Source of the DNA: Ischnura elegans
Lineage: Eukaryota; Arthropoda; Insecta; Odonata; Coenagrionidae
Assembly (NCBI RefSeq): GCF_921293095.1
Contig: NC_060257.1
Span: forward strand, 90,385,449-90,449,448
Reading direction: 5' to 3'
Length of the DNA stretch: 64,000 bases
Both the position numbers and the translations under genes were made by a program. Below the pieces are notes generated by a model. The model worked only from the letters and a program-made list of their open reading frames with translations, was not told where the DNA came from and searched no databases. Shown piece after piece: positions 1-64,000 of this stretch. Each line of letters starts with the position of its first letter. Positions within the stretch are counted from its first letter, which is position 1.

Positions 1-574
1 CGTGTGAAGACGATTTTGCTAGACGAAAGCTACCGGAAGAGCGTGAGTGCCGGTCAAAATGCGAGTGTTCCCGAAACCACTGCCCTGTATTCCAAGGGCA
101 AGAAGTACAACTCTTCGACCATGGCTGGGAGTTCATCAGTTGTGAAGGCGTGGAAGTGCTGGAACTGTGGTGAAAAGGGGCATCTTAAAACACAATGCCC
201 GCAGTCGCAGAAGAAGAGGGATCCGAACGAGAACAGAGCCGAGGTTAAGGGAGAGAAGAAAGGAGAAAATAGGAAACCGCTGAGAAGTCTTCTGTGTGCC
301 CTGTCGGCTGCATCGTGTGACTCAGATTGGTTTGTAGATTCCGGAGCATCCGTACATATGTCACCCCATGAAGACCGTATGCATGATTATTGTCGTGACG
401 TTGACAGTCATATTGAGATTACTGTCGGAAATAACGGTAAGCTTAAAAGCAGAGGTGTTGGATCTGTGAACCTAAATGTAAGTGATCACATTTGTGAACT
501 TAAACATGTTGTGCATGTTCCTGGATTGAAAGAAAATTTGATTTCTGTAAGTCAAGTTGCCGACAAAGGGATCA
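1..574 (+). CDS. copia gag (C-terminal part) and start of protease, interrupted
   Basis: The reading frame is open from the first base, so this is the 3' part of a longer gag-pol frame and the GTG at position 4 is not a real start. A CCHC zinc knuckle (CWNCGEKGHLKTQC, spacing C-x2-C-x4-H-x4-C) marks the end of the nucleocapsid. A lysine/glutamate-rich linker follows. Then comes the aspartic protease active site (WFVDSGASVHM), with the catalytic Asp in the DSG form typical of copia proteases. The frame runs into a transposon at 575, where it meets unrelated residues and a stop at 606. The same frame resumes at 1926. The family role is packaging of element RNA into virus-like particles and cleavage of the polyprotein. 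Confidence 0.92.
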
Positions 575-1925
575 CCCTATTGGAAAAAATCAGCCGATTC
601 CATTGAAAATTCCAATTGAAATCAATTGAAAATGCCAATTTTCAATGGAATTTCCTTGTTTTCAATGGAATATCCAAAAATTCAATCGGATTTTCAAATT
701 TACAACTGAAAATACGAATATTCCATTGAATATTAGGAAATTCAATGGAATTCGAAGAAAAGATACAATTGAATTGTCAAGTATTCCATTGGATTCTCAA
801 ATTTTCAATGGAATTCCCAAATATCCTATTGAAATCTCAAATACTCCATTGAAATCTCAAATACTCAATTGAAATAAAAAATACCGTTATACCGTTATTC
901 ATATGTTTACGTGCACATGGTAGTTGTGGTCAGTTGTGGTTAATTTTTTGCTTGTGGTGAAGACTATTTAGTATCGTTGTTATTTAACCTGTGCTTGATC
1001 CCCACAGCGTTGTTTTAGGTCATTCGTGTGTTTCTTCCGTGATATAGTGGAAGTCTTGATGTGATTGTTGTGCTGTAGTGCGTTCATTTAGTAATGTATC
1101 GTTTGCCTTCAGTTTTTTGACTGGTAATACTAACGTTTGTGTTTAAAATGTAAGCATATTTATATAACTTAATTATGCGTACGTGCGTTACGTCGCCGAC
1201 AAACAACTACTAGCATTGTCGGAAAGTGTGTATCACGCAGGTTAGTTTGTGTGAAGTGAAATTCCCGTGTTCTTGTATAAACATGAGTGACATGTTTCTG
1301 TTGTGAAAAATAAGTTATGTTGGCTTCATGTCAAACCAGAAGTATATTTATCAGTATTTTAAAGAAGCCTTTCTTAGATAAAGACGTGTGAGATATTTGT
1401 TGGTGAAGTTGTTATCGCTAATCGCGGAAAAACGTCTTCTTTTCGACAACTATTCAACGTTGTTTGAACAGGTAAAAGATGTGGCTCTCATGGTATAGTT
1501 GTTCTGATAATCATGGCAAAACTATACAGATTTTCGATAACTATTCATGATTGTGAGAAGTGATGTAAGATGTGGAAAAGCCCAATTAAAGTTTTCATGA
1601 CACTGCTTCTAAAAATATTTCAACTTTAATTTTTGTTCACGTGTTTTATTTATTCAGAATTCGGGATTCGTGAAATTTAGATTTTAAGTATATTCTACCT
1701 AATAATAAGTTTACCATATTGGATGTATTAATGTATTTGTAATTTTTTCAATTGAACTGTTCCATTGAAAAGTGACAAATTTCAATGGAATTTTTTTCAA
1801 TTGTAAAAATTTTCATTTGAACGGTTCCATTGAAAATTTTTCAATTGAACTGTTCCATTGAAATTTGTCACTTTTCAATGGAACATTTCAATTGAATTTT
1901 TTCCCATTGAATTTTTCCAATAGGG
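575..1925. mobile_element. non-autonomous DNA element with palindromic-word ends, inserted in copia pol
   Basis: Termini are inverted repeats beginning CCCTATTGGAAAAA (575) and ending TTTTTCCAATAGGG (1925). The dinucleotide CA is duplicated at 573-574 and 1926-1927. Both ends are packed with variants of TTCAATTGAA and TTCAATGGAA / TTCCATTGAA (about 600-880 and 1750-1920). The middle (about 900-1740) is ordinary AT-rich sequence with no credible gene. An ORF at 645-872 only translates the repeated words. The 1351-bp size, 2-bp duplication and CCC start match other elements in this window. No superfamily could be assigned. Confidence 0.85.
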
Positions 1926-4815
1926 CACTGTTGTTTATGATAAAAAGGGTTGTAAAATGTATGATGATGACTTTGTCTGTAATGGTACAGAACTAGCTAC
2001 TGCAAGTAGAACGAGTAATGGGTTAAACCGTTTGGATGTTAAATCAAAGCAGGCATTTGTGTGCAATATTAATGATTATGAATTGTGGCATCAAAGAATG
2101 GGTCATTTGGGTATGCAAAATATGATATTGTTGCGGGATAAATTAAGTGATTGCATTGATTTCAAGTATGAACCTGCTGATGATTGTAATGCTTGTGTTC
2201 TTGGAAAACAGCACAGAAATCCTTTTCCTAAGGAAGGAGGTACTAGGGCAGATGAGGTACTAGGTCTTGTTCACTCTGATCTGTGTGATTTTGGTTCTAA
2301 TGTAAAGTCATGGAGTGGGTCAAGGTACATTCTTACTTTGATAGATGATTTCTCTCGCAGAACGACTGTTTATTTCTTAAAGAGCAAGTCTGAAACCAAG
2401 CAGAGAGTGATTGATTTTGTAAATATGGCTGAAAATGTAACTGGTAAAAGGTTGAAAATTTTCAGGTCTGATAATGGAACTGAGTTCTTGAGTGATGAGT
2501 TACAGAATTTCTTTAAAAGCAGAGGAATCACACATCAGAGAACTGTAAGGTATACTCCACAGCAAAATGGTGTAGCAGAGAGACTGAATCGCACCATTCT
2601 GGAGAAAGTGCGATGCATGCTCTTTCACGCAGGAAGTCCTAAGGAGATGTGGGCAGAAGCAGCTAACACTGCTGTGTACTTATTAAACAGAAGCCCCCAC
2701 AGGAGTGTCCCTGACAATGTCCCTGAGGTCCTGTGGTCAGGTAAGAAAGTCAGCTATGATCAGCTCAGGGTGTTTGGTTCTGATGCATATGCTCTAATCC
2801 CTGAGGAAATAAGGGGGGATAAACTAAATCCTAGGAGCAAGAAAATGGTCTTTGTGGGTTACTCTTCAGCTTCCAAGGGGTATCGTTTGCTTAATCCTGA
2901 AAACCCGAGAGAAATTCTTGTTGCTCGTGATGTTAAATTCATTGAAAATAGTTTCACTGCAATTAAGGCTATTGGTAAAGGGAAGAAGGGTTCTTTCAGT
3001 ATGCCTGTGCCTGTAAACTTAGATGATGATTTGCCATTTACTTCAGTGTGTAATGTCAGTGATGATGTTCATTGTCAGAGTGAAACAAATGCCAATGTCA
3101 ATCACATTCATGGAGCAGAGAATGATATTGAAAATCTGTCTTTTGCGGATGCAAATGAGGTGCAAATAAATCCTGGAAATAATGTCGATGAAGGTGAAAG
3201 GAGGTATCCTATGAGGGAAAGGCAAAGGAAGGAATTTCCTGGTTTTGAGTTATATTTAGCATGTGATGAAAAGGTAGAACCTACATCAGTTACCGAGGCA
3301 TTAAATGGTACTGATAAAATTCATTGGAAAGAAGCTATGGAAAGAGAGATCAGTTCTTTTCAGGAAAACGATGTGTGGGATCTTGTAGACAGACCTAAGG
3401 GTGGAAATATAGTGCAATGCAAATGGGTTTTTAAATTGAAGCGGAATGGGGAGGGAGAAGTGGACAAGTATAAGGCTCGCCTGGTAGCTAAGGGTTTCTC
3501 TCAGCGTTATGGTATTGATTATCTTGACACTTTTGCTCCTGTGGTGAGACATGATACCTTACGATTGTGTTTTTCAATTGCTGTTGCTCATGGTTTGCAT
3601 GTACATCACTTGGATGTTTCCACAGCCTTTTTGAATGGTTCACTAAGTGAAGACATTTTCATGTACCAACCGGAAGGTTTTGTTTCAGATGCAAGTAAAG
3701 TGTATAAGTTAAAGAAGGCCATTTATGGCCTGAAACAGGCTTCGCGTTCCTGGTATGAGAGAATGGATGAAGTCGTATTAAGTGTTGGTTTTAAGAAATC
3801 TCAACATGAGCCTTGTGTTTATTTTTGGAGAGATGGTGCATCCATGGTTATAATATGTGTTTATGTTGATGACTTTTTTGTATTCTTTAATGATGAAGTT
3901 CAAGCTGAGAAACTGAAACAAAAGCTCCACTCTTGTTTTAAGGTAAAAGACTTAGGATCAGTCGTGGATTGCCTGGGAATGAGGGTAGAAATGGGTAATG
4001 GTAAAGTAAAGTTGAACCAAAAACAGGTAATTTTGAACTTGCTGAGTAAGGTGGGGATGGCAGAATGTAAATCTGTGTCAACCCCTATGGTTCCTGGCAC
4101 TCGACTGACCAAGGGTGAATCGATAACGTGTGATAGTGTACCTTACCAACAAGTGATTGGAAGTTTACTGTATTTATCAGTGTGTACCAGGCCTGATATA
4201 TCCTATGCTACCAATTACCTCAGCCAGTTCAACAACTGCTATGGAAATGAACACTGGCAGTGTGTGAAAAGAGTGTTAAGGTATTTAAAAGGAACAATTG
4301 ATGCAGGAATAGAATTCCGAAGGACTGAGAATAATCCGGATATTTGTGGTTTTGTTGATGCGTCATTTGCTAATGACGTCAACAGAAAATCAGTGACTGG
4401 GTATGTTTTTGTGTCTGCTGGTGGACCAATCTGCTGGGAGAGTAAAAAACAAAGTGTAACTGCCTTGTCTTCAACCGAGGCAGAGTATATTGCCATTGAC
4501 TCTGCAGGTAGGAAGGGCACTTACTTGAAGGGGTTACTCTCTGAGTTATGTGGTAGGAAGGGGCCAATTCTTTTATGGAATGATAACCAGAGTGCACTAA
4601 AATTAGCCTCTGACAATGGATTGCATGCTCGCACTCAGCATATAGAAGTGAAGTTTCATCACATCAGGGAACTTGTTAAGCATAAGAAGGTTGTCCTCAA
4701 TTACATGGAATCTGAAAAAATGATTGCCGATGTGTTTACTAAGGCACTTAATGTGACTGCACACCGCAAGTGCATTATTCCTCTGGGTATGGTTAATTGT
4801 AAAAATGCAATGTAA
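1926..4815 (+). CDS. copia polyprotein: protease end, integrase, reverse transcriptase, RNase H
   Basis: The frame is uninterrupted from the insertion edge to the stop at 4815; the first ATG in it is at 1957. Domains in order: GAG-pre-integrase HHCC zinc region (ELWHQRMGHLG ... CNACVLGKQH); integrase core with D (LVHSDLCDF), D (FRSDNGTEF) and E (QQNGVAERLNR); reverse transcriptase (CKWVFKLKRNGEGEVDKYKA, the LDVSTAFLNG segment, and the catalytic motif YVDD); and RNase H (CGFVDASFA, then SSTEAEYIA, then WNDNQSALKLA). No stop or frameshift is visible over about 950 codons. This argues that the element is young. The product reverse-transcribes and integrates element RNA; here it is separated from gag-protease by the insertion at 575-1925. 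Confidence 0.95.
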
Positions 4816-4836
4816 AGTTGGTAGATTAAGGGAGAG

Positions 4837-5039
4837 TGTTGTGATTGTTTTTGTTTGAATATGGCTGGTAATCTCCCAACTATCGTATTACTGTATTCAT
4901 TTGTTTTTTTGTTCTTCACCGGAAGTTGGTTCTTTTAATAAATTGCAGTTTCGCCATGTTATTCAACACGTGTGGTCGTGTTCATTTACCACTCCTCCTG
5001 AATCTAAAACCATCGTCCCCCCAGTAACTATTTACAACA
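4837..5039 (+). repeat. copia 3' long terminal repeat
   Basis: A purine tract (about 4826-4836, AAGGGAGAG) directly precedes TGTTGTGATTG, and the repeat ends TTTACAACA, giving TG...CA ends with a TGTTG/CAACA inverted repeat (203 bp). AATAAA at about 4937 is a likely polyadenylation signal. The end points are supported by the LTR fragments at 13854-20326 and 35593-35796. Confidence 0.87.
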
Positions 5040-6857
5040 ATACTGAATAGACCACTGGTTTGTTTCATAGATGAACATCAGCAACTGTGACTGCCAAAAC
5101 ACATGAAGACACATTACAACGTGTCCAAGCATGTTAAAACATGTGGCGAGTAACTTTTACGATGTAATTCCGCATGTTTCCCAATGGTTTTACATACAAT
5201 GTATTTTTTAACGTTTCCCAAAGCTTTAAATGGAAAGAAAGGTCTCAGCTCTTACTTTAAAATTGAGGAGGACAACAAGGTCAAATCCTGAGTCCCCAAA
5301 TGCTGGTACAATATGTACCTACCTATTTACCAAATTTAATTTTTGTATCCAGATTTTTGAGGCAGCCCTTCATACCAACTCCAATTCCCTCCCCTTCCCC
5401 TTATATTTTATGTACTATCAATCCTTTACGAAAGAGGAACAGTGTATTTATCCCTTAAAAACTTTTCTATCAGCCACCATATCATATGCGATAAAAAGTG
5501 AATAAAAATGGTTTTTTAATGTTTTTTTTTTCAATTTTCATCCCCTAAATATTTTCAACCCCAGTCAAGTTTGTCTCTTTCATGACCCTTATAGCATCAA
5601 AGCGTCCACTTTTTTAATCAGAAGCAGATAATAGTAGTAAAAGTCCCTTGAAAAGCAATTAGTTTACATTTGAGGTTGGTTTCCCAAATTTAGGGGTTGC
5701 TTCTAAAAATGGAGGGTGATAGAAAACAATGGAGGTCATTTTCAGATTCAGCAACCCAAAATTAGCCAGAAACACCCTAAATTGTAGCCAGGCATTTTTT
5801 GAACATTACTTGATCATAAATATTGCACACAGGAATCTCCACTCCTGCGATTTCATTGATTCCCACCAGTCGCCCTAAATAGCGGCACCCCAGTCGCAAG
5901 GATACAAGTAGGAAAGATAAGTATGAAAGATAAGTATAGGATAAAAGTAAAACCATGAAAGGAGGAGGACCTCCTTCTTCCATGACAGACTCTTACAAGG
6001 CAGCTACCAATTTTTGCTCTTTACTCATAAAAAAATGCCTTTGGGCATTTTTCACAAGAGATGCAATGAAATTAAATAGTAATGCAAGACCGATGAATTA
6101 GGTAATTTATGTTAGATTAGAGCCATTGTGACCCACAGGAAGTCAATATGGTAGTTTCTTTCATCAAAGAAAATGAAAGACATAGATTGTGATTCATTTC
6201 CCACCATTAGTGCACTCATAATATACAAATTACATATATATATAATTGGTTTTATAAATCCCAGTTTAGACGAATGTTGATAGTCAATTTTATCCTCATT
6301 TGAAAAAGGCCAGATTGGTGGCCATGCGATGCCACTCCACATGACGTCACGGGGACCTGGATGCTATACAAATAGTCCAGAGTTTTATCTTTGTTATGCA
6401 TTTGGGTCTTCTTTCTGAGGAGTCTGTCATTGGATTCAGTGACCCAAAATTAGCCAGAAACACCCAAATTTGTAGCCGAGCATTTTTTTAACTTCTTTTT
6501 TGCAGAACAGTGTAATCAAGCACATAAAAGGTTAAGAAAACATTATTGTTTTAGGGGATTGAAATGCTGTCATCAGCAAAGTCCAGGATGGAAGAATAAC
6601 AGCAAAATATTGATTAGGAAATCAAAAAAAAAAGAGGAGAATGGAATTCTTGGAATTCTGCCCAGAGCACAAATAGCGGTTGCCAACACACTGCCTAAGA
6701 ATGTTCAAGGAATGTTCAACCATTTCTAACAGATCGCTAGCAATTACAGAGGTTAAGGAGTCTTGATGAAAGTCTTCCGGCGGTGAAACCCTCGCTATGG
6801 CAAGAGCCAACACCGAAAGGGTCTCGTAAAAACGAATTTTTTAACATGCTTGTTATA
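5040..6857. other. intergenic stretch without a recognised gene
   Basis: No coding region is supported; the short ORFs here look random. One internal direct repeat stands out. A segment of about 58 bp containing ACCCAAAATTAGCCAGAAAC occurs at about 5745-5802 and again at 6433-6490, with a few mismatches. It may mark the remnant of an older repeat. Confidence 0.5.
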
Positions 6858-8060
6858 GGGTGCTTTCCAATCGCGTATCTGCGCTGATCTGTTTTAAACT
6901 GTTTAGCTCAGAGCGTGTTCCAATCGCAGCTGTGACGTCATCTGCGCTAAACAGATGGGAACACATCCTGCACCGTCGTTCGTCTGCGCTAGCAGACAAA
7001 ACTTGTGATGGCGGGAAAATATATTGGTGACGGAAAATGAATGAATGAATTCCACCATCTCAAAGATAAGTATGATGATCATTTGAGAATAATAAACAAT
7101 AATTTGATCTATATATGTCTTACATAAGTTTAATTAAGCTCGTAATGTCGGAAATATAATATTATCTTCGTCAAACGTAATGATTGATATAACTCATGAG
7201 CAAAGAACGATAGCAAGAGGAGGCTAGTAGATTTTCTAGAGTAATTGTCCCTATCAAAAAAATTAGAAATGGAGAATGTTAGCTATTTAACTAAAATGTT
7301 ATATTGCTTAGATTCTAAGCAGATTTATTTCATTAGCTTACATGGATAGCGGGCGTATTATATACCAAATTTCCTTTAACGTTCATGTGGCGTTAATTTC
7401 ATTCCATTAATTGAAATTCAGTACCGCAAAATAACTATAGAATCGGCAGATTTATAATGCGGTGTTAAAATTTTTTACGGCTTTACCTGCGTGATATGGA
7501 TTTAAGTTGTATATGTATCTCAATCCAGAAATGCGAAATGAAGTATAAGTGGTATAACTGCCGGCACTGTAGCAGTTCGGGAGAGGTAATGAGGAACTTG
7601 CATGGGTCTTGGGGGGTGAGGGAGTTTTTCCCGCGCTTTAAAATTCGTTATATTTATCATTAAATATCTCGCGAAGGAAAACTCAGATTTACATGCGGTT
7701 TTCTTTGTTGTATTCAGAAAATAATTTTCTGTCCGCCTATGAAATAAAAAAAATTCATGCAAGTTCCTCATTATTAAGTAGCGATAGTTCCATTATTTTC
7801 TTTCAATTAATACTTACTAGTGCTTATATAAATACAAAATGATATAGACGAATATTTATCATCCTTCTTCAATAATAATGTGGCGAAGGTCAGTTCAAAA
7901 GCTACAGGTCATTTGAACATTCAACTTTTGCCGCCGATAGGTCCACCATTTGTAAACACACCAGCGCAGATGCGTTCCAATCGTCTGTTTCAGTGTGCGC
8001 TAGTGTGTTTCAATCTGCTGCGATGTGAGCTAGTCTGCGCAAGGTGATTGGAAAGCACCC
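6858..8060. mobile_element. 1.2-kb MITE-like element with GGGTGCTTTCCAATC ends (copy 1, complete)
   Basis: Inverted termini read GGGTGCTTTCCAATC at 6858 and GATTGGAAAGCACCC ending at 8060, flanked by a possible 3-bp duplication ATA (6855-6857, 8061-8063). Both ends are rich in variants of TCTGCGCTAGCAGA and GTTCCAATCG. The interior is AT-rich with no transposase. The left breakpoint of the tandem duplication falls inside this element at about 6988, so copy 2 has only its right part. Confidence 0.75.
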
Positions 8061-8220
8061 ATAGGGTCAATTGACGGTGCATCGGCTATCTCTCGTAATA
8101 GCGGGGGTGTCGCTATAGCCCATACTCGCTTTAACGAGGTTCCACTGTCTATATTTTGATAGATAGGTATGCCTCAACTCTTGACTTCTCTGCTGCTGTT
8201 AACATCCAAGCCTTGCTCTC

Positions 8221-8458
8221 CAGTGGCGTAGCCATTGGGGGGGTTCTGGACCCCCCCCCCCCCCCCGAAATACAAAGGCACAATTATTTTTCTCCATAAA
8301 AGATAACAAAATATTGCAAAATTTTTTTAACAAATGAATTTTTTTCGATTATGAAGGCGTTAAAATTAGTTTAAAACCCTCTACTTAGTACCCTGTTTTT
8401 CCAATATTTCTCCCCTGATTTTGGACCCCCCCATACAAAATTCCTGGCTACGCCACTG
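8221..8458. mobile_element. hAT-like MITE, CAGTGGCGTAGCCA ends (copy 1)
   Basis: It starts CAGTGGCGTAGCCA and ends TGGCTACGCCACTG, 238 bp in all, with long G and C runs just inside each end and a GGACCCCCC motif. The terminus type is common among short hAT-like elements of animals. The 8-bp flanks (8213-8220, 8459-8466) match at only about half the positions. It interrupts non-LTR retrotransposon remnants. Confidence 0.78.
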
Positions 8459-9805
8459 CCGCTCCTGCAGAGAACAATGCTTTAAATGTAGGAGGGAAGA
8501 CAAAGGGAAGAGATGGAAATAATACCTGGAAGAATTATGCAATGGAAGCAAACTCAGAACAAAAATTGTCAAACAGGAAAGTGAAATGGAAAATGACGTG
8601 AGAGTGAGCACATTAAGATCAGAATTTGATGCTGCAATATGAGCCCTGCTAAGGAATAATGCTTCAGGAACAGCTGATATTCCAGCAGAGCTCATCAAAA
8701 ATGCAGGAGAGAGGACTTTGAATCGACTGAACAAAACCATCAGTGAAATGAACTCAACTGGAGATTTGCCAAAAGACTTTGAGATTAATATCATCATTAC
8801 TATGCCTAAAACAAAGAGAGCAGAGAAGTATGAAGATTTTAGTACCATGAGTTTGACGATGCATACATTGAAGATACTGACAAGAACCATCTATAGGGGA
8901 ATAGAACATAGAGCAGAAGAATTCCTGGATGAGGACCAATTCTGATGTAGGAAAAGCAAGTATAAAAGAAGCAATTCTGGCTCTTAGGCTGCTTATAGAG
9001 AAGAGAATGGAGAAAAACAAACCGACTTTCACAGCATTTGTCGATTTAGAGAAGGCGCTTGACAATGTGGAATGGAATTCAATGCTTAGAATCCGGAAAG
9101 AAATCGGAGTGCTCTACAATGATCGTAGAATTGTTCATATTTTGTATAAAATCCAAGTAGCAGTGATCAAATGTGGACCCAATGATGCAGAAGCAAGAAT
9201 AGGAAAAGAAGTGAGACAAGGGATCACTTTCCCCCATAACTTTTAATTTTTGCATCGAAAAAGCCAATCACTGAAATCAAGGAGAAAGCTTTGGGTGTCA
9301 ATGTCAACGGAGAAAAAATTAGTACGCTGGGATTTGCTGGCGAAATAGCACTTGTAGCCAAGACAGAGAAGGATTTAAAGAAGACTATGGCAAATATGGA
9401 AAGGACAATGGCAAGATATCAGCTGAAAACCAACATTTGAAGAAATTGGAGAAGAAAAAAACCAACTTTTATAGCATTTGTTGACTTGGAGAGGGCCTTT
9501 GATAACTTGGAATGGAATTCAATCTTAAGAATTCTGAAAGAATTGGATTGTTCACAATGATCGTAGAAATGAGTACAGTTTTTATAAACGTAGCTGCGAT
9601 AAAATCAGCACCCAACTATGAAGAAGCAAGAAAAGGAATGAGACAAGGGTGTGCACTGTTCCCAGTAATTTTTCATGCAATTTGCTAACAACATTACCAT
9701 CATAGCTGAGAGTGAAAATGATAGGAAAAAGACTATGACAAATATGGAAAGGACAATGGCCAGATATCAGCAGAAAATTGACAAAAGGAAGACAAAGATA
9801 CTATG

Positions 9806-10002
9806 AGGGGCGGATCCAGGATTTTTTTCTGGGAGGGGCACAAGCAAGGCCGTATCCAGGATTTTGTTCTGGGTGGGGCACAAGGATACCTCGTAATACA
9901 AAACGAACGCAATGATATTAGGACCGTATTAAAAATCTTGCATATTTTTGAGGGTCTGGGGGGGGGGCACGTGCCCCCGTGCCCCCCCTGGATCCGCCTA
10001 TG
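9806..10002. mobile_element. hAT-like MITE with GGCGGATCCAGG ends (copy 1)
   Basis: The left end AGGGGCGGATCCAGG and right end CCTGGATCCGCCTATGG are inverted repeats, flanked by an exact direct repeat GATACTATG (9797-9805 and 10003-10011). That fits the 8-bp target duplication of hAT elements. It contains GGGGCACGTGCCCC-type G/C-rich sequence and a partial second left end (about 9845-9885). It is inserted in the LINE relic. Confidence 0.85.
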
Positions 10003-10375
10003 GATACTATGTAATATAAAGCAAAAGAGAGGAGCCTAGGACAAAGATGAAACTAGGGAAACAAAAGCTTAAAAGTGTGCAAGAGTTTGTTACCTAGACA
10101 CCAAATAACCATTTCTGGTTAAGAAAGAAATATGTAGTCAGTAGAATAGCTAAGGCGCAAAAAGCTTTCCGCAAAAAGAAGAATCTCTTCATAACTGACT
10201 ACAAAAGTATAGAATTATGAAAAAAATTCAGCAGATGATACATATGGAGCATGTTTCTATATGATAGCGAGGATAGGAGATAGGAGGTCTACATCAGCAG
10301 AGAAGTCTTGAGTGGAAAAATACACAGAGGAAAATTCATTTGCCTTGACTAGGATTTCCACTGAGGAAAATGATG

Positions 10376-10545
10376 CCTTGGTAGCTCAACTGGGTTAAGC
10401 ACTCGACTGGAAATTGGGGGATCCGGTTTCGTTTCCTAGTCGAAGGGAATGAATTTTTTCTCTGTGTATTTTTGGCACAATTTGTGCATTGCAGGTGACT
10501 CCATAAAGATATCACCATGGCTACTCCTGGCAGGAGCGCAGATAA
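10376..10545 (+). repeat. tRNA-derived SINE in LINE relic (copy 1)
   Basis: A polymerase III box A-like block (TAGCTCAACTGGGTTAAGCA, about 10381-10400) and a box B-like block (GGTTTCGTTTCC, 10425-10436) are about 30 bp apart. A non-tRNA tail follows. Box B is degenerate and no cloverleaf closes, so this is not a tRNA gene. About 33 bp of the tail also occurs in inverted orientation at 10319-10353, giving a hairpin and suggesting a second SINE fragment head to head. Confidence 0.65.
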
Positions 10546-10582
10546 GAATTAAGGCTAGGGGAGGTTTCAGGTGCAACTAATA

Positions 10583-10841
10583 CTGGGGTGCCTGGGGGTG
10601 TGGTATACCCACCGGGGTAAGCGGTTGGTGCAGGAGCCCTCCACCAGAAAAAAATTTAAGATAAATCGCTCTAAATGTTGAGTTTTACGGCCTTATGAAG
10701 GATATTTTGTTAGTCCTCACACTATTCTATAAGCAATATTAATCCAATTAAGTAAAATAGATTTAACTTAAAAATTTCTCTGAGCTCTGGGGGGGAGGGG
10801 GAGGTTTAACCCCCAAAACCCCCCCCCTTGCTGCACCACTG
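10583..10841. mobile_element. hAT-like MITE remnant, CAGTGGTGCAGC end (copy 1)
   Basis: The right end reads TTGCTGCACCACTG at 10841, the inverse of a CAGTGGTGCAGC terminus, just after G- and C-runs. The left end CTGGGGTGCCTGGGGG at 10583 is a poor match and no target duplication is visible. LINE-related sequence resumes after 10841. Confidence 0.55.
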
Positions 10842-11250
10842 AGTCCCGGTATACTTCAAAAAGAGTGGAGGCATTCAAAATGTGGTGCTACCAAAGAATG
10901 ACGAAGATTAAAAGGATTGACTGAGTACACAATGAGAAAGGGCTGAGAAGAGTGGGAGGAGCGACAAGTCTTCTAAAAATCTTGGTCAGAGGACGGGACA
11001 GGCCACATTATGATGAGACATGATGGCCTGATGGAAAAAATCGTAATTCCTTGTCTTATGCTATCAGTTCTTTATCTACAATAGATGATGCCCTGCTATA
11101 ATGCAATCATTACATTATTATTCATCATTTCAGCAGCAGTGTAAGAGAGAAAGCCTGCCCCTGGAAAAGATGTAGAAGTGACTGTGAGAAATTGGATTAG
11201 GCATGCTGAGGAGCGCTTGCAGGGGAAGAAGAAAAATAAGTAATATGTAA

Positions 11251-12360
11251 TTTCCTGTGTTAGCTTCTTGTACTAAGTAGTCTAATCAATAATTATAATG
11301 AAATTGATGCCTTATTTATTTAAATTCTTGTCCGGACCTGGTATTTATTGGTAATAAACAAAATTCAGTCCTAATCCTTAATGCGTGTCCTGAAGGTGTC
11401 CGGAGCAGACACCTTCAGGAGGTCCGTAGGCAGTATTTTTTACTGACATGCAGACATGCAGTGGGCATCCTCTGGCATAAATATCCTCTGGCATGGGGAT
11501 GGCCTACGGATGTCCGTAGGCCACTTGGCGGACAGTCACCAGACATCCCAAAGATGTCCGTGTGTGGGGTAGAAGGGAAGAAGGGCAAGGGATGGCCCCG
11601 AATGAATTACATAGGGTAGGTTCAGTGGTGCGGACTCCATGGGGCCTGAGGGGGCCCGAGCCTCCTCAAAAATTGGTTATGGGAGCGACGAAAAAGTGTG
11701 TCAGGCTTGTCGATTTTCCCCGGAACGTCCAGATATCAAGATTTGTGTTATCAGGGTTCTAATGGTGATCATATGACTCTTCTAAAATGCTTAAAAAACT
11801 AAAAACTCACTATGTATAAAATTTCCTTGGGCAGAACCCCGGTTTGGGCCCCCCCAATATTTTCTGTAAGCCGGCACCCCTGGGCAGGTTATAAAAGAAC
11901 GTAAGAGAAAAGAAATATGACACTGTGAAAAGGTTAGCAGATAGGAGAGCAGAATTGAGCAGCTGCACATATAATCAATCATTAAGATATTGTTGACATA
12001 TGGTGATGAGACATTTTTACTCTTCCATTTATACAATAGGCAGTACTAATTTGTACATATTTTAACCGTGTTTTATTGAGAGAATATACTTGGATAGTTT
12101 TCCTTTGGTGATTACAGCTGTTGGTTTCTTGTGGGCTGTGGGCTTAAGTAATGGGAGTTAAATTAATAATATTGTCAAACAATTAACACCACAACCACTC
12201 ATCATTACGAATTACATTTGCAAGCTTTACACAAACAAATCAAAAAAGAAAGAATGAGAAACAATAATATTTCAGCCTACAGTAAAGAATGAATGCCTAC
12301 TGTTCTACAAATATTATTCAATTTTTTAAGCAAAACCAGAGCATGGCAGAGTAATAATGA
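11251..12360. other. non-genic stretch with strong hairpins (copy 1)
   Basis: There is no supported gene. Two hairpins lie in a region rich in the word TGTCCG(T/G)AG. In the first, CCTGAAGGTGTC (11389-11400) pairs perfectly with GACACCTTCAGG (11408-11419) around a 7-base loop. In the second, CCTACGGA (11513-11520) pairs with TCCGTAGG (11523-11530). The rest, apart from the hAT-like MITE at 11623-11882, is AT-rich and featureless. Counterpart in copy 2: 32990-34099. Confidence 0.6.
11623..11882. mobile_element. hAT-like MITE, CAGTGGTGCGG ends (copy 1)
   Basis: It starts CAGTGGTGCGGACTCC and ends CCGGCACCCCTG (inverse CAGGGGTGCCGG), with GGGGCC / GGGCCC runs just inside. The flanks GGTAGGTT (11615-11622) and GGCAGGTT (11883-11890) match at 7 of 8 positions, the 8-bp duplication expected for hAT elements. 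Length 260 bp. Confidence 0.85.
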
Positions 12361-12998
12361 CCCAGATAGCACGCAAGCTGACGTCCAGCTTAACTTTCTC
12401 TTGTCACGTCAAGCTTGACATTTTCTAGCTTCATTTAGGTTTGGATTGTCAAGCATGATCCAATACAAAGTTGAATCAAGCTTGCCAATCTTGCAAGAGC
12501 TACAAGGATAATGAGATGTTATGATTCTTTTGCAAATAAATTGTACTGTTTAAAGGAAACTTGGTTCACTCATTTTATCCTTTTCAAACTTGATAATTGT
12601 TATTCAAACTAAATGGACATGTATGATATGATTCGAGCTTAATTGTCTAGTCATGTTAATGTTCATCTTCATTCATATGACCTTTACAAGAACTTGACTG
12701 AATACTAGAACCTAATTCCATTTCCAGTAATAGAACATTAGTGCACTAATTTCTGACAGTAAGATTGATGTGAATAATATACAAGCTGGCATTGGCAGGC
12801 TTGATTCAACAACCTTTAATTTTTAGGCTTGATTCCAGCTTGAGTTGGTAGGCTTGAACCGATCTTAGTATCCTAATTGTGGCAAGCTTGCATGGTGGGA
12901 ACTTGTTTGTATGATTCAAGCTTCCTTTATTCAAGCCTGACTGACCTGATAGGTCAAGTGGGAATCAAGCTTGATTCCAGCTTGCCTTATTATCTGGG
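12361..12998. mobile_element. MITE with CCCAGATA ends and AAGCTT words (copy 1)
   Basis: The element starts CCCAGATAGCACGCAAGCTG and ends with the inverse of CCCAGATAATAAGGCAAGC. GA is duplicated at 12359-12360 and 12999-13000. The 638-bp body carries many variants of TCAAGCTTGA and GATTCAAGC, densest near both ends. No ORF is present. Confidence 0.83.
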
Positions 12999-13110
12999 GA
13001 GATGGTTTTCTCTTACCTTTTATAAAATCATCCTTAACTAAGGTGGCTGAACCCCGATGACGAATAGTTTTCTCTTGAGACCACCTATAGGCACCAAACA
13101 GTCAGAACTG

Positions 13111-13690
13111 CCCTGGTGAAAATGAACTGTTCACGAACCGTTCAAGAAGCATTAAACGAAGTGTTCAGAACCTGTTCACTAAGCGTTCATTAACTGTTCG
13201 GGAACCGTTCAGGGACTGTATTTTGGGCCATTGAACCGTGACGAACCGTTCCAATAAGCTGTTCAGCAGGCGCTTCCCAGCTGTTCATGAGGTGTTCAGC
13301 TGTTCATGGAGTGTTCTGTAATCATGCAGGAAGCGTTGCACGAAGTGTTCAGAACCTGTTCCCTAAGTGTTCATGAACTATTATTGAACTGTTCACGGAC
13401 TGTATTTTGCCCCATTGAACCGTGACGAACCGTTCCAATAAGCTGTTCATGAGGTGTTCAGCTGTTCATGAGGTGTTCAGCTGTTCATGGAGTGTTCTAT
13501 AACCGTGCAGGAAGCGTTGCACGAAGTGTTCAGAACCTTTTCCCTAAGTGTTCATGAACTATTATTGAACCGTTCACCGACTGTATTTTGGCCCATTGAA
13601 CCGTGACGTACCGTTCCAATAAGCTGTTCAACAGGCGTTTCCCAGCTGTTCATGAGGTGTTTTCAGATGTTCGTGAAGCATTCTTTCAAC
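13111..13690. repeat. 182-bp tandem repeat, three units, left arm of family B (copy 1)
   Basis: The block CCATTGAACCGTGACG begins at 13228, 13411 and 13592 (spacing 183 and 181). Between these marks the order of TGTTCATGAGGTGTTCAGC-type words is conserved. Copy 2 counterpart: 34850-35429. Confidence 0.85.
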
Positions 13691-14454
13691 TGTACAGGAA
13701 GCGTTTACCATAATACCAATGATGATTAACATCTCGAAGTGTAGGTCTGACAATAATAATTGTGTAAATAACACTTGTGAGAATAATATGCAAAATTGTT
13801 TACCAACATTTCGATACATTCCTCATGCCTTATTCTGGGTTATGAATGATAATTGTTGTAAATACCCAGACAGCACCGAGAAATTATTTACACGTGTTTT
13901 TTTGGTGTAAATGCGGTGTAAAAATAAAACTCGGATATTTTCATAATAAAACCCGTGTACAGAAGTATTCTGCATTTAAACGCACATTTTGCTATACTTT
14001 CGGTATGAAATCTATTCCTGCCATAATTTTTATGTTTTTTAAATTGCTTGCGTACTTCCAGATAGGCAAATGTATAATTTTAAAAATATATTTATTTATA
14101 TACGTCCGTGACTTGATCAAATGACTGGATCGTCCTTTCAAAAATTGCCACCTTGATAAATATTGTTTCAGATGTAAATTGATGAGCGTATTTAATATTG
14201 GCGAATAATTCTTTTTACAATAAAAGAAGATAATGTTTTTCGTGATATTTCTGATATTTCGTGATGCTGATGGTAGCAGACATGTTGGACTATGAGTTCT
14301 TGTTAGCACCGTGTGTGGCGCTCCGTGTCGCTGGATAAACACAAGGACAAGGACCAAGGACGCAAGATGCAACGATAAAACCTCAGGTAACTCAACGCGC
14401 TAATATTGCAACCTCTGCCGTCTACTGCTCCTTGCTGCTTTCATAAAGAGGTGA

Positions 14455-15080
14455 GTTATCAATTTTTATGCGACTTACATTTGTTTGCCATACGTAATCT
14501 TATAAATGTGACCTTTACCATGAGGTTCGTGATGTCATGAAAATGGCCGAAGGACGCCATTAGGTAATAGCGCATATGTAGTTCTATTATTCATATTCTA
14601 TTCTGTTATCCTTGGGATTTTTATTGGATCTTAATTTATCATTTCTCATCTGTGTGATATAAATACTTCAAATACAGCTGGGATTCGGCGGTATTCGTCT
14701 TCGGTTCTACTTCGACGCTATCTTCGTCCGGTGATAGGTATATTTTTCATAAATCTTTGAGCGTCAAAATTCCAAGTACCCTTTAAGTAACTATGTTAAG
14801 GTTCTTGGCTGATTCTATGGTTTCAATTTGCTTTGATTTCGATTCACATTTATTTGTCATTCGTAGTTAACTTTACAAATGTGTTGCTTTCCCTGAGGTC
14901 GTGGCGTCATGAAAATGGCCGAAGGTTCATTGTCAGCCTTCCCTTTTCTTAGCCATTGCGAAAATATATATTATTCTACTGTTTCATCCACTGAGTTTTT
15001 GTTGGCTCTTAATTCATCATTGCTCATCCGTGTGGTTTAAACATATAGAGCCGTTATTCGACGCAATTCATATGTTTGCC
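14455..15080. repeat. diverged direct repeat, about 370-bp period, inside the 6.3-kb element
   Basis: ATGAAAATGGCCGAAGG with similar flanks occurs near 14536 and again near 14908. Upstream (CATTTGTTTGCCAT / CATTTATTTGTCAT) and downstream (CTTAATTTATCATTTCTCATC / CTTAATTCATCATTGCTCATC) blocks keep the same order. The first unit spans about 14475-14715 and the second about 14845-15075. Candidate splice donors (GTGAGT at 14452, GTGATAGG at about 14730) nearby hint at a promoter and leader region; this is inference. Confidence 0.7.
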
Positions 15081-17674
15081 GGGAGATTTATTTGTGTTAT
15101 ATTTTTGGGCGTCAATTGGTGATTTTATTGGGCTGTTTGGTCCGGATTTTTCAATTGATATTTCGGAGAATCAAGTATATGAGTGCTAGTGTGTAGCATA
15201 TTGCCACGATGCTTTAACGTCGCGGTTAGTATGCTCGTGAATGGTTAAAAAATGAAAGCTTTTTTCGTTGCTGTAATTATAATTTGTTACGGTGATATAT
15301 GTTATAATATAAGCTAATTATATTTCGTTAATTTCGCAGTAACACTCGGAAAATAATCCTGATAGAAAGGTGTTAATTATTTTTTTATTTACAATCTCGT
15401 GCCAGCATTTTTTTTACCATCCCTTACGCTCTAAATGTTTTAAATTCGGAAAATTTTAAAATCTCAAATTTGCTCTTTCCTTGCCTTCATAGTCTAGAAT
15501 AATTTTCGCGTTTATTGAATTTCACCAGAGTAATATGATGCCTGTGTATTGGAGGGATGTAAATGGCTCATTAATAATCTTAATCAGTCTACTTCATGGT
15601 CTTCATTTGCATTTCACTGCTCTGTTATATTGGTAAGTTGTCTTGGAGTATGGTTTTATGATTTTTAATCCACATTTTCATACACACATTGAATGGATCC
15701 AAAATAAGTATCGTAAATTACTTGATTACAATATTGAGAAAATACTGCATAAAGACCCAGGATGCTATATATATGTGCATTAATTGAATTTGCAAGCTCC
15801 CTCAAATCGTAGAAGACAAATTGGAATGTTCAACTTAAATGGCATATTGTTGGATGAGATCAAATTCACTGATTTGTTTTATTTTATAACTTTTAGAGTT
15901 CCAAACATCAATACAAATATTTCGCCCCATTTTTGTGTCCATTATTACCTGCCATCCAACTACACCAAAACAGTGCAATTTATGTTGTAATAAATTTGAT
16001 CTTTCTCATTCTTCTTCCTCAAGTTCTAAGAAATATAAATAAAATAATGTAACTGTGTGGTATATCAAAATGTTGCCCTCTGTCAATATACACTTTTTTC
16101 CATTTATCTTTTTCTTGAGTTTAGATTTAGTAAAAATATCATCAAATTAATTCAACACTCAAGTGTACTCATTTTAGAGAAGGGTGGGTGGAGATGGACT
16201 CACTACTTGTAACTTAGTCTCATCCGCATGAGAATACTATGAATAGGATTGGAGGCAAGACTGAGGCTGGTATAATGAAAAAGTATTTTCTGAGGCATGC
16301 TCACTCAAGAGCCAGCAAAGGTCACGGCATACTCTATAGAGTCTTCTGCTCTGTTAAAGATAGAAAGTTCACGACAAGAGGATTGTTTCCTGATGATTAG
16401 GACATATTTCAGTTCATATATATTTAAGAGTTGGTTAGATTTCAATATTATATGTAGGGAGAGACATCAGCCATGCTGCAAATGACTGTACTTTTTTAAT
16501 TGGTGTGGTACTAGACGTGCTCCTCATATTTTTAATAAAAACTATACTGAGATACTAAAATACCATTTCTTATATATATCACTGTGTCTCGTTTTCTCTT
16601 GTGAATATTTATCTAAGTGATGGCATGACATGGTGCATGGTGTAAAGAAATAATTTTGAGACCATACAATCATAAAAATGTTTTAATGTGTCCTTTGCAT
16701 TTATAAATCTAGGAAGCTCCATTGGAAACATTGGTTATGGTCGTTTGATGGAGGAGGATAAACATTCAAAGCTGGCCGTAGGAAGGAGTCTGGTGAAAAG
16801 GGTATAGACCATACTCTGTGGCGTGATGTGGAATACAGGTACCAAATACTTATTCAAAAGTTATATCTCATGGAGGGAAAAATGTTGGCACTTAGTTTCA
16901 CATGATGCCTAAATATGGTAGTATAAAATTGTTTGTTAGACCAGTTTGCACCAGGTTCCATATTTTCTAAATTTTTGTTGCGTTCATCATGGCATCTTTG
17001 TTGGAACGCTTACTAGTTGTAGGCTTTGCAATGTCATTCGTCATTGTATGTGAAAAAGATAGTTCATATGCTATAAGTATTGCTTCTGCATTAAGAGGTA
17101 TTAGCACATAGATGAAGTGATTGATAGCTTTGCTACTTCAACAATAATAATGATTTTAATTTTTTTCAGGAATGATTCGGCATTGATGAGTGCTAGTACG
17201 AAGATAAAATCATGTTAGCATGGTATGGTAGACCAGAACAATTTTGACTCCTTAAGACATATTTAAATTTATGATTTTTTACATATTTAGTTACATTTTT
17301 CATTGAAGTACTTGAAAATTAATTACAATTTTGTTTACGTGCATTTATTTCTCTATACTCACTTTGATACCAATTTCATAGGAGTAGAAGTCCTAATTAT
17401 TGAGTGTTGCTTTCTGTCCATTCTTAGATTTTATTTTCAGTCACTGTGTGGTTTTTGCGGAGGATATGTCAATTCAACGGTTTCTTTGAAATGAGATGGG
17501 CTTGAGTAGGTTCCGGGACTGACTTGGGTGTCGAATTAGGTCGTGAAGTACCACCAACAGGATTTTCGTACAGCTCTGATAAATTTAAGCTGGCTGTTTT
17601 CTTGGATTCAATTTTTTTAAGCAATATCCTTTGGGTTATACCCATAAAGATTCGAAGTTTCAACACATGTCTTA

Positions 17675-18825
17675 TTAAGGTTTTGATGGCTGCTCATTGA
17701 CAGCATCATAGTGTTTGTGATCAGTTTCGTCATTCATTGATTCGTCAACATTCTCTGGGTCAATGATGATTTGTGTTTGAATAGCTTTTTCAAAGATGAA
17801 GTCCACGTCATTGAACTCTTCCGGTATAAAGGGAAAGATTTCTGCTACACTGAATCCTGAAACACCATTTTGCATTGTTGGGATCTTAATATACGCTTCA
17901 TGAATGTCGCAATAAGGATGAAAGTTTTTTCTGGGTCAAAGTTATGTCGTTTCCTGAAATCTTCTGGAGGTCATTAATCCATAAGGGCCTGTCCCACTGT
18001 AAATTAAACACTTTCTTGAGAGAATCATTAAAAAATCCAAAGGCAGTGATTATGCGGGGGTATAAAGACAACATGAACATGATTACGTCTATGGAATTCA
18101 TAGCTATCAAGAGAGATTTGACTTCTATGGTTGTCCATAATCAATTACACATGAACTTTCATAGTTGATTTTTTTTATCCATGAAATTTTTGAGCCAATC
18201 TGCGGAGAGTTCTTCATTTGCCTATCTGTTATCAGAGCATTAGTAGATTTAGTCTCTCTGGGTTAGTAATCCTTTATATCTTAAGGAGGCCAAATAACCG
18301 TAATGATGAAGGGTTAATATTGATAAAACTATGTGGAATGTTTGCACTATTTGATAAAATCATGTTTTTTTCTACCTGTCAGTGGGAAGTAACAATTGTT
18401 GAGCTCTTGTTTCATTTCTCTCTAGTACATATATTAAAGATTCACAATCATTATCTTCATTGAATCGCTGACATTGTCATGGCACTCTTTTCACTCTTAT
18501 ATAACCAAACTGTTTCCTTTGTCTCTGCAGGTGATAGTATGGTTCTCGTGTTTACATAAAAGTTAAATTCTTTTGATTGTTCTTTCTGTATTTGATGGTA
18601 TGGGATCACGAGTATGGTTTTTCCTATTAATGAAGCCCTTTTTGTGATTGTAGATGCTACTGAGTATTTGATAGTGAGTGGTTCATTCCACAATGAAGTT
18701 TCACAGACCGACTGTAATTCACTAGGGATTTTAAGTCTCTTGATTGCTGGGGATACGAATGAAGTCTCATGTATGCTTTGTTTATTCTGTTTTTTGTATG
18801 CTTTGTTTTGTATTCCGCCATTCAC
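17675..18825 (-). other. possible degraded minus-strand gene in the 6.3-kb element
   Basis: Three minus-strand open frames lie close together: 18457-18825 (122 codons), 17898-18110 (70) and 17675-17875 (66). The last is acidic, with phrases such as PFIPEEFNDVDFIFEKA, and looks more like real protein than random translation. They are in different frames or separated by stops, and no family is recognised. They may be exons or relics of element cargo; they could equally be chance. Confidence 0.25.
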
Positions 18826-19572
18826 CTAATAGTGCCCAAATAAATGTTTTCTTAAATTGAAGTGTCATTAAATTTTTAATCTGCATTTGAAAGGTTTTCC
18901 CATTTACTTTGTTGAAATAAGTCACCTAGCATTAGGTGGGCTTCTTCAGTGATCACCATCATTAATGGGTGAGTTTTTCTGTGTAAGTCCTCATGCTTAG
19001 GATTGGTAAGCATTCCTCATCCATGAGATGTCAGACGCCAGTGGCAACCAAGGGGAGTTGGGTAAGTATGCATTGTTTGCCCCCTGGGGAGCAAAATCAA
19101 CCACTTGGGATTTTAATTTAATAGTTCGGGGGAAGTAAGTGTCTATAGGGTCTAGATCTATAGAAACTTATAGATCCAGGATAATTTTAGTTGACTTCTA
19201 ATTGTAAGTTTAGGGGGTTGCATTGATTGTGAATTCTACTACTTGCTTTTGTGTATTAAACACCAGATCACATTAAATGGTGCATTTTGAGAGGATCACC
19301 TTGTCACGTTTGTTTACAGGAATGCTGAAGGAACTTCTTTCAATGAAAAAACATTGTGGTACAGCCTTCGAAATGCACCACTTTAAATGTACTCACTGGT
19401 AAACTACAAGCTTCCGCTTTTTATGCATTCGGGGTCATAGGTGGTTTCTGGTGATAGTTCATTGAATTTAACAATCTTTTTGGGTAAAAAATTAAACTTT
19501 TTCTTTCAACAGAATATATTATTAGGTTATAAAGTTCACCCTAAAGATACTTCATGGAATTTACATTTTGGA

Positions 19573-19740
19573 TGAAAAAATTGAACTTTGTTATTCCACA
19601 GATAAAAAATTGAACTTTGTTATTCCACAGATAAAAAATTGAACTTTGTTATTCCACAGATAAAAAATTAAACTTTGTAATTCCACAGAAATCAGTGTAA
19701 TTGCAAAGTTTAATTTTTTGATCTGTGGAATAGCAATGTT
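19573..19740. repeat. 29-bp tandem repeat (four units) with an inverted partner
   Basis: GATAAAAAATTGAACTTTG followed by TTATTCCACA repeats every 29 bp at about 19573, 19602, 19631 and 19660. An inverted copy (AAAGTTTAATTTTTTGATC then TGTGGAATAGC) follows at about 19697-19740, so the array can fold back on itself. Confidence 0.85.
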
Positions 19741-20350
19741 TATTTTTTCATCCTAATCGTTCAGGTTCGAGTAATTGTCAAGAGCGACCTATCGATGAGT
19801 CGATATACATCGCCAAGAGCGACCTATGGATAGCTCGATATAATCGACCAATCGATTTGGCTGCAGCGATAGTACTGCCATCTAGCGGCCATATTTGAAA
19901 GTAACTCAATGTTGCGACGGTGGCGTCGCCCCCGGGAACCGTGGTACTACGTGGGACCTAGGGAATAATATACGGATAATACTCGTGTATACACCAGAAA
20001 TAGCGGACATAGTACCGGAAATACACCGCAATTACACCAGTCCTACACGAGTAGAAACGAGATATACACGAGTTTTTACCCGTGTTTTATCACGATTTTA
20101 CACGGGTTTCGCACTGCTTGTGCTGTATGGGTAGTTACTGGGGGGACGATGGTTTTAGATTCAGGAGGAGTGGTAAATGAACACGACCACACGTGTTGAA
20201 TAACATGGCGAAACTGCGATTTATTAAAAGAACCAACTTCCGGTGAAGAACAAAAAAAACAAATGAATACAGTAATACGATAGTTGGGAGATTACCAGCC
20301 ATATTCAAACAAAAACAATCACAACGTTACATTAAATTGATACATGAAGG

Positions 20351-20633
20351 CAAGGGTGAATCCAGGATATTTTTCTGGGAGGGGCACATGGGTGTGACAG
20401 GCAAACAGTCTTCTCATATTTGAGATTTAAAGGGTAACAATATGCATTGAAAGATTACTGTACAATATATTTTCTTTATCTTAACAAGATACTTATTGAT
20501 ATGAAATTACATAAATGATTGAGACTCCCAATTAAACAAAAAGAATACTAAAAATCTTGTGTGTTTTTCAAGCGTCTAGGGGGGGGGGCAATCTACAATC
20601 CGTGCCCCCCCCCCCCCCCTAAATCAGCCTATG
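20351..20633. mobile_element. degenerate hAT-like MITE (copy 1)
   Basis: The left end (AAGGGTGAATCCAGGAT, then TTTTTCTGGGAGGGGCACA) closely resembles the element at 9806-10002. The right end (C-run then TAAATCAGCCTATG) is a decayed GGATCCGCCTATG. The flanks CATGAAGG and CATAAAGT share 6 of 8 bases. The C-run differs by one base between the two copies. Confidence 0.65.
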
Positions 20634-21672
20634 CATAAAGTAATGAAAGGTTTTGTTACAATAAAAGAATATATGTAAATAGAAATCAATTTTACATACA
20701 TAATACGCCGAAATTCTTGTCTCTTCTTTTACATTTGTGTACATAATTGAATTCTTTCTGTATTTTTGTGACCTACAATCCAAGACATTAATCATCATTG
20801 GTATAATTGTAAACACTTCCTGTAAAGTTAAAAGAATGCGTCATGAACATCTGAAAACACCTCATGAACAGCAGGAAAATACCCCATGAATAGCTTATTT
20901 GAACAGTTTGCAACGCTTCAATGGGCCAAAATTCACTACAAGAATGGTTCCCCAACAGTTCATGAACACTTCTGCTACAGTTTCTGAACATTTTGTGTCA
21001 CACTTTTGGAATGGTTCTTGAACAATTTATTTTCACCAGGTATGCACCCTTTATCATTCATAACAATTGTATATAATTCTCAGACCTATACACCAAGACA
21101 TTAATCATCATTAAATAATTGAGGTCAAGAAAAAGAAATCCATTTAATAATACCAGTGCTTGATCAGGAAGCTGTGGTACCCCAACAGCACACATTTGGT
21201 TATACATAATGTATTTATATTGTATTTTCATGGGTCACATACATATTTATTTTTGTTATGTACAACATGTGTAATACATATGTAGGGGAAGGTGTTGTAC
21301 CTTGGAACACTTGTACCTTGGAACATTGAAGATATTTAGTACTTACCATGGCATCTAGTGGGAATGGTTTGAACTATGTGAAGCTACCTCCAGTAGATGC
21401 TCAATTGTTTTGAAATGGCTGCCTGATGTTAACAAGTTTTGATGTAAACTCCAGTTGAATTTTATGTGGCGAAAAAGTAATTATTCAGAGATAGTATTTT
21501 CGATTGACTGAATCTTCATCACGATTGTTAGTGAATTTTCATCTAGTTGTTCTTAAACTGTAAGTATAACTGTGTCTATTACTACTTATTTTAATGTTAA
21601 TTGTTGTAATTTATATGAAGAAGTCGGTGTTTGGAAATGAATGTTGTAGTTGGTGTACCTCTGAACACTATT

Positions 21673-21710
21673 GTTAGTGTACCTTGGAACATGTTCCAAG
21701 GTACACTAAC
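21673..21710. promoter_or_regulatory. perfect 38-bp palindrome of pogo terminal motifs (copy 1)
   Basis: Two GTACCTTGGAAC motifs (21679-21690 and the inverse 21693-21704) meet head to head. The palindrome extends to GTTAGT/ACTAAC on either side. The same 12-mer occurs at 21297 and 21313 in the left end and at 27129, 27151, 27174 and 27350 in the right end. By analogy with other transposons these are transposase-binding sites. Copy 2: 37144-37181. Confidence 0.85.
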
Positions 21711-22440
21711 ATGAATCATTTTTGTAAATTACTTACTAAAGACAATTATGATGAAGCTACATACCAGTATCTATTTTGTTTTAGGTTAGGCCAGAATATG
21801 CCTAGAAGTAAAGAAGGTAAGAAACGATCAGCAGTTGTAAAAGAAAATATTGAATGTGCAGTTATGGCAGTCATAAATGGTGAAATGTCATTGCGGCAAG
21901 CATGTGCAGATTTTACAGTAAAATTGGGAACACTACACAGACATATTGAAATTCATAAACAGTCAGGTTCAGATGTGTATAAATATGAAGCAACAAATGC
22001 AGTAAAACAAGTTTTTAATATTACAATGGAGGAGGAACTGCTTGACTACATAAAGCAGGCAGCTCTTCTGCATTATGGGTTAACGAAATGGGAGATACGG
22101 GAGCTTGCATACCAGTATGCTAAAGCAAACAAAGTTAAATATCCTCAACAGTGGGATGAAAACCAAACTGCCGGAGGTGAATGGATGAGAAATTTTATGA
22201 AGAAACATGAAGCTTCGGTTGCACTTCGGAAGCCTGAAGCAACGTCTCTTGCTCGATCAACAAGCTTTAATAAATTCAATGTACAAGCATTCTTTAAAAA
22301 TGTTAAAACTGTTCTGGAAAAGCATCCCCAACAACACACATTTGGATATACATATGTATATATATTGTATTTTCATGGGTCACATACATATATATTTTTG
22401 TTATGTATTACATCTGTAGTACATATGTATTATTGAATGT

Positions 22441-22621
22441 ATTTCCTTTGTATTCATACATATGTAAAAGTGGCACTTGTTACACGATAAATACATTTGT
22501 ATTTTTTGTGTATTTTGAAATTTGGATACTTATGTAAATGTGGTCAAAAATACACAAAAATACAAATGTATTTATCGTGTAACACGTACCACTTTTACAT
22601 ATGTATGAATACAGAGGAAAT
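22441..22621. repeat. long hairpin near the left end of family A
   Basis: The arms 22441-22516 and 22546-22621 are near-perfect reverse complements over about 76 bp, including TTCATACATATGTAAAAGTG and its inverse, with a loop of about 30 bp. Family A' has a shorter, eroded version at 27388-27545 and 42859-43016. Copy 2 of A: 37912-38092. Confidence 0.88.
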
Positions 22622-23545
22622 ACATATGTAAATGTGGTCAAAAATACACAAAATATACATTATGTATATTTCCTGTAATACTTGGGAGGTAGATTTTCGT
22701 GGCGTCTTGCGAAACGTTCATAAACATTTTTTCCAGAAATAATATGTTCACAGCAAACGCCAGATTTCCCTATTTTAATGATCATTCATCCATTCGAATT
22801 TATACCCAGAAAGCTTAAAAATAAATCATATACTGGTCGATGTGAGCAAGGGTAGTAAATATGGCGGCTATTTATGTTAATTTGTAAATGCACGCGAAAT
22901 ACAGACGTATTACATATGTAAAATTCAGTTTCTATCCGCGAAATATACACATGGAAAAATGGTTCACAATACATGAAAAATACAAAACATAGTACTTGCA
23001 CAGATCAAAAGTAAAAGCGAAGTTTGATTTTTTAAACAATATTTTAATGTAACTGTTTAGACAAAAAATTAAATTCTCAATTCCGCGGCTCACTGTCGCT
23101 AGGGAAGTGAGTGGGAGTGATACAGTTATAATCTCATTGACAGTAAACCTCGGCCTCGGCATTTCGTTCGAGACTACGAGAACATGCTGTAGGAGGAACT
23201 CCGGCATCTACGCTAATAAACAAAAGGAAATCCGTTATTAACTAGCTACTGATGTATAGTTAATTTTATATTTGTTTGTATTATTATACTTATTGGAAGA
23301 ATTGACATAGTGTTTTAATCCTCGATAACCGGTGCGTGTGGATGGTGTGCTCTATGTTTTGCTGGAAATGTGCTTCAATCCCACACGTTATTGCGATTCG
23401 TGCAAGCCAGCTCCAGCAGTTTCCTGTCACTGCAGTGATCCATCCAATCCATGGATTATTAAGGTAAGGTATGATTTATCTTTTATTGTATTGTACGCCT
23501 ACATAGACTACATTAATTATGTTATTTGAGTATATTTGGATACAA

Positions 23546-23582
23546 CTATTGGCGCAATGTGGTCAACACATTGCGCCAATAG
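23546..23582. repeat. perfect 16-bp stem-loop in family A
   Basis: CTATTGGCGCAATGTG (23546-23561) pairs with CACATTGCGCCAATAG (23567-23582) across GTCAA. Family A' has only the right arm here (28408-28436 and 43880-43908). The left arm therefore looks like a short inverted templated insertion, similar in kind to the palindrome at the duplication junction. Copy 2 of A: 39017-39053. Confidence 0.85.
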
Positions 23583-24259
23583 AGGTAATTATTTTGTTTA
23601 TGTTTGGCTATTGTTTTCCTTTTTTGTTGAGTTATGTATCGAGGAGACTAGTGTCCATTGAAGTTATATGGTAAAACATAGTAATGTCAATCTTGTACGT
23701 ATAAATTAATAGATTATGCGTCGTATAGTAATTCCGTGCTTCGCGGCTGAAGTTACATTTTTACTTCTCTTAATTAAGAGCAGAAAAAATTGTTTGAAGG
23801 AATGTTTTCGTTCACGTGTAAGTTGTTTTATCGCTGTTTATTACCACAACCTACTGTATTGTAGTTCTTGCATTCCTAGTTATCCTATGCTTTAGTCATA
23901 ACATCTTTGACCGTAGACTTATCAGCGTAGCCTTGTCACTGATAGATTCCTCGAGGTTCCGAGCGGTTTTGCCCTCTACTTCTAATTATTTAACGAACAA
24001 GAAGTATTGGTCGTGTAATATCGGTTCCCTTAAAGCAAAATGTAATATTTCTTTCATCTTGAAATGCAGTCAATCAAGGTGCATTTCGTCATTATTATTA
24101 ACACAAGATAAATACGTAATTTTCATGCGAAAGTTTGTCATTATATGTAAGAAAAAGGTGCGTACGGGCCAAATTAATTAATTATAATTTTCTTTTCATG
24201 CTCTTTCGCGCATACCCAGCAGGCGACGATGTAAATAGCTTGGCCTGGACAAGAGGAGA

Positions 24260-25007
24260 ATGGATTACGGAAAAGACGACGAAGCAAAGCCAGAAGACCA
24301 GGTGGAATTGTTAATACCGAGGTAAGCTTTGAGGGAAATTTTTTTTTACCATAATGGAGAGGTTTCTTAAAGTTAAGCCTGAAATTATCGGTTATGTATG
24401 AAATTTATTTGTTTGAAAATTTGATATCACAAGTTTATATTTTTTCTGTGTGAGTCATCCGCTACTAAATCATGGTAGTAATATATTAGTATCTTGTAAT
24501 AAATAAGCATACCAATGGATTCACGTTTTCCTAGTTAATTTATATTTAAAAGTAGTCATATGATCTTTTCTCATATTTCTCATTCTTCTTAAGAGAAAGG
24601 CTATTAATTTTGTAAAATGAAAGCATTTCCCCAAAATATATGATTTATCAAAGTACAAGGTCAAATCTGTGCTAGCTGGGACCTCGACATAATTGGTAAA
24701 TGAAAAAATTTAAAACTTATGTCTGGAACCTAGCAGAGAAGCCAAACTTTCATTTGCATTCAGAATACAGAATTAGTACTAAAATTACAGACTTCACAGA
24801 TTACTGACTGCCTATATGAATTGAAAAAAAATAAAATTGAAAGGCCTTGAGCTCCTATTCAGATCTTACAAAAAGATATATTTTTGCATGACTTTTAAAC
24901 TTGACGTCTTCTTTTCTCCTTTCAGAAAGTGGCTAATTGTGCAGAGTTGGTTTCCTGAATTCAGGTTTCTTCTTGTGCAATGGGTTACAACGCTTGTTCC
25001 GTGCTAA
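24260..25007 (+). CDS. predicted spliced 47-residue protein carried by family A (copy 1)
   Basis: Exon 24260-24321 starts ATG and ends at a GTAAG donor. Exon 24926-25007 starts after a pyrimidine-rich CTCCTTTCAG acceptor and ends at TAA. Joined, they give 47 residues: an acidic, charged N-terminus (MDYGKDDEAKPEDQVE) and a hydrophobic aromatic C-terminus (KWLIVQSWFPEFRFLL). A non-coding first exon (about 23330-23463, donor GTAAGG) and acceptor at 24219 are likely, with AATAAA at 25172-25177. In family A' (44582-44643, 45221-45302) the first exon is identical and the second differs at three bases (one Trp to Arg), while the intervening intron has indels. No known family is recognised. It might be a captured host fragment. 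Confidence 0.5.
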
Positions 25008-28000
25008 CATTTTTTTCTATTTTCCAACTCAAACCATTGTTTGTACTTGATTTATCTTTGTGCCATTTTTTTTAACTAAGTTTCACCTACTGTTTGCTGG
25101 CCCTTAATGCTTGTTAGCAATATTCATGGCCACACTTGTTATTTGTGTGTATTATTTTATTTTTCTCTTTGAATAAATGTTTTATTATCTGTACGTTCTG
25201 GTTTCCTTATATTTATTCATCCGTTTGATCCATATTGATATTAAGTGGATGTGGGTCAGAAAATCAATATGTATAATTCGTGTACGAGGGCCTGCAGATA
25301 CACATGTATATTACATGTGAGGATTTTCAGATTTCCAATTTGTAATACGCATGTATACATACATCCTGAGGGACTTTTGAGCCACTTTTACGTGAAATAT
25401 ACAGACGTAATACGATTGTATTCCATTGTATACATATGTATAATTCATGTATGGGTATTCAGATTTCCAATTTGTAATACGCACGAATACATACATCCAT
25501 AGGGACTTTTGAACCACTTCTACGTGAAATATACCGATGTAATACGATCGTATTCCATCTTATACATATGTATTTGGTCACGTTTTTTGTGTGTATTATT
25601 GATGTAATACAAATGCCGTGTTATCTGGGATGGTCCATTTCCTGCACATCAAATTTACAATGTGGATGAGACAGGGCTATCAACGGTCCACGTACCACCG
25701 AAAATTGTGGCTCCAAAAGGCATAAAACAGTTGGGAAGTATGACTTCTGGAGAAAGGGGACAGAATGTGACCATGATTGCTGCAATTAACGCTGTTGGGA
25801 ATCACATTCCTCCTATGTTTGTGTTTCCGAGAGTAAATTTCAAGGATTTCATGTTAACTGGAGCTCCAGTAGGTAGCATAGGAGGTGCTAACCCATCCGG
25901 GTGGTCCAATGAGAGTCTATTCTTGAAATTTTTAGATCATTTCATACAACATGCAAAGCCTTCAAAAGAGGAACCAATTCTCATGTTCCTTGACAACCAT
26001 GATAGCCATGTGAATATCCCAGTTATTGAGAAGGCCCGAGCTTCAGGAATAATTATGATCACATTTCCTCCACACACTTCACATAAACTTCAGCCTCTAG
26101 ATCGGACAGTTTTTGGTTCTTTCAAGATGCATTATAATAGGGCAATGAATAACTGGATGTCCTCCAACCCAGGGAAATCTGTGTCAGTGTATGATGTTGC
26201 TCAATTGGTGGGCAGAGCATTTCCTCTTGCTTTTACTACCAGCAACATTCTGAGTGGTTTTAGTGCTACTGGCATCTCGCCACTGAATGAGGACATTTTT
26301 CAGGAAGATGAGTTTCTTTCCTCGTATGTCTCAGACCGTCCCGATCCAGCACTGAATCCAGGAGAAAGGCATGAGCCACTGCAATTGGTGAGTAAACCTT
26401 CAACAAGTGAAGAGCCTACAATCTCACCAGTGATGATCAGACCGTTTCCAAAGGCGCTGCCTAGGAAGAGGACTTCTAAAGGAAGAGCAAAAGGAAAATC
26501 TAGAATTCTAACAGACACACCCAACAAGGAGGAAATTGCAGCACAGAAAACAAGTGGTATCAGTAAGAAGAAAAAGCCCGTTAAACGTAAGTTGATAATA
26601 GACGATAGTGGGGACGAGTGCGAACAGGTGATTTGTCAAGATTCTTCATATAAAGAAGTGAGTGTGCAAGAAATACTTGAACAAGATGCTGAAGACAAAA
26701 TCGAAGAAAATGCCATTGCAGTGGGTATGGGAGAAAAAAGCATGAAATATGTTCTTCCTCTAAAAAGTGTTGTTCGTGCAGTGGGGCAGTTTGTAGCAGT
26801 TACATATGATAACGAATTGTATCCTGGGAAAATAATCAATGTTAATGATGATGGGGCAACCATTAGCTCAATGACAAAATCAAAAAAGTCATGGAAATGG
26901 CCAGAGAAAGAAGACATTTTAATATATCCATGGGAAGATATTTTAGGTGGTATTAACTCTCCAAGGCAAATTTCAAAAAGAGGATTTTTTCATGTACCAG
27001 AATTAAACTCAATGAATTAGGACATAACGTTTGCTAAATGTTCACTTAGTATTTGTATGAGTATAGATGTTTTCATATTAAAAGATTAGATGGACTGCTA
27101 ATACGTTTGCCAGATTTATACAAGCCATGTTCCAAGGTACAACATGAGATGTTCCAAGGTACAAGAAGTCACTGTACCTTGGAACACATGTCATTGATAT
27201 CAAAATTAAATGATTGCATTAAGGATCTGTTTATTATTTATCTGAATGGCATTTAGAAAACATATACAATAGTGGTACCAAAGAATGGAAACAGGCAGAA
27301 CCTCCGACCTCTCCTTTAAAGTATCAAAATGATTAAAAAACCAAAATCTGTTCCAAGGTACAACACCTTCCCCTATTATTGGATATATTTCCTTTGTATT
27401 CATACATATGTAAAAGTGGTACGTGTTACACGATAAATACATTTGTATTTTTGAAATTTGAATACTTATGTAAATGTGGTCAAAAATACAAATGTAAATA
27501 TCGTGTAACACTTGCTACTTTTACATATGTATGAATACAGAGGAAATACATATGTAAATGTGGTCAAAAATACACAAAATATACATTATGTATATTTCCT
27601 GTAATTTTTGAGAGGTGGATTTTCGTGGCGTCTAGTGAAATGTTCAGAAACATTTCTGCAGAAATAATATGTTCACTGCAAACGCCAGATTTCCTCATTT
27701 CAATGATCATTCATCCATTCGAATTTATACCCAGGAAGCTTAAAAATAAATCATATACTGATCGATGTGAGCAAGGGTAGTATGGCGACCATATTTATGT
27801 TAATTTGTAAATGCACGCGAAATACAGACGTATTACATATGTAAACTTCAGTTTCCATCCGCGAAATATACACATGGAAAATGGTTCACAATACATGAAA
27901 AATACAAAAAATAGTTCTTGCACAGCGCAAAAGTAAAAGCGAAGTTTAATTTTTTAAACAATATTTTAAATTAACTGTTTAAACAAAAAAATTAAATTCT

Positions 28001-28712
28001 CAATTCTGTCGCAACAAGCTAGGGAAGTGAGTGGGAGTGATAATCTCGTTAACAGTTAGCTCGGCATTTCGTTCGAGACTACGAGAACGTCAAGAACGTG
28101 CTGTAGGAGGAACTCCGGCTACTGATGTATAGTTCATTTTATATTTGTTTGTATTATTATACGTATTGGAAGAATTGACATAGTGTTTTAATCCTCGATA
28201 ACCGGTGCGTGTGGATGGTGTGCTCAAACCGAAGCTATGTTTTGCTGGAAATGTGCTTCAATCCCGCACGTTATTGCGATTCGTGCAAGCCAGCTCCAAC
28301 AGTTTCCTGTCACTGGATAATTAAGGTAAGGTATGATTTATCTTTTATTATATTGTACGCATACATAGACTACATTAATTATGTTATTTGAGTATATTTG
28401 GATACAACTACCACATTGACCACATTGCGCCAATAGAGGTAATTATTTTGTTTATGTTTGGCTATTGTTTTCCTTTTTTGTTGAGTTATGTATCGAGGAG
28501 ACTGGTGTCCATTGAAGTTATATGGTAAAACATAGTAATGTCAATCTTGTACGTATAAATTAATAGATTATGCGTCGTATAGTAATTCCGTGCTTCGCGG
28601 CTGAAGTTACATTTTTTCTTCTCTTAATTAAGAGCAGAAAAAATTGTTTAAAGGAATGTTTTCGTTCACGTGTAAGTTGTTTTATCGCTGTTTATTACCA
28701 CAACCTACTGTA

Positions 28713-28746
28713 CACAAGTTTTGTCTGCTAGCAGACAAAACTTGTG
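28713..28746. repeat. perfect 34-bp palindrome at the duplication junction
   Basis: The left arm CACAAGTTTTGTCTGCT (28713-28729) is the exact reverse complement of the right arm AGCAGACAAAACTTGTG (28730-28746). The right arm is ordinary copy-2 sequence, also present at 6991-7007. Most of the left arm belongs to neither flank; it looks like a short inverted copy of the first bases of copy 2 added at the join. Confidence 0.9.
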
Positions 28747-29799
28747 ATGGCGGGAAAATATATTGGTGACGGAAAATGAATGAATGAATTCCACCATCTC
28801 AAAGATAAGTATGATGATCATTTGAGAATAATAAACAATAATTTGATCTATATATGTCTTACATAAGTTTAATTAAGCTCGTAATGTCGGAAATATAATA
28901 TTATCTTCGTCAAACGTAATGATTGATATAACTCATGAGCAAAGAACGATAGCAAGAGGAGGCTAGTAGATTTTCTAGAGTAATTGTCCCTATCAAAAAA
29001 ATTAGAAATGGAGAATGTTAGCTATTTAACTAAAATGTTATATTGCTTAGATTCTAAGCAGATTTATTTCATTAGCTTACATGGATAGCGGGCGTATTAT
29101 ATACCAAATTTCCTTTAACGTTCATGTGGCGTTAATTTCATTCCATTAATTGAAATTCAGTACCGCAAAATAACTATAGAATCGGCAGATTTATAATGCG
29201 GTGTTAAAATTTTTTACGGCTTTACCTGCGTGATATGGATTTAAGTTGTATATGTATCTCAATCCAGAAATGCGAAATGAAGTATAAGTGGTATAACTGC
29301 CGGCACTGTAGCAGTTCGGGAGAGGTAATGAGGAACTTGCATGGGTCTTGGGGGGTGAGGGAGTTTTTCCCGCGCTTTAAAATTCGTTATATTTATCATT
29401 AAATATCTCGCGAAGGAAAACTCAGATTTACATGCGGTTTTCTTTGTTGTATTCAGAAAATAATTTTCTGTCCGCCTATGAAATAAAAAAAATTCATGCA
29501 AGTTCCTCATTATTAAGTAGCGATAGTTCCATTATTTTCTTTCAATTAATACTTACTAGTGCTTATATAAATACAAAATGATATAGACGAATATTTATCA
29601 TCCTTCTTCAATAATAATGTGGCGAAGGTCAGTTCAAAAGCTACAGGTCATTTGAACATTCAACTTTTGCCGCCGATAGGTCCACCATTTGTAAACACAC
29701 CAGCGCAGATGCGTTCCAATCGTCTGTTTCAGTGTGCGCTAGTGTGTTTCAATCTGCTGCGATGTGAGCTAGTCTGCGCAAGGTGATTGGAAAGCACCC
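28730..29799. mobile_element. right part of the GGGTGCTTTCCAATC element (copy 2)
   Basis: It matches 6991-8060 base for base as far as I compared, at an offset of 21739. The left terminus is missing because the duplication starts within the element. The right terminus and its flank (GCACCC then ATAGGG) are intact. Confidence 0.85.
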
Positions 29800-29959
29800 A
29801 TAGGGTCAATTGACGGTGCATCGGCTATCTCTCGTAATAGCGGGGGTGTCGCTATAGCCCATACTCGCTTTAACGAGGTTCCACTGTCTATATTTTGATA
29901 GATAGGTATGCCTCAACTCTTGACTTCTCTGCTGCTGTTAACATCCAAGCCTTGCTCTC

Positions 29960-30197
29960 CAGTGGCGTAGCCATTGGGGGGGTTCTGGACCCCCCCCCCC
30001 CCCCCGAAATACAAAGGCACAATTATTTTTCTCCATAAAAGATAACAAAATATTGCAAAATTTTTTTAACAAATGAATTTTTTTCGATTATGAAGGCGTT
30101 AAAATTAGTTTAAAACCCTCTACTTAGTACCCTGTTTTTCCAATATTTCTCCCCTGATTTTGGACCCCCCCATACAAAATTCCTGGCTACGCCACTG
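29960..30197. mobile_element. hAT-like MITE, CAGTGGCGTAGCCA ends (copy 2)
   Basis: Duplicated counterpart of 8221-8458, with the same ends, C-runs and flanks. Confidence 0.78.
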
Positions 30198-31544
30198 CCG
30201 CTCCTGCAGAGAACAATGCTTTAAATGTAGGAGGGAAGACAAAGGGAAGAGATGGAAATAATACCTGGAAGAATTATGCAATGGAAGCAAACTCAGAACA
30301 AAAATTGTCAAACAGGAAAGTGAAATGGAAAATGACGTGAGAGTGAGCACATTAAGATCAGAATTTGATGCTGCAATATGAGCCCTGCTAAGGAATAATG
30401 CTTCAGGAACAGCTGATATTCCAGCAGAGCTCATCAAAAATGCAGGAGAGAGGACTTTGAATCGACTGAACAAAACCATCAGTGAAATGAACTCAACTGG
30501 AGATTTGCCAAAAGACTTTGAGATTAATATCATCATTACTATGCCTAAAACAAAGAGAGCAGAGAAGTATGAAGATTTTAGTACCATGAGTTTGACGATG
30601 CATACATTGAAGATACTGACAAGAACCATCTATAGGGGAATAGAACATAGAGCAGAAGAATTCCTGGATGAGGACCAATTCTGATGTAGGAAAAGCAAGT
30701 ATAAAAGAAGCAATTCTGGCTCTTAGGCTGCTTATAGAGAAGAGAATGGAGAAAAACAAACCGACTTTCACAGCATTTGTCGATTTAGAGAAGGCGCTTG
30801 ACAATGTGGAATGGAATTCAATGCTTAGAATCCGGAAAGAAATCGGAGTGCTCTACAATGATCGTAGAATTGTTCATATTTTGTATAAAATCCAAGTAGC
30901 AGTGATCAAATGTGGACCCAATGATGCAGAAGCAAGAATAGGAAAAGAAGTGAGACAAGGGATCACTTTCCCCCATAACTTTTAATTTTTGCATCGAAAA
31001 AGCCAATCACTGAAATCAAGGAGAAAGCTTTGGGTGTCAATGTCAACGGAGAAAAAATTAGTACGCTGGGATTTGCTGGCGAAATAGCACTTGTAGCCAA
31101 GACAGAGAAGGATTTAAAGAAGACTATGGCAAATATGGAAAGGACAATGGCAAGATATCAGCTGAAAACCAACATTTGAAGAAATTGGAGAAGAAAAAAA
31201 CCAACTTTTATAGCATTTGTTGACTTGGAGAGGGCCTTTGATAACTTGGAATGGAATTCAATCTTAAGAATTCTGAAAGAATTGGATTGTTCACAATGAT
31301 CGTAGAAATGAGTACAGTTTTTATAAACGTAGCTGCGATAAAATCAGCACCCAACTATGAAGAAGCAAGAAAAGGAATGAGACAAGGGTGTGCACTGTTC
31401 CCAGTAATTTTTCATGCAATTTGCTAACAACATTACCATCATAGCTGAGAGTGAAAATGATAGGAAAAAGACTATGACAAATATGGAAAGGACAATGGCC
31501 AGATATCAGCAGAAAATTGACAAAAGGAAGACAAAGATACTATG

Positions 31545-31741
31545 AGGGGCGGATCCAGGATTTTTTTCTGGGAGGGGCACAAGCAAGGCCGTATCCAGGA
31601 TTTTGTTCTGGGTGGGGCACAAGGATACCTCGTAATACAAAACGAACGCAATGATATTAGGACCGTATTAAAAATCTTGCATATTTTTGAGGGTCTGGGG
31701 GGGGGGCACGTGCCCCCGTGCCCCCCCTGGATCCGCCTATG
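31545..31741. mobile_element. hAT-like MITE with GGCGGATCCAGG ends (copy 2)
   Basis: Duplicated counterpart of 9806-10002, with the same GATACTATG flanks. Confidence 0.85.
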
Positions 31742-32114
31742 GATACTATGTAATATAAAGCAAAAGAGAGGAGCCTAGGACAAAGATGAAACTAGGGAAA
31801 CAAAAGCTTAAAAGTGTGCAAGAGTTTGTTACCTAGACACCAAATAACCATTTCTGGTTAAGAAAGAAATATGTAGTCAGTAGAATAGCTAAGGCGCAAA
31901 AAGCTTTCCGCAAAAAGAAGAATCTCTTCATAACTGACTACAAAAGTATAGAATTATGAAAAAAATTCAGCAGATGATACATATGGAGCATGTTTCTATA
32001 TGATAGCGAGGATAGGAGATAGGAGGTCTACATCAGCAGAGAAGTCTTGAGTGGAAAAATACACAGAGGAAAATTCATTTGCCTTGACTAGGATTTCCAC
32101 TGAGGAAAATGATG

Positions 32115-32284
32115 CCTTGGTAGCTCAACTGGGTTAAGCACTCGACTGGAAATTGGGGGATCCGGTTTCGTTTCCTAGTCGAAGGGAATGAATTTTTTCT
32201 CTGTGTATTTTTGGCACAATTTGTGCATTGCAGGTGACTCCATAAAGATATCACCATGGCTACTCCTGGCAGGAGCGCAGATAA
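32115..32284 (+). repeat. tRNA-derived SINE in LINE relic (copy 2)
   Basis: Duplicated counterpart of 10376-10545. The inverted tail fragment recurs at 32058-32092. Confidence 0.65.
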
Positions 32285-32321
32285 GAATTAAGGCTAGGGG
32301 AGGTTTCAGGTGCAACTAATA

Positions 32322-32580
32322 CTGGGGTGCCTGGGGGTGTGGTATACCCACCGGGGTAAGCGGTTGGTGCAGGAGCCCTCCACCAGAAAAAAATTTAAGA
32401 TAAATCGCTCTAAATGTTGAGTTTTACGGCCTTATGAAGGATATTTTGTTAGTCCTCACACTATTCTATAAGCAATATTAATCCAATTAAGTAAAATAGA
32501 TTTAACTTAAAAATTTCTCTGAGCTCTGGGGGGGAGGGGGAGGTTTAACCCCCAAAACCCCCCCCCTTGCTGCACCACTG
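32322..32580. mobile_element. hAT-like MITE remnant, CAGTGGTGCAGC end (copy 2)
   Basis: Duplicated counterpart of 10583-10841. Confidence 0.55.
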
Positions 32581-33361
32581 AGTCCCGGTATACTTCAAAA
32601 AGAGTGGAGGCATTCAAAATGTGGTGCTACCAAAGAATGACGAAGATTAAAAGGATTGACTGAGTACACAATGAGAAAGGGCTGAGAAGAGTGGGAGGAG
32701 CGACAAGTCTTCTAAAAATCTTGGTCAGAGGACGGGACAGGCCACATTATGATGAGACATGATGGCCTGATGGAAAAAATCGTAATTCCTTGTCTTATGC
32801 TATCAGTTCTTTATCTACAATAGATGATGCCCTGCTATAATGCAATCATTACATTATTATTCATCATTTCAGCAGCAGTGTAAGAGAGAAAGCCTGCCCC
32901 TGGAAAAGATGTAGAAGTGACTGTGAGAAATTGGATTAGGCATGCTGAGGAGCGCTTGCAGGGGAAGAAGAAAAATAAGTAATATGTAATTTCCTGTGTT
33001 AGCTTCTTGTACTAAGTAGTCTAATCAATAATTATAATGAAATTGATGCCTTATTTATTTAAATTCTTGTCCGGACCTGGTATTTATTGGTAATAAACAA
33101 AATTCAGTCCTAATCCTTAATGCGTGTCCTGAAGGTGTCCGGAGCAGACACCTTCAGGAGGTCCGTAGGCAGTATTTTTTACTGACATGCAGACATGCAG
33201 TGGGCATCCTCTGGCATAAATATCCTCTGGCATGGGGATGGCCTACGGATGTCCGTAGGCCACTTGGCGGACAGTCACCAGACATCCCAAAGATGTCCGT
33301 GTGTGGGGTAGAAGGGAAGAAGGGCAAGGGATGGCCCCGAATGAATTACATAGGGTAGGTT

Positions 33362-33621
33362 CAGTGGTGCGGACTCCATGGGGCCTGAGGGGGCCCGAGC
33401 CTCCTCAAAAATTGGTTATGGGAGCGACGAAAAAGTGTGTCAGGCTTGTCGATTTTCCCCGGAACGTCCAGATATCAAGATTTGTGTTATCAGGGTTCTA
33501 ATGGTGATCATATGACTCTTCTAAAATGCTTAAAAAACTAAAAACTCACTATGTATAAAATTTCCTTGGGCAGAACCCCGGTTTGGGCCCCCCCAATATT
33601 TTCTGTAAGCCGGCACCCCTG
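33362..33621. mobile_element. hAT-like MITE, CAGTGGTGCGG ends (copy 2)
   Basis: Duplicated counterpart of 11623-11882 with the same 8-bp flanks. Confidence 0.85.
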
Positions 33622-34099
33622 GGCAGGTTATAAAAGAACGTAAGAGAAAAGAAATATGACACTGTGAAAAGGTTAGCAGATAGGAGAGCAGAATTGAGCA
33701 GCTGCACATATAATCAATCATTAAGATATTGTTGACATATGGTGATGAGACATTTTTACTCTTCCATTTATACAATAGGCAGTACTAATTTGTACATATT
33801 TTAACCGTGTTTTATTGAGAGAATATACTTGGATAGTTTTCCTTTGGTGATTACAGCTGTTGGTTTCTTGTGGGCTGTGGGCTTAAGTAATGGGAGTTAA
33901 ATTAATAATATTGTCAAACAATTAACACCACAACCACTCATCATTACGAATTACATTTGCAAGCTTTACACAAACAAATCAAAAAAGAAAGAATGAGAAA
34001 CAATAATATTTCAGCCTACAGTAAAGAATGAATGCCTACTGTTCTACAAATATTATTCAATTTTTTAAGCAAAACCAGAGCATGGCAGAGTAATAATGA

Positions 34100-34737
34100 C
34101 CCAGATAGCACGCAAGCTGACGTCCAGCTTAACTTTCTCTTGTCACGTCAAGCTTGACATTTTCTAGCTTCATTTAGGTTTGGATTGTCAAGCATGATCC
34201 AATACAAAGTTGAATCAAGCTTGCCAATCTTGCAAGAGCTACAAGGATAATGAGATGTTATGATTCTTTTGCAAATAAATTGTACTGTTTAAAGGAAACT
34301 TGGTTCACTCATTTTATCCTTTTCAAACTTGATAATTGTTATTCAAACTAAATGGACATGTATGATATGATTCGAGCTTAATTGTCTAGTCATGTTAATG
34401 TTCATCTTCATTCATATGACCTTTACAAGAACTTGACTGAATACTAGAACCTAATTCCATTTCCAGTAATAGAACATTAGTGCACTAATTTCTGACAGTA
34501 AGATTGATGTGAATAATATACAAGCTGGCATTGGCAGGCTTGATTCAACAACCTTTAATTTTTAGGCTTGATTCCAGCTTGAGTTGGTAGGCTTGAACCG
34601 ATCTTAGTATCCTAATTGTGGCAAGCTTGCATGGTGGGAACTTGTTTGTATGATTCAAGCTTCCTTTATTCAAGCCTGACTGACCTGATAGGTCAAGTGG
34701 GAATCAAGCTTGATTCCAGCTTGCCTTATTATCTGGG
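34100..34737. mobile_element. MITE with CCCAGATA ends and AAGCTT words (copy 2)
   Basis: Duplicated counterpart of 12361-12998. Confidence 0.83.
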
Positions 34738-34849
34738 GAGATGGTTTTCTCTTACCTTTTATAAAATCATCCTTAACTAAGGTGGCTGAACCCCGATGAC
34801 GAATAGTTTTCTCTTGAGACCACCTATAGGCACCAAACAGTCAGAACTG

Positions 34850-35429
34850 CCCTGGTGAAAATGAACTGTTCACGAACCGTTCAAGAAGCATTAAACGAAG
34901 TGTTCAGAACCTGTTCACTAAGCGTTCATTAACTGTTCGGGAACCGTTCAGGGACTGTATTTTGGGCCATTGAACCGTGACGAACCGTTCCAATAAGCTG
35001 TTCAGCAGGCGCTTCCCAGCTGTTCATGAGGTGTTCAGCTGTTCATGGAGTGTTCTGTAATCATGCAGGAAGCGTTGCACGAAGTGTTCAGAACCTGTTC
35101 CCTAAGTGTTCATGAACTATTATTGAACTGTTCACGGACTGTATTTTGCCCCATTGAACCGTGACGAACCGTTCCAATAAGCTGTTCATGAGGTGTTCAG
35201 CTGTTCATGAGGTGTTCAGCTGTTCATGGAGTGTTCTATAACCGTGCAGGAAGCGTTGCACGAAGTGTTCAGAACCTTTTCCCTAAGTGTTCATGAACTA
35301 TTATTGAACCGTTCACCGACTGTATTTTGGCCCATTGAACCGTGACGTACCGTTCCAATAAGCTGTTCAACAGGCGTTTCCCAGCTGTTCATGAGGTGTT
35401 TTCAGATGTTCGTGAAGCATTCTTTCAAC
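34850..35429. repeat. 182-bp tandem repeat, left arm of family B (copy 2)
   Basis: Duplicated counterpart of 13111-13690, with the same three units. Confidence 0.85.
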
Positions 35430-35592
35430 TGTACAGGAAGCGTTTACCATAATACCAATGATGATTAACATCTCGAAGTGTAGGTCTGACAATAATAATT
35501 GTGTAAATAACACTTGTGAGAATAATATGCAAAATTGTTTACCAACATTTCGATACATTCCTCATGCCTTATTCTGGGTTATGAATGATAAT

Positions 35593-35796
35593 TGTTGTAA
35601 ATAGTTACTGGGGGGACGATGGTTTTAGATTCAGGAGGAGTGGTAAATGAACACGACCACACGTGTTGAATAACATGGCGAAACTGCGATTTATTAAAAG
35701 AACCAACTTCCGGTGAAGAACAAAAAAAACAAATGAATACAGTAATACGATAGTTGGGAGATTACCAGCCATATTCAAACAAAAACAATCACAACG
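35593..35796 (-). repeat. reverse-strand copia LTR fragment, uninterrupted (copy 2)
   Basis: This is the same LTR as in copy 1 but continuous, 204 bp. It provides the empty target site (TA at 35602-35603) for the element found at 13865-20131. Confidence 0.9.
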
Positions 35797-35820
35797 TTAC
35801 ATTAAATTGATACATGAAGG

Positions 35821-36104
35821 CAAGGGTGAATCCAGGATATTTTTCTGGGAGGGGCACATGGGTGTGACAGGCAAACAGTCTTCTCATATTTGAGATTTAA
35901 AGGGTAACAATATGCATTGAAAGATTACTGTACAATATATTTTCTTTATCTTAACAAGATACTTATTGATATGAAATTACATAAATGATTGAGACTCCCA
36001 ATTAAACAAAAAGAATACTAAAAATCTTGTGTGTTTTTCAAGCGTCTAGGGGGGGGGGCAATCTACAATCCGTGCCCCCCCCCCCCCCCCTAAATCAGCC
36101 TATG
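35821..36104. mobile_element. degenerate hAT-like MITE (copy 2)
   Basis: Duplicated counterpart of 20351-20633. Confidence 0.65.
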
Positions 36105-37796
36105 CATAAAGTAATGAAAGGTTTTGTTACAATAAAAGAATATATGTAAATAGAAATCAATTTTACATACATAATACGCCGAAATTCTTGTCTCTTCTTT
36201 TACATTTGTGTACATAATTGAATTCTTTCTGTATTTTTGTGACCTACAATCCAAGACATTAATCATCATTGGTATAATTGTAAACACTTCCTGTAAAGTT
36301 AAAAGAATGCGTCATGAACATCTGAAAACACCTCATGAACAGCAGGAAAATACCCCATGAATAGCTTATTTGAACAGTTTGCAACGCTTCAATGGGCCAA
36401 AATTCACTACAAGAATGGTTCCCCAACAGTTCATGAACACTTCTGCTACAGTTTCTGAACATTTTGTGTCACACTTTTGGAATGGTTCTTGAACAATTTA
36501 TTTTCACCAGGTATGCACCCTTTATCATTCATAACAATTGTATATAATTCTCAGACCTATACACCAAGACATTAATCATCATTAAATAATTGAGGTCAAG
36601 AAAAAGAAATCCATTTAATAATACCAGTGCTTGATCAGGAAGCTGTGGTACCCCAACAGCACACATTTGGTTATACATAATGTATTTATATTGTATTTTC
36701 ATGGGTCACATACATATTTATTTTTGTTATGTACAACATGTGTAATACATATGTAGGGGAAGGTGTTGTACCTTGGAACACTTGTACCTTGGAACATTGA
36801 AGATATTTAGTACTTACCATGGCATCTAGTGGGAATGGTTTGAACTATGTGAAGCTACCTCCAGTAGATGCTCAATTGTTTTGAAATGGCTGCCTGATGT
36901 TAACAAGTTTTGATGTAAACTCCAGTTGAATTTTATGTGGCGAAAAAGTAATTATTCAGAGATAGTATTTTCGATTGACTGAATCTTCATCACGATTGTT
37001 AGTGAATTTTCATCTAGTTGTTCTTAAACTGTAAGTATAACTGTGTCTATTACTACTTATTTTAATGTTAATTGTTGTAATTTATATGAAGAAGTCGGTG
37101 TTTGGAAATGAATGTTGTAGTTGGTGTACCTCTGAACACTATTGTTAGTGTACCTTGGAACATGTTCCAAGGTACACTAACATGAATCATTTTTGTAAAT
37201 TACTTACTAAAGACAATTATGATGAAGCTACATACCAGTATCTATTTTGTTTTAGGTTAGGCCAGAATATGCCTAGAAGTAAAGAAGGTAAGAAACGATC
37301 AGCAGTTGTAAAAGAAAATATTGAATGTGCAGTTATGGCAGTCATAAATGGTGAAATGTCATTGCGGCAAGCATGTGCAGATTTTACAGTAAAATTGGGA
37401 ACACTACACAGACATATTGAAATTCATAAACAGTCAGGTTCAGATGTGTATAAATATGAAGCAACAAATGCAGTAAAACAAGTTTTTAATATTACAATGG
37501 AGGAGGAACTGCTTGACTACATAAAGCAGGCAGCTCTTCTGCATTATGGGTTAACGAAATGGGAGATACGGGAGCTTGCATACCAGTATGCTAAAGCAAA
37601 CAAAGTTAAATATCCTCAACAGTGGGATGAAAACCAAACTGCCGGAGGTGAATGGATGAGAAATTTTATGAAGAAACATGAAGCTTCGGTTGCACTTCGG
37701 AAGCCTGAAGCAACGTCTCTTGCTCGATCAACAAGCTTTAATAAATTCAATGTACAAGCATTCTTTAAAAATGTTAAAACTGTTCTGGAAAAGCAT

Positions 37797-40700
37797 CCCC
37801 AACAACACACATTTGGATATACATATGTATATATATTGTATTTTCATGGGTCACATACATATATATTTTTGTTATGTATTACATCTGTAGTACATATGTA
37901 TTATTGAATGTATTTCCTTTGTATTCATACATATGTAAAAGTGGCACTTGTTACACGATAAATACATTTGTATTTTTTGTGTATTTTGAAATTTGGATAC
38001 TTATGTAAATGTGGTCAAAAATACACAAAAATACAAATGTATTTATCGTGTAACACGTACCACTTTTACATATGTATGAATACAGAGGAAATACATATGT
38101 AAATGTGGTCAAAAATACACAAAATATACATTATGTATATTTCCTGTAATACTTGGGAGGTAGATTTTCGTGGCGTCTTGCGAAACGTTCATAAACATTT
38201 TTTCCAGAAATAATATGTTCACAGCAAACGCCAGATTTCCCTATTTTAATGATCATTCATCCATTCGAATTTATACCCAGAAAGCTTAAAAATAAATCAT
38301 ATACTGGTCGATGTGAGCAAGGGTAGTAAATATGGCGGCTATTTATGTTAATTTGTAAATGCACGCGAAATACAGACGTATTACATATGTAAAATTCAGT
38401 TTCTATCCGCGAAATATACACATGGAAAAATGGTTCACAATACATGAAAAATACAAAACATAGTACTTGCACAGATCAAAAGTAAAAGCGAAGTTTGATT
38501 TTTTAAACAATATTTTAATGTAACTGTTTAGACAAAAAATTAAATTCTCAATTCCGCGGCTCACTGTCGCTAGGGAAGTGAGTGGGAGTGATACAGTTAT
38601 AATCTCATTGACAGTAAACCTCGGCCTCGGCATTTCGTTCGAGACTACGAGAACATGCTGTAGGAGGAACTCCGGCATCTACGCTAATAAACAAAAGGAA
38701 ATCCGTTATTAACTAGCTACTGATGTATAGTTAATTTTATATTTGTTTGTATTATTATACTTATTGGAAGAATTGACATAGTGTTTTAATCCTCGATAAC
38801 CGGTGCGTGTGGATGGTGTGCTCTATGTTTTGCTGGAAATGTGCTTCAATCCCACACGTTATTGCGATTCGTGCAAGCCAGCTCCAGCAGTTTCCTGTCA
38901 CTGCAGTGATCCATCCAATCCATGGATTATTAAGGTAAGGTATGATTTATCTTTTATTGTATTGTACGCCTACATAGACTACATTAATTATGTTATTTGA
39001 GTATATTTGGATACAACTATTGGCGCAATGTGGTCAACACATTGCGCCAATAGAGGTAATTATTTTGTTTATGTTTGGCTATTGTTTTCCTTTTTTGTTG
39101 AGTTATGTATCGAGGAGACTAGTGTCCATTGAAGTTATATGGTAAAACATAGTAATGTCAATCTTGTACGTATAAATTAATAGATTATGCGTCGTATAGT
39201 AATTCCGTGCTTCGCGGCTGAAGTTACATTTTTACTTCTCTTAATTAAGAGCAGAAAAAATTGTTTGAAGGAATGTTTTCGTTCACGTGTAAGTTGTTTT
39301 ATCGCTGTTTATTACCACAACCTACTGTATTGTAGTTCTTGCATTCCTAGTTATCCTATGCTTTAGTCATAACATCTTTGACCGTAGACTTATCAGCGTA
39401 GCCTTGTCACTGATAGATTCCTCGAGGTTCCGAGCGGTTTTGCCCTCTACTTCTAATTATTTAACGAACAAGAAGTATTGGTCGTGTAATATCGGTTCCC
39501 TTAAAGCAAAATGTAATATTTCTTTCATCTTGAAATGCAGTCAATCAAGGTGCATTTCGTCATTATTATTAACACAAGATAAATACGTAATTTTCATGCG
39601 AAAGTTTGTCATTATATGTAAGAAAAAGGTGCGTACGGGCCAAATTAATTAATTATAATTTTCTTTTCATGCTCTTTCGCGCATACCCAGCAGGCGACGA
39701 TGTAAATAGCTTGGCCTGGACAAGAGGAGAATGGATTACGGAAAAGACGACGAAGCAAAGCCAGAAGACCAGGTGGAATTGTTAATACCGAGGTAAGCTT
39801 TGAGGGAAATTTTTTTTTACCATAATGGAGAGGTTTCTTAAAGTTAAGCCTGAAATTATCGGTTATGTATGAAATTTATTTGTTTGAAAATTTGATATCA
39901 CAAGTTTATATTTTTTCTGTGTGAGTCATCCGCTACTAAATCATGGTAGTAATATATTAGTATCTTGTAATAAATAAGCATACCAATGGATTCACGTTTT
40001 CCTAGTTAATTTATATTTAAAAGTAGTCATATGATCTTTTCTCATATTTCTCATTCTTCTTAAGAGAAAGGCTATTAATTTTGTAAAATGAAAGCATTTC
40101 CCCAAAATATATGATTTATCAAAGTACAAGGTCAAATCTGTGCTAGCTGGGACCTCGACATAATTGGTAAATGAAAAAATTTAAAACTTATGTCTGGAAC
40201 CTAGCAGAGAAGCCAAACTTTCATTTGCATTCAGAATACAGAATTAGTACTAAAATTACAGACTTCACAGATTACTGACTGCCTATATGAATTGAAAAAA
40301 AATAAAATTGAAAGGCCTTGAGCTCCTATTCAGATCTTACAAAAAGATATATTTTTGCATGACTTTTAAACTTGACGTCTTCTTTTCTCCTTTCAGAAAG
40401 TGGCTAATTGTGCAGAGTTGGTTTCCTGAATTCAGGTTTCTTCTTGTGCAATGGGTTACAACGCTTGTTCCGTGCTAACATTTTTTTCTATTTTCCAACT
40501 CAAACCATTGTTTGTACTTGATTTATCTTTGTGCCATTTTTTTTAACTAAGTTTCACCTACTGTTTGCTGGCCCTTAATGCTTGTTAGCAATATTCATGG
40601 CCACACTTGTTATTTGTGTGTATTATTTTATTTTTCTCTTTGAATAAATGTTTTATTATCTGTACGTTCTGGTTTCCTTATATTTATTCATCCGTTTGAT

Positions 40701-41100
40701 CCATATTGATATTAAGTGGATGTGGGTCAGAAAATCAATATGTATAATTCGTGTACGAGGGCCTGCAGATACACATGTATATTACATGTGAGGATTTTCA
40801 GATTTCCAATTTGTAATACGCATGTATACATACATCCTGAGGGACTTTTGAGCCACTTTTACGTGAAATATACAGACGTAATACGATTGTATTCCATTGT
40901 ATACATATGTATAATTCATGTATGGGTATTCAGATTTCCAATTTGTAATACGCACGAATACATACATCCATAGGGACTTTTGAACCACTTCTACGTGAAA
41001 TATACCGATGTAATACGATCGTATTCCATCTTATACATATGTATTTGGTCACGTTTTTTGTGTGTATTATTGATGTAATACAAATGCCGTGTTATCTGGG
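37797..41100 (+). mobile_element. family-A DNA element inside the pogo transposase (copy 2)
   Basis: Duplicated counterpart of 22326-25629, with the same AT flanks, hairpins and small gene (39731-39792 and 40397-40478). Confidence 0.93.
39731..40478 (+). CDS. predicted spliced 47-residue protein carried by family A (copy 2)
   Basis: Exons 39731-39792 and 40397-40478 are the duplicated counterpart of the gene at 24260-25007, with no differences seen. Confidence 0.5.
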
Positions 41101-44100
41101 ATGGTCCATTTCCTGCACATCAAATTTACAATGTGGATGAGACAGGGCTATCAACGGTCCACGTACCACCGAAAATTGTGGCTCCAAAAGGCATAAAACA
41201 GTTGGGAAGTATGACTTCTGGAGAAAGGGGACAGAATGTGACCATGATTGCTGCAATTAACGCTGTTGGGAATCACATTCCTCCTATGTTTGTGTTTCCG
41301 AGAGTAAATTTCAAGGATTTCATGTTAACTGGAGCTCCAGTAGGTAGCATAGGAGGTGCTAACCCATCCGGGTGGTCCAATGAGAGTCTATTCTTGAAAT
41401 TTTTAGATCATTTCATACAACATGCAAAGCCTTCAAAAGAGGAACCAATTCTCATGTTCCTTGACAACCATGATAGCCATGTGAATATCCCAGTTATTGA
41501 GAAGGCCCGAGCTTCAGGAATAATTATGATCACATTTCCTCCACACACTTCACATAAACTTCAGCCTCTAGATCGGACAGTTTTTGGTTCTTTCAAGATG
41601 CATTATAATAGGGCAATGAATAACTGGATGTCCTCCAACCCAGGGAAATCTGTGTCAGTGTATGATGTTGCTCAATTGGTGGGCAGAGCATTTCCTCTTG
41701 CTTTTACTACCAGCAACATTCTGAGTGGTTTTAGTGCTACTGGCATCTCGCCACTGAATGAGGACATTTTTCAGGAAGATGAGTTTCTTTCCTCGTATGT
41801 CTCAGACCGTCCCGATCCAGCACTGAATCCAGGAGAAAGGCATGAGCCACTGCAATTGGTGAGTAAACCTTCAACAAGTGAAGAGCCTACAATCTCACCA
41901 GTGATGATCAGACCGTTTCCAAAGGCGCTGCCTAGGAAGAGGACTTCTAAAGGAAGAGCAAAAGGAAAATCTAGAATTCTAACAGACACACCCAACAAGG
42001 AGGAAATTGCAGCACAGAAAACAAGTGGTATCAGTAAGAAGAAAAAGCCCGTTAAACGTAAGTTGATAATAGACGATAGTGGGGACGAGTGCGAACAGGT
42101 GATTTGTCAAGATTCTTCATATAAAGAAGTGAGTGTGCAAGAAATACTTGAACAAGATGCTGAAGACAAAATCGAAGAAAATGCCATTGCAGTGGGTATG
42201 GGAGAAAAAAGCATGAAATATGTTCTTCCTCTAAAAAGTGTTGTTCGTGCAGTGGGGCAGTTTGTAGCAGTTACATATGATAACGAATTGTATCCTGGGA
42301 AAATAATCAATGTTAATGATGATGGGGCAACCATTAGCTCAATGACAAAATCAAAAAAGTCATGGAAATGGCCAGAGAAAGAAGACATTTTAATATATCC
42401 ATGGGAAGATATTTTAGGTGGTATTAACTCTCCAAGGCAAATTTCAAAAAGAGGATTTTTTCATGTACCAGAATTAAACTCAATGAATTAGGACATAACG
42501 TTTGCTAAATGTTCACTTAGTATTTGTATGAGTATAGATGTTTTCATATTAAAAGATTAGATGGACTGCTAATACGTTTGCCAGATTTATACAAGCCATG
42601 TTCCAAGGTACAACATGAGATGTTCCAAGGTACAAGAAGTCACTGTACCTTGGAACACATGTCATTGATATCAAAATTAAATGATTGCATTAAGGATCTG
42701 TTTATTATTTATCTGAATGGCATTTAGAAAACATATACAATAGTGGTACCAAAGAATGGAAACAGGCAGAACCTCCGACCTCTCCTTTAAAGTATCAAAA
42801 TGATTAAAAAACCAAAATCTGTTCCAAGGTACAACACCTTCCCCTATTATTGGATATATTTCCTTTGTATTCATACATATGTAAAAGTGGTACGTGTTAC
42901 ACGATAAATACATTTGTATTTTTGAAATTTGAATACTTATGTAAATGTGGTCAAAAATACAAATGTAAATATCGTGTAACACTTGCTACTTTTACATATG
43001 TATGAATACAGAGGAAATACATATGTAAATGTGGTCAAAAATACACAAAATATACATTATGTATATTTCCTGTAATTTTTGAGAGGTGGATTTTCGTGGC
43101 GTCTAGTGAAATGTTCAGAAACATTTCTGCAGAAATAATATGTTCACTGCAAACGCCAGATTTCCTCATTTCAATGATCATTCATCCATTCGAATTTATA
43201 CCCAGGAAGCTTAAAAATAAATCATATACTGATCGATGTGAGCAAGGGTAGTATGGCGACCATATTTATGTTAATTTGTAAATGCACGCGAAATACAGAC
43301 GTATTACATATGTAAACTTCAGTTTCCATCCGCGAAATATACACATGGAAAATGGTTCACAATACATGAAAAATACAAAAAATAGTTCTTGCACAGCGCA
43401 AAAGTAAAAGCGAAGTTTAATTTTTTAAACAATATTTTAAATTAACTGTTTAAACAAAAAAATTAAATTCTCAATTCTGTCGCAACAAGCTAGGGAAGTG
43501 AGTGGGAGTGATAATCTCGTTAACAGTTAGCTCGGCATTTCGTTCGAGACTACGAGAACGTCAAGAACGTGCTGTAGGAGGAACTCCGGCTACTGATGTA
43601 TAGTTCATTTTATATTTGTTTGTATTATTATACGTATTGGAAGAATTGACATAGTGTTTTAATCCTCGATAACCGGTGCGTGTGGATAGTGCGCTCAAAC
43701 CGAAGCTATGTTTTGCTGGAAATGTGCTTCAATCCCGCACGTTATTGCGATTCGTGCAAGCCAGCTCCAACAGTTTCCTGTCACTGGATAATTAAGGTAA
43801 GGTATGATTTATCTTTTATTATATTGTACGCATACATAGACTACATTAATTATGTTATTTGAGTATATTTGGATACAACTACCACATTGACCACATTGCG
43901 CCAATAGAGGTAATTATTTTGTTTATGTTTGGCTATTGTTTTCCTTTTTTGTTGAGTTATGTATCGAGGAGACTGGTGTCCATTGAAGTTATATGGTAAA
44001 ACATAGTAATGTCAATCTTGTACGTATAAATTAATAGATTATGCGTCGTATAGTAATTCCGTGCTTCGCGGCTGAAGTTACATTTTTTCTTCTCTTAATT

Positions 44101-44581
44101 AAGAGCAGAAAAAATTGTTTAAAGGAATGTTTTCGTTCACGTGTAAGATTGTTTTATCGCTGTTTATTACCACAACCTACTGTATTGTAGTTCTTGCATT
44201 CCTAGTTATCCTATGCTTTAGTCATAACATCTTTGACCTTAGGCTTATCAGCGTAGCCTTGTCACTAATAGATTCCTCGAGGTTCCGAGCGGTTTTGCCC
44301 TCTACTTCTAATTATTTAACGAGCAAGAAGTATTGGTCGTGCAATATCGGTTCCCTTAAAGCAAAATGTAATATTTCTTTCATCTTGAAATGCAGTCAAG
44401 GTGCATTTCGTCATTATTATTAACACAAGATAAATACGTAATTTTCATGCGAAAGTTTGTCATTATATGTAAGAAAGAGGTGCGTATGGGCCAAATTAAT
44501 TAATTATAATTTTATTTTCATGCTCTTTCGCGCATACCCAGGAGGCGACGATGTAAATAGCTTGGCCTGGACAAGAGGAGA

Positions 44582-45302
44582 ATGGATTACGGAAAAGACG
44601 ACGAAGCAAAGCCAGAAGACCAGGTGGAATTGTTAATACCGAGGTAAGGTTTGAGGGAAAAAATTATTTTTATCCATGACGGAGAGGTTTCTTAAAGTTA
44701 AGCCTAAAATTATCGGTTATGTATGAAATTTATTTGTTTGAAAATTTGATATCACAAGTTTATATTTTTTCTGTGTGAATCATCCGATACTAAATCATGG
44801 TACTAATAAATTAGTATAATGTACTAAATAAGCATACCAATGGATACACTTTTTCCTAGTTAATTTATATTTAAAAGTAGTCATATGATCTTTTCTCATA
44901 TTTCTCTTTCTTCTTAAGAGAAAGGCTATTAATTTTGTAAAATGAAAGCATATCCCCAAAATATCTGATTTCTCAAAGGACAAGGTCAAATCAGTGCTAG
45001 CTGGGACCTCGGCATAATTGGTAAATGAAAAAATTTAAAACTTATGTCTGGAATCTAGCAGAGAAGCCAAACTTTCATTTGCATTCAGAATACAGAATTA
45101 GTACTAAAATTACTGACTTCACAGAATTCAAATTGAAAGGCCTTGAGCTCCTATTCAGATCTTACAAAAAGATATATTTTGCATGACTTTTAAACTTGAC
45201 TTCTTCTTTTCTCCTTTCAGAAAGTGGTTAATTGTGCAGAGTTGGTTTCCTGAATTCAGGTTTCTTCTTGTGCAAAGGGTTACAACGCTTGTTCCATGCT
45301 AA
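44582..45302 (+). CDS. predicted spliced 47-residue protein carried by family A'
   Basis: The exons 44582-44643 and 45221-45302 have the same splice sites and length as in family A. The three base differences in exon 2 are two silent changes and one Trp-to-Arg change. The intron differs from that of A by several small indels. Conservation of the frame between independently inserted copies is the main support. Confidence 0.5.
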
Positions 45303-45926
45303 CATTTTTTTCTATTTTCAAACTCAAACCATTGTTTGTACTTGATTTATCTTTGTGCCATTTTTTAAAACTAAGTTTCACCTACTGTTTGCTGGCCCTT
45401 AATGCTTGTTAGCAATATTCATGGCCACACTTGTTATTTGTGTGTATTATTTTATTTTTCTCTTTGAATAAATGTTTTATTATCTGTATGTTCTGGTTTC
45501 CTTATATTTACTCATCCGTTTGATCCATATTGATATTCAGTGGATGTGGGTCAGAAAATCAATATGTATAATTCGTGTACGAGGGCCTGCAGATACATAT
45601 GTATATTACATGTAAGGATATTCAGGTTTCCAATTTGTAATACGCATGTATACATACATCCTGAGGGACTTTTGAGCCACTTTTACGTGAAATATACAGA
45701 CGTAATACGATTGTATTCCTTTGTATACATATGTATAATTCATGTATGGGTATTCAGATTTCCAATTTGTAATACGCACGAATACATACATCTATAGGGA
45801 CTTTTGAACCACTTCTACGTGAAATATACCGATGGAATACGATCGTATTCCATCTTATACATATGTATTTGGGCACGTATTTTTTGTGTATTATTGATGT
45901 AATACAAATGCCGTGTTATCTGGGTA

Positions 45927-46428
45927 GATATGTTTACAAACTGTAGCTAGGCTGAACTGAAGTGTTGCATACCAATGAAACTAAACTGTTCAGGAAGAGC
46001 TTTCAAGTCTTTGGGAATTAAGATTTTCAATCTTCTGGGGTTATTTGCAGTACTTTTAGTTATTGCACAAGCTCAGGATTGTAGTTGAAAGTCACACATT
46101 CAACACTTTATTTACTTTGCTCACATTATTGTTGTAAATGCATATAGCAACCTCAAAACATTTGTACTTATATATTTACACTTTTATTAAAACTGTCAAT
46201 GTAAATATATATTGCCCTCATTATACCAATTTGGCAATTTTTGCACATTTCACCAATAACTCAGCATAAACATTCACACTCACTTAAAGCACTTCTGAAT
46301 TTTTGAACATATTAGCCCTAATTTTAAATGTCTTCCCTTATAATGCACTCATTCATGTTTCTTTAAATTCATGCTTATCATTTATGCAAAATAGTGAATC
46401 ATGAATAGCATTAATTAAATTTTACATT
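45927..46428. other. right half of family B, interior, no gene
   Basis: AT-rich sequence following the right end of family A'. It contains isolated family-B words (AACTGTTCAGGAAG at about 45983) but no coding region. Confidence 0.5.
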
Positions 46429-47261
46429 CAGTAACTGTGGAAGAAATGGGTTGGGCTCTTGAATTTAATAATCTGTTCAGGAAGCGTTTTTGGCCAACTG
46501 TGCTGAAGCCGTGCACAAGACGTTCCATTCATGGGCCGTTTGTGGGTAGAGCATGCGAAGAATTCCCAAACACTTCATGAACGGCCTAGGAAATTTGTCA
46601 AGTTCTGAGTCAATATCTGATCCTAAATTTTGCTTAGAAAATTATGAACACAATGATGGTTGTTTTCCTTAATTCATGATGATATGTTAATTATCATCTA
46701 TTATGTAAAATAGTGAATCATGGCTAAATTATTTCATTCAGTAACTGTGGAGGAGATATGCAGAACTAAAATATCTGTTCATGTCCAACTTTGCAGGAGC
46801 CGTGCAAAAGGTGTTCTAGTCATGGGCCGTTCGTGGGTACCAGGTTAGAACCTGCGAACAATTCCCAAACACCTCATGAACGGCCCAGGAAATTTTTCAA
46901 GTTTTAAGTCAATATCTGATCATAATTTTGCATAGAAAATTATGAACACAATGATGGTTGTTTTCCTTATGATCAATTATGTAAAATAGTGAATCATGGA
47001 TAAATTATTTCATTTAGTAATTGTGGAGGAGATTTGCAGAACTAAAATATATGTTCATGAAGCGTACAGGAAGCGTTCATGTCCAACTGTGCAGGAGCTG
47101 TGCACAAGGCGTTCCGTTCATGGGCCGTTCGTGGTTACCAGGTTAGAGCATGTGTACAATTCCCAAACACTTCATGAACGGCCCAGAAAATTTGTGAACC
47201 GTTTGCACAGTACGTGCACAGCTTACGAACAGTTAAGCGAACAGTTCATTTTCACCTAGGG
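46429..47261. repeat. about 290-bp tandem repeat, three units, right arm of family B
   Basis: CAGTAACTGTGGA(A/G)GA begins at 46429 and 46739, and a variant begins at 47016. Each unit continues with a TGTTCATG-type word, a CATGGGCCGTTCGTGG block, CAATTCCCAAACAC and CATGAACGGCC. The first two share a TTATGAACACAATGATGGTT tail. The array ends at the right terminus (TTCACCTAGGG, 47261). Confidence 0.85.
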
Positions 47262-47263
47262 TG

Positions 47264-47884
47264 AGAAATTACATTCAGCACTTCTGGATTAATACGAGAA
47301 CAGAGGCTCGCGAAAAATAAATAAATAAGTGCAAATAATATAAATAATTGAAATTAAAAATTATTTGTAGTAAAATGTAAATATTAAATAATTATTTCGG
47401 AAATAACGTTAAACCAACTTTTGTCTCTCGTTCGAATCTACGTCTCAAGAAACTGGACAATGCTCCCGTTTAACATAAATTTTGTACGTGTTTTAAACTG
47501 AAACTGGGACTTAAAACATTTTAATTTTATTCTTGCTTACCTCAACCCAAAAAACACCAATATCACGATGTAATCAAAACGAAAATAAATCTTAAATATT
47601 TCGATCATACTATAAATTTCGCGCACTTTCCTTCTTCATATATTACGTAGGTGGCATCACTATAGGCCTATTCATTTGTTTATTTCCGCACGTGTGTTGT
47701 TCAAAGTGGAAAGAGCGGTGTAGTTGAAAATACTTTATAATTGTTTTTATCAAACAGCCGTTTCGTTTTAACCTCCCACTCGTGCTTTAGGAAAGAAGCC
47801 TTAAAAATTTAAAGTCATGTGTAGGTGACATTCAGCGAATCAGATATTAGACGTTCATGAGAATAGAAATTGTGCTGCATAGAA
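47264..47884. other. upstream region of QTRT1
   Basis: This is the 0.6-kb gap between the transposon nest and the first coding exon, and it must hold the promoter and leader. I see no convincing TATA box or other named element. AT content drops near 47680-47790. Confidence 0.4.
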
Positions 47885-50800
47885 ATGACTGCGAAGGGAT
47901 GTGTAAAATCGGCGTTGAATTTCCAGATTCTCGCTGAATGTACAACTTCCAACGCTAGAACTGGAATAATGAAGCTACCTCACTTTGATGTGGAAACACC
48001 TGTTTTCATGCCAGTGGGGACACAGGTAATACAAACGTTATTTGTTTACTTTTGCCTCTATAACTTAGTGTCTCGCATGCAATGAATAACTGTCTTCGTT
48101 TTTACCGATGTGCAGGGATCAATGAAAGGATTACTGCCGGAGCAGTTAGAGAAGCTCAATTGTCAAATAATTTTGGGAAATACCTACCATCTTGGGACGA
48201 GACCGGTAATCCCCTTTACCCCAAAACTCTCCCGCAGTACAATGGATGATTAGCACTGATATTCATAACGCGCTGTATTCTTTTAGGGCCCTGAAATATT
48301 GAAGAAGGCCGGAGGTTTGCACAAATTCATGAATTGGAAGAGGGCACTACTGACCGATTCCGGCGGGTTTCAAATGGTTTCACTCTTGAAATTGGCGGAA
48401 ATCACCGAAGAGGGTGTGAAATTCAACTCGCCATATAATGGTGAGTTTCGTTTTATTGTGAAAAGCTCGTTTCAATGACACAATGCCCATAATGCCTTTG
48501 TATAACGAATTTTTATCCTCAAGTAGTTTAGGTAAATGTTGTGAATTTTGCAATTCCTCAGGTTCCGAGTGTATGCTTACTCCAGAGCATTCTATAGAGA
48601 TTCAAAATGCTATTGGTGCTGATATCATTATGCAGTTGGATGACGTAGTCAAGACGACAACGACAGGTCCCAGAGTTGAAGAAGCCATGCATAGGTAACT
48701 ACTCTTTATTTTTATAATTAAATGGATCTGAAGGAAATCTGCATTGAGATTTGACTAAAATATTTTCTTTTTAGGACAACTAGATGGCTTGATCGTTGCC
48801 TGGAAGCCCATGCCTTCCCAGAAAGACAAAATATTTTCCCAATTGTGCAAGGTGGATTGGACCCAGATTTACGAGCTATGAGTGCTCGAAAGCAGACAGC
48901 AAGAGACGTTAATGGCTACGCTGTTGGTGGACTGAGGTCACTATCTCTATTGTTAAAATGCTTATCTAACTATGATATGCTGATATCAATGGTCACTATT
49001 GATTGATGCTATACTATATCATAGCAAATTATATCAAAAAATTACTATTTTAGGTATGAATTAAAAGTTTACAATAAAAAAGTTAATGAATTGTTGTTTA
49101 AGCTTAATATTCTCATTCATTGGGTAAAGGATGAATGTAAGTATTACAACTACAAAAATGTTAATTACATTTTTGGAGAGCATAAATATTGCTTTGTGTC
49201 ACTCCTTGGCCTTATATATTGGCACCTATTTCTCTCTATCACATGATATTTTGTCATGCTTTAAAAAAATCATATACCAGATATTTATTGGTGGTATTGC
49301 TAATTTTCTGAGATATTCTTTACATCTATTTTGATTATGGAATTCTCTTCACTTTGACAGTGGAGGGGAGTGCAAAGAGGATTTCTGGAATATGGTGTTC
49401 TTGTGCACAAAGACTAAGGATGGAAATGTTGTCCGTGAGCCACTCCTTCCAAAGGAAAAGCCTCGTTACTTAATGGGTGTTGGATTTGCTGTTGATCTAG
49501 TCGTCTGCTGCGCCCTTGGGATTGATATGTTTGATTGTGTCTTCCCCACTCGGACAGCTGTGAGTATGACTAAATATATAATTTTATGGATTTGGGCCAA
49601 AAATCCATTTAAATTATCTGTGGTATCAAGTCAGGTGATACTTTGTGGAAAAGGGGTATGAAAAAAATAATACTTTAAAATAGTTGATCTGCATCCAGTT
49701 CTTCAATTAATGTTCCTAATTTGTTTCATGAAAAGCAATGGCTGAAAAAGTGCTCTTTGAGTCATTAAGGTCATAAAGACTTATGCTATGGGGCTTTCTT
49801 TATCCCTCTGAAGTTCAAAATGTGGAAATTTCATTAATTATCTTCCTAAAATAATATAGTGCTGTAAACATTTTTTCACAAATTATAAAATTTAATTTTT
49901 AAATAGTTTTTATTCCATTTTTATTAAACATTTTTCCAAAAAATGTGAATAAATAACAACAGCTATAGTGGAAGTATGGTTAAACAAGTGCTCGTGATCA
50001 CGTGAAGAAAATCACTTGTTATGACAGGTGCTGGATATATCTGAAAATAAAGAGTAAAGCACCGAAATTACATAAAATCATCTTTAATTGTTGCTTTTCT
50101 ATCATGTTAATGCAATTTCACTTGTGGATCAGAACTTTGTTTGCTTTAACTTGCAGTTTGCCTGCGATTTACAAATGAAACATTGCAAAACAATTGTTGA
50201 TGCTCGTTTCCAAAAACTATGCATCCAAGGCTGCGTGTCGCAGGGCGTATAGAGATGTGATCAAATACTTGAAATTGTCCTTAATTGGTAAGATGCATCA
50301 AATCGTTTGCAATGACAGAAATCGTACTCCGGGCACAGCACAATCGCACTGTTGCATTGCAAATTAAGTTACTCAAGAGGCAGTCATGGGGGATTCCTGA
50401 GTGTCATGCCAGTGGCAACACTCAGAAAAGATTAACTTAGAGCTCTTGTGAAGGCAAGTAATATGTGATTGTGTCATCACTCATACTGAAGCCACAGGTG
50501 CAGACTGATATCCATTAGATTCTTTTCGAATGGTGTGGTTTTTGATTGGTGTATCCCATGCAAACCTTGCACAACTCGGAGTTTAGTTTACCTTACCAAC
50601 AACGTCACCCTCCGCTGTTCTTCAATGTTGGCTATATGCTTCTTAGACTCTGTGCATTTGGATTAAAGTAAATCTAAGCGTCATGGTCGCGCAACTGGTA
50701 GAGCACCCGGCCGTCAACCCAAAGGTTCTGGATCAGAACCTCCCATTTATGGGTATGGAGTCCCATTAGGCCGCATTTTTACCCACTGATTTCTGATTTT

Positions 50801-53800
50801 TTCCATCTCCCACAGCTCTGTTATCCTCGTCCTTTTCCTCTATGTGTTCCTTTCACTTTCTTTTGTATCCTATGAATTTATTTGTATGCTTGTGCTTATA
50901 GGGTCGTGTGAATGAATGGAGTGGATTAAAGATAAAACATGCAAAACTCTGTTTTCTCATGATATACTTAAATAAAGGCTATGAACGTTAGCAGATGGAT
51001 AATCCGGGCGGGCAAGCATTGATGGGCAGGCAGTGAAGGCAAGGCTGTCCTCTCTGACTGTTGCTTTTTGTGGTGTATGCTGAGGGACTGGTAAGAGGGG
51101 CGTGAGATGAGTTTGAGGCCAAAGTAAAATTGGATGCGAAATGGTGCCTCTGAATTCACTGAGGTTCACGGATGATCAGATGTTAATAAGCCAGTCGGTT
51201 GCAGGTTTTTGTGGGTGTGTTTGACATGTGTTGCTAGGAATATGGCATGAGGATTAATTATAACAAGACGGAAGTTATGCACTTTAGCAAAGCATAATGA
51301 GCAAGGAATGTGAGGCTCATGATTAAAGTATGTGTTATGTATTAAAGAATGTGACAAACTTGGACAAGTATAGCAAGGTCACAATTTGGTCATAAAATTA
51401 GAGGAAAACAAATTCAGCAGCTATTTTGTTGCTCTTGAGTGTTCAGTTGTAATGCTTGTATTGTTAAATTGTTGATATTACCGGATAAATAACCTGAAAA
51501 TGAGCGTGGTACATAATTGCCTACTATTGCAATACCATTAGAAAGATGATTTTTATAATATACAGAAGACTAGCCAATGACTGCAGTGTCAAAATTCTCT
51601 ATACTTTTGGCGTGGACATTGGAAGTAAGCGGCCTATCCAAAATGTGGGCCCCTTAATTTTTCAAGCTGTATTATCCGGAATAGGTGGGGAAAAAAGCAG
51701 TGAACAAACCATTTGTTATACACATACCATATTTATCTGAATGTAGTCCCCCCTTTTTTTCCAAAAATGCCCGTAGTAAAAGTAAAGGGGAAACTATATT
51801 TAAATGCATTTTTTAAATTTTCCCCAAAACTGAAGCCTCTAAATTAGGGGGGACAGTATATAGGGTAGACTGGGGCAATTCCGACACCTTAAGACATTAT
51901 TAACTCTATGTCTTTTACTAATTTAGTTTCAATGTTCATTGAACTACTTGCAAATTAGTTCGAATTTTCTACATCTGTATGATATGTTACGTTAACAAAC
52001 TAATGTCATTTATGAAGTAAAAGAAGTGTTTTCTGTGACTGTTACCAGATGTCGGTATTTCCCCGGTCTCTGGGGTAATTTCCACAGGCCTTTGGGGTAA
52101 TCCCGACAGTGGTAAAAAATAATTAGAGGGCCGATTGTTTTATTCACGTAATTATTAGGCATATTGAAGAGCACGGATAAACAAATGAATGTTAGAAGGT
52201 AAGAAGTACCCACTCTTTCAGAAGGAAAAAATTTGCGTGATATTTCAGCGATAGCTTCTTTTATTTCATAATGATAAAATACTTGCCTGATCTTTAAAAA
52301 CGACCACCAGGACTTGAAAACCCACTAGCCCAGACCTCGCCAGCCATTTTGGTCTCTCTATTGAAATTATGCTCAACATTTAGCTTTTCAGGAAGTTTAT
52401 ACCCTAATCGCTTTAAATCAGTCAAAGTTATGCCATAGAACTGGTTTGATAACTGTTTCATATGATTAGATAATACGGTTTCCTGGTCGAGTGTAAGGTA
52501 AGATTTTCTCCCAAGGCTGGTTTGGCGACAGAGTTGGATTTCAGACGGTCATGAAGGGTGATTCTGGGAATATCTAATTCAGCCGCCATACTTTTAATAG
52601 ATCTTCCACTTTGAACCAACTCAAACGCCTTTTTAGGGGTCTCCTCATTCCATTTCCCCCCCTCCGTGGTCCGTTACCTCGATCTCGCCATCTGAAGGTC
52701 ATTTAAAATAAACAATAAGGCCTTAACAGTCTCATGCAAAATTATTGAATAAATGGGGAAATACCGACGCCCTGTCGATATTTCCCCATCATAGGATGTC
52801 GGCATTACCCCGAAAGAACAATATGGTTGTTACTGAACCCTGCAGACTACTCTGTGCGTTGAAACTTAACAAGAGATATACCAAAACATAAGTTATAATA
52901 CATATTTTCTGTTAACCCTAGAACGACGGACTGGGTCCAATGGACCCAGTTGGTAGTTTAAAAAGTTTATAATTATATCAAAAATGCACGAAACTGATTT
53001 TGATGCCGTGACTTTTCCTAAATGTATGTCCTCTATAACATAGCAAGAAATAACGAGAATAGGCTCATTACATTTTATAGTATACTACAAAGTTACATAG
53101 TAGACGGACTGGGTCCATTGGACCCAGTCGACTATTTTCAATGCTATGGATAATTTATTTCAACTTATCAGCAATTTTCTTATTGACTTTGTATTTTTGT
53201 GAGATTCAATGTGTATGGAGTTATAAACAAAGTTGTAGGCGATACTAATTACCAATTAGTGGGCAATTTTTATGAATTGGCTTGAAGCCTTTCATGTGCT
53301 CTTCCAACGTCACATTTAGAGAGGTACGGTCAGAAACATGTACCCACATCGTTTTGTAATGGGTAGTATTTGCAACTTTCTCTGGTTTGACGCATACACA
53401 GTGTGAATTATCTACATTCAGTCCCATAATCTATCAGTTTTACTTGTGAGACCGTTCATCTAACGTCTGAGGTGATTTCGTGGTGGTCAGTCAGAAGTTA
53501 CGTTCGCAAGCTGGAGTGGTCTTTCTGCCTGCCGACATATGCTGTTATTCCAACTACCTAACTGAAGAAATTGAAGAATTTGAATTCCATCATTACATTT
53601 TGATGCCGTACATGATAAGTGCAAATCTTTATGGGTTACATAAATGATTATATTCTTTCATTCTAATGCACTACTTCAGTATTTACCTCATTTACCAAAT
53701 CCTTTACTCCTCAAATGGATTATTTAGATGAAGTGGTGTATTGATTTTCATCTACTATGATATACAGCAATTTCATTATTCCTATCTTTACAGGATGCTT

Positions 53801-56800
53801 GGTGGTACCAAATTTTTGTAGTGAGGTATTGATGTGACTGAATTCTAAGAGTGACTATTGATTTACTGTGTAGTTGAGGAGCTAAGAAATAGGAGTCACC
53901 CTTTGGATATAACAGTCAAAAAAACTATCAAGATATTTTTGAGGTAATAATAAAAATAGCATTTTTTATAATCATTATAAAAATTAGTTGTTCTAGTAAA
54001 ATATTGAGCTCTTTGAATTGGTTGATGATATCAGAAACATAATACGAAACAGTGCTTTGCTATTATTTACCTCAATACACAACTAAGGAGTATCATGAGC
54101 AATAGTATCTTCCATCTATATCTAAGTCAAGTTTGGAATGAAAAATAGATAAATTTCATTGTCACTTTATTCACAGGCTTGCTAATAGTGACACACATTT
54201 GGAGTAGATTCATCTAAAGATTGCAGAAGGACGTGTTCAGCAACTAAACATACTGCGCTGACAGGAGGAGGGTTGTTGTGACTCCGGTGGAGATGAAGCC
54301 TAAAATGTTGAATGAGGATGGAGGAGAACTGAACCTTGGGCGATTTTTCTTCAACTTGCTGAGAAGATCATAGAAATACGAAAATGGGGAATTCCTATCG
54401 GGAGACAATTTTTATTTCACGCAATCTGAAAGAGTGGTAAAAAAAACCTCATGCCACTAAAAAGGGAAGAATGCGAAGGCATAATATTTTTGCGTCATAT
54501 CCTGTACGCCGTGCGGAATTTTTATTCTGTCTTCTGCTCTTTTGCTAATTTTGCGTCCTAACATCTTTGATGTTGTTAGAAAATGGACCACCATTGAAAG
54601 GCATATAGTTTTTCAAGCTTTGTAGAATGAAAACAATGACTCTGTAATAAATGAGGTTCTGAGATTGCTAATATTTATCGTTTTTACAAGTCAAAAATGA
54701 AAATTTTTCACAACTTTGGAGTAAACTAGACGGGCAACCAATATTCAACAGTATTATAAGGAGGGATAGAGTCAAAACATTACTGCGGGTTACTCGATTT
54801 GATAATGCGGCAGAAATGAGGACAAGCAAAGGCAAAGTAAGTTGCAGACAATTAGAGAGATATTTGACTAGCGCAATGAATATTGGAAATATGCATTCGT
54901 GCCACAATCCTGCATGACAGTTGACGAACAGTTATTGATGTCCGTGGGCACTGTACCGTGCTGTAGACAGTTTGTTTCATCGAAACCAGGAAAGTATGGA
55001 ATTAAAATTTTGAATTAAATTAAAATTTTGACTGAAAGTGGTAGTAGTGATTCATACAAGTGGAATATCCAACTATACACAGGTAGAGACTCTAATAAAA
55101 GCCGATAGGTCAATCAAGAGAAAAGATTAGTTACAGGTATTTTTGAGGGACTAATCAGCCAGAAACATAATATGTGAAAGTAAGCCGTCTACTACTTTCC
55201 AAAGGTTTAGTGATTGTAGAGATCAAGAGGTAAAATAAACGAGGAATTCTACCCGATCTCACGTCTATAAATGCCATACAGCCTACAGGGTTACCTAACA
55301 AAGTGGTATCTCATGAATCTCATAGAATCCAAGAAAAATCAACTATCGGAAGAATTAACATCATGAAAAAGAAAATGTGACACACTCCTTGGCAACCTTA
55401 GCAACCTAGGAAATTAAGTGTCGTAATTGCAACTACAAAACGGATAGAAAGACACGAATATCCTCTTCACGATGTGCACAAAATATATGCCAAAAGCATT
55501 CAGAAATTTTATGCAAACAGTGCTTGTAGTAGCATATCAGTTTTTAATAACATTTGTAAATGCATCACGCTTTAGTTTCATTAAATTTGTTACGTATTAT
55601 ATTTACCATTGAAATAAATTGATTTTCTAATTTGTATTAATGTAATTGTGCTAATAAACATTCATAAAAATGGGAAAGGTGGAGTGATATTTCTGGTAGA
55701 AGGAATAATATTATACTTTGCTGCAGTATTAGCTTCCAAAAAAATAATTCAATAGCAATAAGGACGTGAAGAATTACGTTAAAGAAGTAAATAAGATGAA
55801 AACCATTAGTTAACTCAGCCTAAATTCATCATAAACTGGTAATATTGTGGAAAAAAGTTTAAGGGTCCATTGGACCCAGTCAGGCTACTACGCGACAATT
55901 TTTTTTCAGTCTTCCTAGGGTTAATGTAAGAGCTATAACAATGACACGTGTTGTTAATGTGTTACCTTGATTTGCATGGGAGTCAATTGTTAAAATCATC
56001 TTTCAACAAGGGTGCGACCCAGGGGGCCACGAAGTTTACCTCCAACACGGGCACACTGGGACAGATAAGTTGAGCAAATGCTCATGAGCATAAGCTTTTG
56101 CTTTGAGCAAAAGGTTAGAGTATAAGCATTCAATGCTCCATTCGGCATGCATAATCTCTACTTTATACTCCAGAGCAAATGCTTCTGTTTAAATACTTTT
56201 TGCTCAACATTTTGCACACAGCGGCTAACTAAAGACCGACTTTCCCTTCTTTGCTACAACTGCCTCTTTTACAAACAGTACTTTTAACAAACTTATTTCC
56301 TCTATGCATACTGAAGAATAGCATTTCTATCATTACACAGGTTTTTAATAATGGGTTGGACTCAAGATTCAACTAAATTAGTCCACTGTTATTTGCGTAT
56401 ATTTTTGTGGTAACTTGGATATGTATTTTAATGTAGTGGTTTTGAATCGATCGAAGATTTAGATGGGTGGTGTAAATTAGCAGAGTTTCATGAGTTTCAG
56501 AGTCAAGAGATAAATTCAGGATTTTCAAAGAAGTACCGTATAAGCGCGTGTAAGAGGCGCACCTTTTTTCCCAGAAATTGCAGTCAAAATGGGGGTGCGC
56601 CTCTTACACAAACTTCTTATCTTCCCCCCCTCCCCTACACTGGTCGCAAATCCATGGGGAACTGAGTGGCCTTGGTTTTCAGCGTGAGTCAGTCATCTGT
56701 AATCCTCGGTCAAAAACAAGCGGCAGGCAGGGGAGTTTCTCCCGTAGTGACGTATTTTTAAAATGCTCCTGTTTGCTTTTCTTGTCGGTACCCTAGAGGT

Positions 56801-59800
56801 GAACATGGAAGATCGCGCGGGGTTTTTCGCTCCGGAGGGCACGCTAAATTTACTGCCACGAGTGGGCATCCTGCGGCATTTATACTGCATATAGTAATCG
56901 CTAAGGTAGAGAAACGTGTAGTTTTGAAGGACATACCTGGTTAATAGTCAATATCTGTCTTGCCGAGTAATTTCTATTACGCTGAGGACCTGAGTTTCCA
57001 AAAATCATCTTCAGACGCTAATATGAGCATTATTGCAACTGAGAATTATATTGGTGTTAAAACCTGCGCTTTAAAAAATTCAAACGAGTGTGTTCATTGT
57101 TGGACTAAATGGTGGACAGAAGAAATCGGAAATGCTTATAAGTGAAGAGCACTGAAGGAGAGGTCGAGGGGAAGGAGTGAGCTTCCTCACCTCTGTATTT
57201 CAAGCAACGAGGCTATGAGGGAAGGAGCAATGGACGAACACGTCCGATCTTGCATGTGACGTCGTTGACTTCAAAGCGAAGGGACGAAGGCGCAGCAATA
57301 TGACATACGCAGTTTGCGTTGCCTGAACTTCCAAGTCCGTCTCGCCTTGTTTGAATGTGCTTATGCTACGCTTGTTTCTTCCGAAATTGTGCTGTTTGGA
57401 CTATTTTGAATATTAGTAGCCTTGTTGTAACTATAAATCTTTGTGTCAAACAATTAGAGCTTAAAAAACTTAAATTCTGTCAGATATGCGTCGCGTTAGA
57501 TCTCTTTCTTTTTTTGAACCTCGTGCGTGTCATACAACTATTGAAAGCTATCGAGATATCTTCGGGCTCAGTAGATGACTCACCTAGCATTTGGCCTCCA
57601 GAAACTGGCAGATCGATCGAGGTCAGTTGGTGAGACGGGGTAGGGATGAAACACGTTTCCATTCTTCCCTTGATATTTTCCTATTTTCCTGTGGGGTTTC
57701 GGAAAGGAAAAAAATGGCAGAGGCATTGGCTGATGGAGGGCCGAGTGTGGCTCCATTAAATCTACGACGTGTTTATTATCCTATGGCGCTGAGATTGCCC
57801 CGATTGTTGTCCAAGCTCTTGGGAAGGTTCATGCTATGTGCCTGTCGTGTTTTGCCTTAAAATTTTCCACGGCTGCAATTCTATTGCAATACTCCTGCGA
57901 GAGCATTTTAACAAAATTGTTCGTGAATAGAACAAGCATCGTAGAGCAACGGCGTATGCGAAGAGAGGATCGGAACTCTTTCTACTTCCTCTTATGCCGC
58001 TATTATCGAAATCACAGTTATCAAAATTTCCTCTTTCAATTAGTATCAAAAGAGGAAAGTTCGATAACTGTCGAAATTCCAGGCGTACGTCTGCAACACC
58101 GTGCGATAGTATAAAAAAATGCTGCAAAATTTTTTTCTTCATAGCTTCGATGCTCAAAATAGGGGTGCGCCTCTTACACACGCTTATATGGTAGTTTTAG
58201 TTATTTTTGGTGAGCATTGGAGTTATTTTTCTCCTCTTTCCAATTTTAATGCTACAATAGGTCATTTGATGCGGCACACGCATTGGTCACTCACGTTAAT
58301 TTCTCATTGCTATTAGTACAATCTTATGCATTAATGCTCGTTTGAAGAAAACTATGCCATGCAAAATAGCAAATGAGTTGGCTAAATAGTCTGCTATATT
58401 AAGATTAAAACGAAACTTGATAATTTTGTCACAAAAACGTACACGTTGCACTGGAGTATTCCTGTTTTTCAGTCGATTCAATGTTAATATTCTAATGTCT
58501 GGTGCAGGAAACCGCACTATTCATATTTCACTAAGTAGCAAATTTGTAGTTTCTCAACTCCATGAAGGTAGGTGCTTGAAGGTTATTTTAATTTATATTT
58601 ATTACATACACATTAAAATTACTTGGAGTGAGCATGGTAAATATTTTGCTGTGTGCAAGATTATGGTGACCCTGTAGCATATAATGTGCAGCAGGTTTTC
58701 CATCTTTTCATAGAAAGTAGGGGTCGGAAAAAAACTCAGCGCACAGGCTGCTGGCTAAAGTCGGTATGGCAATATGGGGTGCAAGTAACAGCCTTCTCAA
58801 GGCATTTTTATTAGTAAAGTATTAGTGTACTTAATTTTAGGAGTTCATAATCTGACTGAGCACTCTTTATTAAGTAAAATTAATTGGTTGTAATTATTTT
58901 GCGGGCCACTTCGACTTGGCTTCGAGGGACATGCACGGGCCATGGTTTACGGAAGTCTGGTTTAAAAAATGAAGGTTGTATTGGAGGAGATGAAGCCTAG
59001 GCTGCTAAAGTGATACATATGCAGATGGTTCTCATATGGGAGAAATCGCTGGTTCGGTTATATGAAAACTTAAATTATTTCAAGTTAGTTTAATTATTCC
59101 AATATGTTGTGGAGGAAAATTTTAAGATCCACCGATCCCACTTCCATAGTTTTTCTAAAATATGTATTTACTAAAGAATTTTTAAAGTGAGATCTTCGTA
59201 AAGGAGCATGTACTAGTAAATCGAAATTGGAAGGCGTGTGTGATAGTTGCATAAATTATGTTCATGTGGTAGAAAACTATGCATATATTTATCTAAAAAA
59301 ATACAGAAGTAACGAAAATGTCGACAAATACTAAATTTTGGGGAACAAGACCATTATGGATTTCCTTTGCAATTTTTTCAATCTAAAGAATTTCAGAAAA
59401 ATGATTTTGAGGACCAACTGATGAAAGAAATGAACATCGACTAATAGAATTGTGGCCCACGCTGCATGTGGCGAAGCTCCTTCATACACCAATCTATGGC
59501 ATCCACAATGCTGAGAGAAATTTTCTACCCTAAGTAGCATCCCACTGTAAACTTCTGTTAAGCTTTCTATGTACCTATTCATATAAATTTTAGTCCTGAT
59601 GTTACTAATGTGTGTGACGCTAATACACAAGTATCTATCTCCCTTGAATTAGTTTATTTATGGATCTTGTTCCCGTCTGTTTTCTGGGAAATATTAATGG
59701 AGGATGGACGGAGGACAGACAGACATATATGGGCTCGATAATATTATCCTTCATAATACAGCGTTATCATAAAAGTATGTTGTAATGAGAACAGAATTAC

Positions 59801-62452
59801 TTACAGTTGTTTATGTTTTTTTATTAATTTTCCGCCTCAAACATTTTTTTTTACATACATAGTTAATAAATTCCAATATGTGCATCCGTAGTCACTTGGC
59901 AAGAGAGAAACCTGGCATTGACATTAGCCTACTGCTAGCAAAAGGCGCCAAGGGGGCCAAGGCTTAACGTCCCATCTGACAGATGGATTGCTGCTGATAA
60001 CATTTCAGAAAGTTTGAATGCGTTTCTCGAGCAAAAGAGCACCTCTTGCATTTTCGTGGATTTCTACCAAAATCACAGTTGTTCACGCTTAAAAATCAGG
60101 CTGATAAAAACAGATTTGATGCCGTTATATAGCCATACACAACAAATAATCCCCTTAATCATGAAAAACTTCCTTGATGCATCCAGACCGATAGACTTAC
60201 ATACATTTCTGAGAATTTGCTCACCATCTGAAGCATTTGCTCCACTTTATTCATACTGAATGCTTGATAATTGAGCATTTGCTTATGCTCAACTATGCCA
60301 GTAAGCTTTACTCATGCGCAGCCGACAGAGCTGAGCAAATGTTAATGCTCACGATTTCTAATCAAACTGCAAAGTGGAGATCTCAATAAAAATGTGTCTA
60401 CACAATGAACAACATTTTTATCAGTGTATTTGTTAAATTAAATTGAAATTTTGCAATCTGCAGCACTATTAACAATGTTATGAACAGCAATGATATCACA
60501 TGCGAAAAGTTGCGGGAGCAAACAAACGACTGCTCAGCGAAAGAATGGGGTGGGCAGCAGAAGTGCGTAAAGGAGAGGTGGAGGGGAAGGAGCGCACTCC
60601 CTCCATCTTTCAAGTAGCAAGGCTATGAATGAGGAAGTCAAGGATGAATATGTCACATCTTGCTATGTACTTTGTGACATTGTTACCTTCAAAGCGAAGC
60701 CAGGCGAGTTATGTGATGCATGCAATTGGTGTTTCCAGTCTGTCTCTTTTGGTTTGAGGGTGCTTATGTTACGCATTTCTTTGATAATTAAGAAGTTTGG
60801 ACAGTGCTGAATAATGGGATAGTCTTGTTGTAGCTAGAAATCTTTTTGTCAATCAATTAGAGCTTAAAAAACGCAAATACTCTCAGAAATGCACGGCATT
60901 TGGTCTCATTCTTTTTTTTTTAATTTTGAGTATGTCATACAATTACCAATAGCAGTACCTTCGGGCTAATCAAGTCACTCACCTAGAATTTTTCCTCTAG
61001 AAAAGGATAATTGAAGCTGGTAGGATGCATCTCCATCGTACTAGTGTAACTTAATATTTCCCTTTGAAGATGATGATTCATGGTCACAGAAAGGGAAAAA
61101 AAACATCAGAGGCATGTGCTGATGGGTAACCGGTGTGGTTTTTTGACATCTGCTACGTGCATTCTTACTTTTGACGTGGATATTATCTTACAGCACTGAG
61201 ATTCCTCGGATGGTTGTTCAGTCTCTTGGGAAGGGTCACCCTATGTGCCTATCATATTTTGCCTAAAAATTTTCCACGGATGAAGTTCTGTCGCATAACC
61301 CGAGTGAATAAATTTTGGATTCAGATCCTATTTATTCAGTGAACTTGGGTCCAAAGTATCCGGTGAAGGGCAATATCCACAGATATTTGGATCCAAGGTA
61401 TCCGATCTGACCATCCCTAATTAGGTCTACATTTTTTGGTAGGAAAGTGGTTCTTTTATTAGTCAGAATAATTCCATTTATGGAAAAACCTCTTTCTGCA
61501 TCTACATTTGCCACAGGGTTTTAACACAATTTTCTGCAAAATGGGGAAAATCATTTTTCAGGGTAATAATTAGTGAAAGTATTGAAAATTCTTTTCCTTC
61601 TTTCTAAACTGCTCTTACAGCATCCTTCAAAGCAGAATAGCCAAGAAGAAATAAATTTTTTCATGGCGAACTTTATCCGTTGGTGTATTTAACTTTAAAC
61701 CTGTGCGCGTGACTGTGTACAAAGTCGCTTGTTCCTGCAGTGCTCTGAAATTCGTCGTCGCAGACCAGCGACAAAATAAGGGTTTTTCACCCCGACAGTG
61801 GCTTAGTAAGCACGACCCTCGCCACATGTGCCGCAGTGTGGACATGTGACGTCAACATCTTGTTCGGTAAAACACATCCCGGAGTTCGCTCTGAGAAAAT
61901 GGCTTGGTCGTGTAACTGGCAAACACACCTGACCGGCAATCGGGAGATCTGGGTTTGAATCCCGGCTAAGTCAGATATTTTTTCATGGCGAACTCCATCC
62001 GTTGGTGTATTCATCTTTTTTATGGTGATCATGACATTTCTAAAGAAGCAATTTAAAAATAGTATTTTGTATTTGGTCTATTTCATAAAGAGCAAAATTG
62101 AAAAATCTTATGTTAGCGAGTGGGCATGAAGTTGAGATCTGCAAATGCTCACTTTGTTCACAAGTGTGGGAGTGGGAGGGGACAAAAATGGCCGACAGTG
62201 TGCTTGTGCAGTACTAATTGTGGCTAATGTGCAATATCACTTTTTGGCTTTGAATAGAGATTTGGCTGTGCCCTCATCCCGTCGGGGCAGTTGAACCTGA
62301 AGAAGAAGGAGTATGAGTGCGACTTCTCACCAATCGATGAGGAATGTGGGTGCAGCACTTGCTCTCGCCACACGAGAGCCTTCCTCCACACCATTGTTGG
62401 CAGTGAGACTGTCGCCTGTCATCTTCTCTCTGTTCACAACTTAGCATTTCAG
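47885..62452 (+). CDS. QTRT1: queuine tRNA-ribosyltransferase catalytic subunit, 3'-incomplete
   Basis: Seven coding exons join in frame: 47885-48025, 48116-48205, 48287-48440, 48562-48694, 48775-48936, 49361-49559, 62258-62452 (358 codons). All introns are GT-AG. The start is the ATG of [19 protein letters not shown]; upstream frames have no better ATG. The TIM-barrel landmarks are [24 protein letters not shown], the active-site [33 protein letters not shown], and [11 protein letters not shown] with the nucleophilic Asp. The zinc site CGCSTC plus the His of SVHN is in exon 7. The enzyme, with its QTRT2 partner, swaps guanine for queuine at position 34 of GUN-anticodon tRNAs. Exon 6 seems to hold about ten extra residues ([15 protein letters not shown]). 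The exon 5 donor (GTCACT) is weak. The last C-terminal residues lie beyond the window. No stops are seen, so the gene looks functional despite a 12.7-kb intron. Confidence 0.95.
50669..50921 (+). repeat. tRNA-derived SINE in QTRT1 intron 6
   Basis: The tRNA-like head has box A (GGTCGCGCAACTGGTAGAGC) and box B (GGTTCTGGATC) with the usual spacing. A non-tRNA body ends near TGAATGAATGGAG. The flanking direct repeats TGGATTAAAG (50659-50668 and 50922-50931) are exact, the target duplication of LINE-driven insertion. Confidence 0.85.
51729..51864. mobile_element. short hairpin MITE (GTCCCCCC ends)
   Basis: CCATATTTATCTGAATGTAG leads into a TCCCCCC run; about 130 bp later the inverse pattern appears (GGGGGGACAGTATATAGG). 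The match is imperfect. The terminus type resembles pogo/mariner-derived MITEs with TA duplications. Confidence 0.5.
51863..52815 (-). mobile_element. internally deleted pogo-like element in QTRT1 intron 6
   Basis: The left end contains GGGGCAATTCCGACACC. The right end contains the inverse pattern (GATGTCGGCATTACCCCG, ending about 52812). Variants of GGGGTAATNCCGACA recur internally near 52050-52110 and 52770-52800. It encloses the minus-strand transposase relic at 52296-52691. The catalytic half is missing. Confidence 0.65.
52296..52691 (-). pseudogene. N-terminal fragment of a pogo transposase, broken
   Basis: From the ATG at 52691 the minus strand reads MARSR, a stop, then a psq-type helix-turn-helix ([16 protein letters not shown] ... 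[16 protein letters not shown]). After a frameshift come LTLDQE-like and [19 protein letters not shown] segments, ending [18 protein letters not shown]. This is the conserved N-terminal and Tc5-like DNA-binding part. The stop, frameshift and missing DDE domain make it a relic. Confidence 0.82.
52916..55920 (+). mobile_element. piggyBac-like transposon relic in QTRT1 intron 6
   Basis: TTAA (52912-52915) is followed by CCCTAGAACGACGG, and the other end is CTTCCTAGGG then TTAA (55921-55924), the classic piggyBac layout. The near-palindromic word GGGTCCAATGGACCC lies at about 52933, GGGTCCATTGGACCC at about 53109, and again near 55864, as subterminal repeats. Length 3005 bp. Confidence 0.9.
54270..55528 (+). 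pseudogene. piggyBac transposase relic
   Basis: Fragments in shifting frames match the family. There is an [20 protein letters not shown] block (about 54750-54815), then after a stop and frameshift MTVDEQLL at 54914 containing the conserved Asp, with SKPGKYGIK about 20 residues on. The C-terminal cysteine cluster ([12 protein letters not shown] ... [14 protein letters not shown]) ends at TAG 55526-55528. Stops and frameshifts are numerous between these blocks, so it cannot encode an active enzyme. Confidence 0.85.
56536..58191. mobile_element. 1656-bp MITE with CCGTATAAGCG ends
   Basis: The ends CCGTATAAGCGCGTGTAAG (56536) and the inverse of CCATATAAGCGTGTGTAAG (ending 58191) carry a shared GAGGCGCACC. 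TA is duplicated at 56534-56535 and 58192-58193, as in pogo/mariner-type elements. A second inverted GGTGCGCCTCTTACAC lies just inside the left end (about 56592), forming a terminal hairpin. No transposase is recognised. Confidence 0.85.
57150..57900. repeat. diverged direct repeat, unit 1 (inside the 1656-bp MITE)
   Basis: The block from GGAGAGGTCGAGGGGAAGGAG (about 57160), through AATTAGAGCTTAAAAAAC (about 57450), to TTTTGCC.AAAATTTTCCACGG (about 57850) recurs in order in 60560-61300, with substitutions and indels. Confidence 0.8.
60560..61300. repeat. diverged direct repeat, unit 2 (outside the MITE)
   Basis: It parallels 57150-57900 with the same order of blocks (GGAGAGGTGGAGGGGAAGGAG, then AATTAGAGCTTAAAAAAC, then AATTTTCCACGG). 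It lacks the CCGTATAAGCG termini, so it is either an eroded copy or the source of the MITE interior. Confidence 0.8.
61895..62030 (+). repeat. tRNA-derived SINE near QTRT1 exon 7
   Basis: The box A-like TGGTCGTGTAACTGGC and a strong box B (GGGTTTGAATCCC, about 61952) precede a tail TTCATGGCGAACTCCATCC. The same tail (TTCATGGCGAACTTTATCC) occurs alone at about 61660-61690, a truncated second copy in the same orientation. The head does not close a functional cloverleaf. Confidence 0.78.
62258..62452 (+). CDS. QTRT1: QTRT1 exon 7 (zinc-binding C-terminal region)
   Basis: This is the distant exon after the 12.7-kb intron. It starts after TTTGAATAG, is in phase 0 on both sides and is 195 bp. It encodes [20 protein letters not shown], the DEECGCSTC zinc ligands, and RAFLH to SVHNLAFQ, followed by a GTAAGA donor. 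This is the conserved continuation of the family after the VFPTRTA block of exon 6. Confidence 0.95.
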
Positions 62453-63825
62453 GTAAGATTATACGTACATATATACATGTCCACAGACCCTTGGTAACTA
62501 TGAATCACAATGTATTGTATTTTAAGAAGGAAAATTCTCAGAACTAGGATGTACTGGTGAATTTATGCTCATTGTCAGCTCACACATCCCATATACATAT
62601 GTACTACCTACTGTACCTACTTCCTTGTCCGTGTGGTTGCTACTTCACCTTTGCCCTCACAACATTTGTGGGACTTTATATTTTACCAGGGATTTTTTAA
62701 ATTTACTTCTTGCTTACCTGTTTTAAGCCACCTACTCTCTTATTTAGTTTCTGGCATATGTAACAGCATGTGGGAAAATTGAAAAGATGGCAATTTTTAA
62801 GATGGCTCTTCAATTTAAGTTTTTATTTTACCAGCTTATCCAACAATGTTTAAAAATGATTGATGAATCATAAGAATAATAATAAGGTGACTGGTCTTAA
62901 GTCTTGGCTGGTGCCAGGTTTTGTTATATAGTGGGCCCTTTCCGCTTCTATAGCGGCGATGGTATTCCCCGTCCCTCCCTTCCAACCCTATCCCCACCAC
63001 AGAGGCGTCGACGGGCTCCTATGGTGGCAGCGCCTCTTTCCTTGTTACCTCCCATCCAAACCCCTCCCCGAAAGCGCACGCATGTAAGTCTCTGACTTGG
63101 TTCCCGTGCCAGGTGCATTGTAACCCTCAGAGGTGTCCTGGTGGTGGAGATGGTGTCCTGATTCTCTGGTCTTAAGTATTTGTGCTATACAGATGTCTCA
63201 TCAAAGAAAAGAACAAGTTTACTTATGTACGAAAAGCAAAGTGCACAGATTTAGATGGACATTTTGAAATGCAATATCATGTGTGTCACGACTAAAATCT
63301 TTTGATAGAATACAATGGATGCATGTCAAGTCGGAAATCGAATCCCAGTCTTGAACCTAGACAGGCTGGTTGCTCTAATTGGAAGAGGCTTATGGTTGAA
63401 CAGTAATGCTGCTGAACACATTCCGTGTTGACCGATTTTTAGCTCTGTGGCTGACATTTTGGCAAAAATTTGAATTTTTTTATTATTTTAACGGAGCGAT
63501 CTTATGAGTTACGATGCTGGGTACATGTTTCCACTCCTTTTTTTCCTGAAGTAACTCTTCATTTCTTAAAAATTTGAAATTAAAGTTTTCTAAGTATCCT
63601 GTCAAACTTGTGATACCTTCCCGCAACACACATTTCCGATATTTCTTTGCTCTTTGTCATTACTGCAGCAAAAACCCGTTCAGACGTAATCACTTTCTGG
63701 AAAAAAACTAATGAAAATAGTAATGCAGCTAACATTAACCGTCTTAATCTGGAAATGATACTTTTAAATACGATTTTAAATGTTTTATCGCACTAAAGTA
63801 AATACATGTTGCAAGTATTATCAAT
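62453..63825. other. QTRT1 intron 7 (partial), no exon seen
   Basis: After the GTAAGA donor no further QTRT1 exon is recognisable up to the window end. On the minus strand at about 63325-63400 a box B-like GGGATTCGATTTCC with an upstream tRNA-like stretch may be another SINE. The rest is featureless. Confidence 0.45.
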
Positions 63826-64000
63826 CAGGGTTCCCACTCAACCGTGAAAACCTTAAAACCGTGAATTAGCCGTGAATTTCGTCTACCGTGAAAAAACCTG
63901 GAAAAAGCCGTGAATTTTTATCCTAAAACCTGAAAAATCTCTCAATCTTGATAATAATACCTTCCCAGAAATTTTCAACTTTATTCGTAGCGAGCGCACT
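63826..64000. mobile_element. left end of a hAT-like element, cut by the window
   Basis: It starts CAGGGTTCCCACTCAACCG and continues with many CCGTGAAAA / CCGTGAATT words. The CAGGG start and word-rich subterminal region suggest a hAT-type end. Its other end is outside the window. Confidence 0.55.

Follow-up and report, generated by a model that had tools for sequence, protein, structure and literature searches.

The window, by which we mean the whole stretch of 64 kb analysed here, raises the question which transposition system has moved a set of insertions with CCC ends, short duplications of varying sequence and palindromic words near their termini. Six CCC...GGG-ended insertions were found, which represent five families (A, B, C, D, and E with its sister F) and start with CCC at 12 of 12 ends. 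The flanking dinucleotides are CA for A, GA for B, TG for C, TA for D, AT for E and TA for F, so that the originally predicted ends and flanks hold for all six insertions, for C after correction of its left end. The coordinates of A to F are given without strand. Element A (575-1925, 1351 bp, word TTCAATTGAA) has ends CCCTATTGGAAAAA with a terminal match of 14/14 and is flanked by CA at 573-574 and 1926-1927. Its insertion site is a copia gag-pol frame, as supported by copia domains. Element B (12361-12998, 638 bp, flanks GA, word TCAAGCTTGA) has the ends CCCAGATAGCACGCAAGC and CCCAGATAATAAGGCAAGC, and a second, identical copy is located at 34100-34737.

The window holds two near-identical copies of one region (100% identical in the 6877 bp to the left of D and 99.95% in the 8583 bp to its right). 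Element D (13865-20131, 6267 bp, ends CCCAGACAGCACCGAG and CCCATACAGCACAAGC, flanks TA, word ACACGTGT near the ends) is present in just one of the two and may have moved recently. Element C had been placed at 13111-47261, which mixes the left end of the first region copy with the right end of the second; the real pair is 34850-47261 (12,412 bp, of which about 3.1 kb remain once the nested F is subtracted; ends CCCTGGTGAAAATGAACTGTTC and CCCTAGGTGAAAATGAACTGTTC, flanks TG, word GTTCATGAAC), and 13111 is the left end in region copy 1. Element E (22326-25629, 3304 bp, ends CCCCAACAACACAC and CCCAGATAACACGGC, flanks AT, word TACATATGTA) occurs in a further copy at 37797-41100 and sits inside the transposase gene of a pogo-like element, here named P. 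Element F (36651-45924, flanks TA) measures 9274 bp with the nested P and E and 3183 bp without them, and its left end in region copy 1 is 21180. It had been grouped with D, but carries TACATATGTA and not ACACGTGT and belongs to the family of E, with 91% identity across 3.2 kb and left ends that align.

An exact length of 2 bp for the target-site duplication is supported for three of the six insertions, D, A and E; for B, C and F no empty sites were found in the window and the prediction stands on matching flanking dinucleotides. The proposed alignment of empty sites was successful for D, where a single empty site observed in the second region copy (AAATAGTT at 35602-35603) reveals a duplication of TA. 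For A and E the duplication was deduced from reading frames, which fix its length only modulo 3. Removal of one CA from the flanks of A restores an open copia frame, and removal of 0, 1, 3 or 4 bp yields no open frame. Once one AT is taken from the flanks of E, the pogo-like transposase frame is continuous across both; removal of 1 or 4 bp also leaves another, unrelated left frame free of stops. Since the reading frames support CA and AT, the TA-only rule of Tc1/mariner does not apply, as had been argued from the variety of dinucleotides. ISL2EU was rejected as an identity as well, since it presumably does not fit the CA, GA and TG flanks. ATon, which uses AT sites according to the excerpts of PMC3422177, does not fit these three flanks either and was discarded.

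The self-complementary words said to fill the ends were counted in the terminal 350 bp of the elements (319 in B) for all 1024 palindromic 10-mers with up to two mismatches, and compared with the best count of any palindrome over 20 shuffles. The top palindromic 10-mer was TTCAATTGAA in A (26 copies; shuffle best 18), TCAAGCTTGA in B (15 copies; shuffle best 6) and GTTCATGAAC in C (14 copies; shuffle best 5). The top palindromic 8-mer of D, ACACGTGT, has seven copies with up to one mismatch, a number to be read against at least one of 40 shuffles that reaches 8 for some palindrome; ACACGTGT itself occurs 0.2 times on average in shuffles and once in the 5567-bp interior. For A to D the predicted word or its core is thus the best or joint-best palindrome. 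The word TACATATGTA of E and F is concentrated in the ends, which hold 13 of its 14 copies in E and 11 of its 12 in F with up to one mismatch, but is outranked by ATATATATAT and other AT-rich words, and the word TGTTCATGAACA has no exact copy within the window. Family-specific subterminal repeats in both ends, a trait of CACTA elements, were accordingly found, most weakly in D, while the word of C is also common internally (16 in 2436 bp). The palindromic form of the subterminal words is the least documented part of the system.

Unrelated families share their termini. A 12-bp terminus, CCCAGAYARCAC, is common to B, D and E/F, and A and C have a second, looser one in common. The ends B5 and E3 agree at 9 of the 10 bases after CCC, which none of 1094 other CCC sites does with either query; B5 and D5 agree at 8/10 (attained by 3 and 0 of these 1094 sites) and A3 and C3 at 7/10 (3 and 1 sites). 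Nine of the 12 ends were used in this comparison, and 10 of the 32 cross-family pairs reach 6/10. These data fit the predicted single transposition system with swapped words. Three further CCC sites, 24680(-), 45005(-) and 11756(-), resemble the shared terminus; the ten best CCC sites upstream did not include one with a matching dinucleotide for any of them. The exact 26-base end of the E family gave no matches in genome_contigs, and a 16-base terminus pattern matched 50 stretches of viral_contigs once each (L002-L051), which we took as chance. The terminus letters occurred in the text of 50 papers, and among the 25 of these that were listed no title concerns transposons.

In a region rich in AT, in repeats and in CCC and GGG triplets, a common plan could be simulated by chance, as a blind scan illustrates. 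It paired CCC with GGG sites that had equal dinucleotides and terminal matches of 10/14 or more: A ranked first, B and D were among about 109 rows, nearly all of them meaningless, and C, E and F were missed. We consider this explanation practically negligible, as it is already contradicted by the duplications at D (empty site) and at A and E (reading frames), and the end-concentrated words compared with shuffles and the cross-family termini compared with the 1094 CCC sites speak against it as well.

A single clear transposase was recognised, a pogo-like one within the separate, TA-flanked element P (36756-42844, plus strand, 6089 bp including the nested E; 25-bp ends GGGGAAGGTGTTGTACCTTGGAACA), of which a further copy is located at 21285-27373. 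Its transposase gene (37155-42488, plus strand) encodes HTH_psq, HTH_Tnp_Tc5 and DDE_1, all above the curated Pfam cut-offs, and is interrupted by E at 37796/41103; with a DDE_1 transposase, a short TIR and a TA duplication, P fits the pogo superfamily. P is nested in F, which would suggest an autonomous CCC-ended element, but the aligned sister E carries one TA and no P at this position, and the transposase is therefore not F's own. The first part of this transposase used in a scan of viral_contigs had no match; another part had one locus (L001), where the match lay at the overlap of two frames and was judged chance. Comparison with PDB sequences gave a best E-value of 0.071, to an unrelated protein, among the six matches listed.

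Within D, a probable decayed scrap of a pogo-like transposase was located at 17678-18221 (minus strand). The three top-ranked of the 219 frames of D were matched by the P transposase, the best with 7.0 bits, whereas 100 shuffles gave a maximum of 5.9. The first two lie in the order of the transposase and the third was placed by eye. A Pfam search of the scrap found nothing. Its score and the pogo-like transposase nested in F, interrupted only by E, could indicate that the CCC families are moved by a transposase of the pogo type (DDE_1) whose 2-bp target has been relaxed and that the scrap is its remnant. We regard this as very unlikely: the transposase gene is part of P, an element in its own right that has GGGG ends and TA flanks and is missing from E, the scrap covers 544 bp of the 6.3 kb of D and could have been inserted there long ago as a nested element, and the duplications given for pogo elements in the consulted parts of PMC7386202 are TA, TAA or TAAA, whereas CA and AT were found for the CCC-ended elements. 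Highly improbable, too, is a variant in which a DDE_1 transposase, freed from its TA target, accepts any dinucleotide, a dimeric DNA-binding part of psq/Tc5 type diversifies its palindromic site in each family and the scrap is a trace of this enzyme.

Pfam comparison of 89 frames of at least 45 amino acids from A, B, C, D and E revealed no Transposase_21, and the CCC-ended copies therefore look non-autonomous; 18 other Pfam families matched weakly with one member each, including DDE_Tnp_IS240 (E-value 0.066). No autonomous CCC-ended copy was seen in the window. Although no superfamily match had been made originally, CCC ends combined with 2-bp duplications are, according to the sections of DeMarco et al. 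2006 consulted (PMC1636069), the characters of TRC elements, an animal lineage within the CACTA (EnSpm) superfamily, and the same combination is tied to TRC/CACTA in excerpts of PMC4298943. The CCC-ended elements are most likely non-autonomous members of several families of this already described lineage, an assignment based on ends and duplications and not on a protein.

As members of the TRC lineage, the elements would depend on a transposase of the Transposase_21 type encoded at another genomic place, which would recognise the conserved CCC termini, excise the element and reinsert it via a 2-bp staggered cut into targets without a fixed sequence. A TNPA-like, family-specific protein would bind the subterminal array and join the ends, with a division of labour between transposase and binding protein. 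Since the words are palindromic, this protein is possibly a dimer, and a dimeric reader is a reasonable guess. A group that seemed to defy classification can be placed in this way, as CCC ends together with 2-bp duplications of free sequence indicate CACTA-type elements of animals. The five families in these 64 kb combine conserved ends with palindromic words that differ widely, and offer a natural series for the co-divergence of transposase and subterminal binder. This question was raised in plants (PMC2613891, as far as excerpted), and a literature search covering open-licence papers found no treatment of it in animal elements.

The TRC elements SmTRC1 of Schistosoma mansoni and those of Tribolium and Aedes share CCC as first bases with the window elements, as well as 2-bp direct repeats, documented by three paralogous empty sites, and truncated copies. 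They encode Transposase_21, which was not found in the window frames, and a term search of PMC1636069, the source for these elements, had no hit for subterminal or palindromic features. The Tribolium end CCCTAGTAGCACCGA resembles the D end CCCAGACAGCACCGA: D5 agrees with it at 8/13 positions including an in-register run of eight (AGCACCGA), equalled by 14 of 1112 CCC sites, a set that includes the element ends. D5 also agrees with the Aedes end at 5/7 and with the Hydra Spongebob end, as excerpted, at 8/13 (18 of 1112 sites as good in each case). A and C match the Aedes end poorly (0-2/7) and the Tribolium end at 5-7/13, equalled by 44 to 255 of the 1112 sites; with the Hydra end A agrees at 1-2 and C at 1 and 6 of 13 positions. 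This poor match of A and C and the two terminus classes would be expected if at least two unrelated superfamilies had acquired CCC ends and 2-bp duplications by convergence, with A and C separate from B, D, E and F. We nevertheless consider convergence unlikely, because all families have in common CCC, the palindromic layout and the 2-bp duplication, for which A has support just like D and E, and because the Tribolium TRC end also starts with CCCTA.

Spongebob_HMa / EnSpm-4N1_HM of Hydra, with CCCAGCCAACATTGAC ends, 2-bp duplications, a length of 5.8 kb and no readable transposase, is close to the window elements, although its own classification by ends counts against the assignment; palindromic subterminal words were not seen for it in the excerpts of PMC4298943. 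The element P resembles the pogo superfamily in its DDE_1 and Tc5-type DNA-binding domains, TA flanks and short TIR, and differs by a long C-terminal part, the split by E and a psq domain, for which a term search of PMC7386202 had no hit. The plant CACTA elements En/Spm, Tgmt* and Tgm1, as described in the excerpts of PMC2613891, differ from the window elements by CACTA ends, other repeat motifs and, for Tgmt*, a 3-bp duplication. Their conserved ends are combined with diverging, palindrome-forming, family-specific subterminal repeats and a diverging DNA-binding protein, and they are like the window elements in conserved ends and in palindrome-capable repeats that have diversified by family within one species.

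The window has a G+C content of 37% and is eukaryotic and repeat-rich, as judged from its copia and pogo-like reading frames. In a self-comparison, positions 6988-13864 were identical to 28727-35603 (100% over 6877 bp) and 20132-28712 matched 35602-44184 with 99.95% identity over 8583 bp. The stretches 6988-28712 and 28727-44184 (copies 1 and 2) are head-to-tail near-identical copies, the difference being the 6.3-kb element D, by which copy 1 is longer (6267 bp); the right end of element C is present in copy 2 and absent from copy 1. The doubled region represents either two alleles that the assembly placed one after the other or a genuine, recent tandem duplication. The window further contains a diverged direct repeat (57155-57888 and 60570-61295, 66% identity over 777 columns) and an Rfam tRNA match of 48.7 bits at 61901-61973 (+), which is either a tRNA gene or a tRNA-derived repeat.

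The CCC-ended elements A to F are partly nested. C (34850-47261, flanked by TG) holds F (36651-45924, TA), F holds the pogo-like transposon P (36756-42844, with a copy at 21285-27373; TA), and within P lies E (37797-41100, AT), the sister of F. Copy 1 of C additionally holds D (13865-20131, TA). A (575-1925, CA) is inserted into a copia frame and B (12361-12998, GA) has an identical second copy at 34100-34737. The pair 13111-47261 of the original prediction mixes the copy-1 left end of C with the copy-2 right end, and the grouping of F with D has to be replaced by that of F with E.

The left ends of B and D and the right ends of E and F (B5, D5, E3, F3) fit CCCAGAYARCAC at 12 of 12 positions. 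Elsewhere among the 1112 CCC sites of the window this full fit was found only at the duplicates of B5 and E3. Six sites, D3 among them, fit at 11. A pairwise test of termini is fairer than this fit, because the consensus was drawn from these very ends. With nine of the 12 ends and a background of 1094 CCC sites other than element ends, the test returned 10 of the 32 cross-family pairs, those with at least 6/10 matches. B5 and E3 agree at 9/10 positions after CCC (equalled by 0 of 1094 sites), B5 and D5 at 8/10 (3 and 0 of 1094) and A3 and C3 at 7/10 (3 and 1 of 1094); the remaining pairs are weaker, e.g., D5/E5 with 6/10, equalled by 24 and 34 of 1094. A and C make up a second, looser terminus class. 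Support from a blind pair scan was much poorer: A ranked first, B and D were among about 109 rows, and C, E and F were not recovered. Lone CCCAGCTAGCAC / CCCTGATAACAC sequences similar to the shared terminus occur at 24680 (-), 45005 (-) and 11756 (-), with no partner end among the best candidates. Two CCC sites 12 kb apart, 47546 (+) and 59688 (-), have AA on both sides and a terminal match of 10/14, which may be due to chance.

The proposed 2-bp target-site duplications are supported for D, A and E, and for B, C and F the evidence consists of matching flanking dinucleotides only. For D the intact target site is present in the other copy of the region, the sole empty site observed among the elements. 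Joining the flanks of A minus one CA yields a single open copia frame (79 residues long), which is lost when 0, 1, 3 or 4 bp are removed instead. Joining those of E minus one AT lets the transposase frame run on (...VLEKHGPFPAHQIYNVDETGL...). With 1 or 4 bp removed another left frame is also stop-free, so that stop counts alone are not decisive; the transposase is kept on both sides by 2 bp (modulo 3) only.

The palindromic subterminal words assigned to each family were counted against dinucleotide-preserving shuffles (20 for 10-mers, 40 for 8-mers), and those of A, B and C are clearly backed. Part of the count for A is due to tandem expansion, since its left array (766-883) is a 20-bp tandem repeat; its non-palindromic sister word CCATTGAA is commoner (13 vs. 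11 for CAATTGAA). The word of C also fills the interior of the element. The D word is modest in number, but nearly all its copies lie at the ends; counted as a 10-mer, it does no better than tie with ATATATATAT. In E and F the named word is outranked by AT-rich palindromes, yet TACATATGTA is strongly concentrated at the ends. P, although its ends are not of the CCC type, also carries a near-dyad word of its own, GTACCTTGGAAC/GTTCCAAGGTAC, concentrated at the ends (as 8-mers, 6 at the ends vs. a shuffle maximum of 3), with no excess of strict palindromes over shuffles (7 vs. 7). Such a word alone is therefore insufficient to define the CCC group. Of most interest in what remains is the use of a self-complementary word by each CCC family; searches limited to open-licence papers turned up no description of this for animal elements.

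P encodes a transposase with HTH_psq, HTH_Tnp_Tc5 and DDE_1, all above Pfam cut-offs, and with a long C-terminal part. Its 25-bp ends (GGGGAAGGTGTTGTACCTTGGAACA) are flanked by TA; for published pogo elements the available text gives TA, TAA or TAAA duplications (PMC7386202). That this transposase is F's own gene was ruled out by an alignment of E to F: at the P position E reads TACATATGTA then TTATTG, and F reads TACATATGTA, GGGGAAGGTG...CACCTTCCCC, TATTATTG. As P is absent from the sister E, it is a separate pogo-like element. Transposase_21 was found in none of 89 frames of at least 45 aa from A to E, F's own sequence being covered via E; one frame gave a weak DDE_Tnp_IS240 match (E 0.066). 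When the P transposase was compared with 219 frames of D, the top three all fell within 544 bp, 17678-18221 (-), a segment with no Pfam match, the best frame scoring 7.0 bits (100 shuffles gave no more than 5.9). The first frame (E 0.019) matches residues 333-363 and the second (E 0.22) residues 160-175, the two being ordered as in the gene; a C-terminal position was assigned by eye to the third (E 1.2). By these matches, the segment is probably an old pogo-like scrap, D's own or nested, and probably derives from a second pogo-like transposase different from that of P.

The common plan recognized in the original prediction is real and was well seen. Judged by ends and duplication, not by protein, the CCC elements are most likely several non-autonomous families with animal TRC/CACTA-type ends, and thus known biology. 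In the accessible parts of DeMarco et al. (2006), animal CACTA-superfamily elements have CCC-starting ends and Transposase_21, and SmTRC1 shows a 2-bp direct repeat in 7 of 14 copies, three of which were compared with paralogous empty sites (PMC1636069). The Tribolium end CCCTAGTAGCACCGA given there agrees with D5 (CCCAGACAGCACCGA) in the last 8 of 15 bases; the overall D5 score is 8/13, which 14 of the 1112 CCC sites of the window reach when element ends are counted among them. Spongebob, a Hydra element, was likewise filed by CCC ends and a 2-bp duplication in the sections available of a 2015 paper (PMC4298943). For the wider group, excerpts of a 2025 paper give duplications of 2 to 5 bp and mostly CA...TG ends, so that CCC ends are atypical there (PMC12730594). 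According to the portions at hand of a soybean paper, CACTA ends are conserved, and the subterminal repeats, which are able to form palindromes, diverge even within a species, as do their presumed binding partners, the TNPA-like proteins (PMC2613891).
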